In this document: positions 1 to 64,000 of the stretch, piece by piece
Numbering within the stretch: the stretch's first letter is position 1
Layout of the letters: each line of letters opens with the position of its first letter
Source of the DNA: Candidatus Melainabacteria bacterium
GTDB taxonomy: Bacteria; Cyanobacteriota; Vampirovibrionia; 2-02-FULL-35-15
NCBI GenBank assembly: GCA_023250195.1
Contig: JAHFBF010000001.1
Span: forward strand, 186,001 to 250,000
Length of the DNA: 64,000 bases
Direction of reading: 5' to 3'
Position numbers and translations under genes: made by a program
The notes under the pieces: generated by a model
The model's input: the letters and a program-made list of their open reading frames with translations, nothing else
Databases searched by the model: none
Told to the model about the DNA's origin: nothing

Positions 1-681
1 CGATGGATTTTCATCACCCCAATGTTCTTCTAAAATTGAAAAATTTATTGCTCTGCCATCAAGCCTTGGCGGTGTCCCTGTTTTAAGTCTCTTTGATTTA
101 AAGCCCAAAGAAACAAGAGAATCAGTTAAACCATAAGCTGCAAATTCTCCTGCCCTGCCGGCAGAATTTGACTTCAAACCAACGTGAACTTTTCCGGAAA
201 GGAAAGTCCCTGTTGTTATTATGACCGTCTTTCCATATACCTTTTCACCAAGAGATGTTTCTACACCTTTAATTCTCTTTGATTGTGAAGTTTCTTCAAC
301 AATTAGCCCGGTTATCATTGCTTGATATATATCCAAACCGGGTATATTTTCTAGGTAATTCTTAACCCACATTGAATACTCTTTTTTATCAGATTGAGCT
401 CTAAGAGACCTTACAGCCGGGCCCTTGCTGGCATTTAATGTTTTAAGCTGCAGGTAAGTAGCATCAGCAGCAATCCCCATAAGGCCGCCAAGAGCATCAA
501 TTTCTTTGACAAGATGAGATTTTGCCGGACCACCAACAGCAGGATTACAAGGCATTAAAGCAATGGTGTCAAGATTTAAGGCAAGGAGTAAAGTTTTTGC
601 ACCAAGTTTTGCACTGGCATGTGCAGCTTCACAACCAGAATGACCGGCACCAACTACAATGACATCATAAAATCTATCCAT
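1..681 (-). CDS. mnmG: tRNA uridine-5-carboxymethylaminomethyl modification enzyme MnmG (GidA), N-terminal part
   Basis: The first 227 residues of an FAD-dependent enzyme that, with MnmE, installs the cmnm5 group on the wobble uridine of certain tRNAs. The start is the ATG at 681, giving a protein that opens MDRFYDVIVVGAGHSG, with the Rossmann FAD motif GAGHSGCEAA at residues 11-20. Other family landmarks are visible: ALMPCNPAVGGPAKSHLV near residue 45, the GTFLSGKVHVG segment and the KTGTPPRLDG motif near residue 210. The gene runs off the left edge of the window, so roughly two thirds of the usual ~620 residues are missing. It is transcribed away from the HD-domain gene, with only 47 bp between the two starts. 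Identification is secure from the motifs. Confidence 0.95.
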   Translation of the reverse strand, partial: MDRFYDVIVVGAGHSGCEAAHASAKLGAKTLLLALNLDTIALMPCNPAVGGPAKSHLVKEIDALGGLMGIAADATYLQLKTLNASKGPAVRSLRAQSDKKEYSMWVKNYLENIPGLDIYQAMITGLIVEETSQSKRIKGVETSLGEKVYGKTVIITTGTFLSGKVHVGLKSNSAGRAGEFAAYGLTDSLVSLGFKSKRLKTGTPPRLDGRAINFSILEEHWGDENPS

Positions 682-728
682 ATGATTAAATTAAACTCGA
701 GGCCTCAAACTATTGTACAAGAAGAAAC

Positions 729-2342
729 ATGAAAGATAAAAAAGACAATTTAAATAGTATTTCCATAGTTAAAAGAAATGGAAACACCGATAATAAATAC
801 ACAAATCCAGATACAAAGCCCACAAACGTAGAAGGTCATTATCCCCGCTTTATGCTTCATGGAGCAATTAATTTACTTCAGGAAGACTTGCGGGAATTAA
901 GCATAATACTGGAAAGTTTTGTACCTTACCTGGATAAAATCGGGATTCAGTTAAACCAGACGAACTCTCTTATTAAAGAAATAATTACAGGAACAGAAAT
1001 TTTTAGAAGATTAAAGGGAATAAGCCAGGTAGAACTTTTACCATTTGCTTTTAAACAGGTCCCCTGGTTTACAAGATACACACACTCATGTTTGACATAT
1101 GTTTTTGGGGAATATGTTGTTAATAAACTTCATAAAAGTTTGAGCTTTAATGAAACAGATTTTGAAGCTGTAAAACTTTGTTTTTTAATCCATGATCTCG
1201 GACATGGTCCATTCAGCCATCTTACTGAAAGAGCTTTTAGAACACCAAGAGGCAGGGGTGGAAAAATCCCAAAAGAATATGATCATGAATACTGGACAAA
1301 GATTCTTTTAAATGAATTAAAAGAACAACTATTTGATGCAAATGACAATCCTTACTTAAACAAGAAATTAACCAAAGAAGAAAAAGATAGATTGAATATT
1401 TTTTCAAAAGCTATTGAAATCATTTCCAAAGAAAAAATAAATCTTTGCACCCAGCTGCTTTCAAGCCAGGTAGACTTAGACAGACTTGCAAACTATCTTG
1501 GTGACAGGCTTGTAGTCAATGTCATCCTTGAAGAAGCTGATGTCAAAAGCGAAAGCATGGTGAAGCATTTAAGTTCTTTAAGCGAAGTTGTAGATAATAT
1601 CAAAAGAATAATGAATGGCTTTGTAGTACTGGAAAAAGATACTGCTGGTAATAAATGTGAGCCTTATTTAGCTATTCATGAAGATGCTGTTAACCCTATT
1701 ATTCATTACCTTTTAGACAGACACATAATCCGTTACTATCTCTTAAAGCACTATAGGCGTGAAGCTTCTAACAATTTACTGGAAAAGATTCTCCTCCGTT
1801 CTAAACACCTGGTCAGAAATAACCAACTGGATTCACTTGGAAAGACTGACTTACTGGTTCAGACATGGCTATTTGGAAATCATACTGAAGCTGAATTTGT
1901 AGAAATGGATGATCAGCTTGTATTTAACCAGATAAGGAAATGGATGAAAAACACAAAAGATGAAATACTTAAAGATCTAACTTTTAGATTTACTGCTCAT
2001 AACTTCTTTTGTGCATATTCCTGCGAAAAGGATGGAAAGCCATTTCCACCAAGTAAAGAGGATATCGAAATAGCCAGAGAAGCTGCTGTAAAAACTCTTA
2101 AGAAAAAGACATTCCCTGACATAGACAGCAAACTACTTGGTGAATATTATTTTACTTATGATGAAACCACCTCAAAACCATATCATTCAGATAAAGATGA
2201 AATAGTAATTTTCACATCAGACAAAAAGGTTAAAAAACTTTCTTCATATATAAAGGATACTAACAATGAACTTGGCAAGTTGCTTTTAAATACAGAGTTT
2301 GCAAGATATCTATTTATAGTGCCTGATGAAGTAAACTTGTAA
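729..2342 (+). CDS. HD-domain phosphohydrolase (SAMHD1/dGTPase-like)
   Basis: A 537-residue soluble protein with a metal-dependent HD domain. The metal ligands can be read in order: His119 in TRYTHS, the His155-Asp156 pair in IHDLGHGPFSHL, and an acidic motif SSQVDLDRL with Asp249/Asp251. The HDLGHGPFSH motif is that of SAMHD1/YwfO-type HD proteins, which hydrolyse dNTPs or related phosphates; the substrate here cannot be decided. The N-terminal ~85 residues and the charged C-terminal ~150 residues are extra to the core and not recognised. The start at 729 is preceded by an AAGAAG Shine-Dalgarno-like stretch. It is divergent from mnmG and convergent with the subtilase gene. The first bases after its stop carry a copy of the cysE 3' end. 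Confidence 0.8.
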   Translation: MKDKKDNLNSISIVKRNGNTDNKYTNPDTKPTNVEGHYPRFMLHGAINLLQEDLRELSIILESFVPYLDKIGIQLNQTNSLIKEIITGTEIFRRLKGISQVELLPFAFKQVPWFTRYTHSCLTYVFGEYVVNKLHKSLSFNETDFEAVKLCFLIHDLGHGPFSHLTERAFRTPRGRGGKIPKEYDHEYWTKILLNELKEQLFDANDNPYLNKKLTKEEKDRLNIFSKAIEIISKEKINLCTQLLSSQVDLDRLANYLGDRLVVNVILEEADVKSESMVKHLSSLSEVVDNIKRIMNGFVVLEKDTAGNKCEPYLAIHEDAVNPIIHYLLDRHIIRYYLLKHYRREASNNLLEKILLRSKHLVRNNQLDSLGKTDLLVQTWLFGNHTEAEFVEMDDQLVFNQIRKWMKNTKDEILKDLTFRFTAHNFFCAYSCEKDGKPFPPSKEDIEIAREAAVKTLKKKTFPDIDSKLLGEYYFTYDETTSKPYHSDKDEIVIFTSDKKVKKLSSYIKDTNNELGKLLLNTEFARYLFIVPDEVNL

Positions 2343-2343
2343 G

Positions 2344-2377
2344 TTAAATCCCCATCCCGTGTATAAAGTCTGCATGG
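2344..2377 (-). repeat. Duplicated 3' end of cysE directly after the subtilase stop codon
   Basis: Read on the minus strand this 34-bp segment reproduces the end of cysE, including its stop codon. Positions 2344-2370 match 3760-3786 exactly (27 bp). Positions 2371-2377 match 3797-3803, so the copy has lost about 10 bp of the original. The segment begins one base after the stop codon of the subtilase gene. The arrangement is intact cysE, subtilase, cysE 3' remnant, all in one orientation, as if the subtilase had been inserted at the cysE 3' end with duplication of the target. Confidence 0.85.
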
Positions 2378-2378
2378 A

Positions 2379-3659
2379 CTACAAAATCGTTGCATCGATG
2401 ATTTTATTTAAACGCTTACCTCCAACTCTTGGAGTTGCAAAAGAAGTTCCTTCTACCAATCCAATAGCTGCTCTTCCAGATCCATCAGGGTTATATATAA
2501 TTCTTCCAGAGACATCCTCATCTAGAAAAAAGCAAGTCTGACCAGAGGAAAGAGCAATATCAAAAGTTGAAAATACAACATATTTACTATTTGAAGCCTC
2601 TAACCTTGGCTTTAAATACATTAGTAAGAAGAAATATTCTCTCATTATCTTTTCTACATCACCTTCAGGTGGTGCTCCTCCAGAAAATCTTTTATCCATT
2701 TCAGAGATTTTTTGTCTAACTGCTCCAAGAAGAGCTTCTCTAAGGTAGACTACATTTGCATGAATCTCACTAAAATCACTACTAACTATTTCTTTTGCCT
2801 TTCTCCCACACAATTTATTCACAAATGGTATTCCGCTAGAAGTAAGTTCTTTAGGAATATCAACATGACCATCTCCTAGTACTGAATAACCAAGTAATTT
2901 ATTATCATCAAATATTTCTGTCACACTATAAGTACCTTGCTCATACGATGTTATTAAACTATGCTTAGGAGAGTAATGGGTTATGTTTCCATTTGCATCT
3001 GTTGCACCAATAGCTTGTACCCCTTTAGCTAAGGTTAAAATATTAAAGCAATTTTCTCCTCCATTCATACCTGCTACAAAACCCTCTGTACCTGATGCTA
3101 TAACCCTTTCTAAAGCAATAACAGCTTTATACCAACTTTGATAAAAAGGATATTTTTGGCTTGATAGCCAATCAACAAGTCTTTCTCTATATTCAGCAAT
3201 GTTTTCATTGGTTATCTCTCTCATTCCTGTCTTTTCTATAACATCCTCTAGAGAATTAAATTCTCGACTATTGCCTAATGAAAGATTTACAATCGTGTAT
3301 AATCCATTACTTGCACGAATTCTTTCCAGTTCTTCAACAACTGCTAGTGCTTTCGTATCACCTTCCTGATAAAGATCAAATACTTTTCCTGCTAAATCTT
3401 CTGGAGTAATTACTTCACCGGGCTTTATACAACTAATTAATTCTCTTTCAAATAAATCAACCTGGACTAGCTTCCCTCTGCAAGTACCTTCTAAAACTCT
3501 TTTCACCAAATATCCATGCTGTATGCCAGGATCAGGTAACCCATCTCCGTTAATATCAATAGGAACTATTCCATTTTGATCTTTAAAATCTATAACAGCT
3601 GCTTTAAAAATTCTAGGTGCAGGAGTAAGTCCCTGAGTTTGTCTAATAGCATTACTCAT
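2379..3659 (-). CDS. Subtilisin-like (S8 family) serine peptidase, no signal peptide
   Basis: A 426-residue protein with the subtilase catalytic set: Asp24 in AVIDF, His48 in IQHGYLV, oxyanion Asn199 in AGMNGG and Ser406 in EGTSFATP. The segment TIVNLSLGNS (122-131) is the usual strand before the substrate cleft. The first His-containing region is preceded by a D-x-N-x-D-G-x-x-D loop (residues 35-43), which resembles a calcium-binding loop. The serine motif lies only 21 residues from the C-terminus, and there is no recognisable signal peptide or propeptide, so the protein may act in the cytoplasm or be exported another way. An AGGA Shine-Dalgarno lies just upstream. The gene sits between cysE and a duplicate of the cysE 3' end, which suggests acquisition. 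Family assignment is good; the substrate is unknown. Confidence 0.75.
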   Translation of the reverse strand: MSNAIRQTQGLTPAPRIFKAAVIDFKDQNGIVPIDINGDGLPDPGIQHGYLVKRVLEGTCRGKLVQVDLFERELISCIKPGEVITPEDLAGKVFDLYQEGDTKALAVVEELERIRASNGLYTIVNLSLGNSREFNSLEDVIEKTGMREITNENIAEYRERLVDWLSSQKYPFYQSWYKAVIALERVIASGTEGFVAGMNGGENCFNILTLAKGVQAIGATDANGNITHYSPKHSLITSYEQGTYSVTEIFDDNKLLGYSVLGDGHVDIPKELTSSGIPFVNKLCGRKAKEIVSSDFSEIHANVVYLREALLGAVRQKISEMDKRFSGGAPPEGDVEKIMREYFFLLMYLKPRLEASNSKYVVFSTFDIALSSGQTCFFLDEDVSGRIIYNPDGSGRAAIGLVEGTSFATPRVGGKRLNKIIDATIL

Positions 3660-3671
3660 AAAAACAGTTCC

Positions 3672-3689
3672 TATCTATAAGCATAGATA
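3672..3689 (-). promoter_or_regulatory. Inverted repeat in the subtilase leader
   Basis: TATCTAT and ATAGATA arms (7 bp each) separated by 4 bp lie 13-30 bp upstream of the subtilase start, overlapping the region between a probable promoter and the Shine-Dalgarno. This could be an operator or a small leader hairpin. No regulator is identified. Confidence 0.4.
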
Positions 3690-3696
3690 AAAAATA

Positions 3697-3716
3697 TTCC
3701 TTAATCAATTAAGGAA
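3697..3716 (-). terminator. Possible weak terminator after cysE
   Basis: A perfect inverted repeat, TTCCTTAAT and ATTAAGGAA with a 2-bp centre. On the minus strand it is followed by TATTTTTT, as in an intrinsic terminator. The stem is AT-rich, so termination would be partial. It lies between the cysE stop and the subtilase start, and an operator role is an alternative. Confidence 0.4.
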
Positions 3717-3759
3717 CATTAAACTTTGCTTAAGATCTTTCCTTAATATTCTTAACTAT

Positions 3760-4533
3760 TTAAATCCCCATCCCGTGTATAAAGTCATCAATATTCTGCA
3801 TGGTATCTTTTTTAGGCTGAGAACCGTTTTCTTCGGAAAGTTTTGGCATTGATTGTTGATCAAGAATTTTCTCAACTTCTTTTGAATTCGTTTCTTTTGA
3901 CAGGACTCTTATAGCCTGTTCAAGTTCTTTTATCTTTGTAATAAGACAATTAATAGCATCTGCTTCAGGATCAGGCAGGAGATTATGATTTAAAGAATCA
4001 CGTTCAGATATTTTCCTGCCTTGATGAAGGACAATTCTTGCTGGAATACCCACTACAGTTGAATTTGAAGGAACATCTTTTAAAACTACTGAGTTTGCCC
4101 CAATCTGACAATCATCTCCAATCTTTATATTTCCTAAAATTTTTGCTCCGCAGCCAACAACAATATTATTTCCAAGGGTAGGATGCCGTTTTACTTTTTT
4201 TGTACTTGTCCCGCCAAGCGTTACTCCCTGATAAATCACGACATCATTTCCAATCTCAGCAGTTTCACCAATAACTACTCCCTTTCCATGATCTATAAAA
4301 ACCCTCTTTCCAATATTAGCTCCAGGATGAATTTCAATCCCTGTAATCCACCTTGAAATATGAGAAACAAATCTTGGCAAAATCGGGATTTTTAGTTTAT
4401 ATAAAATATGTGCAACCTTATGAAATATAAGCGCATGTAATCCCGGATAACAAAGCAAAACTTCAAGCCATGATCCACTAGCAGGGTCTTTTTTTTGAAT
4501 ATTTTTTATTTCATCATTAAGCCAAAATAACAT
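3760..4533 (-). CDS. cysE: Serine O-acetyltransferase CysE
   Basis: A 257-residue enzyme that acetylates L-serine with acetyl-CoA to O-acetylserine, the substrate of CysK. The left-handed beta-helix hexapeptide repeats are plain, with the family block IHPGANIG, the active-site [22 protein letters not shown] and [11 protein letters not shown] (about residues 88-155). The N-terminal helical domain is short, as in the compact (EpsC-like) form. Residues ~185-257 form a hydrophilic coiled-coil-like tail longer than usual, ending DFIHGMGI. The start has an AAGGA Shine-Dalgarno 5 bp upstream. It follows cysK by 30 bp in the same direction, so the two pathway steps form an operon. The last 27 bp are duplicated beyond the subtilase gene. 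Confidence 0.95.
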
Positions 4534-4563
4534 CAGTTCCTTTTTATACGTCTTTTTTATTAA

Positions 4564-5535
4564 TCAAACTCCTGCTTTTGCCATTGTTGGTTGGGCAAGA
4601 TCAGCAAATAGTGCTGTAGACAAATACCTTTCTCCGGTACTTGGTAATATCGTTACTATTAATTTACCCTTATTTTCAGGTCTCTTGCCTATCTCAAGTG
4701 CAGCATAAACAGCAGCTCCTGAGCTAATTCCAGCTAAAATCCCTTCTTCTTTTGCAAGTTTTCTCCCAAATTCAAGAGCCTGTTCACTACTAACATGAAA
4801 TATTTCATCAATAACTTTTCTGTCTAAAATATCAGGAATAAATCCAGCCCCAATCCCCTGAATCTTATGAGGAGAAGGCTGACCTCCTGCAAGAACAGGT
4901 GACTCTTTTGGTTCAATAGCAATAAGTTTTAGTGATAATTTCTTGGGCTTCAGAACCTGACCACAGCCTGTAATTGTTCCACCTGTTCCAACACCACTAA
5001 TAATTATGTCTACCTTTCCATCAGTATCTTCCCAGATTTCTTCTGCTGTAGTATTTCTATGAATCAATGGATTTGCAGGATTTTTAAACTGCTGAAGCAT
5101 GTAGGAATTTGGTGTTTCTTTCACAATTTCTTCAGCTTTAGCAACAGCACCCTTCATTCCCATTGCTCCAGGAGTTAAAACAAGTTCTGCACCAAAAGCC
5201 TTTAATAAGACTCTTCTTTCCATACTCATCGTATCGGGCATAGTAAGTATTAATTTGTATCCTTTTGCTGCCGCTACAAATGCAAGTGCAATTCCAGTAT
5301 TCCCACTAGTTGGTTCTACAAGCACAGTCTGACCGGGTTTAATCTTCCCTTCTTTCTCAGCTTCGGAAATCATACTTACACCAATTCTATCTTTTACAGA
5401 ACCCAGCGGATTCTGACTTTCCAATTTACAGGCAATGACAGTAGAAGGATCAAGCCCATATTCTTTATTTAATTTATTTAACCTGACAAGTGGTGTATTT
5501 CCAATGAGTTCAGTTACATCATTTGCAATCTTCAT
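4564..5535 (-). CDS. cysK: Cysteine synthase A (O-acetylserine sulfhydrylase)
   Basis: A 323-residue PLP enzyme that makes cysteine from O-acetylserine and sulfide. The PLP lysine is Lys48 in NPLGSVKDR, the substrate loop is TSGNTG at residues 76-81, and the glycine-rich phosphate loop is [10 protein letters not shown]. The C-terminal [11 protein letters not shown] matches the family. Length is normal for CysK. It precedes cysE in an operon. A TATAAT box and an AAGGAG ribosome site lie just upstream. No cysteine-responsive riboswitch was seen. Confidence 0.96.
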
Positions 5536-5563
5536 TATCTTTTTCTCCTTTGCAACTATTTAA

Positions 5564-5569
5564 ATTATA
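5564..5569 (-). promoter_or_regulatory. -10 box of the cysK-cysE promoter
   Basis: A consensus TATAAT on the minus strand, 29 bp upstream of the cysK start and followed by an AAGGAG ribosome site. The -35 region is not well conserved, so the assignment rests on the -10 box and position. Confidence 0.5.
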
Positions 5570-5616
5570 TAACAAAACACGTCATTGATATGTCGTTTCT
5601 ATTCTTCATGATAACG

Positions 5617-5721
5617 TCAGGACTTACGAAAAAGTTCAACCCTATGCCATAAGCATAATTTGGAAGCAAAGCGGACATGGAGCGTGGGAATAGGGTTGAG
5701 TAAAAAAATCGTAAGTCCTGA
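5617..5721. mobile_element. MITE-like element with 13-bp terminal inverted repeats
   Basis: A 105-bp non-coding element bounded by perfect 13-bp terminal inverted repeats (TCAGGACTTACGA at 5617-5629 and its complement at 5709-5721). A second, inner inverted repeat is CAACCCTAT (5638-5646) with ATAGGGTTG. It contains no reading frame of note and no clear target duplication was found. The terminal sequence resembles ends of insertion sequences common in cyanobacterial genomes (from memory, not searched). It lies between the end of the isochorismatase-like gene and the cysK promoter, where its hairpin might also serve as a terminator. Confidence 0.7.
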
Positions 5722-5726
5722 AAGTA

Positions 5727-6296
5727 TTACGACTTAAATAATTGTTGAAGCTTCTTAAATTCCTCTGTTCCAGCCATATATGCCATCTCAAAAAGAAGTG
5801 TTTCAACCGAGCTGATTATAACACCGGCACTTTTCATTTTTCCAATTGCAATTTCCTTGTTATAAGGAACCCTTGTAGTTACTGCATCACAGGCTAAATG
5901 AACCTGAAAACCATTATGAATTAAGTCCAGAGATGTCTGCAAAACACATACATGAGCTTCAATACCACAGACAGCAATTCTTTTTATATTTCTATTTTTA
6001 AGTTCTTCAAGAAATCCGACTTGACCACAGCAGCTCATTGTTTTTTTATAAAAAAACTTTGCTCCGTGTAAATATTCCTTAAAGTCACTTATTGTAGAAC
6101 CTAACTTTTCAGGAACCTGTTCTGTAACTATTATAGGCAAAGTATAGATGTTTGCACCACTTAAGAGTAATTTTATATTTTTTACAGTTTCGTCATTTTT
6201 ATGTAAAACAGGAATGAATCTTTCCTGAAAGTCTATCAATAAAACAAGAGAGTTTTCATCTGTAAAAAGCTCTGGATGTCTGCTGTTAGAAACCAT
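5727..6296 (-). CDS. Isochorismatase-family cysteine hydrolase
   Basis: A 189-residue hydrolase of the isochorismatase/nicotinamidase superfamily. The catalytic Asp22 (LLIDFQERF), Lys84 (FYKKTMSCC) and Cys116 (GIEAHVCVLQT) are all present, along with the conserved cis-peptide context IEAHV. Members of this subgroup (YcaC-like) have undefined substrates, so no reaction is proposed. The start overlaps the end of the upstream small secreted-protein gene by 11 bp, with an AAGAAG-type ribosome site inside that gene, which suggests translational coupling in a gatA-led operon. Confidence 0.85.
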   Translation of the reverse strand: MVSNSRHPELFTDENSLVLLIDFQERFIPVLHKNDETVKNIKLLLSGANIYTLPIIVTEQVPEKLGSTISDFKEYLHGAKFFYKKTMSCCGQVGFLEELKNRNIKRIAVCGIEAHVCVLQTSLDLIHNGFQVHLACDAVTTRVPYNKEIAIGKMKSAGVIISSVETLLFEMAYMAGTEEFKKLQQLFKS

Positions 6297-6639
6297 AGCT
6301 CTTATCTTCTTCTTTTTTCTCTTCAGCCTGTGCTTTTAATACCTTTAACTGTTTTTCACCAATTTCTTTTTTAATACGTCCTTTTGTAATGAGAGTTTGA
6401 TCTTTTTTCTTTTCCCCTTCTCTCATAAGGCTTAGCCCTTCACTAACCAGTTTTCGTGCTTCTATTTTACGCTTCTCCATTATTCTAAAAGCTTCATCTC
6501 TTATTGGGATTCCGTCTGTTCCTGGCTGTGCACTACCTCCACTTGATGAAACCTGACTGTTACCAAATAATCCAGCAGTTACCGGATTTGAAAAAATCAG
6601 AGAATATACTAACACTAAAAGAAGATATTCTAATTTCAT
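6286..6639 (-). CDS. Small secreted protein, unknown function
   Basis: 117 residues. The first ~22 residues form a signal peptide (hydrophobic LLLVLVYSLIF ending in NPVTAG, cleavage plausible after TAG). A short Ser/Gly-rich linker follows, then from ~residue 45 a highly charged Lys/Glu helix (MEKRKIEARKLVSEG onward), probably a coiled coil in the periplasm. No known family was recognised. It lies 6 bp after gatA and overlaps the next gene, so it is co-transcribed with them. Confidence 0.7.
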   Translation of the reverse strand: MKLEYLLLVLVYSLIFSNPVTAGLFGNSQVSSSGGSAQPGTDGIPIRDEAFRIMEKRKIEARKLVSEGLSLMREGEKKKDQTLITKGRIKKEIGEKQLKVLKAQAEEKKEEDKSYGF

Positions 6640-6645
6640 TTATTA

Positions 6646-8112
6646 TTAAAAACTCCTACAGGTAATATCAAGTTTACATGCAGATTCAAATCCATATGCA
6701 GCACCGAGAAGTAATTCTTCACTTAATGAAGGTGCAATAATCTGAAGTCCAATCGGAAGTTTTTTAGAATCAAATCCACACGGAACAGAAATAGCAGGTA
6801 AACCTGCAAGATTTGCCGGGATAGTTGCAATGTCTGAAATATACATAGATAAAGGATCTTCAGTCTTTGAACCAAACTTAAATGCAGTAGTAGGACAGGT
6901 AGGCGAAATTAAAAGATCAACCTTTTCAAAGGAATTCAAAAAGTCCTGTGCAACCAGTTTTCTGACCTGCTGGGCTTTTTTATAATAAGCATCATAATAG
7001 CCTGAACTTAAAGCATAAGTACCAAGCATAATTCTTCTTTTTACCTCTGGACCAAAACCTTCCTGCCTGGTCTTTGTATACATTGGCAATAACTCTTTTG
7101 CTCCTGCAGTACGATAACCGTATTTAACACCGTCATACCTTGCTAAATTTGAACTTGCTTCTGCAGTAGCAATAATATAATAAACAGGTACTGAATATTT
7201 GACATTTGGCAGGGAAATTTCAACAACTTCTGCTCCAAGATCTTTGAAAATTTTAACAGAAGACTCAATTGATTTTTTAATTTCAGAATCTATACCACTC
7301 TCCATAAGTTCTTTAATAAGCCCAATTTTTTTTCCTTTGAGAGATGTCGTAGTTATTTTATTTATATAGTTTGGAACCTCAACATTTAAAGAAGTACTGT
7401 CTTTTGAATCATATCCACTGATATACTGTAAAACCAGAGTAGCGTCATAAACATTTCTTGCAAATGGGCCGATTTGATCCAGACTGCTTGCAAATGCAAT
7501 TAAACCAAACCTTGAAACCCTTCCATAAGTTGGTTTTAGACCAACAACCCCACAAAAGCTTGCCGGCTGTCTTACAGAACCACCGGTATCCGTTCCAAGG
7601 CTTACAGGCACTTCTCTTGAAGCAACAGCTGCTGCTGATCCCCCTGAACTGCCACCAGGAACAGTATTTAAGTTCCATGGGTTTTTTGTTTTTTTAAAAG
7701 CCGAGTTTTCAGTTGAACTTCCCATAGCAAACTCGTCCATATTTGATTTACCAATACAGATAGCGCCCGCTTCCCAGAGTTTATTTGTAGAAGTAGCTTC
7801 ATAAGGAGCAATAAAATTTTCCAAAATCTTTGAGCCACAGGTCGCAGGATAGCTTTTAATACAAATTACATCCTTAACTACGATAGGAACTCCTGCAATT
7901 GGACTTAATTTTTCGCCTTTCTTAATCTTTGCATCTAATTCTTCTGCCTGTTTATACGCTAAATTTGTTGTGCTTGAATTCAATGCCTGAATTTTTGGTT
8001 CAACAATTTCAATTTGTTTATAACAAGCATCAACAATTTCTTTTGCTGAAATCTCTTTATTTAAAAGGAGTTTATTAATTTCTTTTGCTGTTTTATCTAT
8101 TAAACTAGTCAA
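6646..8112 (-). CDS. gatA: Asp-tRNA(Asn)/Glu-tRNA(Gln) amidotransferase subunit A
   Basis: 488 residues of the amidase-signature family. It releases ammonia from glutamine for transamidation of misacylated Glu-tRNA(Gln) or Asp-tRNA(Asn). The Ser-cis-Ser-Lys triad is readable as Lys80 (IVVKDVI), Ser155 (VPGGSSGGS) and Ser179 (GTDTGGSVRQPASF). The start codon is TTG at 8112, supported by an AAAGG ribosome site at a suitable distance. Length is normal. gatB and gatC are not in the window. It heads a small minus-strand operon. Confidence 0.96.
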   Translation of the reverse strand: MTSLIDKTAKEINKLLLNKEISAKEIVDACYKQIEIVEPKIQALNSSTTNLAYKQAEELDAKIKKGEKLSPIAGVPIVVKDVICIKSYPATCGSKILENFIAPYEATSTNKLWEAGAICIGKSNMDEFAMGSSTENSAFKKTKNPWNLNTVPGGSSGGSAAAVASREVPVSLGTDTGGSVRQPASFCGVVGLKPTYGRVSRFGLIAFASSLDQIGPFARNVYDATLVLQYISGYDSKDSTSLNVEVPNYINKITTTSLKGKKIGLIKELMESGIDSEIKKSIESSVKIFKDLGAEVVEISLPNVKYSVPVYYIIATAEASSNLARYDGVKYGYRTAGAKELLPMYTKTRQEGFGPEVKRRIMLGTYALSSGYYDAYYKKAQQVRKLVAQDFLNSFEKVDLLISPTCPTTAFKFGSKTEDPLSMYISDIATIPANLAGLPAISVPCGFDSKKLPIGLQIIAPSLSEELLLGAAYGFESACKLDITCRSF

Positions 8113-8214
8113 TCTATTACCTTTCTAACATTTTTTATCCCTAGACAACGTAGTAATTATATTATAAGTGAGGGTTTGTTTGCCGACAAACCTGAACGTC
8201 ATTTAAAACAATCT

Positions 8215-8847
8215 ATGCAATTAATACTTATTAGACATGCACAAAGCAAAGGAAACAAAGCAAATATTGTTCAAGGGCAAACTGATGAAGGACTTTCAAA
8301 TCTAGGAAAAGAACAAGCTCAAGAATTATCAGAATATTTTGAGCCTGGAGATATTACAGCTATTTATTCAAGCGATCTTGGAAGAACTATTGAAACAGCA
8401 ACACCAACAGCAAAAAAACTAAATCTTGCAATCAAGACTGATGCTGACTTACGTGAGGCACATTTCGGAATCTGGGAAGGACTTACATACAATGAAGTTA
8501 AAGAAAAATATTCAAAGGAATATACTGAATGGCATAAAGACTATTACATAAGACCACACTGGTTTGAAAGCTTTGAATCACATCAAAAAAGAATTAAAAG
8601 AGCAATTGAAAAAGTTTTATTTGAAAATGACTATGGTTCAAAGGTAGCTATATTTACTCATGGTGGAAGTATAAAAACCCAGTTTGGGCATTTTAAAAAT
8701 CTAAGCGGCAAAGAATTAACGCAATTTATAACATTAAATTGCAGTTTAACCTTAATTAACTTTGATCCAACAACTAAATATGAAAATGGAAAGTTAATTT
8801 ACTATAATAAAGAGGTAATTAAAATCAAAGCTCAAAGGGAACTCTAA
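8215..8847 (+). CDS. Histidine phosphatase family protein (phosphoglycerate mutase-like)
   Basis: A phosphatase with the catalytic RHA motif at the N-terminus (LILIRHAQSKGN, His8 phospho-acceptor), the acid/base Glu in LREAHFGIWEG and the second His in FTHGGSIK. The substrate is unknown. The open frame extends upstream to a TTG at 8176, but the GAGG there is too close to that codon. I prefer the ATG at 8215 (211 residues), which gives the usual family start MQLILIRHAQ. Its stop overlaps the next start (TAATG). Confidence 0.85.
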   Translation: MQLILIRHAQSKGNKANIVQGQTDEGLSNLGKEQAQELSEYFEPGDITAIYSSDLGRTIETATPTAKKLNLAIKTDADLREAHFGIWEGLTYNEVKEKYSKEYTEWHKDYYIRPHWFESFESHQKRIKRAIEKVLFENDYGSKVAIFTHGGSIKTQFGHFKNLSGKELTQFITLNCSLTLINFDPTTKYENGKLIYYNKEVIKIKAQREL

Positions 8848-9071
8848 TGAACGAATTAAATTTAGATGCAGAAAGCATAACAAGAAATAAAACCTATGGT
8901 GGTATTGAACACCTTCAACATCTATTAAAAATTGGCTGGTCACCTGACAGCCAGCTTATAAAAAAGTTTTTACTTGAAAATAACCTGTCAAATAACGATA
9001 TTATAGAAGCAATAAAAAAGTTAAATGAAAGCCAAAATAAAGAGTGTTGTATAGATAGAAGTAATGTATGA
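8847..9071 (+). CDS. Small protein of unknown function, coupled to the histidine phosphatase
   Basis: 74 residues, hydrophilic and mostly helical in appearance, ending with two adjacent cysteines (KECCIDRS). No signal peptide and no family recognised. Its ATG overlaps the phosphatase stop by one base, which implies translational coupling, and it ends 51 bp before rpmG. Confidence 0.6.
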   Translation: MNELNLDAESITRNKTYGGIEHLQHLLKIGWSPDSQLIKKFLLENNLSNNDIIEAIKKLNESQNKECCIDRSNV

Positions 9072-9093
9072 ACACGTTTTGCTGTTATATAAT
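9065..9093 (+). promoter_or_regulatory. Possible rpmG promoter
   Basis: A TATAAT box at 9088-9093 lies 30 bp before the rpmG start, with a weak -35 (TGTATG) 17 bp upstream. An AAAGGA ribosome site follows. Confidence 0.35.
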
Positions 9094-9122
9094 TAAAAGG
9101 CTTATAAATAAAGGATACAACA

Positions 9123-9302
9123 ATGGCAAAAAAAGGCGACAGAGTAATAGTTACACTGGAGTGTACAGAAGCAAGAAAAGAAGGCAAAACTCCTTCCAGG
9201 TATTCAACTACTAAAAACAAAAGAAAACAAACTGAAAGATTAGAGTTAAGGAAATATAATCCTTACCTAAAAAAATATACTCTCCACAAAGAAATAAAAT
9301 AA
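9123..9302 (+). CDS. rpmG: 50S ribosomal protein bL33
   Basis: A 59-residue protein beginning [17 protein letters not shown] and containing the family segments [22 protein letters not shown] and LKKYTLHKE. It is a protein of the large ribosomal subunit. Only one cysteine is seen, so this is the zinc-independent form. It has an AAAGGA ribosome site and ends 11 bp before the CapD-type gene. The usual companions secE and nusG are not adjacent. Confidence 0.95.
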
Positions 9303-9313
9303 CAAACCGGGAG

Positions 9314-11236
9314 ATGCTGTCTTTGATTAAAAAAGAATGGATATATTCTTTAAAACGAGTATCCAGAATAATAATTGATCTTTCCTTATTTGCTTTATCT
9401 CTGATAATTTCTTACAAGTTACGACTTGAGCACAACGTCTCCACTGAAACACAGGGATGGTTCTGGAATTCACAACTTCCATTTGTTTTACCAATTGTAC
9501 TTTCTTTAAGATTACTATTTCTATTTATATTTCAAATTTACAGCAGGATGTGGAGATACACAGAATTAAATGAAATCTTAGAACTTACAAAACCAATTTT
9601 CTATTCATCTTTAATTCTATCCACTCCGCGTATTATTGGACTTAACGCTTACAACCAGCTTTTTGTAATTCCACTCGGCGTGATAATTATTGATTCATCA
9701 TTAAGCTTAATTTTCCTCTCATTCGCCAGACTGCTTAGAAAATGGCAGATTACAAAAAGAACAATTAAAAAAAGGCAGAAAGCAAATAATCATAGAGAAA
9801 AAAAACGTACTCTTTTAATTGGTGCGGGTCAGGCAGCCCAGGAGCTGGTAAGAAAGGTTATACAACATCCTGAACTTGATATAGAAATAATCTGTGCCCT
9901 TGATGACGATGAAAGAAAGCAAAAGATAAAAATCAGTGACAAAGTAAGAGTAATCGGACATATTAATGATTTAAGTAAAACCGTAGCCGACCACAACATT
10001 GAACAAATAATAATTGCCATTCCATCATTACCACCGAATCAAATTAGAGAAATTATAGATCTCTGTCAGACAACAAAACTTGAAACCAAAATTATCCCCG
10101 GAGTAGATCAACTGGCTGAAGGAAAAGTTACAATCGAAAAAATTAGGAGAATCAGCCTGGAAGATCTTCTTGGACGCGAACCAGTAGATTTATCAATCCC
10201 CGAAGTAGCTGCTTTTATAAATAATAAAACAATTTTAATTACAGGAGCAGGAGGCTCAATAGGCAGCGAATTAACGAAACAATTAGTTACTAATTTTTCA
10301 CCAAAGAAAATATACATCCTTGGAAGAGGTGAGAATAGTATATTTCAACTTTCTCAGGAATTAAGCCGTTTAACTTCAATACCATTTACCCCGATTATCT
10401 GTGATATTAGAAACTATAAATTCCTCCGCGACCATATAACAAATATCTCTCCTGATTTAATTTTTCATGCAGCAGCACACAAACATGTGCCATTAATGGA
10501 AGAGCACCCAATGGAAGCATTTGAAAACAATGTAATTGGCACTAAAAATCTGGCAGAAATAGCCGGATTACTAAATATTGAAACTTTTGTGAATATTTCA
10601 ACCGATAAAGCAGTAAATCCTATTAACGTTTTGGGTAATACAAAAAGGCTTGCTGAGCTTATTGTAAACACCTATGCTGAAAAATTCACAAAGACAAAAT
10701 ATATTTCAGTCCGGTTTGGCAATGTAATTGGAAGCAGGGGAAGCGTAATCCCAATATGGGAAGATCAGTTAAAAAATAATCTACCTATAACTGTTACTGA
10801 CAAAAACGCATATAGATTTTTTATGACAATCTCAGAATCAGCCCAACTCGTAATAAAGGCAGGTGCAGTAGGAAAAACTTCAGAAATCATGGTACTGGAC
10901 ATGGGCAATGAAGTAAATATAGACTCTCTGGCAAAAGATTTCATAAGATTATCAGGAAATGATCCTGATCAAATAAAAATCAAATATACAGGACTCAGAC
11001 CCGGCGAAAAGTTAAAAGAAGAACTTGTTGGTTATTATGAAGGAACAAATAGTACAAAACATAAAAAGATTTTAGTTATTGAACCGAAAGAATTTTCAGC
11101 GAGTTCTCTATTAAATACTCTTGAAGAATTACAGCAATTATCCACAAAATCCGACAAAATAACTTTTAAAGATAAGCTTTTTGAGGAAGTCAAAAAAATA
11201 AATGGGCTAGAAAAATCAATCCCTGTAAAGGTTTGA
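9314..11236 (+). CDS. CapD/FlaA1/PglF-type membrane nucleotide-sugar 4,6-dehydratase
   Basis: 640 residues. About four membrane helices in the first ~140 residues are followed by a CoA-binding-like Rossmann domain (LLIGAGQAAQELV) and the C-terminal short-chain dehydrogenase domain beginning ITGAGGSIGSELTKQL. Relatives convert UDP-GlcNAc to the 4-keto-6-deoxy sugar that feeds glycan and protein-glycan synthesis. The active-site region ISTDKAVNP has Thr430, Asp431 and Lys432, and Lys444 is conserved. The position that is Met in the well-studied T-M-K triad is Leu440 here (NVLGNTKR). It lies beside a convergent DegT aminotransferase gene, a common partner in making amino sugars. Family is certain; the product sugar is not. 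Confidence 0.9.
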   Translation: MLSLIKKEWIYSLKRVSRIIIDLSLFALSLIISYKLRLEHNVSTETQGWFWNSQLPFVLPIVLSLRLLFLFIFQIYSRMWRYTELNEILELTKPIFYSSLILSTPRIIGLNAYNQLFVIPLGVIIIDSSLSLIFLSFARLLRKWQITKRTIKKRQKANNHREKKRTLLIGAGQAAQELVRKVIQHPELDIEIICALDDDERKQKIKISDKVRVIGHINDLSKTVADHNIEQIIIAIPSLPPNQIREIIDLCQTTKLETKIIPGVDQLAEGKVTIEKIRRISLEDLLGREPVDLSIPEVAAFINNKTILITGAGGSIGSELTKQLVTNFSPKKIYILGRGENSIFQLSQELSRLTSIPFTPIICDIRNYKFLRDHITNISPDLIFHAAAHKHVPLMEEHPMEAFENNVIGTKNLAEIAGLLNIETFVNISTDKAVNPINVLGNTKRLAELIVNTYAEKFTKTKYISVRFGNVIGSRGSVIPIWEDQLKNNLPITVTDKNAYRFFMTISESAQLVIKAGAVGKTSEIMVLDMGNEVNIDSLAKDFIRLSGNDPDQIKIKYTGLRPGEKLKEELVGYYEGTNSTKHKKILVIEPKEFSASSLLNTLEELQQLSTKSDKITFKDKLFEEVKKINGLEKSIPVKV

Positions 11237-11241
11237 CAGTT

Positions 11242-12381
11242 TTAGCTATTTTCAAGTATATTTCTAATTTGTTCAACAACATATTCCTGAACTTCAGGCT
11301 TTATTTCAGGATAGATTGGCAAAGATAAGATCTCATTACAAATTTTTTCTGTAACTGGTAATAAACCACTCTTATAATTTAAATATTCAAAAGCTTTTTG
11401 CAAATGGATTGGGATTGGATAGTAAATTATAGTTTCTATTCCTAATTCTTTTAACTTTTCATGTACTAAATCTCTATTTTGCAGTCTTATCGTATATTGA
11501 TGAAAAATATGATGGCAACCAGGTTTTACCTGAGGAATAATAATTCCTTTTACATTCTTAAGAAGCTCATTATAATAAGCTGCGGCTTTTTGGCGTTTCA
11601 CATTCCATTCATCTAAATATTTCAACTTTACTCTTAAAATTGCAGCCTGAATTTCATCAAGCCTGCTGTTTAATCCTATATATTCATGCACATAACGTTT
11701 TAAAGAACCATGAAATCTAAGCTGTTTAATTTTTCTAGCAAGCTCTTCATTATTAGTTACAACAGCTCCAGCATCTCCAAAAGCACCAAGATTTTTTGTA
11801 GGGAAAAAACTTATAGTCCCTATATCACCAAAAGTGCCAACAGTTTTTCCATTTAACTTAGCTCCTACAGCCTGAGCACAATCTTCTATAACAAATAAAT
11901 TATGTTTCTTTGCAATATCAACTACTTTCAAAATGTCACATGGCTGCCCATATAAATGAACAGGAATAATTGCTTTGGTGTTTTTAGTAATTAATTTCTC
12001 AATCTTATCTGGATCAATATTAAAATCATTTTCCTGAATGTCTATAAAGACAGGCTTTGCTCCAACTAAAGCAATAGCTTCACTCGTTGCAAAAAAGCTA
12101 TGAGATGCAGTAATAATCTCATCCCCCTGCCTAATACCTAAAGCCATTAAAGAAAGAATAAGAGCATCTGTGCCATTTGCACAGGATATAACATGCTTGG
12201 TCTCAATATACTTAGATAATTCTTCTTCAAAAAGGGTAACGTTAGAACCAAGGATATAAGAACCAGAAGCTAAAACCTCAAGAACTACATTTTCAATTTC
12301 ATTTTTGATTAATTGATAGCTTGAAGCTAAATCAATAATAGGTATCTTTTTAACTTTTTGTACAATACCTGACTTTATCAT
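11242..12381 (-). CDS. DegT/DnrJ/EryC1/StrS-family sugar aminotransferase
   Basis: 379 residues of the PLP-dependent family that aminates keto sugars on nucleotide carriers. The PLP lysine is Lys196 in [15 protein letters not shown]. The upstream [12 protein letters not shown] supplies the cofactor Asp and Gln, and SCANGTDAL binds phosphate. Length and motif order are typical. Its start overlaps by 4 bp the stop of an upstream 30-residue basic reading frame. Next to the CapD-type dehydratase it would be expected to aminate the 4-keto product, but that pairing is inference because the two genes are convergent. Confidence 0.92.
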
Positions 12382-12470
12382 TTACTCTTTCTGGCAAGAG
12401 CTCTTTTTTTTCTTTTTCTCTTTAATGATTTTCTGGCTCTTTTCATTCCTGGTTGCTGTTTCAATTTCAT
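12378..12470 (-). CDS. 30-residue highly basic peptide, coupled upstream of the aminotransferase
   Basis: An ATG at 12470 preceded by a good AGGAG ribosome site opens a 30-codon frame whose TGA overlaps the aminotransferase ATG (ATGA). The peptide is dominated by Lys and Arg ([19 protein letters not shown] in its second half) with almost no acidic residues, like small ribosome- or RNA-binding proteins. I could not match it to a named family. It may be a genuine small protein or a leader that loads ribosomes for the aminotransferase, whose own ribosome site is weak. Confidence 0.55.
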
Positions 12471-12479
12471 TGTTTACTC

Positions 12480-13406
12480 CTATTTATTTACAACAGAAAT
12501 TGTAGTTGGAAATATATCAACTGTTGGTCCTGTTACTATAGCAGTATGACTGGTTTGCGGCAAAGCAAAGCTTAATTTTGACTTTCCTACTCCTTTTGGA
12601 AGTAAATCCACATCAATAGTAAAATCTTTCTCGGCCTCATTAGTCAAAACTATTTCAACCCCGGAACCGCCACCTTCACCACTAAAAGAACTTGAGTTAA
12701 AAGACTTGGCTGCAATCCCCGGAGCAATAATTGCATGTCCAAATGTTTCATCAACATCAATAACTTTATTATCAGCTAATAAAATCGGTATAAAAATTGT
12801 CTCTTCCTTTTGTGCCAGTCTTTGAATCTCTAAAGTAATCTTATTTTGATTTAAAACCAGTCTCTTCCTACCTTTCTCAAGTTTTTCAGTAACCTCTATC
12901 TCATTATTTGTTTTAACATTAATCATTACATCATTATCAATTACCAGTCCTTTTGAAGGCAATGCTAATTCATCAGCAACCATTAAGAGAGATACATCTG
13001 ATACACCATTGCCAACAGAAGTTAGAAAAATATTTAACTTTAAGGTTGCTGGCAATCCATTTTCATCGAATTTGATTAACCCAACCCCTGTTCCAGCCTT
13101 ATCTTTTGATGTTGAAGCTACTGCCAGAATATTAGAAGTAGCAAGGCCATCCAATGAAACCTTCTCTACATCTACAATCATTGTGTCAAGCTTTATTGGA
13201 ATAAATAGTGTTTGTTGTCCTTTTGGAATATCTTTAACCGTTATTTCAATTGAATATTGAGGCACTGTTATGGTCCTTGAATCCTGTTTAGCTATTTCCT
13301 TTTTAACAATCTTAGTTTCTGTTTTAATCACTTTTGTTTCTGCAATAACTTTCAAAGACTGTACACATAGAAAACCTATAATCAAAACAATTAATAGTTG
13401 TTTCAT
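12480..13406 (-). CDS. Secreted protein with two cohesin-like beta domains
   Basis: 308 residues from the ATG at 13406, preferred because an AAGGGG ribosome site abuts the earlier in-frame ATG at 13412 and is properly spaced from this one. An N-terminal signal peptide (LLIVLIIGFLC, cut probably near VIAE) leads to two beta-rich repeats. The first begins SIEITVKDIPKGQQT and holds LPATLKLNIFLTSVGNGVSDVSLL; the second begins NKITLEIQRLAQ. The first repeat lines up with the N-terminal domain of the neighbouring 464-residue secreted protein, showing common ancestry. The fold looks like cohesin/Ig type. Function unknown; extracytoplasmic binding or surface assembly is plausible. Confidence 0.7.
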   Translation of the reverse strand: MKQLLIVLIIGFLCVQSLKVIAETKVIKTETKIVKKEIAKQDSRTITVPQYSIEITVKDIPKGQQTLFIPIKLDTMIVDVEKVSLDGLATSNILAVASTSKDKAGTGVGLIKFDENGLPATLKLNIFLTSVGNGVSDVSLLMVADELALPSKGLVIDNDVMINVKTNNEIEVTEKLEKGRKRLVLNQNKITLEIQRLAQKEETIFIPILLADNKVIDVDETFGHAIIAPGIAAKSFNSSSFSGEGGGSGVEIVLTNEAEKDFTIDVDLLPKGVGKSKLSFALPQTSHTAIVTGPTVDIFPTTISVVNK

Positions 13407-13494
13407 TTGCATCCCCTTATTTTCTAATTCATTCTATCAAAAATATAAGTAGCAATACTGTTAAAGCAAATAGAAGATTATTAGGAGAATTAAT

Positions 13495-13526
13495 AAAAAA
13501 AAGAGGCACTTGTTTAAGTGCCTCTT
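13495..13526 (-). terminator. Intrinsic terminator of the 464-residue secreted protein gene
   Basis: A perfect 11-bp stem (AAGAGGCACTT at 13501-13511 with its complement at 13516-13526), a 4-base loop, and a T-run on the minus strand made by the A-run at 13495-13500. It lies 26 bp after the stop of the upstream minus-strand gene. Confidence 0.9.
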
Positions 13527-13551
13527 TTAGCTAGTATAGTAAATACTAAGT

Positions 13552-14946
13552 TTATTGAAGTGAATTTGAACAACTGCCGCTGACTTGGACTTTCTTACCA
13601 GCAGTACCATTGTCTGTAGTTACATTTACATAACTACCCTTTGGTATGCATGAAGAAACTGGGTAATTTACCTTAACAACCTTACCCTTAGCAGCTACAG
13701 AAGTTGAGACTCTGTCTGTTGGGACAAGTTCTACTGTTGTTTTGTCAACAGTGAATTTTTGTCCAAATATTCTTAAGACAGTTCCTGAGCTTCCATTGCT
13801 AGCTCTAGCTGAGTTAACTTTAGGTGCACTACCACCAGCTCCTGCTGTAATTGAAACGCTTCCTAAATCAACTTCAGATTTTCCAACTTTTAACTTAAGA
13901 GCTAGACTTCCTGAACTTGGTAGTTTAACAACTGCAATACCAACCATGTTGCTATCTACAAAATCAACGTGCTTACCATTTAATGTAGCTTCAGTTCCTT
14001 CCTTAACTCCACTAGCAGAGAAAGAAATTGCTGCTTTTCCTGGTCCAACTACTGAAGTTGGTCCAATTAATGCAAATGAACCACCTGATGTGCTTCCACC
14101 ACCAGAATTAGTTACGCTATTTGGGCTAACTGTTGCAACTACACTGCTTGTAACATCAGTTCCACCGGCAACTTCTACTTTACTGACTGAAATTGTAGAT
14201 GTACCACCTGTTGAACCAGCTTTTAACATTGCAGTTAGTATAACTTTATTGTCAGAAACAACTCCATCCCATGCTGCTGTTAAAACGTTGCCTTTTACTT
14301 CGGTTAACAATTGTGTTGCACCGGTACCCATAAATGTAAGTCCCGCTGTATCAACTGTTGCAACTCCGGCTGTTCCAAATGCAAGGGTTACGTTTGCTCC
14401 ATTTGTACTGTTTAGTGCTTGACCATCAATTGTAATGGTAACTGTATCTGCACTTAACATACCAGATCCGCCTGTAGTGCTTGATGATGAGGTTGATGAT
14501 GTGCTTGTTGAACTTGATGATGCTACTGCAACTGAACTTACATCAACTGCTGCCATTGCTCCGGCAATTGCTACACCACCGCTACCAAGCATATCTAAAA
14601 CATTTCCTACTACTAAAGATGACATCCCTGCAGCAACTCCTGTTAAATCAACTGTTAATTTTACGGTTGCTGGTAGATCCATATCTGAGAGTACTGCTAC
14701 ACCTTTTGAACCACCATCTGCTAAACCAAGTCCACCTACATCTGATGATACTGCACCCAATTTTAAAACTGCTGTATCTACTGTAACTTCAACTGCAAGT
14801 GATGATGTACCTGCTGGTATTCCACTTACTGTAATTACTGCTTTCGATGGTGTTGCTGTTTGTGCATTTGCTACTGAAAAATTAAATCCAAAGCAAATTG
14901 ACATAAGCAACATTAAAAACACACCTAAAGTCGCTTTTCTAACCAT
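13552..14946 (-). CDS. Secreted cohesin-like / IPT-TIG domain protein
   Basis: 464 residues from the ATG at 14946. The longer frame from a GTG at 14961 would place the GGAGG ribosome site inside the gene. The protein has a signal peptide (FLMLLMSICFGF, cut near ANAQ). It then has two cohesin-like beta domains (AVITVSGIPAGTSSLAVEV and VTITIDGQALNSTNG) joined by a Ser/Thr run near residues 150-165. The C-terminal region is IPT/TIG-like (VNSARASNGSSGTVLRIFG) with two cysteines near the end (SSCIPKGSY and SGSCSNS) likely to form a disulfide. It is rich in Gly, Ser, Thr and Val, with base composition unlike the AT-rich neighbours. Probably an abundant surface protein and a plausible glycosylation target. 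Confidence 0.75.
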   Translation of the reverse strand: MVRKATLGVFLMLLMSICFGFNFSVANAQTATPSKAVITVSGIPAGTSSLAVEVTVDTAVLKLGAVSSDVGGLGLADGGSKGVAVLSDMDLPATVKLTVDLTGVAAGMSSLVVGNVLDMLGSGGVAIAGAMAAVDVSSVAVASSSSTSTSSTSSSSTTGGSGMLSADTVTITIDGQALNSTNGANVTLAFGTAGVATVDTAGLTFMGTGATQLLTEVKGNVLTAAWDGVVSDNKVILTAMLKAGSTGGTSTISVSKVEVAGGTDVTSSVVATVSPNSVTNSGGGSTSGGSFALIGPTSVVGPGKAAISFSASGVKEGTEATLNGKHVDFVDSNMVGIAVVKLPSSGSLALKLKVGKSEVDLGSVSITAGAGGSAPKVNSARASNGSSGTVLRIFGQKFTVDKTTVELVPTDRVSTSVAAKGKVVKVNYPVSSCIPKGSYVNVTTDNGTAGKKVQVSGSCSNSLQ

Positions 14947-15072
14947 TTTATTTTCCTCCACCCTTTCCTAAACTTTTTTTTACTTGACTTGAGACTAAAT
15001 TATAAATTAGTCCTTAATTAGTTATATTTTATAAAATTTTATTAGATTACTTATTGTCAAAATTGGTTTTTT

Positions 15073-15100
15073 AAAAAAGAGGCCCCCGTTTGGGGGCCTT
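15073..15100 (-). terminator. Strong intrinsic terminator of the 1364-residue surface protein gene
   Basis: GGCCCCC and GGGGGCC arms (15081-15087 and 15092-15098) with a 4-base loop. On the minus strand the hairpin is followed by a T-run made by the A-run 15073-15078. It lies 22 bp after the stop codon, and its GC-rich stem in an AT-rich genome points to a highly expressed gene. Confidence 0.92.
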
Positions 15101-15121
15101 CTTTTAAAAAGAGCTTAGCCT

Positions 15122-18100
15122 TTAGCTAAGACCGAGAGCTGACTTGGCAGCTTTGATAACTGCTTGGAGTGTATTTCCTCCGGCAGTTACTACTGCTGAC
15201 AGACCACCGTTAGATGATACAAAGCTAAGTACTTCGGCAATTGATACTTTGCCATCTGCACCTGCTATTTGATTAAAGATATCATCTACTGATTGTCCTG
15301 AACCACCGCCACCACAAATAGCTGTCTTTGTAGCTGCAGTGGTCTTTGTACCACTAACTTGTTCAGCTGCATTGACAGTTATACTTGTTGCCGTTGCACA
15401 ATCACCTCTGAGTTTGGCTGTAAATGAACCATCTTCAGAAGCTGTTACTGTGGTTGTGTCATATGTTGTGCTTGCTCCTGTTGTAACAACAACTTGAGCA
15501 CCACCATCTACAGCTCCTGCAGTACCTGTTACGGTAACTACATTATCTGTTGATGGAGAACCACTTGAGCTAAGTGCTGCTGCTGAAGCAGTAATCTTGG
15601 AAGAATCTGCATTCTTTAAACTGCCTGCTGCAAGTACCTTAGCAAATGTGGTGATCTGAGGTGTACCTTCAGATGTAAGTCTGGATGTCAGCAATTGATT
15701 TGCTAATGAACCAGTACCTAACTGAAGTGCTGCTGTTGCTGCTGTTGCTCCATTAAGCTGAGTAAATGCTTTTGTAGAGGCAGGTGCAAACGGTGTGAAT
15801 ACGGTCGGTGTTGAAGCGCTATTACCAGATGCAATACCTGGGGTATTTACAACTACTCCACCATCTTGTGAGAAGAACTCGACTGATGCAGCTAAGTCAG
15901 TTGTACTGCTTATTGCTGCACTAAGTACTGCATTCTTAACAGTAATGGTTGTTGTAGATGTAGCTGGATCTGCTGCACCTGTTGCAGTGTTTCTCTTAAC
16001 TCCAATGATAAGTGTACCAATTGGTGCATTTGCATCAACTGTTGATGAAGTCACTAGTAATGGATTTCCATCTACTACCAATGAAGTATCAGAGAAGCTA
16101 ACATCCGCTGCTACTGGTGCTGCGCTAAACCCTGAAGCTGAAGAAGGTACTACCCAGATTTGACCCTTGCTAAGTACAGTAGATAGTACTGAATTATCAG
16201 GATCTAAGTTTCTGGCTGATGTTCTTCCGCCAATTGGAATTGACTTTGGATCAGTTTCAGCAACTGTAAACGTATGTGAGGTAGATGCAGAACCACCAGA
16301 TAATCGAGGAGTTGCTCCTGTCATAGAGTTAGTGGATACTTCACCTTTTGTTGAATTTGCTGTATCATTGCCGAAAACAAAGGTTGCAGCTTGTTTTGCT
16401 GTACCAAAGTTTGCTGTGCCAAGGCTTGCAGTAACTGTTGCACCAGATACTTTGTTATTAGCAACTACTGCGCCCATTAAGTCGCCTGTAACTGCTGTAG
16501 GACAGAAGATATCCTGTGAATCAAGTCTAAACAAGATAGCATCTCTAACTGCACTGTCAGTTGCTCCACCTAGTCCAGATGCGATTCTAAACCTTAGTTT
16601 AGCTGGAGTTGATCCTGTTGCTGGTTCAACTACATTTGCATTTGTAATGGCTGCATCACCGGAACCACCTGCTGATACTGCTGCCGATAGGCCTGCTGTA
16701 CTTGTAATTGTCGTTCTGGTTACATCATTACCGCCGGTTGCTGAAGTAGTAGATACTGCTGTATTGTTATCATCTCTATCGTCAATAACATCACAACCTG
16801 ATGGTAAGCTAACTTCAAATACTGTTCCTTGACTTCCGCCGCCTACTTGGCTGACTAACTCATTGAAACCGGTATTAGTAGTTTCTTTTACTAAGATACC
16901 TCTGCCTTCACCTTGTACAACTGATGAACCGTCAACTACAGTATTGCCAGAAACTGAGTTGCCGACACCACCTGTAAATAAGGCTGATGGAGAAGCAATA
17001 GTTGCACCTGTACATGCTCCTGTAACTGCTGCATCAAATGTACCTGTGCTAACTCCACTTAGTACAACACTGGATTCACCGCCACTTGAGCAAGTAACTC
17101 CTAGTTGACTGTTTGAAGCTAAAGCTACACCTTGTGCACTTGCTAGGTTGCTGCCACCTGTGCTCGTGCTACTTGATGCTAAAGCACCAACTAATTTTGC
17201 AAGAGTTAAGGTAGTGCTTCCAGTTAAGTTATTACCAGAGATTTCAGCTATAAGGTTTACATCAGTTGCAAATGTGCTGCTAATGTTTGTAACCTGTATT
17301 CTAGGTGTAACGGCAATAATGTCTCTTACATTATCAAAGCCATTTGAAATTGGGAGCAATGTCAATGTATTGTTAACGCATGATGCATATAACAATGCAT
17401 TACCTGATGTTTGTGAGATATTCGTACCCGTCCATGGAGAAAATGCCAAGGATGTTGCATTAACTGGATTTGATCCACCGATGTTTGTCAGTGCTTGTGT
17501 AAACAATGTAGTAGCACTGTTAACAACAAAGCTATTACCAGCTTGAGTTGCTCTGATAATTTGATTTAAACCATCAGTTGTACCAACTGCTACGGCTGCA
17601 CTGTTTACCAATGCAAACCAACCCGCCACTGGGTTTGTGCTAGTACCGCACTCTAACCTTAAGTCAATGAATGTACTGTTAAATGGTTCTGTAGTATTAC
17701 CTGCAGTTTGGTTAAATCCACCGAGGGCTGCTCCCCCTGCGGTTTGACCTTCTTGAACCGAAGCAACAGCACCACCATTTACTGAGACAACACCCCATGA
17801 AGTACCAGTTACCTGATATGTAGCATTGGTTGTAGTAATAGCAGCACTATCAAATGTAGCTGCTCTTAGTGCACCTAAGAAGCCGCTTCTTCCTGCTTGA
17901 GTTGCTGCAAAACCTGCTTGTGATGGTGTAGCACCTGCTGTTGAACCACCAATGATAATGTCAACTCCTAATACTGCAGTAGTAGCAGATGCATTATCAT
18001 CCGCAAATGCAATTGTAATAGGGGCTGCAACTGAGTTATTAAAGTATGTAGTTAGATCAAGTGCAGAGCCACTTGGAGTAAGTCCTGCTGAAGTAATTGC

Positions 18101-19216
18101 ATTTAGCAATTCACCTGTCGCAATAACCTGGTCTGTTGCTCCAACCCCAGTAAGTGTAGTTCCAGTTCCTTTAATAAGAATAGGTTCTATATCTACCAAG
18201 GAAGTGGCATTTACACCACCTGCTAATGTTGCTGTGTCAAAAGCATAAACTCTTGTATTTGAACTAATTGACCCTAAAGCTAACAGGTTAGCACTAGCTG
18301 TACCAGATTTGTCATATAACTCTGTTGAATCATCATCAGCATCTAACACTGCTTCTATCTTGCCTGCTGTTGAAGCTACTGTACAGAGATTTATTGTTCC
18401 ACTTAATCCTGGAATTGCTGCTGCCGCTGCTGGGGTAGCAACACCGCCTGTTGTTCCTATACCACTGGGTGGGCTGGAATCTAATGTGGCTTGTAATGTA
18501 CCACTGAGAGCACCATTTCCAGATGGTGCTATTGCAATACCTAAACCAGTAATTGTAACTGTAGCTAAGTTACTACCTGTGCCTGATTTTGGATATGTTT
18601 CATTTCCTGCTGTAAGACCACTTGCTGAGTCAGCGTCTCTTGAAATTGCAACAACAGCTCTTCCAATACCTGCTGTTCCTGCTGTTACAACACCTACGTT
18701 AATTCCAAGTGGAGTATCTGTTGTACCATTTGTAGAATCTTGAGAGGAAGCATTTGAAATCGTTGCGTTTGCTGGATCAAGTCTATTACTTTGTCCTGAT
18801 GTAGTGTCTTCAAAGCCAGGCACTATAACAAAGTTTGTACCAGTTGGTGGGACAAATGAAAATACGTTACCGATTACATCGCCATTAGTACTAATAGAAC
18901 CAGCTAATGTAGCTCGTGTATTTCCATTTTGGGCAGCTGCTGTAGTAGTTCCTGCTGTTGCTGATGCATCCACCCCTGGATTAAATTCTGATGCAGTCAA
19001 AGTAAGCTGAATCGTACCGATATTGTAAACCGTAACTAATGCACCATTTGCAACAGTGCCTGCGTGTTGGAAGCAGGTTCCTGTTGTTGGTGATGTAAGT
19101 GTTACTGCTGCTTGAGCACTTGGCCCAAAAAGCGATAAGAGATTTGAAAGCATAAGCGCAAAAAGAAACGTTAGCGCAATTCCTCGCTTAGTTTTCTTTG
19201 ATGAAATCAATTTCAT
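15122..19216 (-). CDS. Large Ser/Thr/Ala/Gly-rich secreted protein, probable S-layer or sheath protein
   Basis: 1364 residues. A Sec signal peptide is clear: basic start MKLISSKKTKRG, hydrophobic core, cleavage at AQA-A near residue 37. The mature part is almost wholly low-charge beta-prone sequence rich in Ser, Thr, Ala, Gly and Val, with about ten widely spaced cysteines. Near the C-terminus is an Ig-like unit (NVVTVTGTAGAVDGGAQVVV), then a segment IAGADGKVSIAEVLSFV resembling an EF-hand, then a helical tail. No catalytic motif was found. Codon choice and base composition differ from the flanking genes. AAGGAG ribosome site, consensus-like promoter and strong terminator suggest high expression. 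S-layer or sheath function is inferred from composition and context. It stands divergent to the glycosyltransferase array and is the best candidate substrate. Confidence 0.75.
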   Translation of the reverse strand: MKLISSKKTKRGIALTFLFALMLSNLLSLFGPSAQAAVTLTSPTTGTCFQHAGTVANGALVTVYNIGTIQLTLTASEFNPGVDASATAGTTTAAAQNGNTRATLAGSISTNGDVIGNVFSFVPPTGTNFVIVPGFEDTTSGQSNRLDPANATISNASSQDSTNGTTDTPLGINVGVVTAGTAGIGRAVVAISRDADSASGLTAGNETYPKSGTGSNLATVTITGLGIAIAPSGNGALSGTLQATLDSSPPSGIGTTGGVATPAAAAAIPGLSGTINLCTVASTAGKIEAVLDADDDSTELYDKSGTASANLLALGSISSNTRVYAFDTATLAGGVNATSLVDIEPILIKGTGTTLTGVGATDQVIATGELLNAITSAGLTPSGSALDLTTYFNNSVAAPITIAFADDNASATTAVLGVDIIIGGSTAGATPSQAGFAATQAGRSGFLGALRAATFDSAAITTTNATYQVTGTSWGVVSVNGGAVASVQEGQTAGGAALGGFNQTAGNTTEPFNSTFIDLRLECGTSTNPVAGWFALVNSAAVAVGTTDGLNQIIRATQAGNSFVVNSATTLFTQALTNIGGSNPVNATSLAFSPWTGTNISQTSGNALLYASCVNNTLTLLPISNGFDNVRDIIAVTPRIQVTNISSTFATDVNLIAEISGNNLTGSTTLTLAKLVGALASSSTSTGGSNLASAQGVALASNSQLGVTCSSGGESSVVLSGVSTGTFDAAVTGACTGATIASPSALFTGGVGNSVSGNTVVDGSSVVQGEGRGILVKETTNTGFNELVSQVGGGSQGTVFEVSLPSGCDVIDDRDDNNTAVSTTSATGGNDVTRTTITSTAGLSAAVSAGGSGDAAITNANVVEPATGSTPAKLRFRIASGLGGATDSAVRDAILFRLDSQDIFCPTAVTGDLMGAVVANNKVSGATVTASLGTANFGTAKQAATFVFGNDTANSTKGEVSTNSMTGATPRLSGGSASTSHTFTVAETDPKSIPIGGRTSARNLDPDNSVLSTVLSKGQIWVVPSSASGFSAAPVAADVSFSDTSLVVDGNPLLVTSSTVDANAPIGTLIIGVKRNTATGAADPATSTTTITVKNAVLSAAISSTTDLAASVEFFSQDGGVVVNTPGIASGNSASTPTVFTPFAPASTKAFTQLNGATAATAALQLGTGSLANQLLTSRLTSEGTPQITTFAKVLAAGSLKNADSSKITASAAALSSSGSPSTDNVVTVTGTAGAVDGGAQVVVTTGASTTYDTTTVTASEDGSFTAKLRGDCATATSITVNAAEQVSGTKTTAATKTAICGGGGSGQSVDDIFNQIAGADGKVSIAEVLSFVSSNGGLSAVVTAGGNTLQAVIKAAKSALGLS

Positions 19217-19455
19217 TAATTTCTACTCCTTCATTTTTATTGTTAACTATTTTGTAACTTTTAGAATAACTTTTTTGTGTTCAGGCCAAATGCACTTTGA
19301 AATCTTAAAAAACTTCAAATTCATTTTTCCTTAACCACGCCAAAATAAAGAATACAACAGTTTGTTTGAACTTCAACCAAATCATAAAGTTCCAGTTAAC
19401 ATCAATAAATTCACAGAAAATAGTATGACAGATTTGTGATCTTGATTTTCATAGC

Positions 19456-19483
19456 ATTGTAGGGTGTTTTCTAACAATGACAA
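19456..19483 (-). promoter_or_regulatory. Probable promoter of the large surface protein gene
   Basis: On the minus strand, TTGTCA (19478-19483) and TACAAT (19456-19461) are separated by 16 bp, close to the sigma-70 consensus. The start codon is about 240 bp downstream, so the mRNA would have a long leader, as is common for S-layer genes. Confidence 0.5.
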
Positions 19484-19514
19484 GCATTTTCCTAATTGGA
19501 ATACTTGTATTATT

Positions 19515-19543
19515 TTGACAACTTTTAGGAGAAGTCCTAGCTA
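19515..19543 (+). promoter_or_regulatory. Possible promoter of the glycosyltransferase array
   Basis: A consensus TTGACA (19515-19520) with a weak -10 TAGCTA (19538-19543) at 17-bp spacing. The -10 is poor, so this is tentative; it is the best plus-strand candidate before the 36-kb run. Confidence 0.35.
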
Positions 19544-19643
19544 AACCATTTGTCAAAGTTCTAAAAATCCAATGTTTTATATCAAGTATTTAGTCAGACA
19601 ATTCTTATATCACCTTTAGGATATATAAATCTGAAAAGAAGAA

Positions 19644-21632
19644 ATGACTAAGAGAGAAAACAATAAAAAAAAAGTTATTAGCTATTTACTCGGGACAGTA
19701 TTTCTAGTCTTTTTTATATATTCTTTTTCACTATTCAGGCCATGGCAGCCTTTTGATGAAAGACTTTTTTATAATGAAGAGTTTTTACCTATCCCTCAAT
19801 CATTCAGTGAAGTATTTGAAATTATTAATTCATTTGTTTTAAACAGCCACATTATTTCAACAAATACTTTTTTTTCAAATCACCTTTTACTAAGAAGCGA
19901 TCCTGTAGCATGGTCAATATTAACTTTTATTTTTTTCTTCTTTAAGAAGAATGCTCTTCTTTATCATATCTTTCAGCTTTTTATACATCTGACAAACACT
20001 ATTCTCGTATGGCTTACTTTCTATAACCTGACAAAATTAAAAGACAATAAATCTTATTCACTTAACAACTATGACTATTCTTTAATTTCGATTCTTACAG
20101 GACTCTGGAGCCTTCACAGCATAAATACCGAAGCTGTTCTACTGGTTACAAACTGGAATCCACTTTTAATTTACACCTCTTCTTTTGGTTTCATACTCTA
20201 TGAAACATATAAAAGTACTAACAAAAAATTGGGGATTTCATTCGTTGAAATAATGTTGATTCCTATATTATTTTATTTTGCAATGTCACTAACTGAATTG
20301 GGATACACTTTGCCATTGGTCCTTTTTTTAATAACGTTTAGCTTATCTCTTAAAACAAACATTCCAATAAAAGATTCAATAAACATCTCATTAAAAAGAA
20401 CAGCTCCATATTTTATCGGACTTGGATTATTTTTAATATCTCAATTAATAAAACCAGACTCATCTATTACTAATTTATATACAGCACAAAAATCAATCTA
20501 TCCATTTGTAGAGAGGAATTTGTGGCTTACACCTCAAATTTTTATGGGATTTTTAAACCTGTTATTCTTTCCTAAAACTCTATCAACATACCAATCAAAT
20601 TTAATTCATCTATCTGAGAGCCTTTTTAACCCTTACTCAATTTTCTGTACCTTAATATATCTTATTTTTCTAATAATTCCTGTTGTTTTGTTTATATTAT
20701 TTAAAAAATCAAACGATAAGTTTTTATGTCCTTTAGCATATTGCTTTTATTTTGTACTTTTCCCATTTCTTCATATACTTACCCCTTCATACTGTTTAAT
20801 TGCAGATAGATATTGTTATTTCCCTTTATTTTTCCTTTTGCTTTTTATATATCAGTTGTTTCTTAACTTTAACAAAGGAAAGAGCTTAAAACCTCTAATA
20901 TTTTTCTTTCTTAGCTTTTTAATTGTTTTTATCCTAAGAACATATATAAGAATAAATGAATGGAATAATCCTCATACATTCCTCCAATCAGCAATAAATG
21001 CAGATAAAAACCCTCTTTATAAAGCATATAAACTTATAATTTTTGCAAAAAACTTTGCTGACAAAAAAAACGAATCCCTAGAAGAAAGCTTAAGACTGTT
21101 AGATATAAGCAAAAAAACATTAGAAAAAAACATTGGAAATCCTATTAATGAGCCACTTACACTTAAATCATATGGACTCGATTCAAAGTCTTTACTCTTA
21201 AAAACTGTTTTTTTAATTGCAACTATAAAAAATGATTATTATAAAGAAGAGCCTAAAACCACATTGTCGTTTTATGAACCCTATATAAAAGAATATCTTG
21301 ATTTGGCTGGAATAAATCATTTAGCACTATATGCTTCAATACTTGCAAAAGACGGGCAGTTAAATAATGCAAAAAAAGTACTTGAATATGCACTACAGAA
21401 ATTCTCTTACTCTCCAGAAATAATGAAATCTCTTGCTAACTTTTATTTCTATGAAAAGGATTTTAAAAGATTAGGAAAAATATTAAGTCAAGCATATAAA
21501 CTTTTTCCTAATGACAAAGATTTTATTAGAATGTTTTATAGCTATTACAAATCAATAAATGATAGAGAGAATGAAGCCAGATTTGCATATTTAATTAGAC
21601 TAAGAGAACATTTAACAGTTACTATTAAATAG
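19644..21632 (+). CDS. TMTC-like GT-C membrane glycosyltransferase, array member 1
   Basis: 662 residues. TM1 (about 12-31) is followed by the acidic pair Asp38-Glu39 (PWQPFDER), as in the first extracytoplasmic loop of PMT-like GT-C enzymes. Then come LRSDP, LYHIFQLFIHLTNT, HSINTEAVLLVTNW (~158-171), ERNLWLTPQIF, LSTYQSN and ADRYCYFP (~387). These match the order of motifs in eukaryotic TMTC proteins, which are O-mannosyltransferases with TPRs. After about 11 helices comes a soluble domain with the array signature YGLD (510-513) and TPR-like helices. It ends just after the AYLIRLREH motif, so it lacks the extra TPRs of members 2 and 3. An A9 run occupies codons 7-10. The next gene starts at the base after its stop. 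Acceptor and sugar are unknown. Confidence 0.8.
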   Translation: MTKRENNKKKVISYLLGTVFLVFFIYSFSLFRPWQPFDERLFYNEEFLPIPQSFSEVFEIINSFVLNSHIISTNTFFSNHLLLRSDPVAWSILTFIFFFFKKNALLYHIFQLFIHLTNTILVWLTFYNLTKLKDNKSYSLNNYDYSLISILTGLWSLHSINTEAVLLVTNWNPLLIYTSSFGFILYETYKSTNKKLGISFVEIMLIPILFYFAMSLTELGYTLPLVLFLITFSLSLKTNIPIKDSINISLKRTAPYFIGLGLFLISQLIKPDSSITNLYTAQKSIYPFVERNLWLTPQIFMGFLNLLFFPKTLSTYQSNLIHLSESLFNPYSIFCTLIYLIFLIIPVVLFILFKKSNDKFLCPLAYCFYFVLFPFLHILTPSYCLIADRYCYFPLFFLLLFIYQLFLNFNKGKSLKPLIFFFLSFLIVFILRTYIRINEWNNPHTFLQSAINADKNPLYKAYKLIIFAKNFADKKNESLEESLRLLDISKKTLEKNIGNPINEPLTLKSYGLDSKSLLLKTVFLIATIKNDYYKEEPKTTLSFYEPYIKEYLDLAGINHLALYASILAKDGQLNNAKKVLEYALQKFSYSPEIMKSLANFYFYEKDFKRLGKILSQAYKLFPNDKDFIRMFYSYYKSINDRENEARFAYLIRLREHLTVTIK

Positions 21633-24092
21633 ATGGCTAAATTAATAAAAACCCAGCTTAAAGCTAAAAAGAAAAACTCTTTTTTTACTTCTCCAGGCTT
21701 TTTATACCTTGTCGGAACAGTTTTTATAGTTTTTTTTGTTTATTCTTTTTCATTATTCAGACCATGGCTTCCATTTGATGAAAGGCTAATTTATAAGGAG
21801 ACTTTTTTCCCAATCCCTACAAGATTTGAAGAAATTTCTGAAATTATTAATTCTTTTATTTTGAAATCTCATATTCTTTCAATGAATAGCTTTTTTTCAA
21901 ATCAGACTACCCTTCGCTCCAACCCAATAACTTTTGGATTAATAGTTTTTGTTTCCTTCTTTTTTAAGAAACATGCTTTTCTCTATCACCTGCTACAGCT
22001 TTTTATTCATTTAATCAACACTGCAATGGTCTATATACTGCTTAAAAAGACCATTTCAATTTTGGCTCGCAACCAATCAGTTTTAAATAACAATTTTATT
22101 AATTTAACTGCTTCACTATTTACTTTGCTGTGGGGATTACACAGTGCAAATACAGAAGCTGTATTACTGGTAACAAACTGGACTGCTCTACTAACATATA
22201 CATTCTGTTTTTGCTTCCTTCTATATGAGATTTCAAAAATTGAAAAAAACATATTTTCCACAAGTAAAAATCAGACAATATTGATTTCACTACTGTTTCT
22301 TATATTGATGTTCTTGACAGAATACGGTTATACACTACCTGCAATAATATTTTTCATGGTTATTGCCTATAGCATAAGGAATTCTAAATCTATAAAAGAG
22401 TCAGTTGTAAGTGCAACAAAGGTGTCTATGCCATATTTCATTGGTTTGTTTTTATTCTTTTTACTTTCAGTTTTTAAATCAGGTTCTGCCATAAATAACA
22501 TTATTGCCAGTCAAGGGAAGCCATCATTTGCTGTATCTGAGTTTGTTGAAAGAAATCTCTGGTTTGTCCCGCAAATATTCATCCACTTTTTAAAATTGCT
22601 TATATTCCCTAAAATACTTTCTCTATACCAGTCAAATCTTGTTCATTTGTCTAATAATCTCATTACGCCCTATTCGATTTTTTGTTCTTTATCTTATGCT
22701 TTATTTCTCTTTATGCCCTTAATTTTATTGTTCTTATTTAAGAAAAAGATTCATGGTTTTATCTATCCATTAATCTATGTATTTTACTTTTCTGTTTTTC
22801 CTTTTTTACATATTATTACTCCGACTTACTGCTTAAGTGCTGACAGATATTGTTATTTCCCTTATTTTATTCTTTTATTTATTTTGATTCAGCCCTTTTA
22901 TTTATTGTTTAGTGGGAAAAATCAAACTATTTTAAAACCATTATTTATTACTGCTTCATGTTTTATTCTAATTTTTGGAGTTAGAACCTTAATTAGGATT
23001 CAGGAATGGAATGATCCTTATAAACTTTATAGTTCAGCCGCTAAAGCTGAAAAAAATCCTCTCTATAAAGGTCAAAGACTGATTATCCTTGCAAATTATG
23101 TTGGTGAAAAAGGCAGTCAAATACAAATGGAAAATTTCCTTCAGGACAGCCTTAAATCACTAAATAAAGCCCTGGAAAAATTCAAGCATGAAAAAGAGCA
23201 GTCTCCAAATCAACCATTGACTTTAAAGTTATATGGTTTAGATTATAAAACTTTAATACTAAAAACTGCTTATTCGATTGCAACTATTAAAAATGACAAT
23301 TATCAAGAACCACCAGAACAAATTCTAGATTTTCTCAATCCTTATTTCAAAGACAATCTTAAAATTGCCGGGATAACACAAATTATCTTATATTCCGAGA
23401 TTCTTTTAAAAGCGGGATTGTTAGACAAAGCTAAAAAAGTACTTGAATATGGATACAGAAAATTTAATTACTCTGATGAAATTTTAAATACGCTAGCTGA
23501 ATACTATATGTTTTATGAAAAAGACCTTGATAAAAGCTTTAAAATTTTACAACATGCTTACAATTTATTTCCTAACAATGTGCAAATTTTAGATAAGTTT
23601 TTAAAATATTACGAACAAAAGAATGATCCCATAAATCAGGCAAAAATCGCTTATCTAATTGGACTAAGAAGACATTCTCCTAAACATTATCAGCTTTCGG
23701 CTAAAATTTACCTTGATTTAAACCAATTACAACTTGCAAATAAGGCACTTAGAAAATCAATTCGTTTAAATAGCGAGGATCCTCTTACGTTGCTCCTTAC
23801 AAGCAGGTATTTGGATCTAACCGGTCAAAGAAATAAAATCTTAGGGGTACTTAACACTGCTCTTATCTTAAGCAATAAATTAGGGAATAAACAGGATTTA
23901 AATGTTACAAAAAGCATTTTAATTAGTTTAATTAACCTTCATGCAAACCTTGGAAATATAAGTAATGCAAAACAATTTTTAAGTGTATTTGAAACAATAA
24001 AGAATCTAACTCCACTGGATAGATTACAAGTTCAGTCTACAAAAAAATTAATAGAAGATATTGAAAAAAATGGCAAAGTCACCAAAAGATAG
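21633..24092 (+). CDS. TMTC-like GT-C membrane glycosyltransferase with long TPR tail, array member 2
   Basis: 819 residues, the longest of the set. A basic N-terminal tail of ~20 residues precedes TM1; the acidic pair is Asp49-Glu50. Other landmarks are TLRSNP, HSANTEAVLLVTNW, ERNLWFVPQIF, LSLYQSN, ADRYCYFP and IQEWNDP. The soluble part carries LYGLDYKTLILKTAYSIA and AYLIGLRRHS (~670). About 140 further residues follow, with TPR-type units (for example NPLTLL-like SEDPLTLLLTSRYLDLTG). It is closest to members 1 and 3. The start abuts the previous stop with no spacer, and the end overlaps member 3. Confidence 0.8.
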   Translation: MAKLIKTQLKAKKKNSFFTSPGFLYLVGTVFIVFFVYSFSLFRPWLPFDERLIYKETFFPIPTRFEEISEIINSFILKSHILSMNSFFSNQTTLRSNPITFGLIVFVSFFFKKHAFLYHLLQLFIHLINTAMVYILLKKTISILARNQSVLNNNFINLTASLFTLLWGLHSANTEAVLLVTNWTALLTYTFCFCFLLYEISKIEKNIFSTSKNQTILISLLFLILMFLTEYGYTLPAIIFFMVIAYSIRNSKSIKESVVSATKVSMPYFIGLFLFFLLSVFKSGSAINNIIASQGKPSFAVSEFVERNLWFVPQIFIHFLKLLIFPKILSLYQSNLVHLSNNLITPYSIFCSLSYALFLFMPLILLFLFKKKIHGFIYPLIYVFYFSVFPFLHIITPTYCLSADRYCYFPYFILLFILIQPFYLLFSGKNQTILKPLFITASCFILIFGVRTLIRIQEWNDPYKLYSSAAKAEKNPLYKGQRLIILANYVGEKGSQIQMENFLQDSLKSLNKALEKFKHEKEQSPNQPLTLKLYGLDYKTLILKTAYSIATIKNDNYQEPPEQILDFLNPYFKDNLKIAGITQIILYSEILLKAGLLDKAKKVLEYGYRKFNYSDEILNTLAEYYMFYEKDLDKSFKILQHAYNLFPNNVQILDKFLKYYEQKNDPINQAKIAYLIGLRRHSPKHYQLSAKIYLDLNQLQLANKALRKSIRLNSEDPLTLLLTSRYLDLTGQRNKILGVLNTALILSNKLGNKQDLNVTKSILISLINLHANLGNISNAKQFLSVFETIKNLTPLDRLQVQSTKKLIEDIEKNGKVTKR

Positions 24093-26472
24093 TAATACAA
24101 AAAAGAAAGAGTTAACAGATTTTTCAGTTATGTTTTATTTGTCAGCTGTAATTTTAATTGTTTTTTTAGTGTATTCATTGTCACTTACACGAGGATGGAT
24201 ACCATTTGATGAAAGTTTTTTTTATAATCAGGAGTTTCTCCCTTTTCCTTTATCAATCAATGAAATACCTGAAATCATCCGTAATTTTGTTTTAAATGCC
24301 CATATCATATCTATGAATTCTTTTTTTTCAAACCTTGTTACGCTTCGTAATGACCCCTTGGCATGGTCAATACTTGTATTCATCTTCTACTTTTTCAGAG
24401 ACAACGCTTTCCTTTATCACTGTCTTTTGCTTTTTATACATCTTCTTAATACTACCCTTGTCTGGTTTATTTTTTTATCCACCTCTAAATTCCTTTTTTC
24501 TTCCAGTAAAACTTCTCCACTAAGTCCACATTTTCTTATCCTTATAGCACTACTTACTACTATCTGGGGTGTTCATAGTGCAAGTTCAGAAGCTGTTTTA
24601 CTCACCACTAACTGGAATGCCCTTTTAATTTACTCATTTTGCTTTGGATTTATTCTGTATGAAATATTAAATATTACAAAGAAGAGATTTGAGGTTTCAA
24701 AATTTGAAATGATTTTTATTCCATTATTATTTTTTCTTGCAATGTCTATTGTTGAGTTTGGGTATACGTTACCTGTTATTTTATTTTTTATGATCTTTGC
24801 TTTTTCACTTAAGATTACTGATTCTACAAAAGATTCACTAATTATTTCATTAAAAAGGACTTTGCCATATTTTATTGGTTTAGCTTTATTTGTAATTTAT
24901 TTACTGATAAAACCAGGCTCTTCATTTATAAACCTTTTTAGCACCCAAAAATCAATTTATTTATTTCTTGAAAGAAACCTTTGGCTTACACCTCAAATTT
25001 TTATACATTTCTTAAAACTTTTATTTTTCCCAAAGACATTATCCGCTTACCAGTCAAATTTAATTCACTTATCCGATGAACTCTTTAGTCCATATTCAGT
25101 CTTTTGTTTTATTGCTTATTTATCTTTCTTAATATTGCCTATTGTTTTATTTATCTTATTTAAAAAATCAAAAAACAGATTTTTATGCCCCTTAGTCTAT
25201 TGTTTTTACTTTGCAATTTTTCCTTTTATCCATATTCTTGCACCAACCTACTGTCTTGGTGCAGATAGATATTGTTATTTCCCCTCGTTTTTACTTATAT
25301 TTTTTATATTAAATAGCTTATTTTCTTCGAAGCAAAAAAAATCAAAGTTATTAATAGCACTACTGTCCTGTATTTTATTAACTCTTGGTACAAGAACCTT
25401 TATAAGAATACAGGACTGGCGAAATCCCATATCCTTCTATAACTCAGCTATAAAAGCAGACAAAAAATTTTTATATAAAGGACTCAAATTTTTATTACTT
25501 GCGGATTTCTTTGACTCTCAAAAGATGAAATCTCAGATGGATGATTCCATTAAACAAGCCCTGAGTGAATTTAATATTGCCATGAAAGACCTGAAAAGCT
25601 TAAAAGAAAAACATCCTACACAACTACTTACCCTGAGACTTTATGGGCTTGATTATGATTCACTCTTATTAAAAACTGCCCATGGAATTGCCATTATAAA
25701 AAAAAGTTATTTAAAAGATTCTATTTCTGACATTGTTCATTTTTTTGAGCCTTATATAGAAAAAAGATTGGACTATTCAGCTCCTAATGAAATTGCTTTT
25801 TATGGAGACATCTTATTAAAAAATAGTGAGTTTGAAAAAATTAAATACGTCTATGAATATGGTTATAAAAGGTTTCCTTTTGTTTTAGATATTAGTCTGC
25901 CACTTGCAGATTTTTATTTAACTCATGAAAATAATCCGGATAAATCCTTTCAAATTTTACAAGAGTCATATAAGTATTACCCCAACAAGGGGATGCCTAT
26001 GTATAAGCTCTTAAAGTATTATGAACAAAAAAATGACCTTGGAAATCAAGCTGAGTTTGCATACTTACTTGGCTTAAGAGATCACTCTATAGAAAGCTAT
26101 CAACACGCTGCTCAGATGTACCTGGATTTAAATAAATTAGCAAATGCAAAAAAAGCTCTAACTAAACTAATACTGCTTAATCCAAATAATCCATTGACAT
26201 TACTACAACTAAGTCGTTATATGGATTTGATGGGAGATAGGACCAGAATTTTGGATACACTAAATAAAGCTTACTTTTTAAATAAAAGGACAAACACAAA
26301 TGAAGCATTTATCACAAAAGCTATTTTAGTAAGCCTAATCAATGTAAATTACCGTTTTGGGAATCTGGAAAATGCAAAGAAGTATTTGTATGAGTTAGAA
26401 ACTATGAAAGATTTATCACTAGATGACATTAGACAAATTAAATCTGTAAAAGAGAGACTTGAAATTAAATGA
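24070..26472 (+). CDS. TMTC-like GT-C membrane glycosyltransferase with long TPR tail, array member 3
   Basis: 800 residues from the ATG at 24070; a TTG at 24061 would add three residues and is less likely. The start lies 23 bp inside member 2. Landmarks: Asp47-Glu48 in IPFDES, TLRNDP, HSASSEAVLLTTNW, ERNLWLTPQIF, LSAYQSN, ADRYCYFP, RIQDWRNP. The soluble region has LYGLDYDSLLLKTAHGIA, AYLLGLRDHSIESY and, beyond it, two or more TPRs (NPNNPLTLLQLSRYMDLMG). It shares subgroup features with members 1, 2 and 4 (YQSN rather than DQT, and ADRYCYFP). Confidence 0.8.
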   Translation: MAKSPKDSNTKKKELTDFSVMFYLSAVILIVFLVYSLSLTRGWIPFDESFFYNQEFLPFPLSINEIPEIIRNFVLNAHIISMNSFFSNLVTLRNDPLAWSILVFIFYFFRDNAFLYHCLLLFIHLLNTTLVWFIFLSTSKFLFSSSKTSPLSPHFLILIALLTTIWGVHSASSEAVLLTTNWNALLIYSFCFGFILYEILNITKKRFEVSKFEMIFIPLLFFLAMSIVEFGYTLPVILFFMIFAFSLKITDSTKDSLIISLKRTLPYFIGLALFVIYLLIKPGSSFINLFSTQKSIYLFLERNLWLTPQIFIHFLKLLFFPKTLSAYQSNLIHLSDELFSPYSVFCFIAYLSFLILPIVLFILFKKSKNRFLCPLVYCFYFAIFPFIHILAPTYCLGADRYCYFPSFLLIFFILNSLFSSKQKKSKLLIALLSCILLTLGTRTFIRIQDWRNPISFYNSAIKADKKFLYKGLKFLLLADFFDSQKMKSQMDDSIKQALSEFNIAMKDLKSLKEKHPTQLLTLRLYGLDYDSLLLKTAHGIAIIKKSYLKDSISDIVHFFEPYIEKRLDYSAPNEIAFYGDILLKNSEFEKIKYVYEYGYKRFPFVLDISLPLADFYLTHENNPDKSFQILQESYKYYPNKGMPMYKLLKYYEQKNDLGNQAEFAYLLGLRDHSIESYQHAAQMYLDLNKLANAKKALTKLILLNPNNPLTLLQLSRYMDLMGDRTRILDTLNKAYFLNKRTNTNEAFITKAILVSLINVNYRFGNLENAKKYLYELETMKDLSLDDIRQIKSVKERLEIK

Positions 26473-28550
26473 AATTTGATATAGTTAGACGTCGTTATAT
26501 TTTTTTAATCGTGACATTATTAATTGTCTCATTTATATTTTTACCCACTGTAAACCGTCCATGGCAGATGTTTGATGAAAAAGATATTTATTATAATGAG
26601 AGTCTTTACCCAATGCCTGCAAGCTCCTCTGAAGTTTTTGAAGTCATATCAACCTATGCCTTTAATTTCAATCTAGAATCCCACAATCTACAGTTTTCTA
26701 ATATAGTAAATATCCGCTCTAATCCTATAGGCGCAACATTAAATATTTTAATTTCCTATTTTTTCAAAAAAAATCCTTCTTATTATCATATGCTAGGGGT
26801 CTGCATTCACCTTTTAAATACATTTTTTGTCTGGTTTATATTTTACAAATCCCTAAAAATTCAAACCTGTCTAAATAATTTTGGATATGCCATTGCAAGC
26901 TTATTTACATTAATATGGGCTTTGCACCCGGTTAATATTGAAGCAATCTTAATGGGGAGCAATTGGCTAAGTCTACTTACTTACAGCTTTTGTTTCGGGT
27001 TATTTTTACATACCCTTGTAAAACTATCAAATAAAAGTTTTACGAATTCAATTTCTGAATTAATATCAACTTTTCTGTTATTTGTCATATGCATCTCAAT
27101 AGGTGAATATGGCTATTCCTTACCTTTCATTATATTTTTCACCTCACTTGCTTTTACAAAATCTTTAAAAATCTCACTTACATTATCAATGCCCTATTTA
27201 GCCGGATTATTATGTTACGCCTTGTTTTACTTCTTAAAATATTTTTACTTAGATGCCATTCCTTATCAATCTATTAATTTTTCACTTGAAAGGTTACTGT
27301 GGTTTTCTCCTCAAATTTTTATTCATTTTTTAAAATTGTTCTTTTATCCGAAAAACTTATCCATATATCAGTCAAATCTGGTGCCACTTGCGGGCTCATA
27401 TTTTGAACCTTATGAAATATTTTCATTTTTTGTTTTTATATTATGCCTGATTTTGCCTTTTATATTTATCAGATCAAAAAACAAAAATTCTTTTGTTTTT
27501 CTTTTCTATGGTTTCATTTTTTCGACTTTTCCTTTTTTACACATTTTTACCCCCACATACTGTATCTTTGCTGAGCGATATTGTTACTTTCCTCTTTTTT
27601 TATTTCTATTTTTCGCTATTATTTTTATCCTGTCACTTCAGAATAAAAAAACACTTGTAAGCCTGTTACTTTTAATTCTTCTACCCATATCTATTCGTAC
27701 AATTTTTAGATTAAATGACTGGAAAGATTCATATTCACTTTACTCAGCTGCTGCTAAAACTTATAAAAAGCCCATTTATAAAGGCTTTGGTTACGCAGCT
27801 CTTGGATATTATTTCAATGGAGAGAATAATACAATTGAATCAAAAAAATATTTCCTGCTTAGTATAAAAGCTTTAGAATCTGCAATGAATAAATTAAAGC
27901 TGGAGAAAAAAAGGCAAGCGCCAAAAACTCTTCAAATCTACGGACTAGATACAAATACATTAATTCTAAATGCTGCATTTAGAATAGCATCAATGAGATT
28001 CTATGATTTTCACGACAAAGCTTCAGAAATATTGATATTTTATAAATCTTATATAGAATCAAACATAAACACCGCTGGCAGCTCACAGCTTGATTTATAT
28101 TCAAAGCTATTACTACAAACAAATCAACCACAAAAAGCATTAGAAATACTTAAGTTCGCAAAAGAAAGATATCCATTTAGCACAACAATAATTTTCTCAC
28201 TCAGCAATTTTTATTTAAACCAGAAAGATCTTATAAATGCAGAAAGAATAATTACTGAAGGATTAAAATATTACCCTAATTACATGCGAATTCTTCCAAG
28301 GATAATAAAGCTCTGTGCATTAAAAAATGACCTGATAAATCTTGCAAAATATGAATATCTATTAGGATTGAGAACTCACTCCCAGGGAGCATATCAGAAG
28401 TCTCTTCAAGTCTATCTTTCATTAAATAGATTAAGCGAGGCTAAAAGAATAATAGACAAACTGTTACTCATGGATAAAAATAATCCTGCTACACTTTTAC
28501 TTACAAATAAGTACTACTCACTTGCAAAAGACAGCAATAATGGAAAATAA
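26469..28550 (+). CDS. TMTC-like GT-C membrane glycosyltransferase, array member 4
   Basis: 693 residues, starting with an ATGA overlap on member 3. The acidic pair is Asp36-Glu37 (WQMFDEKD). Motifs are NIRSNP, HPVNIEAILMGSNW, ERLLWFSPQIF, LSIYQSN, AERYCYFP and RLNDWKDS. It is intermediate: it keeps the YQSN of members 1-3 but has HPVNIE and AERY like the later ones. The soluble region has IYGLDTNTLILNAAFRIA and EYLLGLRTHSQGAY followed by one TPR. Confidence 0.8.
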   Translation: MKFDIVRRRYIFLIVTLLIVSFIFLPTVNRPWQMFDEKDIYYNESLYPMPASSSEVFEVISTYAFNFNLESHNLQFSNIVNIRSNPIGATLNILISYFFKKNPSYYHMLGVCIHLLNTFFVWFIFYKSLKIQTCLNNFGYAIASLFTLIWALHPVNIEAILMGSNWLSLLTYSFCFGLFLHTLVKLSNKSFTNSISELISTFLLFVICISIGEYGYSLPFIIFFTSLAFTKSLKISLTLSMPYLAGLLCYALFYFLKYFYLDAIPYQSINFSLERLLWFSPQIFIHFLKLFFYPKNLSIYQSNLVPLAGSYFEPYEIFSFFVFILCLILPFIFIRSKNKNSFVFLFYGFIFSTFPFLHIFTPTYCIFAERYCYFPLFLFLFFAIIFILSLQNKKTLVSLLLLILLPISIRTIFRLNDWKDSYSLYSAAAKTYKKPIYKGFGYAALGYYFNGENNTIESKKYFLLSIKALESAMNKLKLEKKRQAPKTLQIYGLDTNTLILNAAFRIASMRFYDFHDKASEILIFYKSYIESNINTAGSSQLDLYSKLLLQTNQPQKALEILKFAKERYPFSTTIIFSLSNFYLNQKDLINAERIITEGLKYYPNYMRILPRIIKLCALKNDLINLAKYEYLLGLRTHSQGAYQKSLQVYLSLNRLSEAKRIIDKLLLMDKNNPATLLLTNKYYSLAKDSNNGK

Positions 28551-30645
28551 GAATATATTACAAAAGGTAACCATTGCATATCTTGCTTTTACTATATTTC
28601 TGGTTTTTCTTTTTTACTTTCATACTCTTTTTTACGGTATAAAAGCATTTGACGAACTGGCAATATTCAAGGAATCTTACCTGCCTACTGCTTTTTCAAT
28701 CTCTGAGATTTATGAGTTAATTTCTAAGCTTGGCTTACATCAACACTTTGAATCCAGCAATATGCTTTATTCAAATATTTCTTCTCTTAGATGCGATCCG
28801 TTCTGCACATTCTTACATCTTATTACACAGTTTTTATTCCAGAACAATTCTTTTTATTACCACCTATATGGACTAATACTTCATTTGATTAATACTGCTC
28901 TTGTATTTTTAATATTAAATAAAGTATCTTTTCTTTTTTTAAAGGATGAAAATAATAAAACAAGGTCGTTTTTTATTTCAATACTTACTCTCTTCTGGGG
29001 CACACATCCGGTAAATATTGAATCTATACTTTTAGCCACAAATGCAAATATAACTTTAAGTTATGGATTCTCGCTTTTAACTTTTTACCTTTATTTAAAG
29101 TTTTCATCAGAGCAAAAATCATCGAATTTGCTTAAGTCGGTTTATTTATTTATTATTTTTATATTTGCTCTTTTAATTGCTGAATTCCATTTCATGCTTC
29201 CTTTAATACTTCTTTCATATACCATAGGAATCAATCAGCATTTTAAAAACTCTTTTAGAGAAAACTTTTATTCGTCACTGAAATCTATTTCACCAATTCT
29301 TACAGCAGCAATCATATATATAGTCTTGTTTCTGCTATCAAACACAAGAATGAATTTTCAAACTCAATCTTCGCTAAATTTAATCTTTGAAAGAGTTTTC
29401 TGGCTTAGCCCACAAATTTTATTTCATTTTACAAAACTACTGCTACTACCAGTTAAACTATCCATAGATCAGACATTACTTGTAAAAATTGCTGATTCGT
29501 TATTTGATCCTTATGCAATATTTTGCATTACATTTATTCTTATTCTTTTAGTCTTATCGATTATTTCACTCTTAAATGCAAAAAGAAGATTTCCTTTTCT
29601 TTTTATAACACTCTTTCTTCTTTTGCTTTCTTTACTGCCATACTCACAAATCTTAGCTCCTATTTATAATCTTGCCAGTGAGAGATATTTGTATTTTCCT
29701 TCTTTTATATTAATTTTTGGAATAGCACATTATATATTTTTTGTTGTTTCAAATAATTCAAACAATAAGATATTTATTTATTTAACTTCAGTAATGCTTG
29801 TAATTATTTTGATTTCATACTCAATAAGAGGATATATAAGAACTTTAGACTGGAAAGATAGTATAACGTTATACAGCTCAGCAATAAACGCTACTGAAAA
29901 TCCACTTTTTAAAGCTTATAGATACAAAGGGCTTATACCGCAGGAAAAAATACTTGTACCATCCCCTGAAAAGGAAGTTGATTTAAAATTTCAAAAGCTA
30001 GCAATTCAAAACCTCAATGAAGCTATTAGTTACTATAAAAAAAGAGTTAGAACCGTTCAATCATCAATTCCAGAAATAGTTAAAAATTATGGATTGGATC
30101 CAAAAACATTGCTTGCAAAATCAGGATATATACTAGCGCTGTGTAATTTTAACCTGACTAATAATCATAAAACTACACTTAAAATCATGGAGCCCTTTAC
30201 AAAAGATCTTTTAATCCTTGATAGTTCGGCTCTAGCATTTTATGCCTCACTGCTTTACTACAACAATATGACAGATCAAGCTTTATCTGTTTTAAAACTA
30301 GGATATGAGCTAAGACCATATTCAACAAGAATCATTCTTTCACTATGCGATTTAATTCATATACAATATGGTGATTTAAAATCTATTGAAAATTATTGCC
30401 TAAAAGCATTTAAATATTTTCCATATGACTCTTATGCTACTTATGCACTTGCAAAGACTTACGAACTAATGAATAATCATGAAAAATATGCTTACTTTTC
30501 TTATATTTACGGACTAAGAAATCACTCAATAGAAGCTTTAAAAACTGCTTATAATGAATATCTACTTCTTAATAATAAGACTCTTGCAGAAAAAACAATG
30601 AATAAAATTACCTTTGTAGAAAGAGAATTACAAAAAAGAAAATGA
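28540..30645 (+). CDS. TMTC-like GT-C membrane glycosyltransferase, array member 5
   Basis: 701 residues from the ATG at 28540, 11 bp inside member 4 (a TTG at 28522 is the alternative). Pair Asp38-Glu39 (IKAFDEL) follows TM1. SLRCDP, HPVNIESILLATNA, ERVFWLSPQIL, LSIDQTL, ASERYLYFP and TLDWKDS mark it as the sister of member 6. From here on the loop motif changes from YQS to DQT. Soluble signatures: NYGLDPKTLLAKSGYILA and SYIYGLRNHSIEAL; the protein ends about 35 residues after the latter. Confidence 0.8.
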   Translation: MENKNILQKVTIAYLAFTIFLVFLFYFHTLFYGIKAFDELAIFKESYLPTAFSISEIYELISKLGLHQHFESSNMLYSNISSLRCDPFCTFLHLITQFLFQNNSFYYHLYGLILHLINTALVFLILNKVSFLFLKDENNKTRSFFISILTLFWGTHPVNIESILLATNANITLSYGFSLLTFYLYLKFSSEQKSSNLLKSVYLFIIFIFALLIAEFHFMLPLILLSYTIGINQHFKNSFRENFYSSLKSISPILTAAIIYIVLFLLSNTRMNFQTQSSLNLIFERVFWLSPQILFHFTKLLLLPVKLSIDQTLLVKIADSLFDPYAIFCITFILILLVLSIISLLNAKRRFPFLFITLFLLLLSLLPYSQILAPIYNLASERYLYFPSFILIFGIAHYIFFVVSNNSNNKIFIYLTSVMLVIILISYSIRGYIRTLDWKDSITLYSSAINATENPLFKAYRYKGLIPQEKILVPSPEKEVDLKFQKLAIQNLNEAISYYKKRVRTVQSSIPEIVKNYGLDPKTLLAKSGYILALCNFNLTNNHKTTLKIMEPFTKDLLILDSSALAFYASLLYYNNMTDQALSVLKLGYELRPYSTRIILSLCDLIHIQYGDLKSIENYCLKAFKYFPYDSYATYALAKTYELMNNHEKYAYFSYIYGLRNHSIEALKTAYNEYLLLNNKTLAEKTMNKITFVERELQKRK

Positions 30646-32699
30646 AAAAGAACCTGCCTTTTATTCTATTTTTCGCTGCAACCATTTTGACAGTTTTTAT
30701 TTTTTATTTCCACACTATTTTTTTTGCCGTAAAGTCATTTGACGAAATTACCCCGTTCAAGGAAATTCATATGCCTGTTTGCTTTTCATTTTCTGAGATA
30801 TTTGAACTTATCTCATTACTTGGACTTCATCACTACTTTGAAGCTTCCAACACACTCTATTCAAGCATTATTTCAATCAGATCTAATCCGGTCGGAGATT
30901 TTCTTGTACTTCTAGTCCAATTTTTTTGCAGGAAAAACCCTGTGAATTATCATTCATATAGCCTTATATTACATTTAATTAATACTGCTTTCTTATTTTT
31001 AATTCTAAACAAAATTGCTATAGAATTTGCTCCAACTATAAAAAACGCCTTGAGATTACTGGCAATTTCATTACTTACATTTTTATGGGCAACACATCCA
31101 GTAAATATTGAATCTATTCTACTCTTAACTAACTATAACCCTACTTTTAGTTACACGCTTTGTATTTTAACAATCTATATTTATTTAAATCATATTTCAA
31201 ATTCGACTCTAAAATCAATTATTTTATTTATTACTTTTTTGCCTGCAGTTTTAACAGCTGAATATTTATTTATGCTTCCATTTATACTTTTTTCATATAC
31301 CTTTGCAATATCAAAAAGCTTTAAATATTCTTTAAAGCAGACTCTGCCGCTTTTTATCGTTTCAATCATATTTATACTCTCATTTTTATTTTCAAGCAGC
31401 AAAATAAATCTTCAAGCCCAGTCTTCACTTTTACTTACTTTGGAGAGAGTGTTCTGGTTTTCGCCACAAATACTTTTTCACTTAGTAAAATTATTTATTC
31501 TGCCTGTCAAGCTATCAATAGATCAGGCTTTTTTTGTAAAACTTGGGGAAATAATTTTTTCGCCTTACAGCATTTTTTGTATCCTGACTATTACTATTGC
31601 TCTATTTTGTTCTTTAAAATCATTACTTAATTCAAAAAAACAGTATCCGTTTTTATTTATTATATTCATTCCATTTTTTATTTCTTTAATTCCTTTTTCA
31701 CATATACTTGCCCCTGTTTACAATCTTGCCAGTGAAAGATATTTATATCTGCCCTCTTTTATTTTTATTTTCGGGTTATCGCACTTAATTTTCCATGTTT
31801 TAAATAAAAGTGAAAGCCAAAACAAATTTGTTTATCCACTGATTTTATTTTTATTTATAATTACTTCTGCCTATTCAGCCAGGGCATTTATAAGAACACT
31901 TGATTGGAAAGACAGTTTTACCTTATACAAATCAGCTATTGATACAGTAGATAATCCACTATATAAAGCTTTTAGATATAAACTTTTAACTCCTCAAGAA
32001 AAAATATTCTCACAGTTTCAGCACAAAGAAGTTGATCCCGTTTATCAAGAAATAGCTATTAATAACCTCAAGCTGGCAATAGAAAAATTAGAAAGAGAAA
32101 AACAACAATATCAAAGCCATATTCCATTAATTGTTAAAAGTTATGGGCTTGATCCTGCTACATTATTAGCAAAAACTGGTTATTTATTAGCTCATAGTGA
32201 TTACACAATAAATAAAGATGCTCAAAGAGCATTGAATATTGTAAATCCATACGTAAAAGATCTCTCTTTATTAGACAATGCAGGATTAGCTTTTTATGCA
32301 TCTTTGTATTTCTTTAACAAGTTACCTGATGAAGCAGAAAAAATCCTAAGATATGCTCATAAGAAATACCCTTATTCAACACGAATCACATTCCCACTGT
32401 GCCAGTTAATCTATATGCAGACCGGCAAACTTGATGAAGTTGAAAAGCTTTCTCTAATGTCCTACAAATACTTTCCTTATGACACATTTACCCTACTCTA
32501 CTTAATTAAATTATATATGCTAAAGGGAGATAATGAAAAGTATGCTTTCTTTTCATATGCCTACGGTTTAAGGCATCATTCAATTGAATCCCTGGAAATT
32601 GCTCGTAACTTATACTTGATGTTAAACAAACTTGAGACAGCAAAAAAGATAGAGAAAAGAATTTCATTTCTTAAGACAAAATTAAATAAAAGAGCTTGA
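30642..32699 (+). CDS. TMTC-like GT-C membrane glycosyltransferase, array member 6
   Basis: 685 residues, ATGA overlap with member 5. Asp34-Glu35 in VKSFDEIT. It has SIRSNP, HPVNIESILLLTNY (the terminal Trp of TNW replaced by Tyr), ERVFWFSPQIL, LSIDQAF, ASERYLYLP and TLDWKDS. The soluble region has SYGLDPATLLAKTGYLLA and SYAYGLRHHSIESL. Closest to member 5 throughout, consistent with a recent tandem duplication. Confidence 0.8.
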   Translation: MKKNLPFILFFAATILTVFIFYFHTIFFAVKSFDEITPFKEIHMPVCFSFSEIFELISLLGLHHYFEASNTLYSSIISIRSNPVGDFLVLLVQFFCRKNPVNYHSYSLILHLINTAFLFLILNKIAIEFAPTIKNALRLLAISLLTFLWATHPVNIESILLLTNYNPTFSYTLCILTIYIYLNHISNSTLKSIILFITFLPAVLTAEYLFMLPFILFSYTFAISKSFKYSLKQTLPLFIVSIIFILSFLFSSSKINLQAQSSLLLTLERVFWFSPQILFHLVKLFILPVKLSIDQAFFVKLGEIIFSPYSIFCILTITIALFCSLKSLLNSKKQYPFLFIIFIPFFISLIPFSHILAPVYNLASERYLYLPSFIFIFGLSHLIFHVLNKSESQNKFVYPLILFLFIITSAYSARAFIRTLDWKDSFTLYKSAIDTVDNPLYKAFRYKLLTPQEKIFSQFQHKEVDPVYQEIAINNLKLAIEKLEREKQQYQSHIPLIVKSYGLDPATLLAKTGYLLAHSDYTINKDAQRALNIVNPYVKDLSLLDNAGLAFYASLYFFNKLPDEAEKILRYAHKKYPYSTRITFPLCQLIYMQTGKLDEVEKLSLMSYKYFPYDTFTLLYLIKLYMLKGDNEKYAFFSYAYGLRHHSIESLEIARNLYLMLNKLETAKKIEKRISFLKTKLNKRA

Positions 32700-32701
32700 C
32701 A

Positions 32702-34813
32702 ATGAAAAAAAATATTGATTTAAAGATTTTTATTTGTTTTATAACCTGCTTTATAGTTTTTATTTTTTATGCTCACACTCTTAACTATTCCTGGAAATAT
32801 TCTGACGACATTATAATTTTTCGTGAAACAATATTACCCATACCAAGATCTTTTTCTGAAATATTTGAATACTTAACCCTTTTTGGACTTAATCACCACT
32901 TTGAAGCAAGTAATCCATTTTATTCAAGCATTTTAAATTTAAGAAGCGATCCATTTAATTTTTTTATCACATTATTTGTCTTGTTTTTTTTCCAGAAAAA
33001 CGCTTTCTTATATCATTTATTATCCTTAATCCTGCATATCTTTAATACCTGCCTTTTATTTTTTATTCTAGATAAAATTTCCTCTAATTACAATTTCACT
33101 ACTTCAAATAAAATTAGATTCATTTTAATTTCTTTACTTACACTATTCTGGGCATTAAACCCTTTAAATATAGAATCGATTTTACTTGCTTCACACTGGC
33201 CTGCCATGTTAACTTACTTCCTGTGTTTATTAATTTTTTATCTGAGCATAAAACAAGATTGTATAAAAATAGGTACATTGTCACAGCCAGTAATAATATT
33301 TGTTCTATTTTTAATTTCTTTACTTACTTGTGAATATTCAATTACTTTACCAATAATTATATTTTGCTATATATTTCTTTTCAAGAAATCAGTTCAAGCA
33401 AGTATAAAAGAGGTTAAGCCTTTGCTTTTTGCAGCAATACCATTTTTGTTCTATTTTTTAACCTCTCAAACCATAAACAATCTAATCCTCAACAACAACA
33501 TTCAACTATTTCTTGAGAGAATTCTCTGGCTATCACCACAAATATTTTTCCACTCTTTAAAGTTAATTTTATTCCCTTTCCATTTATCCATTGATCAAAC
33601 AGCATTTGTAAGAATTTCTGGAAGCCTTTTTGAACCATATTCAATATTTTGCAGTATTTTTATGTATAGTATTTTATTAATTACATTATTCTCATTGTTT
33701 AACATAAAAAGTCCATTTGCTTATTTATTTTTTATTCTTTTTGCTCCTTTTTTTGTTGCTCTTCTGCCCTTTTTACATATATTTTCACCCATATACAGTC
33801 TTTCAAGTGAAAGATATTTATATTTTCCATTACTTTTTTTAATCCTTGGCATATCAAATATTCTCTTTTTCTTTTTAGCAAAACTTACAAGTACCAATTT
33901 ACCTATATATTCTATAATTGCTTTTATTTTAATTGTTACCTTCAGTTATTCATACAAAACCTATATAAGAACGTTAGACTGGAAAGATAGTTTTACATTG
34001 CTCAAATCCACAATAGGTTCTGCCCCAAATGGTTTGTTTAAAGCCTTCAGGCAGAAAATGCTTGCTTCTTCCACAAAATTATTTTATGAAGCCTCATCGG
34101 TAACATGTCATTTTGATAACAAACAAGCTCTTTCATCTGTAAAAAAAGCTTTCAGGAAATTGAAAAAGCAAGTAGAATCTTCCAGAACTAATCCTCCACA
34201 AATAATAAGATTCTATGGACTTGATTCACAAACACTACTAGCAAAGTTTGCTTTTTTGGTTGCCTTTTCTGACTATGATGTAAATAATGATCCTGAAAAT
34301 GCATACAAAATATTTTCTCCATATGTTAAAAACCTAAAAGTACTTGACACACAAATTTTAACCTTCTATTACAATATTCTGATTCAGACAAACAGAATTG
34401 ATGAAGCTAATACATTGCTTCTTCAAAACTTACAACAAAACAGAATTAGTCCTGCTTTATACGTAGCTCTATCAGATTTTACAGAGTATAACTACAAAGA
34501 TTTGAAACAAGCAGAAAAATATCTGCTGTTGTCAAATAAGTACTTTCCATACGAACCAGGCACATTATTAGGTCTGCAAAGATTGTACAGAAGTCAAAAC
34601 AATACTGAAAAATTTGCATTTTATTCCTATTTATATGGACTCAGGACTCACAACATAACCTCTTTGAAAGACGCTGCATCTACATATTTAAGAGTAGGTA
34701 ACAAAGAAAAATCAAAAATAATCCTTAATAAACTGCTTCAATATTACCCTGTGGATAATCAGATATTAAGAATAAAAATGTCTTACGAGCAAAGGTTTGG
34801 TGGAATCAAATAA
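32702..34813 (+). CDS. TMTC-like GT-C membrane glycosyltransferase, array member 7 (DD variant)
   Basis: 703 residues from the ATG at 32702, 2 bp after member 6. The acidic pair is Asp35-Asp36 (WKYSDDII) instead of Asp-Glu. The luminal motif is NPLNIESILLASHW, with Asn in place of the His of the HP motif and SHW in place of TNW. NLRSDP, ERILWLSPQIF, LSIDQTAF, SSERYLYFP and TLDWKDS are kept. Soluble part: FYGLDSQTLLAKFAFLVA and SYLYGLRTHNITSL, then one TPR. Members 7-9 are a tight subgroup with nearly identical opening loops (PIPRSFSEIFEYLTLFGLN). Confidence 0.8.
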   Translation: MKKNIDLKIFICFITCFIVFIFYAHTLNYSWKYSDDIIIFRETILPIPRSFSEIFEYLTLFGLNHHFEASNPFYSSILNLRSDPFNFFITLFVLFFFQKNAFLYHLLSLILHIFNTCLLFFILDKISSNYNFTTSNKIRFILISLLTLFWALNPLNIESILLASHWPAMLTYFLCLLIFYLSIKQDCIKIGTLSQPVIIFVLFLISLLTCEYSITLPIIIFCYIFLFKKSVQASIKEVKPLLFAAIPFLFYFLTSQTINNLILNNNIQLFLERILWLSPQIFFHSLKLILFPFHLSIDQTAFVRISGSLFEPYSIFCSIFMYSILLITLFSLFNIKSPFAYLFFILFAPFFVALLPFLHIFSPIYSLSSERYLYFPLLFLILGISNILFFFLAKLTSTNLPIYSIIAFILIVTFSYSYKTYIRTLDWKDSFTLLKSTIGSAPNGLFKAFRQKMLASSTKLFYEASSVTCHFDNKQALSSVKKAFRKLKKQVESSRTNPPQIIRFYGLDSQTLLAKFAFLVAFSDYDVNNDPENAYKIFSPYVKNLKVLDTQILTFYYNILIQTNRIDEANTLLLQNLQQNRISPALYVALSDFTEYNYKDLKQAEKYLLLSNKYFPYEPGTLLGLQRLYRSQNNTEKFAFYSYLYGLRTHNITSLKDAASTYLRVGNKEKSKIILNKLLQYYPVDNQILRIKMSYEQRFGGIK

Positions 34814-36927
34814 TGAATTTTAAAAAGGATTGTATTTTTTTCTCGCTAACAATAACTATAGTATTACTGTTTTTCCTACATACTTTAACTTATCCTTGGA
34901 AAAACTTTGACGACAATATAATTTTTCAAGAAACAGTCTTACCAATACCAAAATCATTTTCTGAAATATTTGAGTATATAAAGCTGTTTGGGTTAAACCA
35001 TCATTTTGAAGCAAGCAATCCTTTTTACTCAAGTATTGCAAATCTTAGAAGTGAGCCATTCAATTTTTTTATCATGTTAATTGTTTTATGGCTTTTTCAG
35101 AAAAATGCCTTCCTTTATCATCTTCTGTCACTTTCATTTCATATCCTTAATACCTGTCTTCTTTTTCTTATACTTAATAATATCTACTCTAATTACATAA
35201 AATTAAATTCTAAGTTTTTACAGAAAATCAGGGTCACTTTAATTTCTATACTTACTTTATTTTGGGCACTTAATCCCTTAAATGTAGAATCCATTCTACT
35301 TTCCACTAACTGGCCTGCTACCTTAAGCTATTTCTTTTGTTTGCTGGTTTTTTATCTAAGTACAAATCAGGATTCTACAAATGAAAGCTTTTTAAAGCCT
35401 TTTGGAATATTTGTTTTGTTTCTAACCTCATTATTCATCTGTGAACACACGATTACTTTCCCGGCAATTATATTTTTCTATGTTTTTATTCAAAGTAATT
35501 CACTAAAAGCAGCTATAAAAAAGACTTTACCATTACTTTTTGCCACTATGCCATTTATCACTTATTTTTTACTCTCACAAACTAAAAGTAATTTTATATC
35601 AACAAGCACAAACGATTTACAATTATTTCTTGAGAGAATTTTCTGGTTATCACCACAAATATTTTTCCATTTTATAAAACTAATCTTGCTCCCCCTGCAT
35701 CTATCAATTGATCAAACAGCCTTTGTAAGCCTTTCTAAAAGTCTGCTTGAACCTTATGCAATGTTCTGCAGCATTTTTATGTACAGCTTACTGCTAATTA
35801 CACTTATCTCACTTATAAATATAAAAAGGTCGTTTTCTCATTTGTTCGTTATTCTGTTTATGCCTTTTTTTATTGCCCTGCTGCCTTTTCTACACATAAT
35901 TTCACCGATTTATAACCTTGCAAGTGAAAGATATTTATATTTCTGTCTATTATTTTTAATTCTTGGCATCTCGAATATTATTTTCTTTTTTCTGGCAAAA
36001 TATCCTAAAGAAAATCCATATAAATATTTTTTAGTTTTTCTTGTTTTAATTTTTACTGTTACTTATTCATTTAGAGCATATGCAAGAACTCTTGACTGGA
36101 AAGACAGTAATACACTGCTTAACTCAACAATTAATATTTCACCAAACAATCTGCTCAAAGGACTAAGACAAGAGTCTTTAGCATCCTCAATACAATTACT
36201 TTCCGGAACATCAGATGAATCGTTATCCTATACAAAAAAAGCTATTACCTCCTTAAAAAAAGCCTTCATAGAATTTAAAGACCAAAGTGCTCTTTATGAA
36301 CAAATAATTCCAAAAATAATAAAGTTTTATGGACTTGATCCACAAACATTATTAGCAAAATCCGTCTTTCTACTTGCTTTTTGCAGTTATGATTTAAATA
36401 ATGACCCGGAAATGGTTTACAAAATCATTTACCCTTATATTAATTATTCAAATGTTACAGATACACAAATTTTAAAATTTTATTATAAGATCTTATTTCT
36501 AAGCAAAAGAATTGATGACGCAGAAAGGTTGCTTTTACAAAATTTAAAGCAAAATAAAATAAATCCAGCCTTATATATAGCTTTATCGGACTTATCAGAA
36601 TACAAATACAAAGATTTAAAACAAACCGAGAATTATCTACTGCTTTCACATAAATATTTTCCCTATGAACAAGCTACATTATTTGGATTACAAAGGCTTT
36701 ATAGAAGTTTAAACAATCCTGAAAAGTTTGCATTTTATTCATATTTATATGGACTTAGAATACATGATCCGATTTCTCTAAAAGATGCTGCATATATTTA
36801 CATAAGATTAGGCAATAAAGATACATCAAAAATAATTATCAATAAACTTCTTAAGTATTATCCTATAGATGAGCAAACATTAAGAATTAAAATCTTATAT
36901 GAGCAAAACTTTGGCGGAGTAAATTAG
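34813..36927 (+). CDS. TMTC-like GT-C membrane glycosyltransferase, array member 8 (DD variant)
   Basis: 704 residues. Its ATG overlaps the stop of member 7 by one base. Asp33-Asp34 (NFDDNI), NLRSEP, NPLNVESILLSTNW, ERIFWLSPQIF, LSIDQTAF and ASERYLYF are present. The tail has FYGLDPQTLLAKSVFLLA and SYLYGLRIHDPISL. It mirrors member 7 in its DD pair and N-for-H change but restores TNW. Confidence 0.8.
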   Translation: MNFKKDCIFFSLTITIVLLFFLHTLTYPWKNFDDNIIFQETVLPIPKSFSEIFEYIKLFGLNHHFEASNPFYSSIANLRSEPFNFFIMLIVLWLFQKNAFLYHLLSLSFHILNTCLLFLILNNIYSNYIKLNSKFLQKIRVTLISILTLFWALNPLNVESILLSTNWPATLSYFFCLLVFYLSTNQDSTNESFLKPFGIFVLFLTSLFICEHTITFPAIIFFYVFIQSNSLKAAIKKTLPLLFATMPFITYFLLSQTKSNFISTSTNDLQLFLERIFWLSPQIFFHFIKLILLPLHLSIDQTAFVSLSKSLLEPYAMFCSIFMYSLLLITLISLINIKRSFSHLFVILFMPFFIALLPFLHIISPIYNLASERYLYFCLLFLILGISNIIFFFLAKYPKENPYKYFLVFLVLIFTVTYSFRAYARTLDWKDSNTLLNSTINISPNNLLKGLRQESLASSIQLLSGTSDESLSYTKKAITSLKKAFIEFKDQSALYEQIIPKIIKFYGLDPQTLLAKSVFLLAFCSYDLNNDPEMVYKIIYPYINYSNVTDTQILKFYYKILFLSKRIDDAERLLLQNLKQNKINPALYIALSDLSEYKYKDLKQTENYLLLSHKYFPYEQATLFGLQRLYRSLNNPEKFAFYSYLYGLRIHDPISLKDAAYIYIRLGNKDTSKIIINKLLKYYPIDEQTLRIKILYEQNFGGVN

Positions 36928-38966
36928 TGAAATTGAAAAAAGATTATATATTTTGTTTTATTACAGGAATGACAGTATTCTTGTTTTTTCTTCATACTTT
37001 AGGTTATCCATGGAGACATTTTGATGAACAGATAATTTACAACGAAACCATATTGCCTATACCAAGATCATTTTCTGCAATATTTGAATACTTAACCCTA
37101 TTTGGTCTGAATAATTATTTCGAGGCAAGTAATCCATTTTATTCCACTATTTCAAACCTAAGAAGCGATCCATTTAATTTTTTTCTTATATTATTTGTTT
37201 CATATTTTTTCCAGAAAAGTGCCTTTTTCTATCACTTGCTGTCACTTATCCTACATATCTTTAATACCTGTCTTTTATTTCTAATACTTAATACTGTTTT
37301 CCCCAGTAATTCAAATAAAACCAGATTAGCTCTAATTTCTTTGCTCACACTCTTTTGGGCACTAAATCCTTTAAATATAGAATCTATCTTATTCGCCACA
37401 AACTGGCCGGCTCTTTTAACTTATTTCATTTGCTTCTTGATTTTTTACCTAAGTATTAAAAAAGAGGCTTCAACAGGAGGATTATTACAATCAACAATAA
37501 TATTCGTTTTGTTTCTAGTTGCTTTATTTACATGTGAACATACTATTACTTTACCGGTTGTTTTATTTTGTTACTTGTTTGGAAATAAAACTTCTTTAAA
37601 AACATGCATAAGAAAGACTCTTCCTTTATTTTTTGCCACTATGCCATTTATTATTTATTTTTTATTTTCCCCAACTAAAAATAACTTAATATCAATTCAT
37701 CCGAATAATCTTCAATTATTCTGTGAACGTATTTTTTGGCTCTCACCACAAATATTTTTCCATTTTATAAAGTTAATTTTATTCCCTCTACATTTAACCA
37801 TTGATCAAAGTGCTCTGGTTAAGCTCTCCAATACTTTGTTTGAGCCTTATTCAATATTTTGTTTTACGTTTATGTTTGGCTTAATAAGCTTCTTAATAAT
37901 TGCAGCTGTAAATTTAAAACAAAAGCTTTATTTCTGTTTCTTTATTTTATTTATCCCATTTTTCCTTTCACTTGCCCCCTTCCTGCATATAATTTCACCT
38001 TTATATAATCTTGTCAGCGAAAGATATTTTTATTTTCCATTATTCTTTTTAACCATTGGACTTTCACACATCTTGTTTGTTCTATCAAACAATGCCTCGA
38101 TTAAAAAAATAGCCGGGATTACTACTCTAACTTTTTTAATAGTAACTTCCTTTTCCTGTAAAGCTTATTTCAGGACTATGGACTGGAAAGACAGCGCTTC
38201 ACTTTTTATGTCAGCATTAAAAGAGTCAAAAAGTGATCTTATTAAAGGGCTTAGAATGGAAATGTTGGGAGGGGTTTTATACTCCTATTATGGTGATTCT
38301 AAATCAAAAGAAACCGGGAAAAGATTTATAGAAGAAGGATTGTACATTTTAGAAAACTCATTAAGAAACCTGGAATTAGAAAAAATAAAATATCAGAACC
38401 ATTTACCACGGATTATAAAATTTTATGGTTTAGATCCTAGAACAATTCAAGCAAAAACAGCTTATCTACTTGCTTTTACAAAGCTTGGGCTGGGAACAAG
38501 CCATGAAAAAGCATATGAGCTGATGAAACCACATATGGAAGATTTTTCTATCATTGACACACAAATTTTAGACTTATACACAGGACTTTTATTTTCATTA
38601 CAAAAAATAGATGACGCTGAAACACTGCTAAAACATGCATTAGAAAAGAAATTAAGTCCTATAATACTACTCCCTCTTTCTGAAATATATAAAAATAAAT
38701 ATAAAGACCTGTCAACTGCTGAAAATCTACTTAAAAAATCCTTCAAATACTTCCCATATGACTCATCAACGCTTCTAAGTCTGAAGAATTTTTATTTACA
38801 GATTCGAAGACCATATGAATATGCATTTTATTCATATTTATATGGTTTAAGGACTCATTCAAAGGAAAGTTTAGAAGAGTCTCTAAAAGTCTATCAAAGC
38901 TTATATAATCAAAAAATGATAGATAGGATAAACACACAGTTACAATATGTCGAAGAAAAAAAATAA
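36927..38966 (+). CDS. TMTC-like GT-C membrane glycosyltransferase, array member 9
   Basis: 679 residues, starting with GTG that overlaps the previous stop by one base. It belongs to the 7-9 subgroup (NPLNIESILFATNW, Asn for His) but has the usual Asp33-Glu34 pair (RHFDEQ). Other marks: NLRSDP, ERIFWLSPQIF, LTIDQSAL, VSERYFYFP, TMDWKDS, FYGLDPRTIQAKTAYLLA and SYLYGLRTHSKESL. It ends about 30 residues after the last motif. Confidence 0.8.
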   Translation: MKLKKDYIFCFITGMTVFLFFLHTLGYPWRHFDEQIIYNETILPIPRSFSAIFEYLTLFGLNNYFEASNPFYSTISNLRSDPFNFFLILFVSYFFQKSAFFYHLLSLILHIFNTCLLFLILNTVFPSNSNKTRLALISLLTLFWALNPLNIESILFATNWPALLTYFICFLIFYLSIKKEASTGGLLQSTIIFVLFLVALFTCEHTITLPVVLFCYLFGNKTSLKTCIRKTLPLFFATMPFIIYFLFSPTKNNLISIHPNNLQLFCERIFWLSPQIFFHFIKLILFPLHLTIDQSALVKLSNTLFEPYSIFCFTFMFGLISFLIIAAVNLKQKLYFCFFILFIPFFLSLAPFLHIISPLYNLVSERYFYFPLFFLTIGLSHILFVLSNNASIKKIAGITTLTFLIVTSFSCKAYFRTMDWKDSASLFMSALKESKSDLIKGLRMEMLGGVLYSYYGDSKSKETGKRFIEEGLYILENSLRNLELEKIKYQNHLPRIIKFYGLDPRTIQAKTAYLLAFTKLGLGTSHEKAYELMKPHMEDFSIIDTQILDLYTGLLFSLQKIDDAETLLKHALEKKLSPIILLPLSEIYKNKYKDLSTAENLLKKSFKYFPYDSSTLLSLKNFYLQIRRPYEYAFYSYLYGLRTHSKESLEESLKVYQSLYNQKMIDRINTQLQYVEEKK

Positions 38967-41385
38967 AGTTATTCAAACAAAACCAATAGTTAAAGAAAAA
39001 ACATCTTTAAAAGATTTAATTCTGGATATAAAAAATGTTGATCTGCTGATTTGTATGATCATACTTCTAGTCTTATTTATTCCTACACTTAATCGTCCAT
39101 GGTTAACTTATGATGAAAGAATAATTTATGACAGCTTATATTTCCCCACTCCAAAGTCTTTTGGAGAAATTTTTGAAATCTTTGAGAATTTTGGTTCAAG
39201 CTTTAATCTTTTTTCTTCAAATTCAATGTATTCTTCAAACTACATAATCAGATCATGCCCATTATGTTTATTAATGTGGACCTTTACAAATTTTTTTCTA
39301 CAAAAACAACCTATTCTTTTTCATTTACTAAATTTAACTCTCCATATTTTCAACACATCTCTGATTTACTTTATTTTAAAGATTACTTTAGGTACTACAA
39401 AAATTGAGAGTTCTTTAATGAAAAGATTTCTTCCGGCAATATTAACTTTATTATGGGCAATTCATCCGGTAATGCTAGAGTCAGTTTTACTGTCAACAAA
39501 CTTTGGAGCAACTTTAAGCTACTGTTTCTTTTTTGGATTTTTATTGGATTTCTTAATGAACAAGAGTAGAAATACTTCTTTACTTAGAGAATTTTTAATC
39601 CCTGTAATTTTTCTAATTCCATTGCTTACCAATGAATACATCATCACTTTACCTTTTGTATTATTTATTATTTCTTTCTATGATACCTACAAAACGAATT
39701 CACTAAAAAAAGCAATTAAAGTAAGTATTGAAGAAACTAAACCCTATTTTGTTGGCTTGATTGTTTATTTGATTTTTTATTCTTTATCAAACAACAGGAT
39801 AATTCATCCGCTTATCGGAAATCAGTTAATCGCTTTTACAGAAAGGGTTTTCTGGCTTGCTCCCCAAATATTTGTTCACTTTTTAAAACTTGTTTTTTAT
39901 CCTAAGGTTTTATCTACGGATCAAACTCTTTTTGTTCATCTGGATAAAACCTTACTTGCTCCATATTCTTTGCTTTGCCTTTTAACACTTGCTTCCTGGC
40001 TTTTGATCCCCTTATATTTATTCATTAAAAAGAGGAAAGCAGCAGATGTTTTTCTCTTATGCTGGACTTTTTTCTTTGCATTATTGCCTTTTTTACATAT
40101 TCTTGTTCCATCCTATTTGTTAGCAGCTGAAAGATATTTATACTGTCCATTAGCTTTATTAAGCTTAGGACTGTTAAAAATTATACTGAATCAATCAAAT
40201 AAAAAAATATTTATTGCTTCATCAATATTTTTAACTTTAGCTTTGTTGCTTTGTGTATCAAGGTCATATTACAGAGCATTGGATTGGAAGGATAATTATT
40301 CATTTATAATTTCGACTTATAATTCAACCAAAGATCCACTTGTAAAAGCAATAAAACTAAATATGCTGGCTGAAACATTGAATATTGTTAATCCAAAACA
40401 AAATGAAACACTAAAGGGACAATATGAAGATGTTTTAAAACTCTTAAAGCAGGCTAAAAAGGAAAACACAGAGCTGAAAAATAAATGTCAGGATACTCTG
40501 CCGCTGATTGTCAAATCATACGGGCTTGATTATGATTCAATGCTGGCTAAGACTATATCTTTACAAGCTATTATCAGATGCTTAAAGTTAAAAGAAGATT
40601 ACCACATTGGAATTAAACTATTAAAACCCTATATTAATAAACCAGAATTATTAGATCCAAGGATTTTTGAGATTTACACAAACTGGTTAATTGCTGACAA
40701 AAAAATTCCTAAGGCAAAACATGTTTTATTAAAAGCAAATTCCACTTATCCACATATTTCTTCCATACTAATGCAATTATTTGATTTAACAATGAAATAT
40801 GAAAATAATAAAAAGAAAGCAGAGGGATATCTTAAAGAAGCATTAAAATACTATCCAAACGATATTACAATTCTTAGCAGGGCTGCTCTTTTTTACCAGG
40901 GACAAAAAAACAGCTTATTAGTAGCAAGATATTCATATTTATATGGTCTATTAACACAATCAAAGTCTGCTTATCAGCAGGCACTGTCAAATTATTTAGA
41001 CGCTGGAAAGCGAAGAGATGCTAAAAAAATTGTATCCAAACTTTTAAAAATCGATCCTGATAATCCTGAGACTTTATATTTTATAAGTGATTACTACTAT
41101 AAAACAAATAATAATGAAAAAGCTCTTTCCTCTCTTATAAAGGCTTATTCAATTGGGCTAAATAGATCAGCTAGTCCAAAACTTATGTTTAATATTGGCT
41201 ATACACTGGCAAAACTTCATTTCCTGCTTGGAAATAAAGAGCCGGCTATTACACTTGCAAAAGAAATACTTAATTTTACAGATAACGACAATAAGTCTTT
41301 AATTAAGCTTGCTAAACTTTATAAGTCTCTTGATTTAAAAGAAGACCTAAATGCATGTTTAAAAAAGATAAATTTGACATTATAA
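38947..41385 (+). CDS. TMTC-like GT-C membrane glycosyltransferase with long TPR tail, array member 10
   Basis: 812 residues, beginning 20 bp inside member 9. A Lys-rich N-terminal tail of ~30 residues precedes TM1; the pair is Asp56-Glu57 (PWLTYDER). Motifs: IIRSCP, HPVMLESVLLSTNF, ERVFWLAPQIF, LSTDQTLF, AAERYLYCP, ALDWKDN. The soluble domain contains SYGLDYDSMLAKTISLQA and SYLYGLLTQSKSAY (Arg and His of the usual motif changed to Leu and Gln). Extra TPRs follow (NPETLYFISDYYYKTNNNEKA). Members 10-12 form a third subgroup. Confidence 0.8.
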   Translation: MSKKKNKVIQTKPIVKEKTSLKDLILDIKNVDLLICMIILLVLFIPTLNRPWLTYDERIIYDSLYFPTPKSFGEIFEIFENFGSSFNLFSSNSMYSSNYIIRSCPLCLLMWTFTNFFLQKQPILFHLLNLTLHIFNTSLIYFILKITLGTTKIESSLMKRFLPAILTLLWAIHPVMLESVLLSTNFGATLSYCFFFGFLLDFLMNKSRNTSLLREFLIPVIFLIPLLTNEYIITLPFVLFIISFYDTYKTNSLKKAIKVSIEETKPYFVGLIVYLIFYSLSNNRIIHPLIGNQLIAFTERVFWLAPQIFVHFLKLVFYPKVLSTDQTLFVHLDKTLLAPYSLLCLLTLASWLLIPLYLFIKKRKAADVFLLCWTFFFALLPFLHILVPSYLLAAERYLYCPLALLSLGLLKIILNQSNKKIFIASSIFLTLALLLCVSRSYYRALDWKDNYSFIISTYNSTKDPLVKAIKLNMLAETLNIVNPKQNETLKGQYEDVLKLLKQAKKENTELKNKCQDTLPLIVKSYGLDYDSMLAKTISLQAIIRCLKLKEDYHIGIKLLKPYINKPELLDPRIFEIYTNWLIADKKIPKAKHVLLKANSTYPHISSILMQLFDLTMKYENNKKKAEGYLKEALKYYPNDITILSRAALFYQGQKNSLLVARYSYLYGLLTQSKSAYQQALSNYLDAGKRRDAKKIVSKLLKIDPDNPETLYFISDYYYKTNNNEKALSSLIKAYSIGLNRSASPKLMFNIGYTLAKLHFLLGNKEPAITLAKEILNFTDNDNKSLIKLAKLYKSLDLKEDLNACLKKINLTL

Positions 41386-43499
41386 ATCTATTAATTTGCT
41401 TAGCTGTAATTCTATTATTATTTATTCCAACCTTAAGCCGACCTTGGTTAATTTACGACGAAAGGGCAACATTTGACAATTCGTTTTTCCCTTCACCTGC
41501 TAGTTTTTCTGAAATTTTTGAAGTGTTTAAAGAATTTGGATTAAATTTTAATTTTATATCTTCCAATATAATTTATTCTTCTAATTCAGTAATAAGATCT
41601 TCTCCTATAAGCCTTATATTAAACACGTTTATAAGCTTCTTCTTTAAAAAAAATCATATTTACTACCATTTATTTATATTGATTCTCCATATTATAAATA
41701 CTTTTCTTATCTATTTCATAATAAAAAGCTTTATTGCCCCCGAAGATTTGAGCAAGAAGCAACAAAGCGCTGAGAGGCGCTTTATACCAAATAATAATTT
41801 TTCAAAACGCCTGATATTAATATTTCTCAGTCTAATATGGGCAATTCACCCTGTAATGATTGAATCTGTACTCCTGTCCACAAATTTTCCACGTTTATTA
41901 ACTTATACTTTTTTCTTTGGATTTGTCCTTGACTTTTTAAAGAATAGAGAACGAAACAAAACTATTAAAAGATGGATAATTATTCCATTATTATTTCTCA
42001 TTCCAATGTTTAGTACTGAATGTATGATTGTCCTTCCATTTGTACTTTTTATCATTGCATTCCAGGAATCATTTCAGAGAGAAAATTTAAAAACATCTCT
42101 TAAACAATCCTTTAAACAAACAACTCCTTACTTTACAGGAATTATTATTTACCTTATCTATTTTTTCTTTTTATCACATATAAAAACCAATCAACCTTTA
42201 AGCAGCAATGAGCTTGTGGTCTTCTTAGAGAGAGTATTCTGGTTAAGTCCACAAATATTTTTTCATTCACTAAAGCTTATTTTTTATCCAAAGATACTAT
42301 CAATCGATCAAACACTGTTTGTACATTTAGGAAAAACTCTATTTGATCCATATGCAATATTTTGTCTTATATTCCTTATACTCTGGCTATTTGTTCCATT
42401 TTATTTTTTTGTATTTAAGAGGAAATTCCCTGATTTGTTTTTTATGAGCTGGGCTTTTTTCTTTGCATTACTACCTTTTTTACATATCCTTATGCCTTCA
42501 TATGCACTTAGTACAGAAAGATATTTATACTGCCCTCTTGCTTTTCTAATTTTCAGTTTGGCAAAAATACTCTCCAAAAACTCCAGATTTGCCTATCTGT
42601 TTTTATTCATCTTATTGATGTCCTGCTTTATAAGAACGCATTACAGAACATTAGACTGGAAGGATAACTATTCATTTATCAATTCCACTTATAAATCTGC
42701 TAAAGATCCCTTATTAAAAGCAATTGGACTTGGAATGCTTGCTAAAGCAATTATTATTCTTGAACCTGCAAAAACTATTGAAGCTAAAAAATATTTTATA
42801 GAAGTGTTGGAATTATTAAAAAAAGCCAGGATTGAAAATAAAAAGCTAAAGTTAAAGTTCCAGAAATCACTCCCTGCTGTAGTAAAGTCATATGGTCTTG
42901 ATTATGATTCACTACTTACAAAAATTTCATACCTGGAAGTTTCCTCCAGATGTCTCGAACTGAATGAAAGTCCTGGAATTGGCATAAAAATTCTAGAGCC
43001 TGTAATGAAAAAAGCCAACAAATTAGATCCAAGGATTTTTGAACTATATTCACACTTGCTAATTCTTGAAAATAAATACCCTGAAGCAAAAAATATATTG
43101 CTAAGGGCAAACTCGTTATATCCACACACCCAATTTATCCTTACCAAGTTATTTGACTTAATCGTAAAGTATGAAAACAATCCACTTGAAGCTAAAAAAT
43201 ATCTTTTAGATGCCATTAATTATTACCAGTACGATATTCCCACCCTTACAAAAACTCATGACTTCTATCAATCTCAAGGGGATCTCACTAAAATTGCAAG
43301 ATATGCCTACCTGTATGGACTAAGAACCAATTCTAAAGTTGCATATCAGCAGGCACTTTATCTCTATTTGGATAGAACTGATTTAAATAAAGCTAAAAAT
43401 ATTGTCTCAAAATTACTTGTTATAGATAAAAATGATCCAAAATCAATATATCTTATAAACTTATACTTCAACAAATTAAAGGATAAAAAGACCAATTAA
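41355..43499 (+). CDS. TMTC-like GT-C membrane glycosyltransferase, array member 11
   Basis: 714 residues, overlapping member 10 by 31 bp, the largest overlap in the run. Asp35-Glu36 (LIYDER), VIRSSP, HPVMIESVLLSTNF, ERVFWLSPQIF, LSIDQTLF, STERYLYCP, TLDWKDN, SYGLDYDSLLTKISYLEV and AYLYGLRTNSKVAY. Relative to member 10 it carries about 15 extra residues in the loop before HPVM. That stretch coincides with a DNA inverted repeat (41764-41783) read in frame. Confidence 0.8.
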   Translation: MFKKDKFDIINLLICLAVILLLFIPTLSRPWLIYDERATFDNSFFPSPASFSEIFEVFKEFGLNFNFISSNIIYSSNSVIRSSPISLILNTFISFFFKKNHIYYHLFILILHIINTFLIYFIIKSFIAPEDLSKKQQSAERRFIPNNNFSKRLILIFLSLIWAIHPVMIESVLLSTNFPRLLTYTFFFGFVLDFLKNRERNKTIKRWIIIPLLFLIPMFSTECMIVLPFVLFIIAFQESFQRENLKTSLKQSFKQTTPYFTGIIIYLIYFFFLSHIKTNQPLSSNELVVFLERVFWLSPQIFFHSLKLIFYPKILSIDQTLFVHLGKTLFDPYAIFCLIFLILWLFVPFYFFVFKRKFPDLFFMSWAFFFALLPFLHILMPSYALSTERYLYCPLAFLIFSLAKILSKNSRFAYLFLFILLMSCFIRTHYRTLDWKDNYSFINSTYKSAKDPLLKAIGLGMLAKAIIILEPAKTIEAKKYFIEVLELLKKARIENKKLKLKFQKSLPAVVKSYGLDYDSLLTKISYLEVSSRCLELNESPGIGIKILEPVMKKANKLDPRIFELYSHLLILENKYPEAKNILLRANSLYPHTQFILTKLFDLIVKYENNPLEAKKYLLDAINYYQYDIPTLTKTHDFYQSQGDLTKIARYAYLYGLRTNSKVAYQQALYLYLDRTDLNKAKNIVSKLLVIDKNDPKSIYLINLYFNKLKDKKTN
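41764..41783. repeat. In-frame inverted repeat inside array member 11
   Basis: AAAGCGC and GCGCTTT arms (7 bp) around a 6-base centre, encoding part of the hydrophilic loop KKQQSAERRFIPNNN. The arms are GC-rich compared with the gene around them. It may be an inserted palindromic element. Confidence 0.5.
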
Positions 43500-45796
43500 T
43501 GAATCAAAAGCTAAATTCAAAAATATTAATTGATTTGTTTATATGTATAGGAATTATCTTAGTAATTTACGTCCACTCACTAAACCGCCCCTGGATTTTT
43601 TATGATGAAAATGCGATTTATGATGAAACCATTTTTCCTATTCCATCTTCTTTTTCTGAAACAATTGAAATTATTAAATCTTTTGGCACAATCAATAATT
43701 TAAGTTCAAGCAATTTTCTTTATAGTTCAAATTCTGTAAACAGAATCAATTTTTTAGATATTCCTATTAGGCTTTTCACGGGTTTATTGCTTGGAAAGAA
43801 TCCAATTTTCTATCACACATTAAACTTAATCCTTCACATTGTCAACACCTGTCTTGTTTTTTTTATTTTAAAAAAGATTGGTAGATTCATGATTCTTCCT
43901 TTAACTTTAATATGGGCTTGTCATCCAGCCCATGTAGAATCAATTTTACTAAGCACAAATGTTAATGCGACTTTTAATTATTTAATATTTTTTATTCTTT
44001 TTTATGATTTTCTAAAAAATAAAGATAAAAACAATTCAAAATCAAGATTAGTAATACTGCCATTTTGTTTTTTACTGCCAATGCTGACAAATGAATATAT
44101 TATTGCTTTGCCGATAATTCTCTTTATTTACTCAATCTTCGAGAACTTAAAAACAAATGACTTTAAACAGTCAATTAAATATGTCATAAAAGAAACACTT
44201 CCTTATCTAATTGGATTTTTCATATATTCAATTTATTTTATATTTTCAAGTTACAAATTTTCACAGGCATCACCATTTAATCCTGTAATTTTATTTTTTG
44301 AACGAATATTCTGGCTTGCTCCACAAATATTTTTTCATTACATAAAGCTGATTTTCTTTCCGAAGACTCTTTCAATTGATCAGACATCATTTGTTCTATT
44401 TGGGAAATCATTATTTGATCCATATTCAGTGTTTTGTTTCTTTTTTATTATTTCCTGGCTTATAGTTCCCCTAATATTATTTATAAAAAATAAAAAAACT
44501 TATTGGTTTTTAATCTTAAATTGGTTATTTTTCATAAGCATAATGCCTTTTTCTCAATTTTTCTCACCAACATACTGTCTAGCTGCAGATAGATATCTGT
44601 ATACTCCAATATTTTTCATTGTTTTTGGAATTGCACTTATATTAAATGAGTTTTATTCAGATTCAAGAACTATTACAAAATATTCAATGCTTTGCTTTTT
44701 ATCAATTATTGTTTTATTACTTTCCATAAGAAGTTATATAAGAACCAATGACTGGCAGGACAATATATCACTCATCAAATCAACTATAAGAACAAGCTGC
44801 AATGACTTATATAAAGGCTTTAGAATAAAATTACTAGGTGAAGAGATTTGGAAATCAAACTCAAGCAAGGCTAAAAAATATCTAATAAAAGGACAGGGGT
44901 ATTTTTCTACCGCGTTAGAACATCTTAAAAAAGAAAGAAATCTGGATGAACCATTAATTTTAAAATCTTATGGACTTGATAATGAATCCCTTTTAATAAA
45001 AACAATTCATTTAATCAGCTTTAATACTTTTATTGATCCTAAAGATAGTCACAAAAAATATTTAAATCTGTTTAATCAGTATTCAAAATATTTAGAGCAT
45101 TTTGATCCAAGGACTTTAGAATTATATGCAAATTTGCTTATTAAAAACAATGAAATCGGCAAAGCAAAGGAAATGTTCTTATATGCTTATAACAGATTCC
45201 CCACAAGTCCATTTATTTTACTGTCTTTAATTAGGTTTGAAAGAGAAATTGATAAAAACTTAAGTGGTACAAATAAATATTTGACCGAAGGATTAAAACT
45301 TTATCCTTATTCACAAGAAATTTTATTTGAAACTCTCAGATATTATCAGCTTGAAAATAATCTAGCTGAATATGCCAGATATTCATATCTTTATGGCTTA
45401 CGTGCACATTCAAAATTTACTTATCAGGAAGCACTAACTGGTTTTCTAATGTTAAACGACCTTATCAATGCAAACAAGGCAATTGATAAGTTATTAAGAC
45501 TTGATCCAAATGATCCAAAAACACTCTATCTATCAAGCAGTTATTATATTAAGAAACGGTCTTATAACGAGGCATTAGCACTTTTAAATCAAGCATATTT
45601 ACTAATAAAAAAAAGAATTGGGGAAAAACAATTAGCATTCGATATAACAAATACAATTGCTAATTTATATTTAGCTCTTGGAAATACAAAAGAAGCTCTT
45701 CATTTTGCAAATGAGGCTTTAAATTATGCTAAAGCTAATCCAGAAAATTTGGTCAAAATCAAAAAATTGATAGATTCTATTGGTATATCACCTTAA
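43499..45796 (+). CDS. TMTC-like GT-C membrane glycosyltransferase with long TPR tail, array member 12
   Basis: 765 residues; ATG overlaps the previous stop by one base. Asp36-Glu37 (IFYDENA). The R-S-x-P motif is degenerate (VNRINFLD), the only array member in the main block where it is lost. HPAHVESILLSTNV has a second His as in animal TMTCs. ERIFWLAPQIF, LSIDQTSF, AADRYLYTP and TNDWQDN follow. Soluble signatures are SYGLDNESLLIKTIHLIS and SYLYGLRAHSKFTY, then two TPRs (DPNDPKTLYLSSSYYIKK). Last of the uninterrupted block of twelve. Confidence 0.8.
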   Translation: MNQKLNSKILIDLFICIGIILVIYVHSLNRPWIFYDENAIYDETIFPIPSSFSETIEIIKSFGTINNLSSSNFLYSSNSVNRINFLDIPIRLFTGLLLGKNPIFYHTLNLILHIVNTCLVFFILKKIGRFMILPLTLIWACHPAHVESILLSTNVNATFNYLIFFILFYDFLKNKDKNNSKSRLVILPFCFLLPMLTNEYIIALPIILFIYSIFENLKTNDFKQSIKYVIKETLPYLIGFFIYSIYFIFSSYKFSQASPFNPVILFFERIFWLAPQIFFHYIKLIFFPKTLSIDQTSFVLFGKSLFDPYSVFCFFFIISWLIVPLILFIKNKKTYWFLILNWLFFISIMPFSQFFSPTYCLAADRYLYTPIFFIVFGIALILNEFYSDSRTITKYSMLCFLSIIVLLLSIRSYIRTNDWQDNISLIKSTIRTSCNDLYKGFRIKLLGEEIWKSNSSKAKKYLIKGQGYFSTALEHLKKERNLDEPLILKSYGLDNESLLIKTIHLISFNTFIDPKDSHKKYLNLFNQYSKYLEHFDPRTLELYANLLIKNNEIGKAKEMFLYAYNRFPTSPFILLSLIRFEREIDKNLSGTNKYLTEGLKLYPYSQEILFETLRYYQLENNLAEYARYSYLYGLRAHSKFTYQEALTGFLMLNDLINANKAIDKLLRLDPNDPKTLYLSSSYYIKKRSYNEALALLNQAYLLIKKRIGEKQLAFDITNTIANLYLALGNTKEALHFANEALNYAKANPENLVKIKKLIDSIGISP

Positions 45797-45817
45797 AAAT
45801 ACTACAATTAATGAAAG

Positions 45818-48109
45818 ATGTTTTGCATTATAAAATTTATTTTTTTCTTACTCATCTCATCTGCTTTTGGATTTATATCTCTAAGTCGCTTATTAAAAAT
45901 CAGATCATTGATTTTATTAATTCCATTATCAATTTCTTTTGGAATTGCTGCTTATGTTTTCACCTGTCATCTATTATCATTTTTAATTGGCCCCCAAAAA
46001 GCAGCATGGATTACATTAATTATATTTGTGTTGAAATCCATATATATATTCATAACCAATAAAAAAGATTCAACCACAGTTAAAAAGGAAATAACTACAG
46101 GTCAATTTATTACTGTATGTATCATTGCGATATTTATTTGTTTTCTTACTTTAATGGCAGTTAGCAAATTTGGTACTTTTGACAGAGAATCCCATATACC
46201 AATAGCTATGACTATGTTTCATAATAATGTTTACCCACCAAGAGATTGCTTTAGACCTGACTATGTACTTCTCTATCACTATGGCGGAGATCTTTTAGCA
46301 GGAGCAGTACAATATATCACTAATTTAGACATATCAACCTCATATGAATTAATAGCCACCATTTTAAGCGGTACAACATTTCTAAGCTTCTTTGCTTTAT
46401 GCTGGCTTTTAACTTCAAGTTTCAAACTTTCTTTACTTGGGGGCTTCTGTGCATATTTTGGCGGGGGGCTTCTGTGGCTTGATTCAATAATCAGATATTT
46501 AACAAAGGCTCTTCCTGACGGAGCAATAGGCTGGTCTTTCCTACAAACTTTTATAAATCTTGGAATCCACGGAGGAATTAACAATGCCCCTTCAGTCCTT
46601 ACATTTATTTCAACATTTAATCTTGGAAATCCTCTTTTAATCTGCTCATTAATCTTGTTTTGGAAAATGACTAACGGTAAAAACTTTAAATCAAGCATTT
46701 ATTACATTTTCTTTTTAACCGTAACTCTATTTACTTTATTTCTAACTGCTGACTGGCTTTACGTAATATTCTGGGCTGCTGTTATCCCTTTTATTTTCTT
46801 CTTATGGAAAGATAATAAAAAACAATTTATTATTTCTACATTTGTAATTCTTTTTATTTCAATACTTTTAAATAGATCTATTGGAAATGCTTTATTTCTC
46901 CAAAATACTATTCAACATTTAGGCAGAACAAATATTTTTGATATTGGAATTAAAGAACAGCTCTTTTCAGTAGTAAGCTGGGGAAGGCTTAGTTCTCACG
47001 TAATGAATTATCAGACCATTTCATGTTTTTCATGGGATTTTATATGTGAACTTGGTTTAAGTTTATTTTTTTTTCCTATTGCTTTAATTTATTTGATAAA
47101 GACTAAAAATCGGCTAGCTTACTTACTTTTCTTTTTATCTCTAACAACAATGCCTATACCAATACTAATTGATTTTAAATTAAATCCTGTTGAGCTTGTA
47201 AGACTTTTTGCTTTTGGAAATACAATGCTTATTTTACTTATAACCTGCGGAACAGCATTTTTATATAAATCGTTCATTAAAAACAACCTGCTGATTATTC
47301 CTTATGTTATTGTCTTTTGCTTATCACCTGTTTCACAACTATTTTTTGGCGCAGTGTTTTCGCCTCATGTTTACTCTAACAAAATCCTTGTTCAAACATT
47401 GTGCAATGATCTTAAAAGAATTAAATCTTTAGGTGAATTAATTTCATATCTCAAAGGCTATAGCGAGTACATACATCTTGCTAAGAATAATATAATAAAT
47501 GCTTACAAAAGTGAATCTGAATTTTTCAAATCACAAAGTAAGCCAAAAGATGTTGCATTAAGCATTATTCATGAAATCCCTTCATACTCGGGTGTTTACT
47601 CACTAATACCAGCACAGAGACTTATCTACTGGGATCAGCTTTATTCATCGCATAACACTCTATATGAAACTACATTTTCTACACTGGATCCATTCCTACT
47701 AAAAGAATTAAACATAAAATGGCTACTAATAAATACAGAGCTAAAAAGCAAGTTGCCAAAAGAAACACAGGACAGATTAAATAATCCAGGGGTCTTTAAT
47801 CTGTCCTTTATTAGTCCAAATAAGCTTGAGATTTATCATGTTAATGACTTGGGAAATATTCTTAAGGACTCTCCACGTAAAACAGCATGGATGCTTATAA
47901 ATAGAGATGGTTATCCAGTTAGTTCAGCAGAAAATAAAATCGTATTATTCCCAAGTTTAAAAGACACATTAACAGAATTAAAATCCTTACAAAACACAAA
48001 CCCTATTTTAAAAAAGCAGTTAATAACTGCTCAAGCAATTATTATTCAAAGCCTGGAAAAGCAAATAGTTGATAGCAAAGTCAATGTTAAGGTGGAAAAA
48101 AGGTTTTAA
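45818..48109 (+). CDS. Large multi-membrane protein, possible GT-C glycosyltransferase of a different family
   Basis: 763 residues with about 12 hydrophobic segments to ~residue 540, then a soluble ~220-residue C-terminal part without TPRs. After the third or fourth helix it has FDRESHIPIAMTMFHNNVYPPRD and LLYHYGGDLLAG, an extracytoplasmic loop with acidic and His residues reminiscent of GT-C enzymes, but none of the array motifs. I do not recognise the family. The start at 45818 is 21 bp after member 12; an ATG at 45811 in another frame gives only a short overlapping frame. The G-rich run near 46458-46472 encodes GGGLLW. Confidence 0.6.
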   Translation: MFCIIKFIFFLLISSAFGFISLSRLLKIRSLILLIPLSISFGIAAYVFTCHLLSFLIGPQKAAWITLIIFVLKSIYIFITNKKDSTTVKKEITTGQFITVCIIAIFICFLTLMAVSKFGTFDRESHIPIAMTMFHNNVYPPRDCFRPDYVLLYHYGGDLLAGAVQYITNLDISTSYELIATILSGTTFLSFFALCWLLTSSFKLSLLGGFCAYFGGGLLWLDSIIRYLTKALPDGAIGWSFLQTFINLGIHGGINNAPSVLTFISTFNLGNPLLICSLILFWKMTNGKNFKSSIYYIFFLTVTLFTLFLTADWLYVIFWAAVIPFIFFLWKDNKKQFIISTFVILFISILLNRSIGNALFLQNTIQHLGRTNIFDIGIKEQLFSVVSWGRLSSHVMNYQTISCFSWDFICELGLSLFFFPIALIYLIKTKNRLAYLLFFLSLTTMPIPILIDFKLNPVELVRLFAFGNTMLILLITCGTAFLYKSFIKNNLLIIPYVIVFCLSPVSQLFFGAVFSPHVYSNKILVQTLCNDLKRIKSLGELISYLKGYSEYIHLAKNNIINAYKSESEFFKSQSKPKDVALSIIHEIPSYSGVYSLIPAQRLIYWDQLYSSHNTLYETTFSTLDPFLLKELNIKWLLINTELKSKLPKETQDRLNNPGVFNLSFISPNKLEIYHVNDLGNILKDSPRKTAWMLINRDGYPVSSAENKIVLFPSLKDTLTELKSLQNTNPILKKQLITAQAIIIQSLEKQIVDSKVNVKVEKRF

Positions 48110-48149
48110 GCCTAGAGACGGGGCATCGGCAGACCTCTAGAGAGTACGA

Positions 48150-48155
48150 TATAAT
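48150..48155 (+). promoter_or_regulatory. Possible internal promoter -10 box
   Basis: A consensus TATAAT 22 bp before the radical SAM gene, within the only sizeable gap in this part of the run (48110-48176). No convincing -35 was seen. Confidence 0.35.
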
Positions 48156-48176
48156 TTATTAACTGTTAAATACATA

Positions 48177-49268
48177 ATGATTACATACCTAAACAATTTA
48201 AAAGAAAAAGTAGAGCGCCAGGTTGGCTCTGATTTTTTACAGAGAGTAATTCAGCATCAGGGAGCCCAGGGATTAGTAAACATGGTAAATGTATCTTTAA
48301 CCGCTATAAAGAAAGAACATCCTGCAAATGTAAACTATTTACCACCATGCCTTTTTGTAGAAGTTACAAACAGGTGTAATCTGAGTTGCCCTACCTGCCA
48401 GCTTGGTACAGCCGAAGCATATAATGGCTACAGTAAAAGCGATATTACCTTTGAACAGTTTAAAAAAGTAATTGATCAAGTACCGTCACTGGTTTATGTC
48501 ACACTTCAAGGAGTAGGTGAACCTCTTTTAAACAAAGACATAATGAAAATGATCAGGTATTGTTCAGATAAGGGGATATCTACCTATATTAATACAAACG
48601 GTACAATACTTACAGAAACCAAATGTAGAGAACTTATTGATGCTGGATTACAAAATCTGTCTATTTCGATTAATAGTTTTGACGAAAAGATTTTTTCAGA
48701 AACAAGAAGCGGTGCATCTATAGTCAAAATTACAGAAAATGTAAAAAGGTTTATTAATCTAAAAAATGAGTTGAACAAAAAACGCCCTATTGTTTCTTTC
48801 AGAGCAATTCTAATGAAAGAGACAGAACCTACTATGGAAGATTTAATTTTTAAATCTGATGAACTTGGTATAGATGTTCTTTATATACAATTATTTATAA
48901 GCATAATAGCCGACAAAAGCCTAACAGATTCATCTCTAAATAAAGAGGAAATAAACGCATTTGTTGAAAAGCTCAGGCACTGGAAAAAGCAGGTAAAGAA
49001 ACTGCAAATAGTTACAGAAAGTTTTGGAGACTCTTCAAATAATCTCGGGCAATGCAAATTGCCATGGTTTAGTCCAAACATTACTGCAGAAGGATATGTT
49101 ACTCCCTGCTGTACAATAAGCAATCCAAGCCTGCTGAACATGGGGAATGTCTTTGAAACCCCATTTGAAAAAATCTGGAACTCTGAAAAGTTTGTGGATT
49201 TTAGAGCTGGCTTTTATAAAAAACAGCCTAAAGTCTGCATCGGCTGCCAAAATTACAAACGTAATTAA
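48177..49268 (+). CDS. Radical SAM / SPASM-domain enzyme
   Basis: 363 residues. The radical SAM cluster ligands are Cys67, Cys71 and Cys74 in TNRCNLSCPTCQLG. The TIM-barrel segment TLQGVGEPLLNKD and the SPASM-type C-terminal cysteines (QCKLPWFSP, TPCCTI, VCIGCQNYK) indicate one or more auxiliary Fe-S clusters. Such proteins modify peptides or sugars; several occur in polysaccharide and lipid-linked sugar clusters. The substrate is unknown. It ends flush with the next gene. Confidence 0.85.
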   Translation: MITYLNNLKEKVERQVGSDFLQRVIQHQGAQGLVNMVNVSLTAIKKEHPANVNYLPPCLFVEVTNRCNLSCPTCQLGTAEAYNGYSKSDITFEQFKKVIDQVPSLVYVTLQGVGEPLLNKDIMKMIRYCSDKGISTYINTNGTILTETKCRELIDAGLQNLSISINSFDEKIFSETRSGASIVKITENVKRFINLKNELNKKRPIVSFRAILMKETEPTMEDLIFKSDELGIDVLYIQLFISIIADKSLTDSSLNKEEINAFVEKLRHWKKQVKKLQIVTESFGDSSNNLGQCKLPWFSPNITAEGYVTPCCTISNPSLLNMGNVFETPFEKIWNSEKFVDFRAGFYKKQPKVCIGCQNYKRN

Positions 49269-50240
49269 ATGATACTAATGAAAAAATATTCTTTTTTTCT
49301 AAAGTTAGTATTGCTTTTTATAATATTTTATTGGATTTTCAAATCAGTAAATATTAAGGACACTCTCAATGTCCTGGAAAAAACGAACTTATCTTATTTT
49401 TTCTTTGCCTTTCTGCTGGGCAATTTATCCAATATATTTCTAACAATAAAATGGGGAAGATTGGCAGGTCCATTAAAAATAAAAAGTAATTTCTTTGAGC
49501 TTTTAAAATTAAACTACATTTCAATTTTTTACAGCAGTTTTTTACCAGGACAATCATCTGGTGAATTAATTAAAGGATTAAGGCTAACAAAAAAAGAAAG
49601 CTCAATCCAAAAAGTCTGGGTACCAATATTTATAGATAAGATTACAAATTTACTTATGGTTTTCATTATTGGATTTGTTGCTGTTTTGTCAGATAAAACA
49701 TTCAGAACCAATTCTACTCTGATATTTACCATTTCATTACTCACAGTATCATTCTCAGTTATTACACTGGTACTATTTAGTGAAAATACAAAACATTTTA
49801 TCGATTTTCTAAGAGATAAATTAATTCAATGCCTGAAGTTCGTAAAATTAAAGACAGACTTATTGGAAAATTTTTCATTAAACTATTTAGAAAATTACAA
49901 GAAGCATAACTTATTAATGTTTGAAACTTTAATATGGAGTGCATTAATTAAACTTCCTCATGTTTTTGCCTTTTATTTTCTGGCATTAAGCTTAAATATC
50001 GATTTAAACTTTATACAATGTGCATGGCTATTTTCAATTATTTCACTGATTACTCTTATCCCAATAAGTTTTTCAGGACTTGGGGTAAGAGAAAGTACTA
50101 TGATAGTTATACTGTCACAGTTTGGAATTGAAAGATTCAATTCTCTAAGCTTATCAATATTAATTTTTCTTACCGGGATACTCGTAGCAATAATTGGCGG
50201 GATACTCGAATTATTTTCAGGTAATAAAAATCAGAAATGA
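49269..50240 (+). CDS. AglD/UPF0104-type membrane protein (lysylphosphatidylglycerol synthase TM region)
   Basis: 323 residues with about eight membrane helices. Family segments include YSSFLPGQSSGELIKGLRL (~75-95) and SGLGVRESTMIVIL near residue 275. Relatives include archaeal AglD, involved in S-layer glycan assembly, and the membrane half of MprF; flippase-like roles have been proposed. It abuts the radical SAM gene and overlaps array member 13 by 4 bp. An ATG at 49278 is an alternative start. Confidence 0.8.
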   Translation: MILMKKYSFFLKLVLLFIIFYWIFKSVNIKDTLNVLEKTNLSYFFFAFLLGNLSNIFLTIKWGRLAGPLKIKSNFFELLKLNYISIFYSSFLPGQSSGELIKGLRLTKKESSIQKVWVPIFIDKITNLLMVFIIGFVAVLSDKTFRTNSTLIFTISLLTVSFSVITLVLFSENTKHFIDFLRDKLIQCLKFVKLKTDLLENFSLNYLENYKKHNLLMFETLIWSALIKLPHVFAFYFLALSLNIDLNFIQCAWLFSIISLITLIPISFSGLGVRESTMIVILSQFGIERFNSLSLSILIFLTGILVAIIGGILELFSGNKNQK

Positions 50241-52504
50241 ATAATATTACAAACAAAGGAATAAGCAAACTAGATTTTGAATGGAAAAAGTATGATTTTG
50301 TATTTATTCCAATAATAATAACTATTTTAATTTATTTTATTTCTTTATTTTATGGATTTAGAAATTTTGATGAGGACGGCTTAATAAAGGATTTTTATGC
50401 AAAAAAAACATTTGGCGAATATGTAGGCAGGTTTTTACTTTTAAATGCAGGCGGGGTTTCAGCAGCTCATGGATTTACATTCTCCGGGATAAAGAACACT
50501 CATGTCTGTATTCTTGGTTTGCCTTCAATTTACCTGATTAATTTTCTCTTTCAGGTAAAACCATTCCTATATCACCTATGGGGATTGTTTTTACATTGTC
50601 TTGCATTATTTTTTTTCATTTGGTTTTGTTTTAACTTCACTCAAAACAAACAAATCGCCTTATTTTCAGGATTAGTCTGGTCCATACACCCGACAAATGT
50701 CGAGTCTGTAATCTGGGCTACCAACTGGCTTCAGCCACTTGGTGTTGCTTTTTATTTTTTTACATTGAATAAAATCATATATTTAATTCGCAGGGGTTTG
50801 ATTAATCAAACCCCTCCAACAATAATTTTCATAATGTACATTACAGTAATTCAAATCTTATTTACAGAACATACTATTACTATCCCATTTGCAATATTAT
50901 TTACTATCTTTTACCTGCTAAAAAGTTCAAATAAAGAACCTGACGCTTTTAAACAAGCCCTTAAAATAAGCCTTCCATCATTTGCTGTTATTGGAGGGTA
51001 TTGGATATTACGGACAACTCTCATTGCAAAGACTGTTAAAAACTCTTTAGAAAACAATTTTATTGAATCGTTAGAAAGAATATTATTCTTTACACCACAG
51101 ATATTTTTGCACCAGTTAAAATTAATTTTTTTCCCTTTAAAACTTACAATCGATCAAATAGACTTATTAACTTTAGATAAGACTTTTTTAGGATCATATA
51201 ATCTGCTCTGCATTTTCATATTAATTTCATTTCTACTTCTGATTTTATTTTACAGAAACAAGTTGCCGTTTTTATCTTTTGGTCTTCTGCTTTATTTAGT
51301 TACAATTTCATTATTTATCCAAATAATTCCTCTTTATTCTCTTTCTGGCGAAAGATATAACTATCTTGGATCTGCATTTATTATATTTGGAACAGTTTCA
51401 ACATTTGCAAATTTCACCAAAAGAAAATTTTTAATGCCAATCTTAATGGCTCTATCTATCTTACTTAGTGCTAGAACCATTATCAGAATTAATGACTGGA
51501 AGGACAGCTCTTCACTTTTTTCAAGCACAATTAAAACCAGTAAATCTCTCTTTAAAAAGGGAATCTGGACATATAATTCAGCTATATGCCAGGAGGATGA
51601 AAATAAAAAATCGGAATTATTAAAAGAATCAACAAACATTTTAAAGAAATTTGTTCATTATTCCAGTGCACCTATAACTGAACCTAGAATTTTTAAGACT
51701 TATGAATTGGACAGAAAATCAATTCTTGCAAAAGCTTTTATTAGAATTGCTACAAATTATGAAATTTTAAAAAATAAAAATCTCCAGTTAAAGTATCTTC
51801 TAAAAGCACTAAAAATCTCAAGACCAGACAGTCAGATTAGAAATTTGATTTATAAAAATCTTGGAACACTTTATTTTCAGATGAATGATTTTAAGAAAGC
51901 TATTTCTTATTATGCACAAAGTAATCTTATTTATCCAAATCCAACAATCAATTTTGCAATTGCTGCATGTTACTTAAAACTAAAAGATTTTACAAATTAC
52001 GAAAAATATCTTAAAGAAGCTGTTTCTAAAATTTCTTCAGATGGAGAAGCATTTAAAACTTATGGACAATTACTGGAATTATCAAAGGGTGATTATCAAA
52101 GTGCTCTTAAATACTATAAAATTGCAACCTTATTACAAAAGAGCCCAGAGCCATACATACTGCTTGCCACCACTTATTTAAAACTAAGAGACATTGATAA
52201 TGCATTTAAAACAATAAAAAATGGACTCTATGGATTCTCAGAAGACCCAACACTTTTGTATTTGCACAGCACTATACTAATAAATAAAGGAGATACAGAG
52301 TCTGGATTAAAAGGGTTAATTAAAGTTACAAACGATATAAATGCTCCAATTGATATAAGAATTGAATCCTGCAATATACTTGTAAACATATTTTCAAAAC
52401 GAAATAATTTACAGGAAGCAAAAAAATACAATGATTTAGCTTTAAATATTGACCCTAAAAATCAGGAGTCCTTAAAGAATAGGGCAATCTTAATGATAAG
52501 ATAG
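50237..52504 (+). CDS. TMTC-like GT-C membrane glycosyltransferase, divergent member 13
   Basis: 755 residues. It shares the framework of the array: Asp45-Glu46 (RNFDED), HPTNVESVIWATNW, ERILFFTPQIF, LTIDQIDL, SGERYNYLG and INDWKDS. It lacks RSDP and has TYELDRKSILAKAF in place of the YGLD motif, and the Y-YGLR-H signature is absent. Its C-terminal half holds more regular TPRs (NLIYKNLGTLYFQMNDFKKA, DYQSALKYYKIATLL, NLQEAKKYNDLALNIDP), about six in all. It probably represents the ancestral or outgroup type. A perfect 24-bp palindrome lies in frame at 50792-50815. Confidence 0.8.
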   Translation: MNNITNKGISKLDFEWKKYDFVFIPIIITILIYFISLFYGFRNFDEDGLIKDFYAKKTFGEYVGRFLLLNAGGVSAAHGFTFSGIKNTHVCILGLPSIYLINFLFQVKPFLYHLWGLFLHCLALFFFIWFCFNFTQNKQIALFSGLVWSIHPTNVESVIWATNWLQPLGVAFYFFTLNKIIYLIRRGLINQTPPTIIFIMYITVIQILFTEHTITIPFAILFTIFYLLKSSNKEPDAFKQALKISLPSFAVIGGYWILRTTLIAKTVKNSLENNFIESLERILFFTPQIFLHQLKLIFFPLKLTIDQIDLLTLDKTFLGSYNLLCIFILISFLLLILFYRNKLPFLSFGLLLYLVTISLFIQIIPLYSLSGERYNYLGSAFIIFGTVSTFANFTKRKFLMPILMALSILLSARTIIRINDWKDSSSLFSSTIKTSKSLFKKGIWTYNSAICQEDENKKSELLKESTNILKKFVHYSSAPITEPRIFKTYELDRKSILAKAFIRIATNYEILKNKNLQLKYLLKALKISRPDSQIRNLIYKNLGTLYFQMNDFKKAISYYAQSNLIYPNPTINFAIAACYLKLKDFTNYEKYLKEAVSKISSDGEAFKTYGQLLELSKGDYQSALKYYKIATLLQKSPEPYILLATTYLKLRDIDNAFKTIKNGLYGFSEDPTLLYLHSTILINKGDTESGLKGLIKVTNDINAPIDIRIESCNILVNIFSKRNNLQEAKKYNDLALNIDPKNQESLKNRAILMIR
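50792..50815. repeat. Perfect 24-bp palindrome inside array member 13
   Basis: AGGGGTTTGATT and its exact reverse complement meet without a spacer. It is read in frame as RGLINQTP in a short loop between two membrane helices. Perfect palindromes of this length are not expected by chance in a coding sequence. Confidence 0.85.
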
Positions 52505-52509
52505 ATTTC

Positions 52510-53334
52510 ATGCCCCTTGTAAAAGAAAAACCTAAACAGACAATAGATAACCTAAGAGAAAATGCGGTTAGGCAAAGTAGCAAGATTAATCTTTCTTTAT
52601 TTAATTATTGTTTTCTGACTTATTTTTATTTAATAAGAGAAATTAAAAAAAATGCTTCTTATGCAAAAGGAACTCTTCTTGATATAGGATGCGGCTCATC
52701 TCCATTGGAAAATTATTTCTCCACCTATGTAGAAAAATATTTAAAGCATGAACATCCTGAAGCAGCTAAAGAAAATATTAAATACGACTATCTCTCTGAA
52801 CTTCCTGAAATAAATGCCCCAAATAATTCAATAGACACAATTGTTTCATTTGCAGTACTTGAACATGTTTCTAAACCATTTGAAGCTTTAGCTGAATGTA
52901 AAAGAATTTTAAAAGAAAATGGAATACTTATAATCTATGTCCCACAATATTGGCATTTACATGAAGAACCACACGATTATTTTCGTTTCACAAAGTATAT
53001 TTTAAAAGAAAAAATGAGTGAACTGAATTTGGAAATAATTCACCTAAAAGAAATCGGCGGATCATTTGCTGTAGTAGGTCAGGCATTTTGCAATGCAATT
53101 ATTTTAATGTTTGATTTAACTCATGTAAAAAACATATTTAACTTCTTATCAGGAAAGAAATCAGACGGTTTGGGAAAAAGCATAATTTATACTATTTACA
53201 AATCACCTTTAATATTATTAGCAATTATCCTAATACCAATTATCAATATACTTTTTTTAATTTTGGATCAATTACTTGGAAGCCCAAGAGATACTATTGG
53301 GTATTTCGTGGTTGCAAAGAAAATTGACAATTGA
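52510..53334 (+). CDS. Class I SAM-dependent methyltransferase with C-terminal membrane helix
   Basis: 274 residues. Motif I is TLLDIGCGSSPLE (55-67), and IDTIVSFAVLEHVSKPFEAL with LIIYVPQYWHLHEEPHDYFRFT follow the Methyltransf_11 pattern. A hydrophobic helix (LILLAIILIPIINILFLIL, ~231-250) near the C-terminus would fix it to the membrane. It lies 5 bp after member 13, so a sugar, lipid or acceptor in the glycan pathway is a likely substrate. A seven-base repeat array supplies its stop codon. Confidence 0.8.
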   Translation: MPLVKEKPKQTIDNLRENAVRQSSKINLSLFNYCFLTYFYLIREIKKNASYAKGTLLDIGCGSSPLENYFSTYVEKYLKHEHPEAAKENIKYDYLSELPEINAPNNSIDTIVSFAVLEHVSKPFEALAECKRILKENGILIIYVPQYWHLHEEPHDYFRFTKYILKEKMSELNLEIIHLKEIGGSFAVVGQAFCNAIILMFDLTHVKNIFNFLSGKKSDGLGKSIIYTIYKSPLILLAIILIPIINILFLILDQLLGSPRDTIGYFVVAKKIDN

Positions 53335-53350
53335 GAATTGAAAATTTAAG
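53323..53350 (+). repeat. Four degenerate heptamers at the methyltransferase stop
   Basis: Successive units ATTGACA, ATTGAGA, ATTGAAA and ATTTAAG. The stop codon of the methyltransferase lies in the second unit. Same seven-base period as the arrays in the YfhO-type genes. Confidence 0.55.
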
Positions 53351-53403
53351 GATTTTGGGGACTATCTTTGCATTAACATTTTAAGTGTTGTATCATTTTC
53401 ATT

Positions 53404-54504
53404 ATGAAAGCAGTAATACTAAGCGGTGGTTCAGGACAAAGACTGGCACCACTTACAAACACAACCACAAAACAACTTTTACCTGTGGCAAACAAGCCAA
53501 CACTATTTCATATTTTAGATTTAATTAAAGAAGAAACTCCCATAAAATCAGTCTGTGTAGTTGTAAGTGAAGAGTACGGACATAAAGTCAAAGAAGAATT
53601 AATAAACTCAGAACATTCAAAATACTTTCAATTTGATTTTGTTTTTCAGGATCAACCGCTTGGATTAGCACATGCAGTTCAAATCACAAGCATGCATATG
53701 AACGATGATCCTTTTCTTATGTTTTTGGGAGATATTTTAATTAATAAAGGTGATCTAAAAAAAGCCTGTGAACAATTTGTAAAAAGTAAACCGGAGACTT
53801 TAGTCCTGCTGAAAGAAATTGAAGATCCAAGGGCTTATGGAATAGCAGAAGTACAGAACGGAAGAGTCACCAAATTAATTGAAAAACCACAAGATCCAAA
53901 ATCAAATCTCTGCCTTGCAGGAATTTACTTTTTCCAGCCCTCAATTTTTTATGCTATTGCAAATATTAAACCGAGTTATCGAAATGAGCTGGAAATTACT
54001 GATGCAATTGATTTTTTAATTCAACAGGGCAAAACAGTCGAACACTATATTATAAAAAGCTGGTGGTATGACATAGGAACTCCGGAAAATATGCTGAAGG
54101 GTAATAAAGCATTGCTTGACATTATCTCAAACAGCATTAATTCAAAAATAAATGACTCTGTAAAAATTAAAGGGAAGGTCATTATAGAAGAAAATGTAAC
54201 CATTGAAGATTCGGAAGTTATTGGACCAGTAATTATTGCAAAAAATTCTGTCATTAAACATTGTAAAATTGGACCTTATGTAAGTATTGGAAAAAATATT
54301 TTCATGGAAAATGTAACTATTGAGAATTCAATAGTGCGTGATCAAACAAAGCTTATAAATCCACCTCCATCTATTACTGACAGTGTTCTGGGGAAAAACG
54401 TAGAAGTAAGATTTTCAAAAATGAATCCACAGGAATTAAATGGAATAAGAAAAATCAAAGTAAAATATGTTATAGGAGATGATACTAAATGCATATCATT
54501 GTAA
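53404..54504 (+). CDS. rmlA: Glucose-1-phosphate thymidylyltransferase, long form
   Basis: 366 residues. The nucleotidyltransferase domain opens MKAVILSGGSGQRLAPLTN with KQLLPVANKP, and has FLGDILI and EKPQDPKS. From ~residue 245 hexapeptide repeats (KGKVIIEENVTIEDSEVIGPVII) form a left-handed beta-helix, as in the long RmlA/StrD-type enzymes. It makes dTDP-glucose (or a related nucleotide sugar) from the hexose phosphate and nucleoside triphosphate. It overlaps the next gene, which uses that product, by 16 bp. A 69-bp gap precedes it. Confidence 0.9.
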   Translation: MKAVILSGGSGQRLAPLTNTTTKQLLPVANKPTLFHILDLIKEETPIKSVCVVVSEEYGHKVKEELINSEHSKYFQFDFVFQDQPLGLAHAVQITSMHMNDDPFLMFLGDILINKGDLKKACEQFVKSKPETLVLLKEIEDPRAYGIAEVQNGRVTKLIEKPQDPKSNLCLAGIYFFQPSIFYAIANIKPSYRNELEITDAIDFLIQQGKTVEHYIIKSWWYDIGTPENMLKGNKALLDIISNSINSKINDSVKIKGKVIIEENVTIEDSEVIGPVIIAKNSVIKHCKIGPYVSIGKNIFMENVTIENSIVRDQTKLINPPPSITDSVLGKNVEVRFSKMNPQELNGIRKIKVKYVIGDDTKCISL

Positions 54505-55475
54505 CCGGCGGACTTGGTTTTATTGGATCTAATTTCATAAGAGATTTAATCTCTGAAAATAAAGATATTTTTATTACAAACATTGATGCAGAAACTTATG
54601 CTGGTGGATTAGATAACTTAAAAGATATTGAAAGCAAAAAAAATTATCAGTATTTTAAAGGCAATATTCAGGATTATGATTTTATAGAAAGTACAATTAA
54701 AAAATTAAAACCAGACTGCATAATAAACTTTGCTGCAGAAACACATGTAGACAGAAGCATTCATTCCTCTCAACCTTTTATACACACAAACATTGTGGGG
54801 ACACATGTCCTTTTGGACATAGCACTAAAACAAAACCTAGATAAATATATACAAATTAGTACAGATGAGGTTTATGGTTCTATAGAATTACCTCATAAGT
54901 TTACTGAAGAAAGCCCTATAAAGCCAAATAGCCCCTACTCAGCAAGCAAAGCCTCAGCAGATCACCTGGTTAGGGCATATCATGAGACCTATGGCTTAAA
55001 CTCACTAATAATAAGATGTTCAAATAACTTTGGTCCATATCAATATCCTGAAAAAGTAATTCCTTATTTTATTTCTCTTGCTCTAGAAAATAAGAAAGTT
55101 CCTGTTTATGGAGATGGTTTAAACGTAAGAGACTGGATTTATGTAAACGATTTTTGTTCAGCTATTGCCCTGGTTGTAGAAAAAGGAAAAGGTGGAGAAG
55201 TTTATAACGTAGGCGCAGACTGTGAATTAAACAATCTACAACTTACAAAAGGCATTCTAAAAAGACTAAATAAACCAGAAAGTTTAATCAATTTTGTAAA
55301 AGATAGACCAGGACATGACAGACGATATGCAATGGATCCATCAAAGATTCAATCCAACCTTGGTTGGAAAAAGAAATATAACTTTGAAGAAGCATTAGAT
55401 GAAACTATTCATTGGTATAAAAACAACAAAGAGTGGGTTGAGAGAAGGACTAATCAAGTTGCAGTTTTTTCTTAA
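54489..55475 (+). CDS. rmlB: dTDP-glucose 4,6-dehydratase
   Basis: 328 residues of the extended SDR family. It has the NAD motif GGLGFIGSN (7-15), the catalytic STDEVYGS with Thr-Asp-Glu, and YSASKASAD supplying Tyr and Lys. NFAAETHVDRSI and DRPGHDRRYAMD are hallmark RmlB segments. The product is dTDP-4-keto-6-deoxyglucose. No rmlC or rmlD is seen in the window. A second, degraded copy of this gene's 3' end lies at 56123-56173. Confidence 0.93.
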   Translation: MHIIVTGGLGFIGSNFIRDLISENKDIFITNIDAETYAGGLDNLKDIESKKNYQYFKGNIQDYDFIESTIKKLKPDCIINFAAETHVDRSIHSSQPFIHTNIVGTHVLLDIALKQNLDKYIQISTDEVYGSIELPHKFTEESPIKPNSPYSASKASADHLVRAYHETYGLNSLIIRCSNNFGPYQYPEKVIPYFISLALENKKVPVYGDGLNVRDWIYVNDFCSAIALVVEKGKGGEVYNVGADCELNNLQLTKGILKRLNKPESLINFVKDRPGHDRRYAMDPSKIQSNLGWKKKYNFEEALDETIHWYKNNKEWVERRTNQVAVFS

Positions 55476-55488
55476 AAGTTATATTTGC

Positions 55489-55537
55489 ATGTAACATACA
55501 GTTACATCTGCTCTGTTGATGTAACCCACGGTTACAT
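55489..55537 (+). promoter_or_regulatory. Two identical palindromic operators upstream of the ORF6N gene
   Basis: ATGTAAC-N5-GTTACAT occurs at 55489-55507 and again at 55519-55537, with different central pentamers (ATACA and CCACG). The centres are exactly 30 bp apart, about three helical turns, so a dimeric regulator would bind both on one face. They lie between rmlB and the ORF6N gene. Confidence 0.8.
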
Positions 55538-55602
55538 GAATCTAACTACATCATTAAACCTATTTGACTAAAAATAATTTCATGGTTTAATTATGTTTCA
55601 CT

Positions 55603-56121
55603 ATGACAAAATCTAATTTAATTCCAATAGAAACAATTGAAAGCAAGATTTATTTAATAAGAGGGGTAAAGATCATGCTAGATGATGATTTAGCAAAACT
55701 ATATAACGTCCCCACAAAACGACTTAATGAACAAGTCAAACGTAATATAAAAAGATTTCCCAATGATTTTATGTTCAAATTAACCAATAAAGAAACCTCA
55801 AACTTGAGGTCGCAAATTGCGACCTCAAGTTACGGAGGAAGAAGATATGTGCCTTACGCCTTTACCGAACAAGGAGTATCCATGCTATCAAGCGTCCTAA
55901 ACAGTGAAAGGGCTATTCAGGTAAATATTCAAATTATGAGAACTTTTACTAAGATTAAAAAAATTATTAGAGGACGTAAACAACTAGCATTGAAACTAAA
56001 ACAGCTAGAAAGCAAAGTAGAGAAACATGACTCAGAAATCCAAAATATATTTAATGCTATTTACAAACTTATGTCTCCACCTGAAAGATCAATAAGAAAA
56101 ATAGGATTTCATGCGAACTAG
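55603..56121 (+). CDS. ORF6N-domain (KilA-N/Bro-like) DNA-binding protein
   Basis: 172 residues. The ORF6N domain (about 8-95) is recognisable from IESKIYLIRGVKIMLDDDLAKLY, RLNEQVKRNIKRFPNDFMF and RYVPYAFTEQGVSMLSSVL. The rest is a basic helical tail (KKIIRGRKQLALKLKQLE) likely to form a coiled coil. Such proteins occur in phages and as scattered chromosomal genes, sometimes as antirepressors. A perfect 31-bp palindrome lies within the domain. Two operator-like palindromes precede it, which suggests autoregulation. It is followed at once by a degraded rmlB 3' end, so it looks like an inserted cassette. Confidence 0.85.
   Translation: MTKSNLIPIETIESKIYLIRGVKIMLDDDLAKLYNVPTKRLNEQVKRNIKRFPNDFMFKLTNKETSNLRSQIATSSYGGRRYVPYAFTEQGVSMLSSVLNSERAIQVNIQIMRTFTKIKKIIRGRKQLALKLKQLESKVEKHDSEIQNIFNAIYKLMSPPERSIRKIGFHAN
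55795..55831. repeat. Nested, mutually exclusive hairpins inside the ORF6N gene
   Basis: 55801-55831 is a perfect inverted repeat with 15-bp arms (AACTTGAGGTCGCAA and its complement) around a single base. The left arm can pair instead with ACCTCAA at 55795-55801 (two-base loop). The stretch encodes SNLRSQIATSS. The two pairings exclude each other, as in attenuator-like structures. Confidence 0.75.
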
Positions 56122-56122
56122 T

Positions 56123-56173
56123 AATAATTAAAAGTGGATTGAAAGAAGAACAAAACAGTTTGCGGCAATTTAA
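56123..56173 (+). pseudogene. Degraded duplicate of the rmlB 3' end
   Basis: Read in frame from 56123 this gives NN-stop-KWIERRTKQFAAI-stop, which lines up with the rmlB C-terminus NNKEWVERRTNQVAVFS-stop. The nucleotide match is also clear across 50 bases. It starts two bases after the ORF6N stop codon. It parallels the cysE remnant next to the subtilase gene. Confidence 0.75.
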
Positions 56174-56178
56174 GAATC

Positions 56179-57238
56179 TCAGTGTAATAGATTATCTTTT
56201 TGTAGATGTTTATATACTGTTTCAGCTAAAAGCATGTGGCCTGCAGGACTGTAATGTACTATGTCGTTGAGATTGAAAACTTTATCTAAATCCTCTTTCT
56301 TAATGTAAGAAATAAAATCTATAGTCTCTATTTCATTTTTTTTGTTTATTGATTCTTTGAATACAGCTTGAAACCACCTTAAGAATGAGGTTGTTTCTAC
56401 AAAGTCATGTCTACCTGGGCTTAAAACTACGAGAAGCTTAGCACCATGACTTCTGGCAAGATTATAAATTTGTTGGATCATTGCATATGCAATGAGACCT
56501 ATTTCATATGTACCATCATCATTAAAATCTATTGCTAATGCTTTATCACCTGTAATTTTACTTAGAAATGTACCGATAAGACCGTGATTAGGTTCGTATC
56601 TACTTAAAAAAAGGCTCTTTGAAAGTATATTTCTTAAGCAATATTGTTTTATATTATTGCCTTTTAATATAAGTTGATTATTTTCGATCCTAAAATAAGG
56701 TTTCCTTTTTCCATAGAGAACGTTACTGCCTATACCAATCAGGTCATTGTATGTACAAACAACTAATACTATATGTTTTATATTTTCAAATTTGTTTATA
56801 TGTCTCCTTAAAAAAAGATAATATTGTTCAAGATTGTAACCTGATACAGCAAGATTTGATACTTGGTATCCTTTATCAGATACCATTTTGTCCAGAAAAT
56901 ATGAAAATGTATGTTCATCATTAACCCCTGCTCCAAAAGCAACAGAATCACCAATGACAATTATTGCTTTCTTAGTAGGATCAATTTCAGCAGACCGAAA
57001 TCCTTGTGAATTTGAACTAAGTGCCCCCCCCCTCCCAACCATAAGGACACTTAACTTTTCTATTAAGAATTGGGCTCCAACCAAGCTCAGAATCAAATTT
57101 TGTATTTGGGTTTTTCCAATCACATCTTAGAGATTGCTTAAGATTTATAAAACATCTCACTTCCATTACAGCTAACACAAAGGCTGCACTCAAGAGTATG
57201 CTAATAAATAAAAGTAAAAGGTTAATTGTTAATTTCAT
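56179..57238 (-). pseudogene. SGNH/GDSL-type hydrolase, frameshifted at a G9 tract
   Basis: Two frames join into one ~353-residue protein. The upstream part (57238 to ~57032) has a signal anchor (LLLLFISILLSAAFVLAV) and SELGWSPILN. The downstream part continues with ALSSNSQGFRS, IVIGDSVAFGAG (Ser nucleophile), VCTYND and the Asp/His block DIVHYSPAGHMLLAE. The break is at nine consecutive G on the coding strand (57024-57032); eight would restore the frame. An internal ATG at 57123 opens the downstream frame, which could give a version without the anchor. Relatives are esterases or O-acetyl-group enzymes acting on glycans. It is the last gene of the YfhO operon and overlaps it by 17 bp. Confidence 0.8.
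57024..57032 (-). repeat. G9 homopolymer at the SGNH hydrolase frameshift
   Basis: Nine G on the coding strand, followed by GCA. One G fewer joins GWEGG to ALSSN in frame. It is the longest G/C homopolymer noticed in the window. Confidence 0.9.
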
Positions 57239-60035
57239 TTTTTCTCAATCTTAAATAAAATCCTAAACCAAAAAGCACCAAAAGCGCAATCCCAGAAATC
57301 AAACCCCCAATAATAAATCTTTTAGGATAATAATAAAACTCAATCTTATAATCTCCTGCTTCTGGCAGAAAAACAGCCCTTTGGAGAAGGTTTGCTTGAA
57401 AATGTTTACCTTCTTTATTATTAATTTTCACTCTCCAGTTTTCGTTTAAGTTATTATTTAAAATTAAAAATTCTGGACGATTAACTTTTGTATTTATTGT
57501 GATTTTGTTTAGATCGTATTTAATTTGAGGATTAGAGGTGAGAGGTGAGAGGTGAGAGATGAGAATTTTACCCTCCGATCTCTGATCTCTGATCTCTGAT
57601 CTCAATATGACTTCTTTCCTAGGATCAAAATTTGGATTCTCTAATTCAACTATTATCTCTTTTGGATCTTTAATCACCCTGTAATTCTCAACAAAAAACA
57701 CTCTTGGCAGATATTTTGTATTTTCATAAATTGTACAGTCACTACTAAAAATCTTTTTGACTTTCTCTGATTCTAAAACTAAAAAGTTTGGAACTAAAAA
57801 ATATTTTACATTTAATAAATCCAATATCATGCTATGAAAATTTGAAATTGGATACGGAGTATTGATATTAGAAAATAAATCAAATATTTTGCCAGAATAA
57901 AGTCTTTTAGGATCCTTTGTCTGAATATAAGTCAATGTATAATAAATATCTTTTGGAATAAAAGAACTGTAACCAGATACATCTTCCAACTTAAAAGGGA
58001 GTAAAGTATTTGGCTCAGCTATGTCAGGCTTTATTGAAGAACCTTCTACCTTATGACTTACAAAAGGCAAAATCCTGAAGTGTTCTTTAGATTTCTTTTG
58101 TTCAGTAATTACAAAGTCTAGAACTCCATCCTTTGGAAGAGATTTATAGCTTGCTCTATCTGACCATGTTACAAAATAAGAAGAGAAATACATTAAGTCA
58201 GTAATAGAGATTAAAAAAATAAGAATAAATATTAATGTTTTTTTATCTTTTTTTAAGAATGAAAAATAATCACAAATTGCCTGAAAGCCAAATCCTGTAA
58301 GAAACGGAACACAATAACTGTAAATCTGCAAGAATCTATAGTGTTGCATCTCTTTAAATCCCGGAAGAAAATTTCTAATAGCAAAAAATAGTGGTGAACC
58401 AGTGGAAATTAACACCGAAAGCATAATTAAGAAAATAAAAAAGAGGACAAGTTTATTTTTAAACAATCTAAAAGTAAATAATGAAAATACAAATGGCAGT
58501 AATCCAAAATAAACATAGTTTCTAGCAAATCCTGACTTATAATTTATATATTCAGCAGTTTGATTAACTGCACCAGATAAAGGCCAGTCTGGGATACCCT
58601 TATAAAACGGATAAAGTAATCCTAAAAAGGCTTTTAAAGGTACTGAAGAAGCTTTTACAAGATCAGGAGGATTAGCTGTTCTGTGAGAAGCCTGAAATAA
58701 AGGTAGAAACGGTACTAAAACAATTGCTCCAATCATTATTCCAATTCCAAATACAAATACGATGCTAAGCAAGTGCTTCTTGAAAATGCCTGTAGATGTG
58801 GGTTGCAAACCCACATCTACAATTCCAACAACAAACCTAAATACTGCAAACAATACAAAGAACATAACAGTGTAATAAATATATTGAAGATGTCCTGAAA
58901 TAAAAATCAAACCAAGTAATAATGCACTAAGTAATAGATACTTATTTAGAAGAATTTTGTCATTAATATTCTTTTCATACGAAAGCAGTAAAAACGGAAA
59001 CACAGCACTGTTCATTAACATATGTTCATAGCTAAACCACGTAACATTAAATGGCTGAAACATATAAACTAAGGCAACTAGAAGAGAAGCCCCAAAATTT
59101 AATTTCCAGTATTTTGCTAATAAAAAAGCACCGATACCACTTAAGACCAGACAAATAAATGTCACAATTTCATGTGCCGTAAAATGATCAAATACTAAAT
59201 AAGACAAAAAATACAAAGGATGAAAAAATCCTACCTGTGGTTCTGCTAAAAACTCAGCTCCAGTCAAAATATAATGATTCCAGAATGGTAGTTTCCCTTT
59301 TTTTATCGATTCTGAAAAGAACTCTCTAAGTGGAGTAAACATCTGAATCAGATCATTATTATAGTGATTATGAACTTTCTTTACTAATGAAAAATCTTCA
59401 CATGCAAGCTTAAAATCTTTTATATAAACGGAAGAGGGGACACTATTGCTTTTATTCTTTACAATAATCTGGACACTATACTCATTTAAATTTTTTACTG
59501 ATGGCAATTTTGCTAAGAAGTTATTCAGTGGATAAAATGCTTTGTACCAAGATACAGTTCCATTTTTATTTTTTAAAAGCGGGGTAAGAGCAACTCCTGG
59601 AATATAAGTAGAGTTGTTTAGCTTATTTACAAGTGTTATTCCAAAATCAAAAGCTACAGAGCTATCTGAAATCGTCTTAAAATCAAAGCTAATATAGTAA
59701 TTTGTATCAGACAGTTTGTTTGATTTTTTCTCAAGTAACTTATCCCACCTTATCGGTGAAACGATTGTACTTTTATTATTTGGAGGGGTTTTTAAAGTAA
59801 AAACAGAAGATTGTGTCTCCTGATCTGTAATGGTTTGTTCTTTTGGAAAACTTGCCTGCCATAACGTAATGTTTTTTATTTGTTTATCAACAGCATGATA
59901 ACGCCAGGGATACATACGGACGTTTCTAATATCAGTCGGCGTATCTACAAATCCAAGAAGTGCAGGAAAAAGAAAAATAATTCCAATTAAAACAATTACA
60001 ATCAACGCTATTTTATTTTCACTTAGAGATTTCAT
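57222..60035 (-). CDS. YfhO-family GT-C membrane glycosyltransferase, copy A
   Basis: 937 residues. An N-terminal helix and VDTPTDIRNVRMYPWRY (~28-45) lead into a periplasmic beta domain. Next comes the family loop PLREFFSESIKKGKLPFW with GAEFLAEPQVGFFHPLYFLSY (~235-280), then about ten helices, LPGFKEMQHYRFLQ and a C-terminal beta domain before a last helix. Characterised YfhO/GtlA proteins transfer sugars from undecaprenyl phosphate to lipoteichoic acid; the acceptor here is unknown. A seven-base repeat array is translated as RSEIRDQRSEG and SHLSPLTS near residues 810-835. A palindrome is translated in a loop near residue 410. It overlaps copy B by 4 bp. Confidence 0.85.
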   Translation of the reverse strand: MKSLSENKIALIVIVLIGIIFLFPALLGFVDTPTDIRNVRMYPWRYHAVDKQIKNITLWQASFPKEQTITDQETQSSVFTLKTPPNNKSTIVSPIRWDKLLEKKSNKLSDTNYYISFDFKTISDSSVAFDFGITLVNKLNNSTYIPGVALTPLLKNKNGTVSWYKAFYPLNNFLAKLPSVKNLNEYSVQIIVKNKSNSVPSSVYIKDFKLACEDFSLVKKVHNHYNNDLIQMFTPLREFFSESIKKGKLPFWNHYILTGAEFLAEPQVGFFHPLYFLSYLVFDHFTAHEIVTFICLVLSGIGAFLLAKYWKLNFGASLLVALVYMFQPFNVTWFSYEHMLMNSAVFPFLLLSYEKNINDKILLNKYLLLSALLLGLIFISGHLQYIYYTVMFFVLFAVFRFVVGIVDVGLQPTSTGIFKKHLLSIVFVFGIGIMIGAIVLVPFLPLFQASHRTANPPDLVKASSVPLKAFLGLLYPFYKGIPDWPLSGAVNQTAEYINYKSGFARNYVYFGLLPFVFSLFTFRLFKNKLVLFFIFLIMLSVLISTGSPLFFAIRNFLPGFKEMQHYRFLQIYSYCVPFLTGFGFQAICDYFSFLKKDKKTLIFILIFLISITDLMYFSSYFVTWSDRASYKSLPKDGVLDFVITEQKKSKEHFRILPFVSHKVEGSSIKPDIAEPNTLLPFKLEDVSGYSSFIPKDIYYTLTYIQTKDPKRLYSGKIFDLFSNINTPYPISNFHSMILDLLNVKYFLVPNFLVLESEKVKKIFSSDCTIYENTKYLPRVFFVENYRVIKDPKEIIVELENPNFDPRKEVILRSEIRDQRSEGKILISHLSPLTSNPQIKYDLNKITINTKVNRPEFLILNNNLNENWRVKINNKEGKHFQANLLQRAVFLPEAGDYKIEFYYYPKRFIIGGLISGIALLVLFGLGFYLRLRKNEINN
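57534..57604 (-). repeat. Heptamer array in YfhO copy A (4 + 4 units)
   Basis: Plus-strand AGAGGTG x3 plus AGAGATG (57534-57561), a 15-base spacer, then GATCTCT x3 plus GATCTCA (57577-57604). Both arrays are translated. Confidence 0.9.
58791..58821. repeat. Palindrome inside YfhO copy A
   Basis: Perfect 14-bp arms (TGTAGATGTGGGTT and its complement) around a 3-base centre. Read in frame as VDVGLQPTSTG between two membrane helices. Copy B lacks it at the matching site, which indicates insertion. Confidence 0.85.
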
Positions 60036-62755
60036 TTTACTTTCACTTGCTTATTTAACAATACTATTAATAATCCTAAAACAATAAGAGCAAAACAAGT
60101 TATAAACAATCCAATTAAAAATAATTTCGGGTAATAATAAAACTCAATTAAATAGCTCCCTGCTTTAGGCAGATAAACTGCTCTTTGAACCAAATTAGCT
60201 TGCAAATGCTCAGATTCTTTTCCATTAACTTTTACTTTCCAGTTATTATTTAGATTATTACCAAGTATAAGAAACCCAGGGCGATTAGTTATCGCATTAA
60301 TAGTTATTTTGTTTAGATCGTATTTAATTTGAGGATTAGAGGTGAGAGGTGAGAGGTGAGAGGTGAGAGGTGAGAGATGAGAGATGAAAATTTTACCCTC
60401 TGATCTCTGATCTCTGATCTCTGATCTCAATATGACTTCTTTCCGGGGATCAAAATTTGGACTGTCCAACTCAACTATTATCTCTTTTGGATCTTTAATT
60501 ACTTTATAGTCAGATACAAGAAATGCCCTTGGTAGATAATCTTTATTTTCATATATTGCACAATCTCCTTCATAAACTTTTGTAGCTTCATTTGAATCTA
60601 TTTTAATTCCTTTAGGAAGTAAAAAGTATTTAACATTTAACAAATCAATTATTTTACTTTTATAATTTGAAAGTGGAAATGGAACATTTTTATTTGGAAA
60701 AAAACTAATAAGATTTTTAGAATACAAAAGAGCTGGATTTTTTGATTCAAGATAAATAAAGAGATTATAAATATCTTTTGAAGGAAATGAACTATAACCC
60801 GATATTTCCTCAATTCTATAAGGGAATAAAGTATTAGGTTCTGGCACCTGCAATGACAGCCTAGTACCACCAATATAAACTGCACCTATTGGCATTACCC
60901 TGAACGGTTGCTTTAATTGTTTATTTTTAGTAAGCAGATAGTCAATACCTCCATTTTTCTGAAAAAGCTTATAATCATTTCTATTTGACCAGCTAATAAA
61001 ATAAGAAGAATGACACATAATATCAACAGCTGATACTGTTATTAAAAAAATAAATAGAATTATTCTAGATTTGTTTTTAAGAAAAGTAATATAATCTTCA
61101 AAAGCTTGAAAACCAATTGCAGCAAGGAAAGGCACAGAGTAACTATATATTTCCAGGAACCTATGATGCTGGAGTTGTTTAAATCCTGGGATAAATTCTC
61201 TCGAGAAAAAAAAGACTTGAGAACCAGTACACATAAGCCAGGAAAATATAATCGTAAGAAAGAAAAAAGCAGTAAGTTTATTTCTAAACACTGTCTTTAA
61301 ACTAAAAATTGCCATCACAAAAGGAATAATTCCAAAATAAATATAGTTATTAAATATCCACCAATAAACATAAGAATTTGTAAAATGAGACCATTGTGTA
61401 GTTCCTTTATAGTAAGGGAAAATCACTCCAAATAAGGCTTCTAAAGGTATAGAGTTTGCTTTAATACTTTCAATGTTATAAGGTACTCGCTGAGAATTTT
61501 CTAGAACGGAACAGAATGGAATCAAGACTACCGAGCTAAACATTAATGAAAATATAGAAATAAAAGTAAAAGTGGACAGATGTAATAAAACAAGCTTTTT
61601 ATCGGTAAAGAAAGCATTTATACTTTTAAAAAAAGTAAATAAGGTAAAAAACAAAAATGAATAGTAAATCACTTGAAGATGTCCAGAAATAAAAATAAGA
61701 CCAAGTAAGATGGCTGAAGTTATTAAGTGTTTGTTTAGAAATTTTTGCGAACTGATACTTCTTTCATAAGCAAGAATTAAAAATGGAAGTGTTACACTAA
61801 GAAGCAATATTGATTCCTGACTTATCCATGTAGAATTAAAGGGATTAAACATATACACAATCCCTGCTAATAATGATGCATAAAACCCCAGCTCCCAATA
61901 TCTACTCAAGAGATAAGCTCCAAATCCACAGAATACAAGACATAAAAAAACAATTAACAGATGTGCAGTAAAGTGATCAAAAAGCAGATAAGAAATAAAA
62001 TATAAAGGATGAAAAAAACCAACCTGAGGTTCAGCTAAAAATTCTGCCCCGGTAAGTATGTAATTGTTCCAAAGTGGCAATTTAAATGACATTATTGACT
62101 CAGAATAAAATTCTCTAAGCGGTGTAAATAACTGAATATAATCATTTATCGCAGGATTATGAACTTTAGGCACGGAAGAAAAATCTTCACAAATAAGTTT
62201 TAAATCTTTCAAATATAAAGTTAAACTGTTTTTACTTTTATTATGGAATTTAATTTTTAACACATTTAGATCAATAGAATTTTTTTGTTTTATTAAGTCA
62301 TTAATAGGATAAATTGCTTTATACCAGTGAATATCCTTACTAGTAGGTGGAATTATTACTGATTGAGGAATATAATTTTGATTTGTTTTAGTATTTATTA
62401 GCAGTACACTAATATCTAATGGCTCATTGGTTTTAAAATCAAAGCTAAGATAGCAATTTAAGTCCTCAGTTATATTACGATCCAAATTTTTCACAGAGCT
62501 TAAATTAAAATCAAGTTCTTTAATCTCATTTTTATTAATATTTAAACTTTTTCCTACATCTAGATTTCCTTCCCAGAAAGTAAGCTTTTTCACATTAGAG
62601 TCAACCGTATAGTATTTCCACGGATACATAAGAACATTTCTAATATCAATTGGAGTGTCAACTTTTCCAAGGAATACAGGAAACAAATATACCAAGCTAA
62701 GCAAGATAAATATTATTAAAGCTATTTTATGTTCTTTTTTTATTTGTTCAGTCAT
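60032..62755 (-). CDS. YfhO-family GT-C membrane glycosyltransferase, copy B
   Basis: 907 residues, with the same plan as copy A: VDTPIDIRNVLMYPWKYY near the start, PLREFYSESIMSFKLPLW and GAEFLAEPQVGFFHPLYF, LPGFKQLQHHRFLE, and a C-terminal beta domain with a final helix. The translated repeat is longer here (SHLSPLTS followed by HLSPLTS), an in-frame gain of seven residues over the other copies. About 250 bp of its 3' half are nearly identical to copy C, which suggests recent gene conversion. Overlaps copy A by 4 bp and copy C by 8 bp. Confidence 0.85.
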   Translation of the reverse strand: MTEQIKKEHKIALIIFILLSLVYLFPVFLGKVDTPIDIRNVLMYPWKYYTVDSNVKKLTFWEGNLDVGKSLNINKNEIKELDFNLSSVKNLDRNITEDLNCYLSFDFKTNEPLDISVLLINTKTNQNYIPQSVIIPPTSKDIHWYKAIYPINDLIKQKNSIDLNVLKIKFHNKSKNSLTLYLKDLKLICEDFSSVPKVHNPAINDYIQLFTPLREFYSESIMSFKLPLWNNYILTGAEFLAEPQVGFFHPLYFISYLLFDHFTAHLLIVFLCLVFCGFGAYLLSRYWELGFYASLLAGIVYMFNPFNSTWISQESILLLSVTLPFLILAYERSISSQKFLNKHLITSAILLGLIFISGHLQVIYYSFLFFTLFTFFKSINAFFTDKKLVLLHLSTFTFISIFSLMFSSVVLIPFCSVLENSQRVPYNIESIKANSIPLEALFGVIFPYYKGTTQWSHFTNSYVYWWIFNNYIYFGIIPFVMAIFSLKTVFRNKLTAFFFLTIIFSWLMCTGSQVFFFSREFIPGFKQLQHHRFLEIYSYSVPFLAAIGFQAFEDYITFLKNKSRIILFIFLITVSAVDIMCHSSYFISWSNRNDYKLFQKNGGIDYLLTKNKQLKQPFRVMPIGAVYIGGTRLSLQVPEPNTLFPYRIEEISGYSSFPSKDIYNLFIYLESKNPALLYSKNLISFFPNKNVPFPLSNYKSKIIDLLNVKYFLLPKGIKIDSNEATKVYEGDCAIYENKDYLPRAFLVSDYKVIKDPKEIIVELDSPNFDPRKEVILRSEIRDQRSEGKIFISHLSPLTSHLSPLTSNPQIKYDLNKITINAITNRPGFLILGNNLNNNWKVKVNGKESEHLQANLVQRAVYLPKAGSYLIEFYYYPKLFLIGLFITCFALIVLGLLIVLLNKQVKVK
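60338..60429 (-). repeat. Heptamer array in YfhO copy B (7 + 4 units)
   Basis: AGAGGTG x5 plus AGAGATG x2 (60338-60386), a 15-base spacer, then GATCTCT x3 plus GATCTCA (60402-60429). Three units (21 bp) longer than copies A and C in the first array. Confidence 0.9.
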
Positions 62756-64000
62756 TTCCTTTAACTTTTAAATACATAGCTAAAATCAATAAGAAAATCA
62801 CTGATGTAATTGTTATTACTAAGCCTATAAAAAATAATTTTGAGTAATAATAAAATTCAATCAAATAATTCTCGGCTTTAGGTAGATAAACTGCTCTCTG
62901 TACTAAGTTCGCTTGAATATGCTCAGCTTCTTTTCCATTAACCTTTACTTTCCAGTTATTATTCAGATTATTACCAAGTATAAGAAACCCAGGGCGATTA
63001 GTTATCGCATTAATAGTTATTTTGTTTAGATCGTATTTAATTTGAGGATTAGAGGTGAGAGGTGAGAGATGAGAGATGAAAATTTTACCCTCTGATCTCT
63101 GATCTCTGATCTCTGATCTCAATATGACTTCTTTCCTGGGATCAAAATCTGGACTGTCCAACACAACTATTATCTCTTTTGGATCTTTAATTATTTTGTA
63201 ATTCTCTATAAAAAATACCCTTGGCAAATAGTTTTTATTTTCATATATTGCACAGTCACCATCAAAAACCTTAGTAGCATATTCCGGGTCAATAGTTATT
63301 ACACTCGGAATCATAAAATATTTTACATTTAATAAATCCAGTATTTTACTTTTAAAGTTATAAATGGGGAAGGGAATATTTGGATTTACAAATAAATTAA
63401 GTTTTTCTGTGGCATACAGCTTGTTTTTATCTTTGGTTTGTACATAAACAAATAAATTAAAAATATCTTTAGGTATAAATGAGCTGTATCCTGAAACATC
63501 TTCCAGTCCATAAGGCAGAAGCGTATTTGGTTGGGCAATGTTTACATTTAATTTAATATTTCCTATTTTATCCACTGCAAAAGGCAAAATTCGAAACGGT
63601 TCATTCGATTTTCCTTTTTCATCAATTAAGAACTTTAATGCCCCCTTCTGAGGTAAAGGCTTATAAGCACCTCTATCTGACCACGTTATAAAAAATGATG
63701 AGAAATACATAAGGTCAAAAATGGTAATTATAAGAATAGAGAAGATAATGATTTTTTTTAGATTTTCTTTTATAAAGGAAATTTTATGTAAAATGAACTG
63801 GAATCCAAACCCGCTTAAAAAAGGAACACTATAACTATAAAGCTGTAAAAATCTAAAATGCTGCATCTGTTTAAAGCCCGGCAAAAAATCTTTAACTAAA
63901 AAACAAACCGGCGAGCCGGCACAAATAACAAATGAAAGAAAAACTATAAAGAAAAAGAAAATTACAAGCTTCTCTGAAAAAAGCTTTCTCAAGCTGAATA
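62748..64000 (-). CDS. YfhO-family GT-C membrane glycosyltransferase, copy C (C-terminal part)
   Basis: The frame is open to the right edge of the window, and the visible ~417 residues correspond to the C-terminal half of copies A and B. Visible parts are a helix with CAGSPVCF, LPGFKQMQHFRFLQLYSYSVPFLSG, the SSFITWSDRGAYKPLP loop, the translated repeat and the last helix. A TTG at 63992 is only the first possible start codon inside the window, not a real start, since the alignment shows about 500 residues missing. The end overlaps copy B by 8 bp. Confidence 0.85.
   Translation of the reverse strand, partial: FSLRKLFSEKLVIFFFFIVFLSFVICAGSPVCFLVKDFLPGFKQMQHFRFLQLYSYSVPFLSGFGFQFILHKISFIKENLKKIIIFSILIITIFDLMYFSSFFITWSDRGAYKPLPQKGALKFLIDEKGKSNEPFRILPFAVDKIGNIKLNVNIAQPNTLLPYGLEDVSGYSSFIPKDIFNLFVYVQTKDKNKLYATEKLNLFVNPNIPFPIYNFKSKILDLLNVKYFMIPSVITIDPEYATKVFDGDCAIYENKNYLPRVFFIENYKIIKDPKEIIVVLDSPDFDPRKEVILRSEIRDQRSEGKIFISHLSPLTSNPQIKYDLNKITINAITNRPGFLILGNNLNNNWKVKVNGKEAEHIQANLVQRAVYLPKAENYLIEFYYYSKLFFIGLVITITSVIFLLILAMYLKVKGND
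63051..63121 (-). repeat. Heptamer array in YfhO copy C (4 + 4 units)
   Basis: AGAGGTG x2 plus AGAGATG x2 (63051-63078), a 15-base spacer, then GATCTCT x3 plus GATCTCA (63094-63121). Confidence 0.9.

Follow-up and report, generated by a model that had tools for sequence, protein, structure and literature searches.

What is the role of a very large Ser/Thr-rich protein whose gene stands next to an array of membrane proteins resembling glycosyltransferases, and do these enzymes modify it? We address this question for a 64,000-nt window (contig JAHFBF010000001.1, positions 186,001–250,000 of the forward strand, assembly GCA_023250195.1), whose numbering is used for all coordinates below. The host, a little-studied non-photosynthetic relative of cyanobacteria, belongs to a Caenarcanales-like family of Vampirovibrionia. 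An earlier sequence-only reading of the window had proposed the protein as a candidate S-layer protein and the natural acceptor of thirteen neighboring GT-C enzymes.

A Large Ser/Thr-Rich Protein With a Leader Peptide

15122..19216, minus strand: gene for a 1364-aa Ser/Thr-rich, predicted secreted surface protein (S-layer-like candidate), identified by the open reading frame and full-length homologues in relatives
19109..19216, minus strand: Sec-type signal peptide, approximately residues 1–36 (MKLISSKKTKR...PSAQA), assigned by visual inspection of the sequence and of the aligned family

The reading frame is open at exactly the coordinates claimed for it and lies on the minus strand; the same interval read on the plus strand contains 111 stops. 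As nine homologues from relatives align with it end to end at 55–80% identity, it is a gene rather than a chance ORF. Full-length main copies are present in nine of the eleven genomes of the bacterial family, the other two having only pieces at contig edges. The signal-peptide region is among the best-conserved parts of the protein.

S-layer proteins are typically secreted, large and acidic, poor in Lys, Arg, Cys and Met, and rich in small and hydroxylated residues. At the sequence level the protein has these traits: apart from the leader recognized by eye, it is acidic (pI 4.44), rich in Ser, Thr, Ala and Gly, and contains 1.8% Lys, 1.8% Arg, 0.8% Cys and 0.2% Met. In a sample of 298 ORFs from the same genome, called mechanically and at least 150 aa long, it ranks third by Ser+Thr content (26%) and has the sixth lowest fraction of charged residues (10.1%). 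The earlier description of the protein as nearly devoid of charge over long stretches is correct as to the low overall charge, but overstated as to the stretches: no charge-free run exceeds 72 residues (for the longest run in 500 composition shuffles, mean 51, maximum 112), and charged residues number six or more in each block of 100.

The protein was said to resemble no recognized family, and we observe the same in Pfam (E up to 0.01) and NCBIfam (E up to 0.05); its profile has no relative among PDB sequences at E up to 1. Weak matches are to dCache_1, in a single homologue among ten (E 0.022, Pfam at E 0.1), and, in a single-sequence search, to a proteasome subunit (E 0.73). Neither SLH (PF00395) or another anchor domain nor an adhesin family is matched by the protein (Pfam, E 0.01) or by the ten homologues (E 0.1). 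The predicted model of the N-terminal half, built on a three-row alignment, has pLDDT 34. An internal duplication of the two halves was looked for and not found.

Expression Signals, Base Composition, and Codon Usage

19226..19231, minus strand: Shine-Dalgarno sequence AAGGAG within the start context AAGGAGTAGAAATTA, this context being identical in 9/9 main copies
15080..15099, minus strand: intrinsic terminator, a stem of 8 pairs (7 of them GC) followed by C and T6
19349..19401, minus strand: conserved 53-nt upstream element TGTTAAC..GGAACTTTATGA....TTGAAGTTCAAACAAACTG.TGTATTCTT, in 9/9 main copies

Both the strong ribosome site and the strong terminator that had been noted are confirmed. The sequence AAGGAG stands 9 nt before the ATG, and the 15 nt preceding the ATG are identical in all nine main copies. 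The terminator reads from 15099 to 15080, and a scan finds a similar one at eight of the nine.

The divergent intergenic region upstream of the gene spans 427 bp and holds the strongly conserved element, which is not recognizable before an array-less second copy of the gene (see below). In the genome, the element has one site at up to three mismatches, and the reversed control pattern also has one. It is a candidate promoter/operator or leader RNA, and the region is compatible with the long mRNA leader proposed earlier, which we treat as putative. A riboswitch-like leader was considered and rejected: a hairpin is possible but shows no compensatory change (fold z-score –1.9), and in Rfam the leader has no match near a gathering score.

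The gene was also reported to stand out in base composition and codon use. The former holds for GC (about 0.42, versus 0.30–0.40 to the left and 0.26–0.33 to the right) but not for GC3 (0.190, whereas 263 background ORFs average 0.213); as GC3 is normal, the raised GC reflects the amino acid content, and horizontal acquisition as its source is unsupported. Codon use is unremarkable: the gene ranks 96th of 298 by CAI, and its codon-usage distance (0.108) is below that of the eighth-ranked among 65 long ORFs (0.114). Codons ending in C are mildly overrepresented (0.280 versus 0.207, binomial p 0.007, rank 43 of 298). Neither CAI nor codon-usage distance gives a clear sign of high expression, and codon bias would be a weak proof of it here, presumed ribosomal ORFs being themselves barely biased (CAI 0.685 versus 0.670 for 20 ORFs around the L2 gene, ribosomal by position).

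Homologues, Paralogue, and C-Terminal Tail

15125..17149, minus strand: C-terminal half, approximately residues 690–1364, in common with a separate protein of about 700 aa (genome search)
15125..15208, minus strand: conserved tail GGL..IV..GG..L..VI.AAK.ALGLS (alignment A2, which took in 10 of 18 tails)

Homologues of the family have lengths of 1310–1384 (n = 10), and all ten cysteines are invariant across these ten sequences. Divergent homologues occur in five genomes of a sister family, the alignments of the two families matching with hhalign probability 99.8% over columns 10–1264 of 1355. Profile matches in 146 genomes of the class are confined to the own family and one sister family, and in 292 genomes drawn from the phylum they are found in five, all of the own family. 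One genome (G006) carries a second full-length copy, with no array in the flanks read.

The paralogue of about 700 aa (G000:C6:362227-364218) has 42% identity to the C-terminal half (E 4e-96). The conserved tail, common to both paralogue families, could possibly be a sorting or anchoring segment. A large tail-carrying family of surface proteins was also considered and dismissed: the tail has only two genome matches (E up to 1), the two paralogues.

We conclude that the 1364-aa protein is likely the major surface protein of its family, and a true S-layer is plausible in view of its size, its leader peptide, its composition and the conservation of its expression signals. A composition rich in Ser, Thr, Gly and Ala and the large size would fit adhesins too, as would the existence elsewhere of a paralogue with the same tail; hence a large adhesin or a matrix or sheath protein, serving attachment rather than forming a lattice and protected by glycosylation, has to be weighed against a coat. 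The narrow length range and the conserved expression signals are more coat-like, adhesin families yield no match, and we hold this alternative to be unlikely. Still less probable, with only a slight chance in our estimate, is an unexposed structural protein, either periplasmic or associated with the outer membrane. The Sec leader is indeed the only export sign evident, and neither a secretion partner nor an anchor can be named, but in our judgment a surface coat accords better with the size and composition.

The Divergent Array and Flanking Genes

19644..48109, plus strand: divergent array of 13 membrane proteins (hydropathy, alignment, motifs, one AF2 model, TPR matches)
48177..55475, plus strand: post-array genes, by family matches radical SAM/SPASM, LPG_synthase_TM family, TPR membrane protein, methyltransferase, sugar nucleotidyltransferase, and GDP-mannose-dehydratase-type enzyme
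13552..14961, minus strand: P0002, downstream of the surface-protein gene, a second Ser/Thr-rich protein (25% Ser+Thr) with a leader peptide
12480..13412, minus strand: P0003, in a conserved position, with a leader peptide assigned by eye and a domain in common with P0002
11242..12381, minus strand: DegT/DnrJ/EryC1 sugar aminotransferase (Pfam PF01041, E 1e-130)
9314..11236, plus strand: Polysacc_synt_2 nucleotide-sugar dehydratase (Pfam PF02719, E 3e-104)

Twelve of the thirteen proposed GT-C enzymes are clearly TMTC-like, the exception being one divergent member (45818–48109). The TMTC motifs M1 (DD, first loop) and M7 (ERxxY), as described in the passages of PMC7801869, have counterparts in 12 of the 13 proteins, in the forms D[DE] and [ED]RYxY; the second D of M1 is mostly E, and the E of ERxxY is replaced by D in four. 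TPR matches are found in 11 of the 13 at E up to 0.1, in four above the curated cut-off, while Pfam DUF1736 is matched by none of the 13 at E 0.1.

One of the thirteen (26469–28550) was modeled (AF2 pLDDT 86.4, pTM 0.88), and has a C-terminal helical repeat after the membrane domain. According to VIA-align, in which high Z values come readily to helical folds and GT-C rows are interspersed with TPR rows from about Z 15 downward, its nearest fold is yeast Pmt4 (Z 16.3 over 337 residues, 4.4 Å), other matches being OST/AglB/PglB (Z about 13–16) and ArnT (13.3). Foldseek yields mainly TPR-type proteins for the same model, PglB also being listed; the basis of the GT-C assignment is VIA-align. The matches of the array profile among PDB sequences are mostly TPR proteins, GT-C enzymes being absent from them.

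In the 146 class genomes, array-type matches (E 1e-20) occur in the own family and one sister family, and are strongest by far in the own family (10 of 11 genomes, none in G002). The size of the array varies from 5–6 to 13 genes, with the length and Ser/Thr content of the surface protein being constant.

The position of P0002 beside the surface-protein gene is conserved among relatives; its start is probably the ATG at 14946, and one of nine aligned members has a weak TIG match. The domain shared by P0002 and P0003 is detected with hhalign probability 94% (E 1.4e-7). The aminotransferase gene is missing from the corresponding place in G004, and the dehydratase is one that we take to be PglF/WbpM-like. 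G004 retains the order of the post-array genes, and G005 does so for the most part. The block is flanked by sugar-nucleotide genes, and the conserved block also includes unrelated metabolic genes.

Does the Array Modify the Surface Protein?

The expectation that homologues adjoin similar arrays holds in the own family, where a GT-C gene lies divergently next door in nine of nine main copies with contigs reaching that far, but fails outside this set: no array-protein match is seen in the flanks read of the second copy in G006 and of all five sister-family homologues found. Three of these five sister-family genomes have no array-type match at E 1e-20 among the candidates scored (up to seven per genome), and five sister-family array-type loci, when read, show no match to the surface protein. 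Because no array accompanies the sister-family homologues read, the array looks like a later addition, in the own family, to an older surface protein. Moreover, in a control, gene order around the locus of the 700-aa paralogue is equally conserved in the own family; hence we downgraded adjacency from strong to weak evidence of function.

Signs of modification in the protein itself were also considered. The array-less second copy has a Ser/Thr fraction of 0.257, as much as other copies. Ser and Thr positions are not specially conserved in the family, with 11 and 17% of their columns invariant, versus 15% for Ala, 9% for Val and 41% for Gly. The acceptor motif D(S/T)(A/I/L/V/M/T) given for Tannerella in the part of PMC8550257 consulted is not enriched: the protein has 9 sites, versus 7.7 ± 2.7 in composition shuffles, and counts in four homologues are within about 1.6 sd of chance. 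N-x-S/T is not enriched in the protein either.

The proposal of a natural acceptor draws on the GT-C fold and motifs and on adjacency in the own family, and is weakened by the synteny control, the array-less copies and the unconserved Ser/Thr; we regard the acceptor role, predicted from sequence, as plausible. The main surface protein and the array could instead be neighbors merely through gene order kept across the family, the array serving another acceptor such as LPS, exopolysaccharide, a lipid-linked glycan or many envelope proteins. The control locus, the array-less homologues, the changes in array size unaccompanied by changes in the surface protein, and the metabolic genes in the block all agree with this. 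On the other side, the best solved matches to the membrane domain are protein-glycosylating (Pmt4, OST), albeit with ArnT, which modifies lipid A, within about 3 Z of them; the TPRs of the array recall TMTCs; and array and surface protein are similarly distributed in the class. We consider an acceptor of another kind a serious alternative, at somewhat under one chance in three.

Discussion

The reading we prefer, tentatively and at a little less than even chances, is that a diderm Vampirovibrionia family has the 1364-aa protein as its chief secreted surface protein, most likely an S-layer or S-layer-like coat, and glycosylates it by means of the adjoining array. Judging by the leader peptide, the protein would be exported by Sec; it would fold mostly into beta structure and be linked by disulfides, possibly formed by the ten invariant cysteines. 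In the periplasm, the TMTC-like GT-C enzymes may O-glycosylate its Ser and Thr residues, and probably those of P0002 as well, with polyprenyl-phosphate sugars as presumed donors and the TPRs holding the acceptor. The protein would then be laid on the outer membrane, perhaps via the conserved C-terminal tail.

A close parallel is the O-glycosylated S-layer of Tannerella forsythia. There, according to the passages of PMC6120980, the outer portion of a decasaccharide is assembled by glycosyltransferases and methyltransferases encoded in a 27-kb cluster. Both are Gram-negative systems with a large surface protein and a gene cluster containing glycosyltransferases and sugar-modifying genes; O-glycans are established there and only proposed here, and the cluster here, unlike that one, is an array of GT-C/TPR paralogues. 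S-layer-like or SLH proteins have been predicted in Melainabacteria and cyanobacteria from CyOG00138 or SLH domains, as stated in the passages of PMC3787301 and PMC4451040. The class and the diderm envelope with a predicted S-layer are the same, but the protein described here has no SLH match, the comparison being made on SLH domains.

Human TMTC enzymes O-mannosylate Ser and Thr on beta strands of cadherin (Ig-like) domains (part of PMC11292533). The array proteins share with human TMTC1–4 (GT105) and TMEM260 the N-terminal GT-C membrane domain, D[DE] in the first loop, [ED]RxxY and C-terminal TPRs. They differ in lacking a DUF1736 match and in that 12 tandem paralogues occur in one bacterium beside one secreted protein. 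Full-length TMTC-like sequences have been noted in uncharacterized prokaryotes, with no substrate assigned to them in the passages of PMC7801869, and our literature search found nothing joining an S-layer with a bacterial TMTC-type O-mannosyltransferase. A bolder and rather improbable extension is that the tandem enzymes decorate the coat protein one domain at a time, each TPR region reading a different part of the acceptor; the system would then be a bacterial counterpart, and possibly the evolutionary source, of the animal TMTC/TMEM260 pathway acting on Ig-like domains of cadherins and plexins.

The compact locus, with a TMTC-like array beside one secreted protein, offers a concrete candidate acceptor for such enzymes. 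If the preferred reading of a coat protein glycosylated by the adjoining array is true, it would identify the coat protein of a cyanobacteria-related lineage whose surface is little known.

The probable surface protein gene and its family

The sequence-only reading proposed a 1364-residue ORF, which is genuine and is encoded by the minus strand:

15122–19216, minus strand, open reading frame of 1364 residues, probable surface protein gene

Its product begins with a Sec-type leader (MKLISSKKTKR...PSAQA, judged by eye), has a pI of 4.44 and, without the leader, contains 14.7% T, 14.3% A, 12.0% G and 11.4% S. Among 298 ORFs (150 aa or longer) called mechanically in the window and 19 other stretches of its genome, it is third by Ser+Thr content and sixth lowest by charged residues. 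Unusual base composition and codon use had also been claimed. The GC content is indeed high, but this is due to the amino-acid content, as GC3 is 0.190, compared to 0.213 ± 0.027 in 263 background ORFs; codon use is unexceptional, the gene ranking 96th by CAI and 43rd by C-ending codons out of 298 ORFs.

Matches to the protein are present in all 11 genomes analysed from the family (Caenarcanales-like Vampirovibrionia) and are full-length in nine, hereafter the main copies; the G002 copy is truncated at a contig start, and G010 has just a short C-half match, also at a contig start. One genome, G006, carries a second, array-less copy. In the alignment of these ten full-length proteins, the other nine are 55–80% identical to the window protein, and all 10 of its cysteines are invariant. 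In eight relatives, the fraction of C-ending codons (raw, unscaled to the relatives' own backgrounds) is 0.256–0.345 in main copies vs. 0.192 in the array-less one.

A profile search of 146 genomes of the class matched 16, 11 from the own family and five from one sister family, and out of 292 genomes drawn from the phylum only five matched, every one own-family. Four sister-family homologues are 1514–1711 aa long and one, of 843 aa, is cut by a contig end; hhalign aligns the two families over columns 10–1264 of 1355 (probability 99.8%, 22% identity). Runs of similar ORFs of approximately 92 aa with a membrane helix are found beside two of these homologues (L066 8800–12402; L070 4366–8060), several sharing a repeated MVEGNFKNKQSGLKRG start.

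The view that the protein resembles no recognised family agrees with our searches: Pfam (E 0.01) and NCBIfam (E 0.05) yielded no family, except for one weak Pfam match in one homologue, and no PDB sequence was matched by the profile below an E limit of 1; a single-sequence PDB search gave two matches, at E 0.73 and 0.84.

A separate paralogue of the C-half, approximately 700 aa, is encoded in the same genome (L002, G000:C6:362221–364218) and has the same ALGLS tail. Its neighbours are a gene of the pyruvate:ferredoxin-oxidoreductase type on one side and a SIS/glutamine-amidotransferase (glmS-like) gene on the other; the four relatives examined share this order, G002 having two additional ORFs.

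Expression signals and neighbouring genes

The predicted ribosome-site and terminator signals are both borne out. All nine main copies share exactly the start context AAGGAGTAGAAATTA-ATG, and a GC-rich terminator 3' of the gene is present, by scanning, in eight of the nine, the G006 main copy being the sole miss; none is seen 3' of the G006 second copy.

A 53-nt element (19349–19401) is strongly conserved in all nine main copies and unrecognisable 5' of the G006 second copy. Its pattern, with up to three mismatches, has one site in the genome, as does the reversed control pattern. A hairpin is possible, with no compensatory changes among the copies, and from its sequence the element may be either a promoter/operator or a leader RNA. 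Closer to the array, the divergent intergenic region contains a conserved inverted repeat, TAGGA....TCCTA (19526–19539), a possible operator.

Downstream of the surface gene are two leader-peptide proteins sharing one domain, followed by a sugar aminotransferase and a nucleotide-sugar dehydratase. The GTG start of the downstream gene 13552–14961 is doubtful: an alignment of nine sequences, with that of G006 omitted, has methionine throughout at codon 6, and the ATG there (14946) is probably the true start.

Other genes were also observed. A radical SAM/SPASM protein (48177–49268) within the glycosylation block is well conserved in G001, G004 and G005. The 57222–62755 region encodes two neighbouring proteins of approximately 910–940 aa, each with 8–9 hydrophobic segments and no Pfam match; in G001 both adjacent counterparts best match the first of them (79% and 53%). 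In G001 a GT-C gene directly follows the aminotransferase, seemingly continued on another contig (L038 8519–9071, L089 1–910), which may be due either to inversion of the block or to misassembly.

Association with the GT-C array

A divergent GT-C neighbour accompanies all nine main copies on sufficiently long contigs (window, G003–G009 and G001, the last by a 186-bp GT-C fragment; G002 left out). The expectation that homologues lie beside similar arrays holds for the main copies, but not, in the flanks examined, beyond them. No array-protein match occurs beside the G006 second copy, which shares a contig with the main copy but lies approximately 27 kb from the latter's array, or in the flanks of the five sister-family homologues (blastp with the window proteins, E 1e-4), these flanks being short in places (about 3 and 5 kb in G046; the G028 gene ends at a contig end). 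Array-type matches (E 1e-20, no more than seven candidates being scored per genome) occur in five sister-family genomes, a set not identical with the five that carry homologues, and the one such locus read in each has no match to the surface protein. Moreover, adjacency is to be weighed against a control, as gene order at the C-half paralogue locus is kept equally well in the four relatives examined there.

Array size, counted in four genomes since other arrays end at contig ends or extend beyond the readable part, is five genes in G005 (not counting one that is inverted and weak), seven in G009, 12 in G004 and 13 in the window, and neither length nor Ser/Thr content of the surface protein tracks it. 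Columns with Ser or Thr show no unusual conservation (of 354, 100 hold S/T in each of the ten homologues), and neither of two acceptor motifs tried is enriched.

Array enzymes and proposed mechanism

Upstream of the surface gene, 13 divergent genes encode membrane proteins of 662–819 aa, all taken for GT-C enzymes in the sequence-only reading. Twelve of them have D[DE] just behind membrane helix 1 as well as [ED]RYxY, corresponding to motifs M1 and M7 as described for TMTC1–4 (PMC7801869); the thirteenth (45818–48109) is divergent, with no TMTC-type motifs and a sub-threshold DUF2298 match. The GT-C fold is seen in one modelled member (26469–28550; pLDDT 86.4, pTM 0.88), the input being 15 rows, 11 of the 13 array proteins and four from L021, a locus of the same bacterial family. 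In VIA-align the top match is yeast Pmt4 (Z 16.3 over 337 residues at 4.4 A); oligosaccharyltransferases come next and ArnT scores Z 13.3, with TPR proteins matching the C-terminal part; Foldseek by itself returns mainly TPR-type proteins on top.

O-glycosylation loci for surface proteins are already known, e.g., in Tannerella (PMC6120980), and S-layer-like genes have been described from Melainabacteria (PMC3787301, PMC4451040, PMC5877343). Our searches of open-licence papers turned up neither this protein family nor an array of TMTC-like enzymes next to a surface protein. Other papers infer that Vampirovibrionia are diderm (PMC4040986), and report that human TMTCs transfer mannose onto Ser/Thr of cadherin-domain beta strands, their TPRs being thought to recruit the substrate (PMC11292533).

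We propose that the coat protein would be exported via Sec, stabilised by disulphide bonds and, while still in the periplasm and before reaching the surface, O-glycosylated by the TPR-bearing GT-C enzymes. Of this scheme, the fold, TPRs and motifs of the array are observed; the sugar donor, the acceptor, the surface location and the lattice are all inferred. The 1364-aa protein is likely a major secreted surface protein; the chances that it forms a true S-layer are about even, and it may equally well be, or not be, the acceptor of the adjoining array.

Follow-up and report, generated by a model that had tools for sequence, protein, structure and literature searches.

Thirteen paralogous proteins encoded in the window, the 64,000-nucleotide stretch of DNA analysed here, are, on the evidence of a predicted structure, GT-C enzymes with TMTC-like architecture. 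We estimate a probability of about 0.5 that their operon serves cell-surface glycosylation, with TMTC-like enzymes acting on acceptors set by their TPR domains, probably Ser/Thr-rich secreted proteins. The host genome (2.21 Mb) is that of a Candidatus Melainabacteria (Caenarcanales relatives), a non-photosynthetic relative of cyanobacteria. All 13 open reading frames were found where the first-pass annotation had placed an array of thirteen paralogues (Table 1; ATG starts at 24070 for A03 and 28540 for A05), and profile and single-sequence searches detected no further copy in the genome. The first twelve genes and the seven that follow them (45818-55475) all have the same orientation and overlap or lie ≤69 bp apart; they therefore form an operon-like string.

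Table 1. Features of the array locus, in window coordinates.
Feature	Position	Strand	Remarks
Secreted protein	12480..13412	-	310 aa, 15% S+T
Secreted protein	13552..14961	-	469 aa, Ser/Thr-rich linker, 25% S+T
Secreted Ser/Thr-rich surface protein	15122..19216	-	1364 aa, 26% S+T, 10 invariant Cys, divergent from array
Divergent intergenic region	19217..19643	.	427 bp; surface-protein gene RBS conserved; invariant TTTTAGGAGAnnTCCTA inverted repeat
A01, TMTC-like GT-C + TPR	19644..21632	+	subtype I, 662 aa
A02	21633..24092	+	subtype I, 819 aa
A03	24070..26472	+	subtype I, 800 aa
A04	26469..28550	+	subtype II, 693 aa
A05	28540..30645	+	subtype III
A06	30642..32699	+	subtype III, 685 aa
A07	32696..34813	+	subtype IV, 705 aa
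A08	34813..36927	+	subtype IV, 704 aa
A09	36927..38966	+	subtype V, 679 aa, mosaic
A10	38947..41385	+	subtype VI, 812 aa
A11	41355..43499	+	subtype VI, 714 aa
A12	43499..45796	+	subtype VII, 765 aa
Polytopic protein	45818..48109	+	weak DUF2298 / Chlor_Arch_YYY matches, both below cut-off; position conserved
Radical SAM/SPASM protein	48177..49268	+	always between DUF2298-like and flippase-like genes
LPG_synthase_TM / flippase-like (COG0392/UPF0104) protein	49269..50240	+	
A13	50237..52504	+	subtype VIII, 755 aa, deepest-branching array member
Methyltransferase, nucleotidyltransferase (RmlA-like), dTDP-glucose 4,6-dehydratase-like (RmlB) genes	52510..55475	+	conserved array followers, synteny

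The paralogues could be aligned end to end, with 24-51% identity to A01, and E-values between them reached 1e-197, which rules out chance likeness. Invariant positions were D38, H108, H115, W155, E163, E218, R291, PQI (297-299), L313, Q317, Y383, R389, Y390, Y392, R436 and W440. The shared motifs described in the first-pass annotation were present, but looser than quoted. Thus (H/N)(P/S)xNxE reads HSASSE in A03, HPVMxE in A10 and A11 and HPAHVE in A12; ERYxYxP reads DRYCYFP in A01-A03, DRYLYTP in A12 and ERYNYLG in A13; EWNN, EWND, DWRN or DWQD replaces DW(K/N)D in some members, and LTxxQ replaces LSxxQ in two.

The AlphaFold (AF2) model, with a pLDDT of 85.9 and 11 membrane helices, predicted the GT-C fold that had been proposed. 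Since TPR and solenoid proteins swamped the fold search with the full-length model, the GT-C part was folded separately. Foldseek then returned OST STT3, PglB, DPY19 and AftA as the best solved-structure matches; the top matches were all GT-C, with modest E-values (8e-3 to 0.4) and a probability of 0.97-1.00 for the first six. D38, in the first outer loop, was present in 67/67 array proteins of the family, E/D39 in 66/67, and R389, immediately before TM10 (392-409), in 68/68. The acidic pair and the other motifs were kept in practically all 68, and the active site was intact in all 13 members of the window. Because a Lys/Arg-rich N-terminus and TM1 precede it, the D38/E39 loop should lie outside; helix map and sequence both placed the pair on the periplasmic rather than the cytoplasmic side. 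All conserved motifs share that side, and the inner loops are the most variable part. The C-terminal TPRs were confirmed by profile matches and were also periplasmic in the helix map of the model.

Profiles of the named families did not match the array. The DUF1736 profile (PF08409) matched neither the genome nor the five members scanned, and the genome search matched no control genome either. PMT (PF02366) and PMT_2 (PF13231) did not match array members; the eight PMT_2 matches genome-wide were all in other genes. Pfam, NCBIfam and PDB sequence searches of the GT-C part returned TPR matches only. With animal TMTC1-4 (CAZy GT105, cadherin O-mannosyltransferases) the array shares 11 TM helices, the acidic pair in the first outer loop, the Arg just before TM10 (R404 in TMTC1; PMC7801869), outer-side TPRs after TM11 and several non-redundant paralogues. 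It differs in the missing DUF1736 match, in its own ERxxWxxPQI...LSxxQ motif in the TM7-TM8 loop and in having 13 copies in one operon. Of the original TMTC/PMT-type assignment, TMTC-like architecture therefore stands, whereas membership of TMTC proper is not supported.

Full-length prokaryotic TMTC homologues have already been reported (PMC7801869). The nearest here were single TMTC-like genes of a sister family (f2, alignment A4), which matched the array reciprocally over the whole GT-C part in profile-profile comparison (hhalign probability 99.2, E 2e-19, 428 columns) and share HPLHAEAVAWIxGR, the acidic pair and RxAYLPS. Unlike the array they are single or scattered, and Pfam recognised neither TPRs at their C-terminus nor any GT model. 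STT3/PglB, DPY19 and AftA share the GT-C fold, but show no sequence-level match, carry out en bloc transfer or use other acceptors, and have different C-terminal domains. PMT/POMT (GT39) and mycobacterial PMT share the first-loop acidic DE pair, an 11 TM model and periplasmic or luminal action; in contrast to these, the array has TPRs and no MIR domain.

A survey of related genomes, proposed in the first-pass annotation as a check, found the array family-wide: in eight genomes the subtypes, eight in all, follow one and the same order, and lineage-specific tandem copies occur in subtypes I, III, IV and VI. The eight subtypes are ancient and order-conserved. Within genomes, the catalytic (GT-C) halves of neighbouring subtypes were homogenised in 8/68 proteins, representing about four independent events, and the TPR halves, which always kept their subtype identity, in 0/68. 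The GT-C half of A09 is homogenised with A07/A08, and its TPR half is orthologous to subtype V; in A03 the GT-C half is nearest A01 and the TPR half nearest subtype I of another genome. AU tests gave p 0.0006 when the TPR halves of A07-A09 were forced into one clade, p 2e-5 for the TPR halves of the G010_4/5 pair and p 0.03 when the GT-C halves of subtype V were grouped as a single clade; with subtype VII, a single clade of GT-C halves was not rejected (p 0.11). Homogenised catalytic halves beside constant TPR halves point to the TPRs as the specificity part, with donor chemistry shared. A search for subtype-specific residues gave 11 positions without a cluster and was uninformative.

The genome encodes 13 GT2 proteins, of which at most about half a dozen resemble polyprenyl-phosphate-sugar synthases, so that donors would be fewer than enzymes. 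Since, in addition, catalytic halves are exchanged, a different sugar for each array member is disfavoured; the data argue rather for shared donor chemistry with different acceptors. Among the operon companions, the polytopic protein is possibly another GT-C type enzyme. The LPG_synthase_TM-type protein is a candidate flippase for a lipid-linked sugar, a role in glycosylation already proposed for this type (PMC5898192).

The 1364-aa surface protein is a candidate acceptor of the array. It is secreted (signal peptide read from the sequence), very large, Ser/Thr-rich and conserved, as an S-layer-like acceptor should be. The Ser/Thr-rich character noted at first pass held: all seven orthologues have an S+T content of about 25-26%. 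Orthologues were detected in 11/11 genomes of the family and in 0/106 others; the co-occurrence with the array comes from a single clade. Synteny within the family extends over a whole 50-kb block, mnmG to rmlB, so that the position of the surface protein next to the array is nothing special and counts as weak evidence. Ig-like, IPT-like and dockerin-like stretches were considered by eye in the surface proteins and are not claimed; Pfam and PDB searches gave no known domain.

Protein O-glycosylation by the array is likely. The thirteen enzymes would be inner-membrane proteins whose active site and TPR domain face the periplasm. Each would draw a monosaccharide from a polyprenyl-phosphate carrier, for which the operon's own LPG_synthase_TM-type protein is perhaps the flippase. 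The sugar would pass to a hydroxyl acceptor held by the enzyme's own TPR domain, and the eight subtypes would differ mainly in acceptor recognition rather than chemistry. The most likely acceptors would be the divergently encoded Ser/Thr-rich proteins, chiefly the 1364-aa protein, different subtypes perhaps serving different sites or domains of it, as TMTC1-4 do on cadherin domains. A bolder reading, which we consider unlikely but worth stating, is a site-specific O-glycosylation code: catalytic halves would be interchangeable and use a common donor, the TPRs of each subtype would read their own site or domain of the giant surface-layer protein, tandem duplication and TPR divergence would create new specificities, and gene conversion would keep the engine uniform.

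None of the open-access papers searched was found to describe an array of this kind. Animal TMTC-type enzymes have been studied as four paralogues acting on cadherins, and how each chooses its site is an open question in the field. A compact operon in which eight subtypes keep their order, catalytic halves have been swapped naturally and TPR halves stay constant offers a ready-made experiment on TPR-set acceptor choice. It also suggests that this family of non-photosynthetic cyanobacterial relatives has a surface-glycosylation system not studied so far.

A serious rival is that the enzymes work on polysaccharides or glycolipids of the cell surface (O-antigen, capsule, lipid A), decorating or building them, with the surface protein a mere neighbour; we hold it to be less probable than cell-surface protein glycosylation. 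Among bacterial GT-C enzymes that use polyprenyl-P donors, many act on glycolipids. In a sister family (f4), the relatives with an array of four genes lack the surface protein, and the array encloses an SLBB/Poly_export (Wza-like) protein (L092:3590-4270). WbpM-like, DegT-like, RmlA/RmlB-like, YfhO-like and DUF2298-like genes lie within the block (the RmlA-like and RmlB-like ones, named from their sequences, presumably serve sugar-nucleotide synthesis), and GT2/PMT_2 pairs 6-18 kb downstream of the window. However, no Wzx/Wzy/Wzz or export gene was recognised inside the operon of the family studied here, eight subtypes with distinct TPR domains are better suited to protein recognition, and the Ser/Thr-rich secreted proteins are present family-wide.

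The single operon with its eight subtypes in conserved order would also fit an assembly line, each subtype adding a successive sugar of one long glycan on a single protein or lipid acceptor. This is improbable: donor synthases are few, interchangeable catalytic halves of neighbours would be odd if linkage and donor differed, lineage-specific duplicates recur, and genome G005 carries only four of the eight subtypes. A recent, redundant amplification that raises gene dosage, or noise in the assembly, would account for the tandem duplicates and gene conversion, but is very improbable given the divergence of the paralogues, the persistence of the subtypes in unchanged order from genus to genus, intact active sites and the independent assembly of several relatives. 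Membrane TPR proteins without transferase activity, in transport or as scaffold, would explain why Pfam and NCBIfam matched TPRs and no glycosyltransferase model, yet this is more improbable still in the face of the GT-C fold match and of an acidic pair and a pre-TM10 Arg that are conserved as in TMTC/STT3 (PMC7801869).

The array was missing from one genome of the same genus (G002). Since contig C32 of that genome begins within the surface-protein gene, the absence most probably reflects a break in the assembly.

The thirteen paralogues (A01-A13, 5′ to 3′) claimed by the first-pass annotation proved to be related along their full length, twelve adjacent and one beyond three other genes, and are the only ones in the whole genome (2.21 Mb in 7 contigs, 98.9% complete; GC 31%). 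The motifs quoted for them were present, some members carrying looser variants. Relatives by sequence are groundwater assemblies of Candidatus Melainabacteria, one labelled Candidatus Caenarcanales. Genes of 19644-55475 are co-directional with gaps or overlaps of ≤69 bp and therefore probably form one operon or a few; no tRNA or Rfam family was found within the 64-kb window, which spans G000:C6:186001-250000.

The proposed survey of relatives bore out the expansion: among 289 genomes of the class, strong homologues (best E <1e-100) were restricted to the window's own family, in 10/11 genomes with 5-13 matches each. Eight subtypes (I, A01-A03; II, A04; III, A05-A06; IV, A07-A08; V, A09; VI, A10-A11; VII, A12; VIII, A13) occur in identical order in eight genomes, some arrays being cut by contig ends: I-VII, then DUF2298-like, radical SAM and flippase-like genes, VIII, methyltransferase, RmlA and RmlB. 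Tandem copies of I, III, IV and VI are lineage-specific, and one relative (G005) has III-VI only. Across a 68-protein set, D38, H115, E163, E218 and Q317 are each kept in 67/67, E/D39 in 66/67, and R389, Y390, Y392 and W440 each in 68/68: every subtype retains its active site. The expansion of TMTC-like GT-C enzymes is real, family-wide and well conserved, and its members are probably active. A second, more distant TPR-GT-C clade occurs in several family genomes and is absent from the window's own.

No Pfam or NCBIfam glycosyltransferase model matched the array proteins. Relatives connect them to TMTC-like enzymes: hhalign aligned them reciprocally (probability 99.2, E 2e-19) with single or scattered genes of another family (f2), which carry HPLHAEAVAWIxGR and RxAYLPS, and sister-family (f4) genomes hold 1-5 copies with GYDDxxLIVxN in the first loop. 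A published analysis of TMTC1-4 singles out two characteristic features, an acidic pair in EL1 and an Arg preceding TM10, and reports full-length homologues in prokaryotes (PMC7801869). Both features are present in the array (acidic pair in the first outer loop), but DUF1736, sought as a profile check, gave no match; we therefore label these enzymes TMTC-like, not TMTC.

The AlphaFold model, built from the window's own 13-row alignment, had pLDDT 85.9. With the Lys/Arg-rich N-terminus set inside, D38-E39 lies in an outer loop and all conserved motifs outside. Variability is greatest in the inner loops (2.9-3.2 bits of entropy, versus 1.1-1.8 for motif loops). Folded alone (pLDDT 77.6), the GT-C part gave credible matches only to OST STT3, PglB, DPY19 and AftA (best E 8e-3, probability 1.00), the remainder being low-probability transporters and receptors.

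Positions of model helices (residues; boundaries are our own reading of the AlphaFold model) and of DNA features
Feature	Position	Followed by	Source or strand
TM1	3-27	outer loop with D38-E39	AlphaFold model
TM2	104-131		AlphaFold model
TM3	142-156	HPxNxE	AlphaFold model
TM4	168-192		AlphaFold model
TM5	200-216	E218	AlphaFold model
TM6	223-237		AlphaFold model
TM7	242-269	long loop with ER/PQI/LSxxQ	AlphaFold model
TM8	330-352		AlphaFold model
TM9	361-376	ERYxY	AlphaFold model
TM10	392-409		AlphaFold model
TM11	416-440	TPR helices up to C-terminus	AlphaFold model
Heptamer element copies	57525-57602, 60329-60427, 63042-63119		minus strand
Distant TPR-GT-C clade loci	L058:5093-12722, L098:5105-7057, L099:4266-6296
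Poly_export/SLBB protein embedded in f4 TMTC-like array	L092:3590-4270 and L093:1793-2476

Trees of the two halves conflict. The TPR-half tree recovered the eight subtypes; in the GT-C-half tree, A09 grouped with its own neighbours A07/A08 and G010_5 with G010_4 (array proteins of relative G010), G005 and G010 showing a similar pattern for IV/V. In identity profiles the change falls close to residue 446. Between residues 87 and 230, A09 shares 66-75% identity with A07; over 446-500 the figure is 21%, against 32-51% for orthologues from other genera. An own-genome paralogue of another subtype outscored all orthologues for 8/68 GT-C halves (about four independent events) and 0/68 TPR halves. AU tests gave p 0.03 (GT-C half, subtype V as a single clade), 0.0006 (TPR half, A07-A09 as a single clade), 2e-5 (TPR half, G010_4/5) but 0.11 (GT-C half, subtype VII), values that are optimistic because the groups were named after the trees were seen. 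The simplest reading is that gene conversion is tolerated in the catalytic half, suggesting shared chemistry, and that selection keeps TPR halves distinct, suggesting a role in acceptor or partner recognition. That catalytic halves should be interchangeable while TPR halves stay true to subtype was unexpected.

Candidate O-glycosylation acceptors are encoded divergently. The 1364-aa protein (15122-19216, minus strand) has a signal peptide, 10 invariant Cys and 26% evenly spread Ser+Thr (24.7-26.0% in seven orthologues), and it matches no known domain; its 469-aa neighbour has a linker almost wholly of Ser and Thr. The suggested co-occurrence survey found the former in all 11 genomes of the family and in none of 106 others, a pairing to be read with caution since the family is one clade and synteny covers the entire block, mnmG, gatA, cysK and cysE included. 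The 427-bp divergent region (19217-19643) is conserved, with an inverted repeat TTTTAGGAGAnnTCCTA invariant, and blocks TTGAACTTCAA and ATAAAGTTCC conserved, in four genera. A half-length paralogue of the 1364-aa protein lies elsewhere in the genome (G000:C6:362227-364218) and in most family members; G006 has a second full-length one (L111, G006:C14:45427-49356).

By rough criteria (length, C-terminal TM pair or DxDLQ-type motif), about four to six of the genome's 13 GT2 genes are polyprenyl-phosphate-sugar synthase-like, two of them downstream of the window adjoining PMT_2-type genes; GT2/PMT_2 pairs lie at G000:C6:256-268 kb. The operon also encodes an LPG_synthase_TM protein, of a family proposed as a flippase in glycosylation and adjoining PMT/STT3-type enzymes in archaea (PMC5898192). 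Of the explanations for the array, protein O-glycosylation is the leading one, at about even odds. The enzymes may instead decorate a polysaccharide, a live rival since f4 genomes lack the surface protein and an SLBB/Poly_export gene is embedded in a 4-gene f4 TMTC-like array.

Adjoining the array, 56179-63992 encodes an SGNH/GDSL hydrolase and tandem YfhO-like proteins, whose YfhO match is weak and C-terminal only. Within three of these YfhO-like genes lies an in-frame element, (AGATCAG)n ... (TCTCACC)n, reminiscent of cyanobacterial short tandem heptamer repeats; its pattern has 58 matches genome-wide versus 0 for the reversed control.
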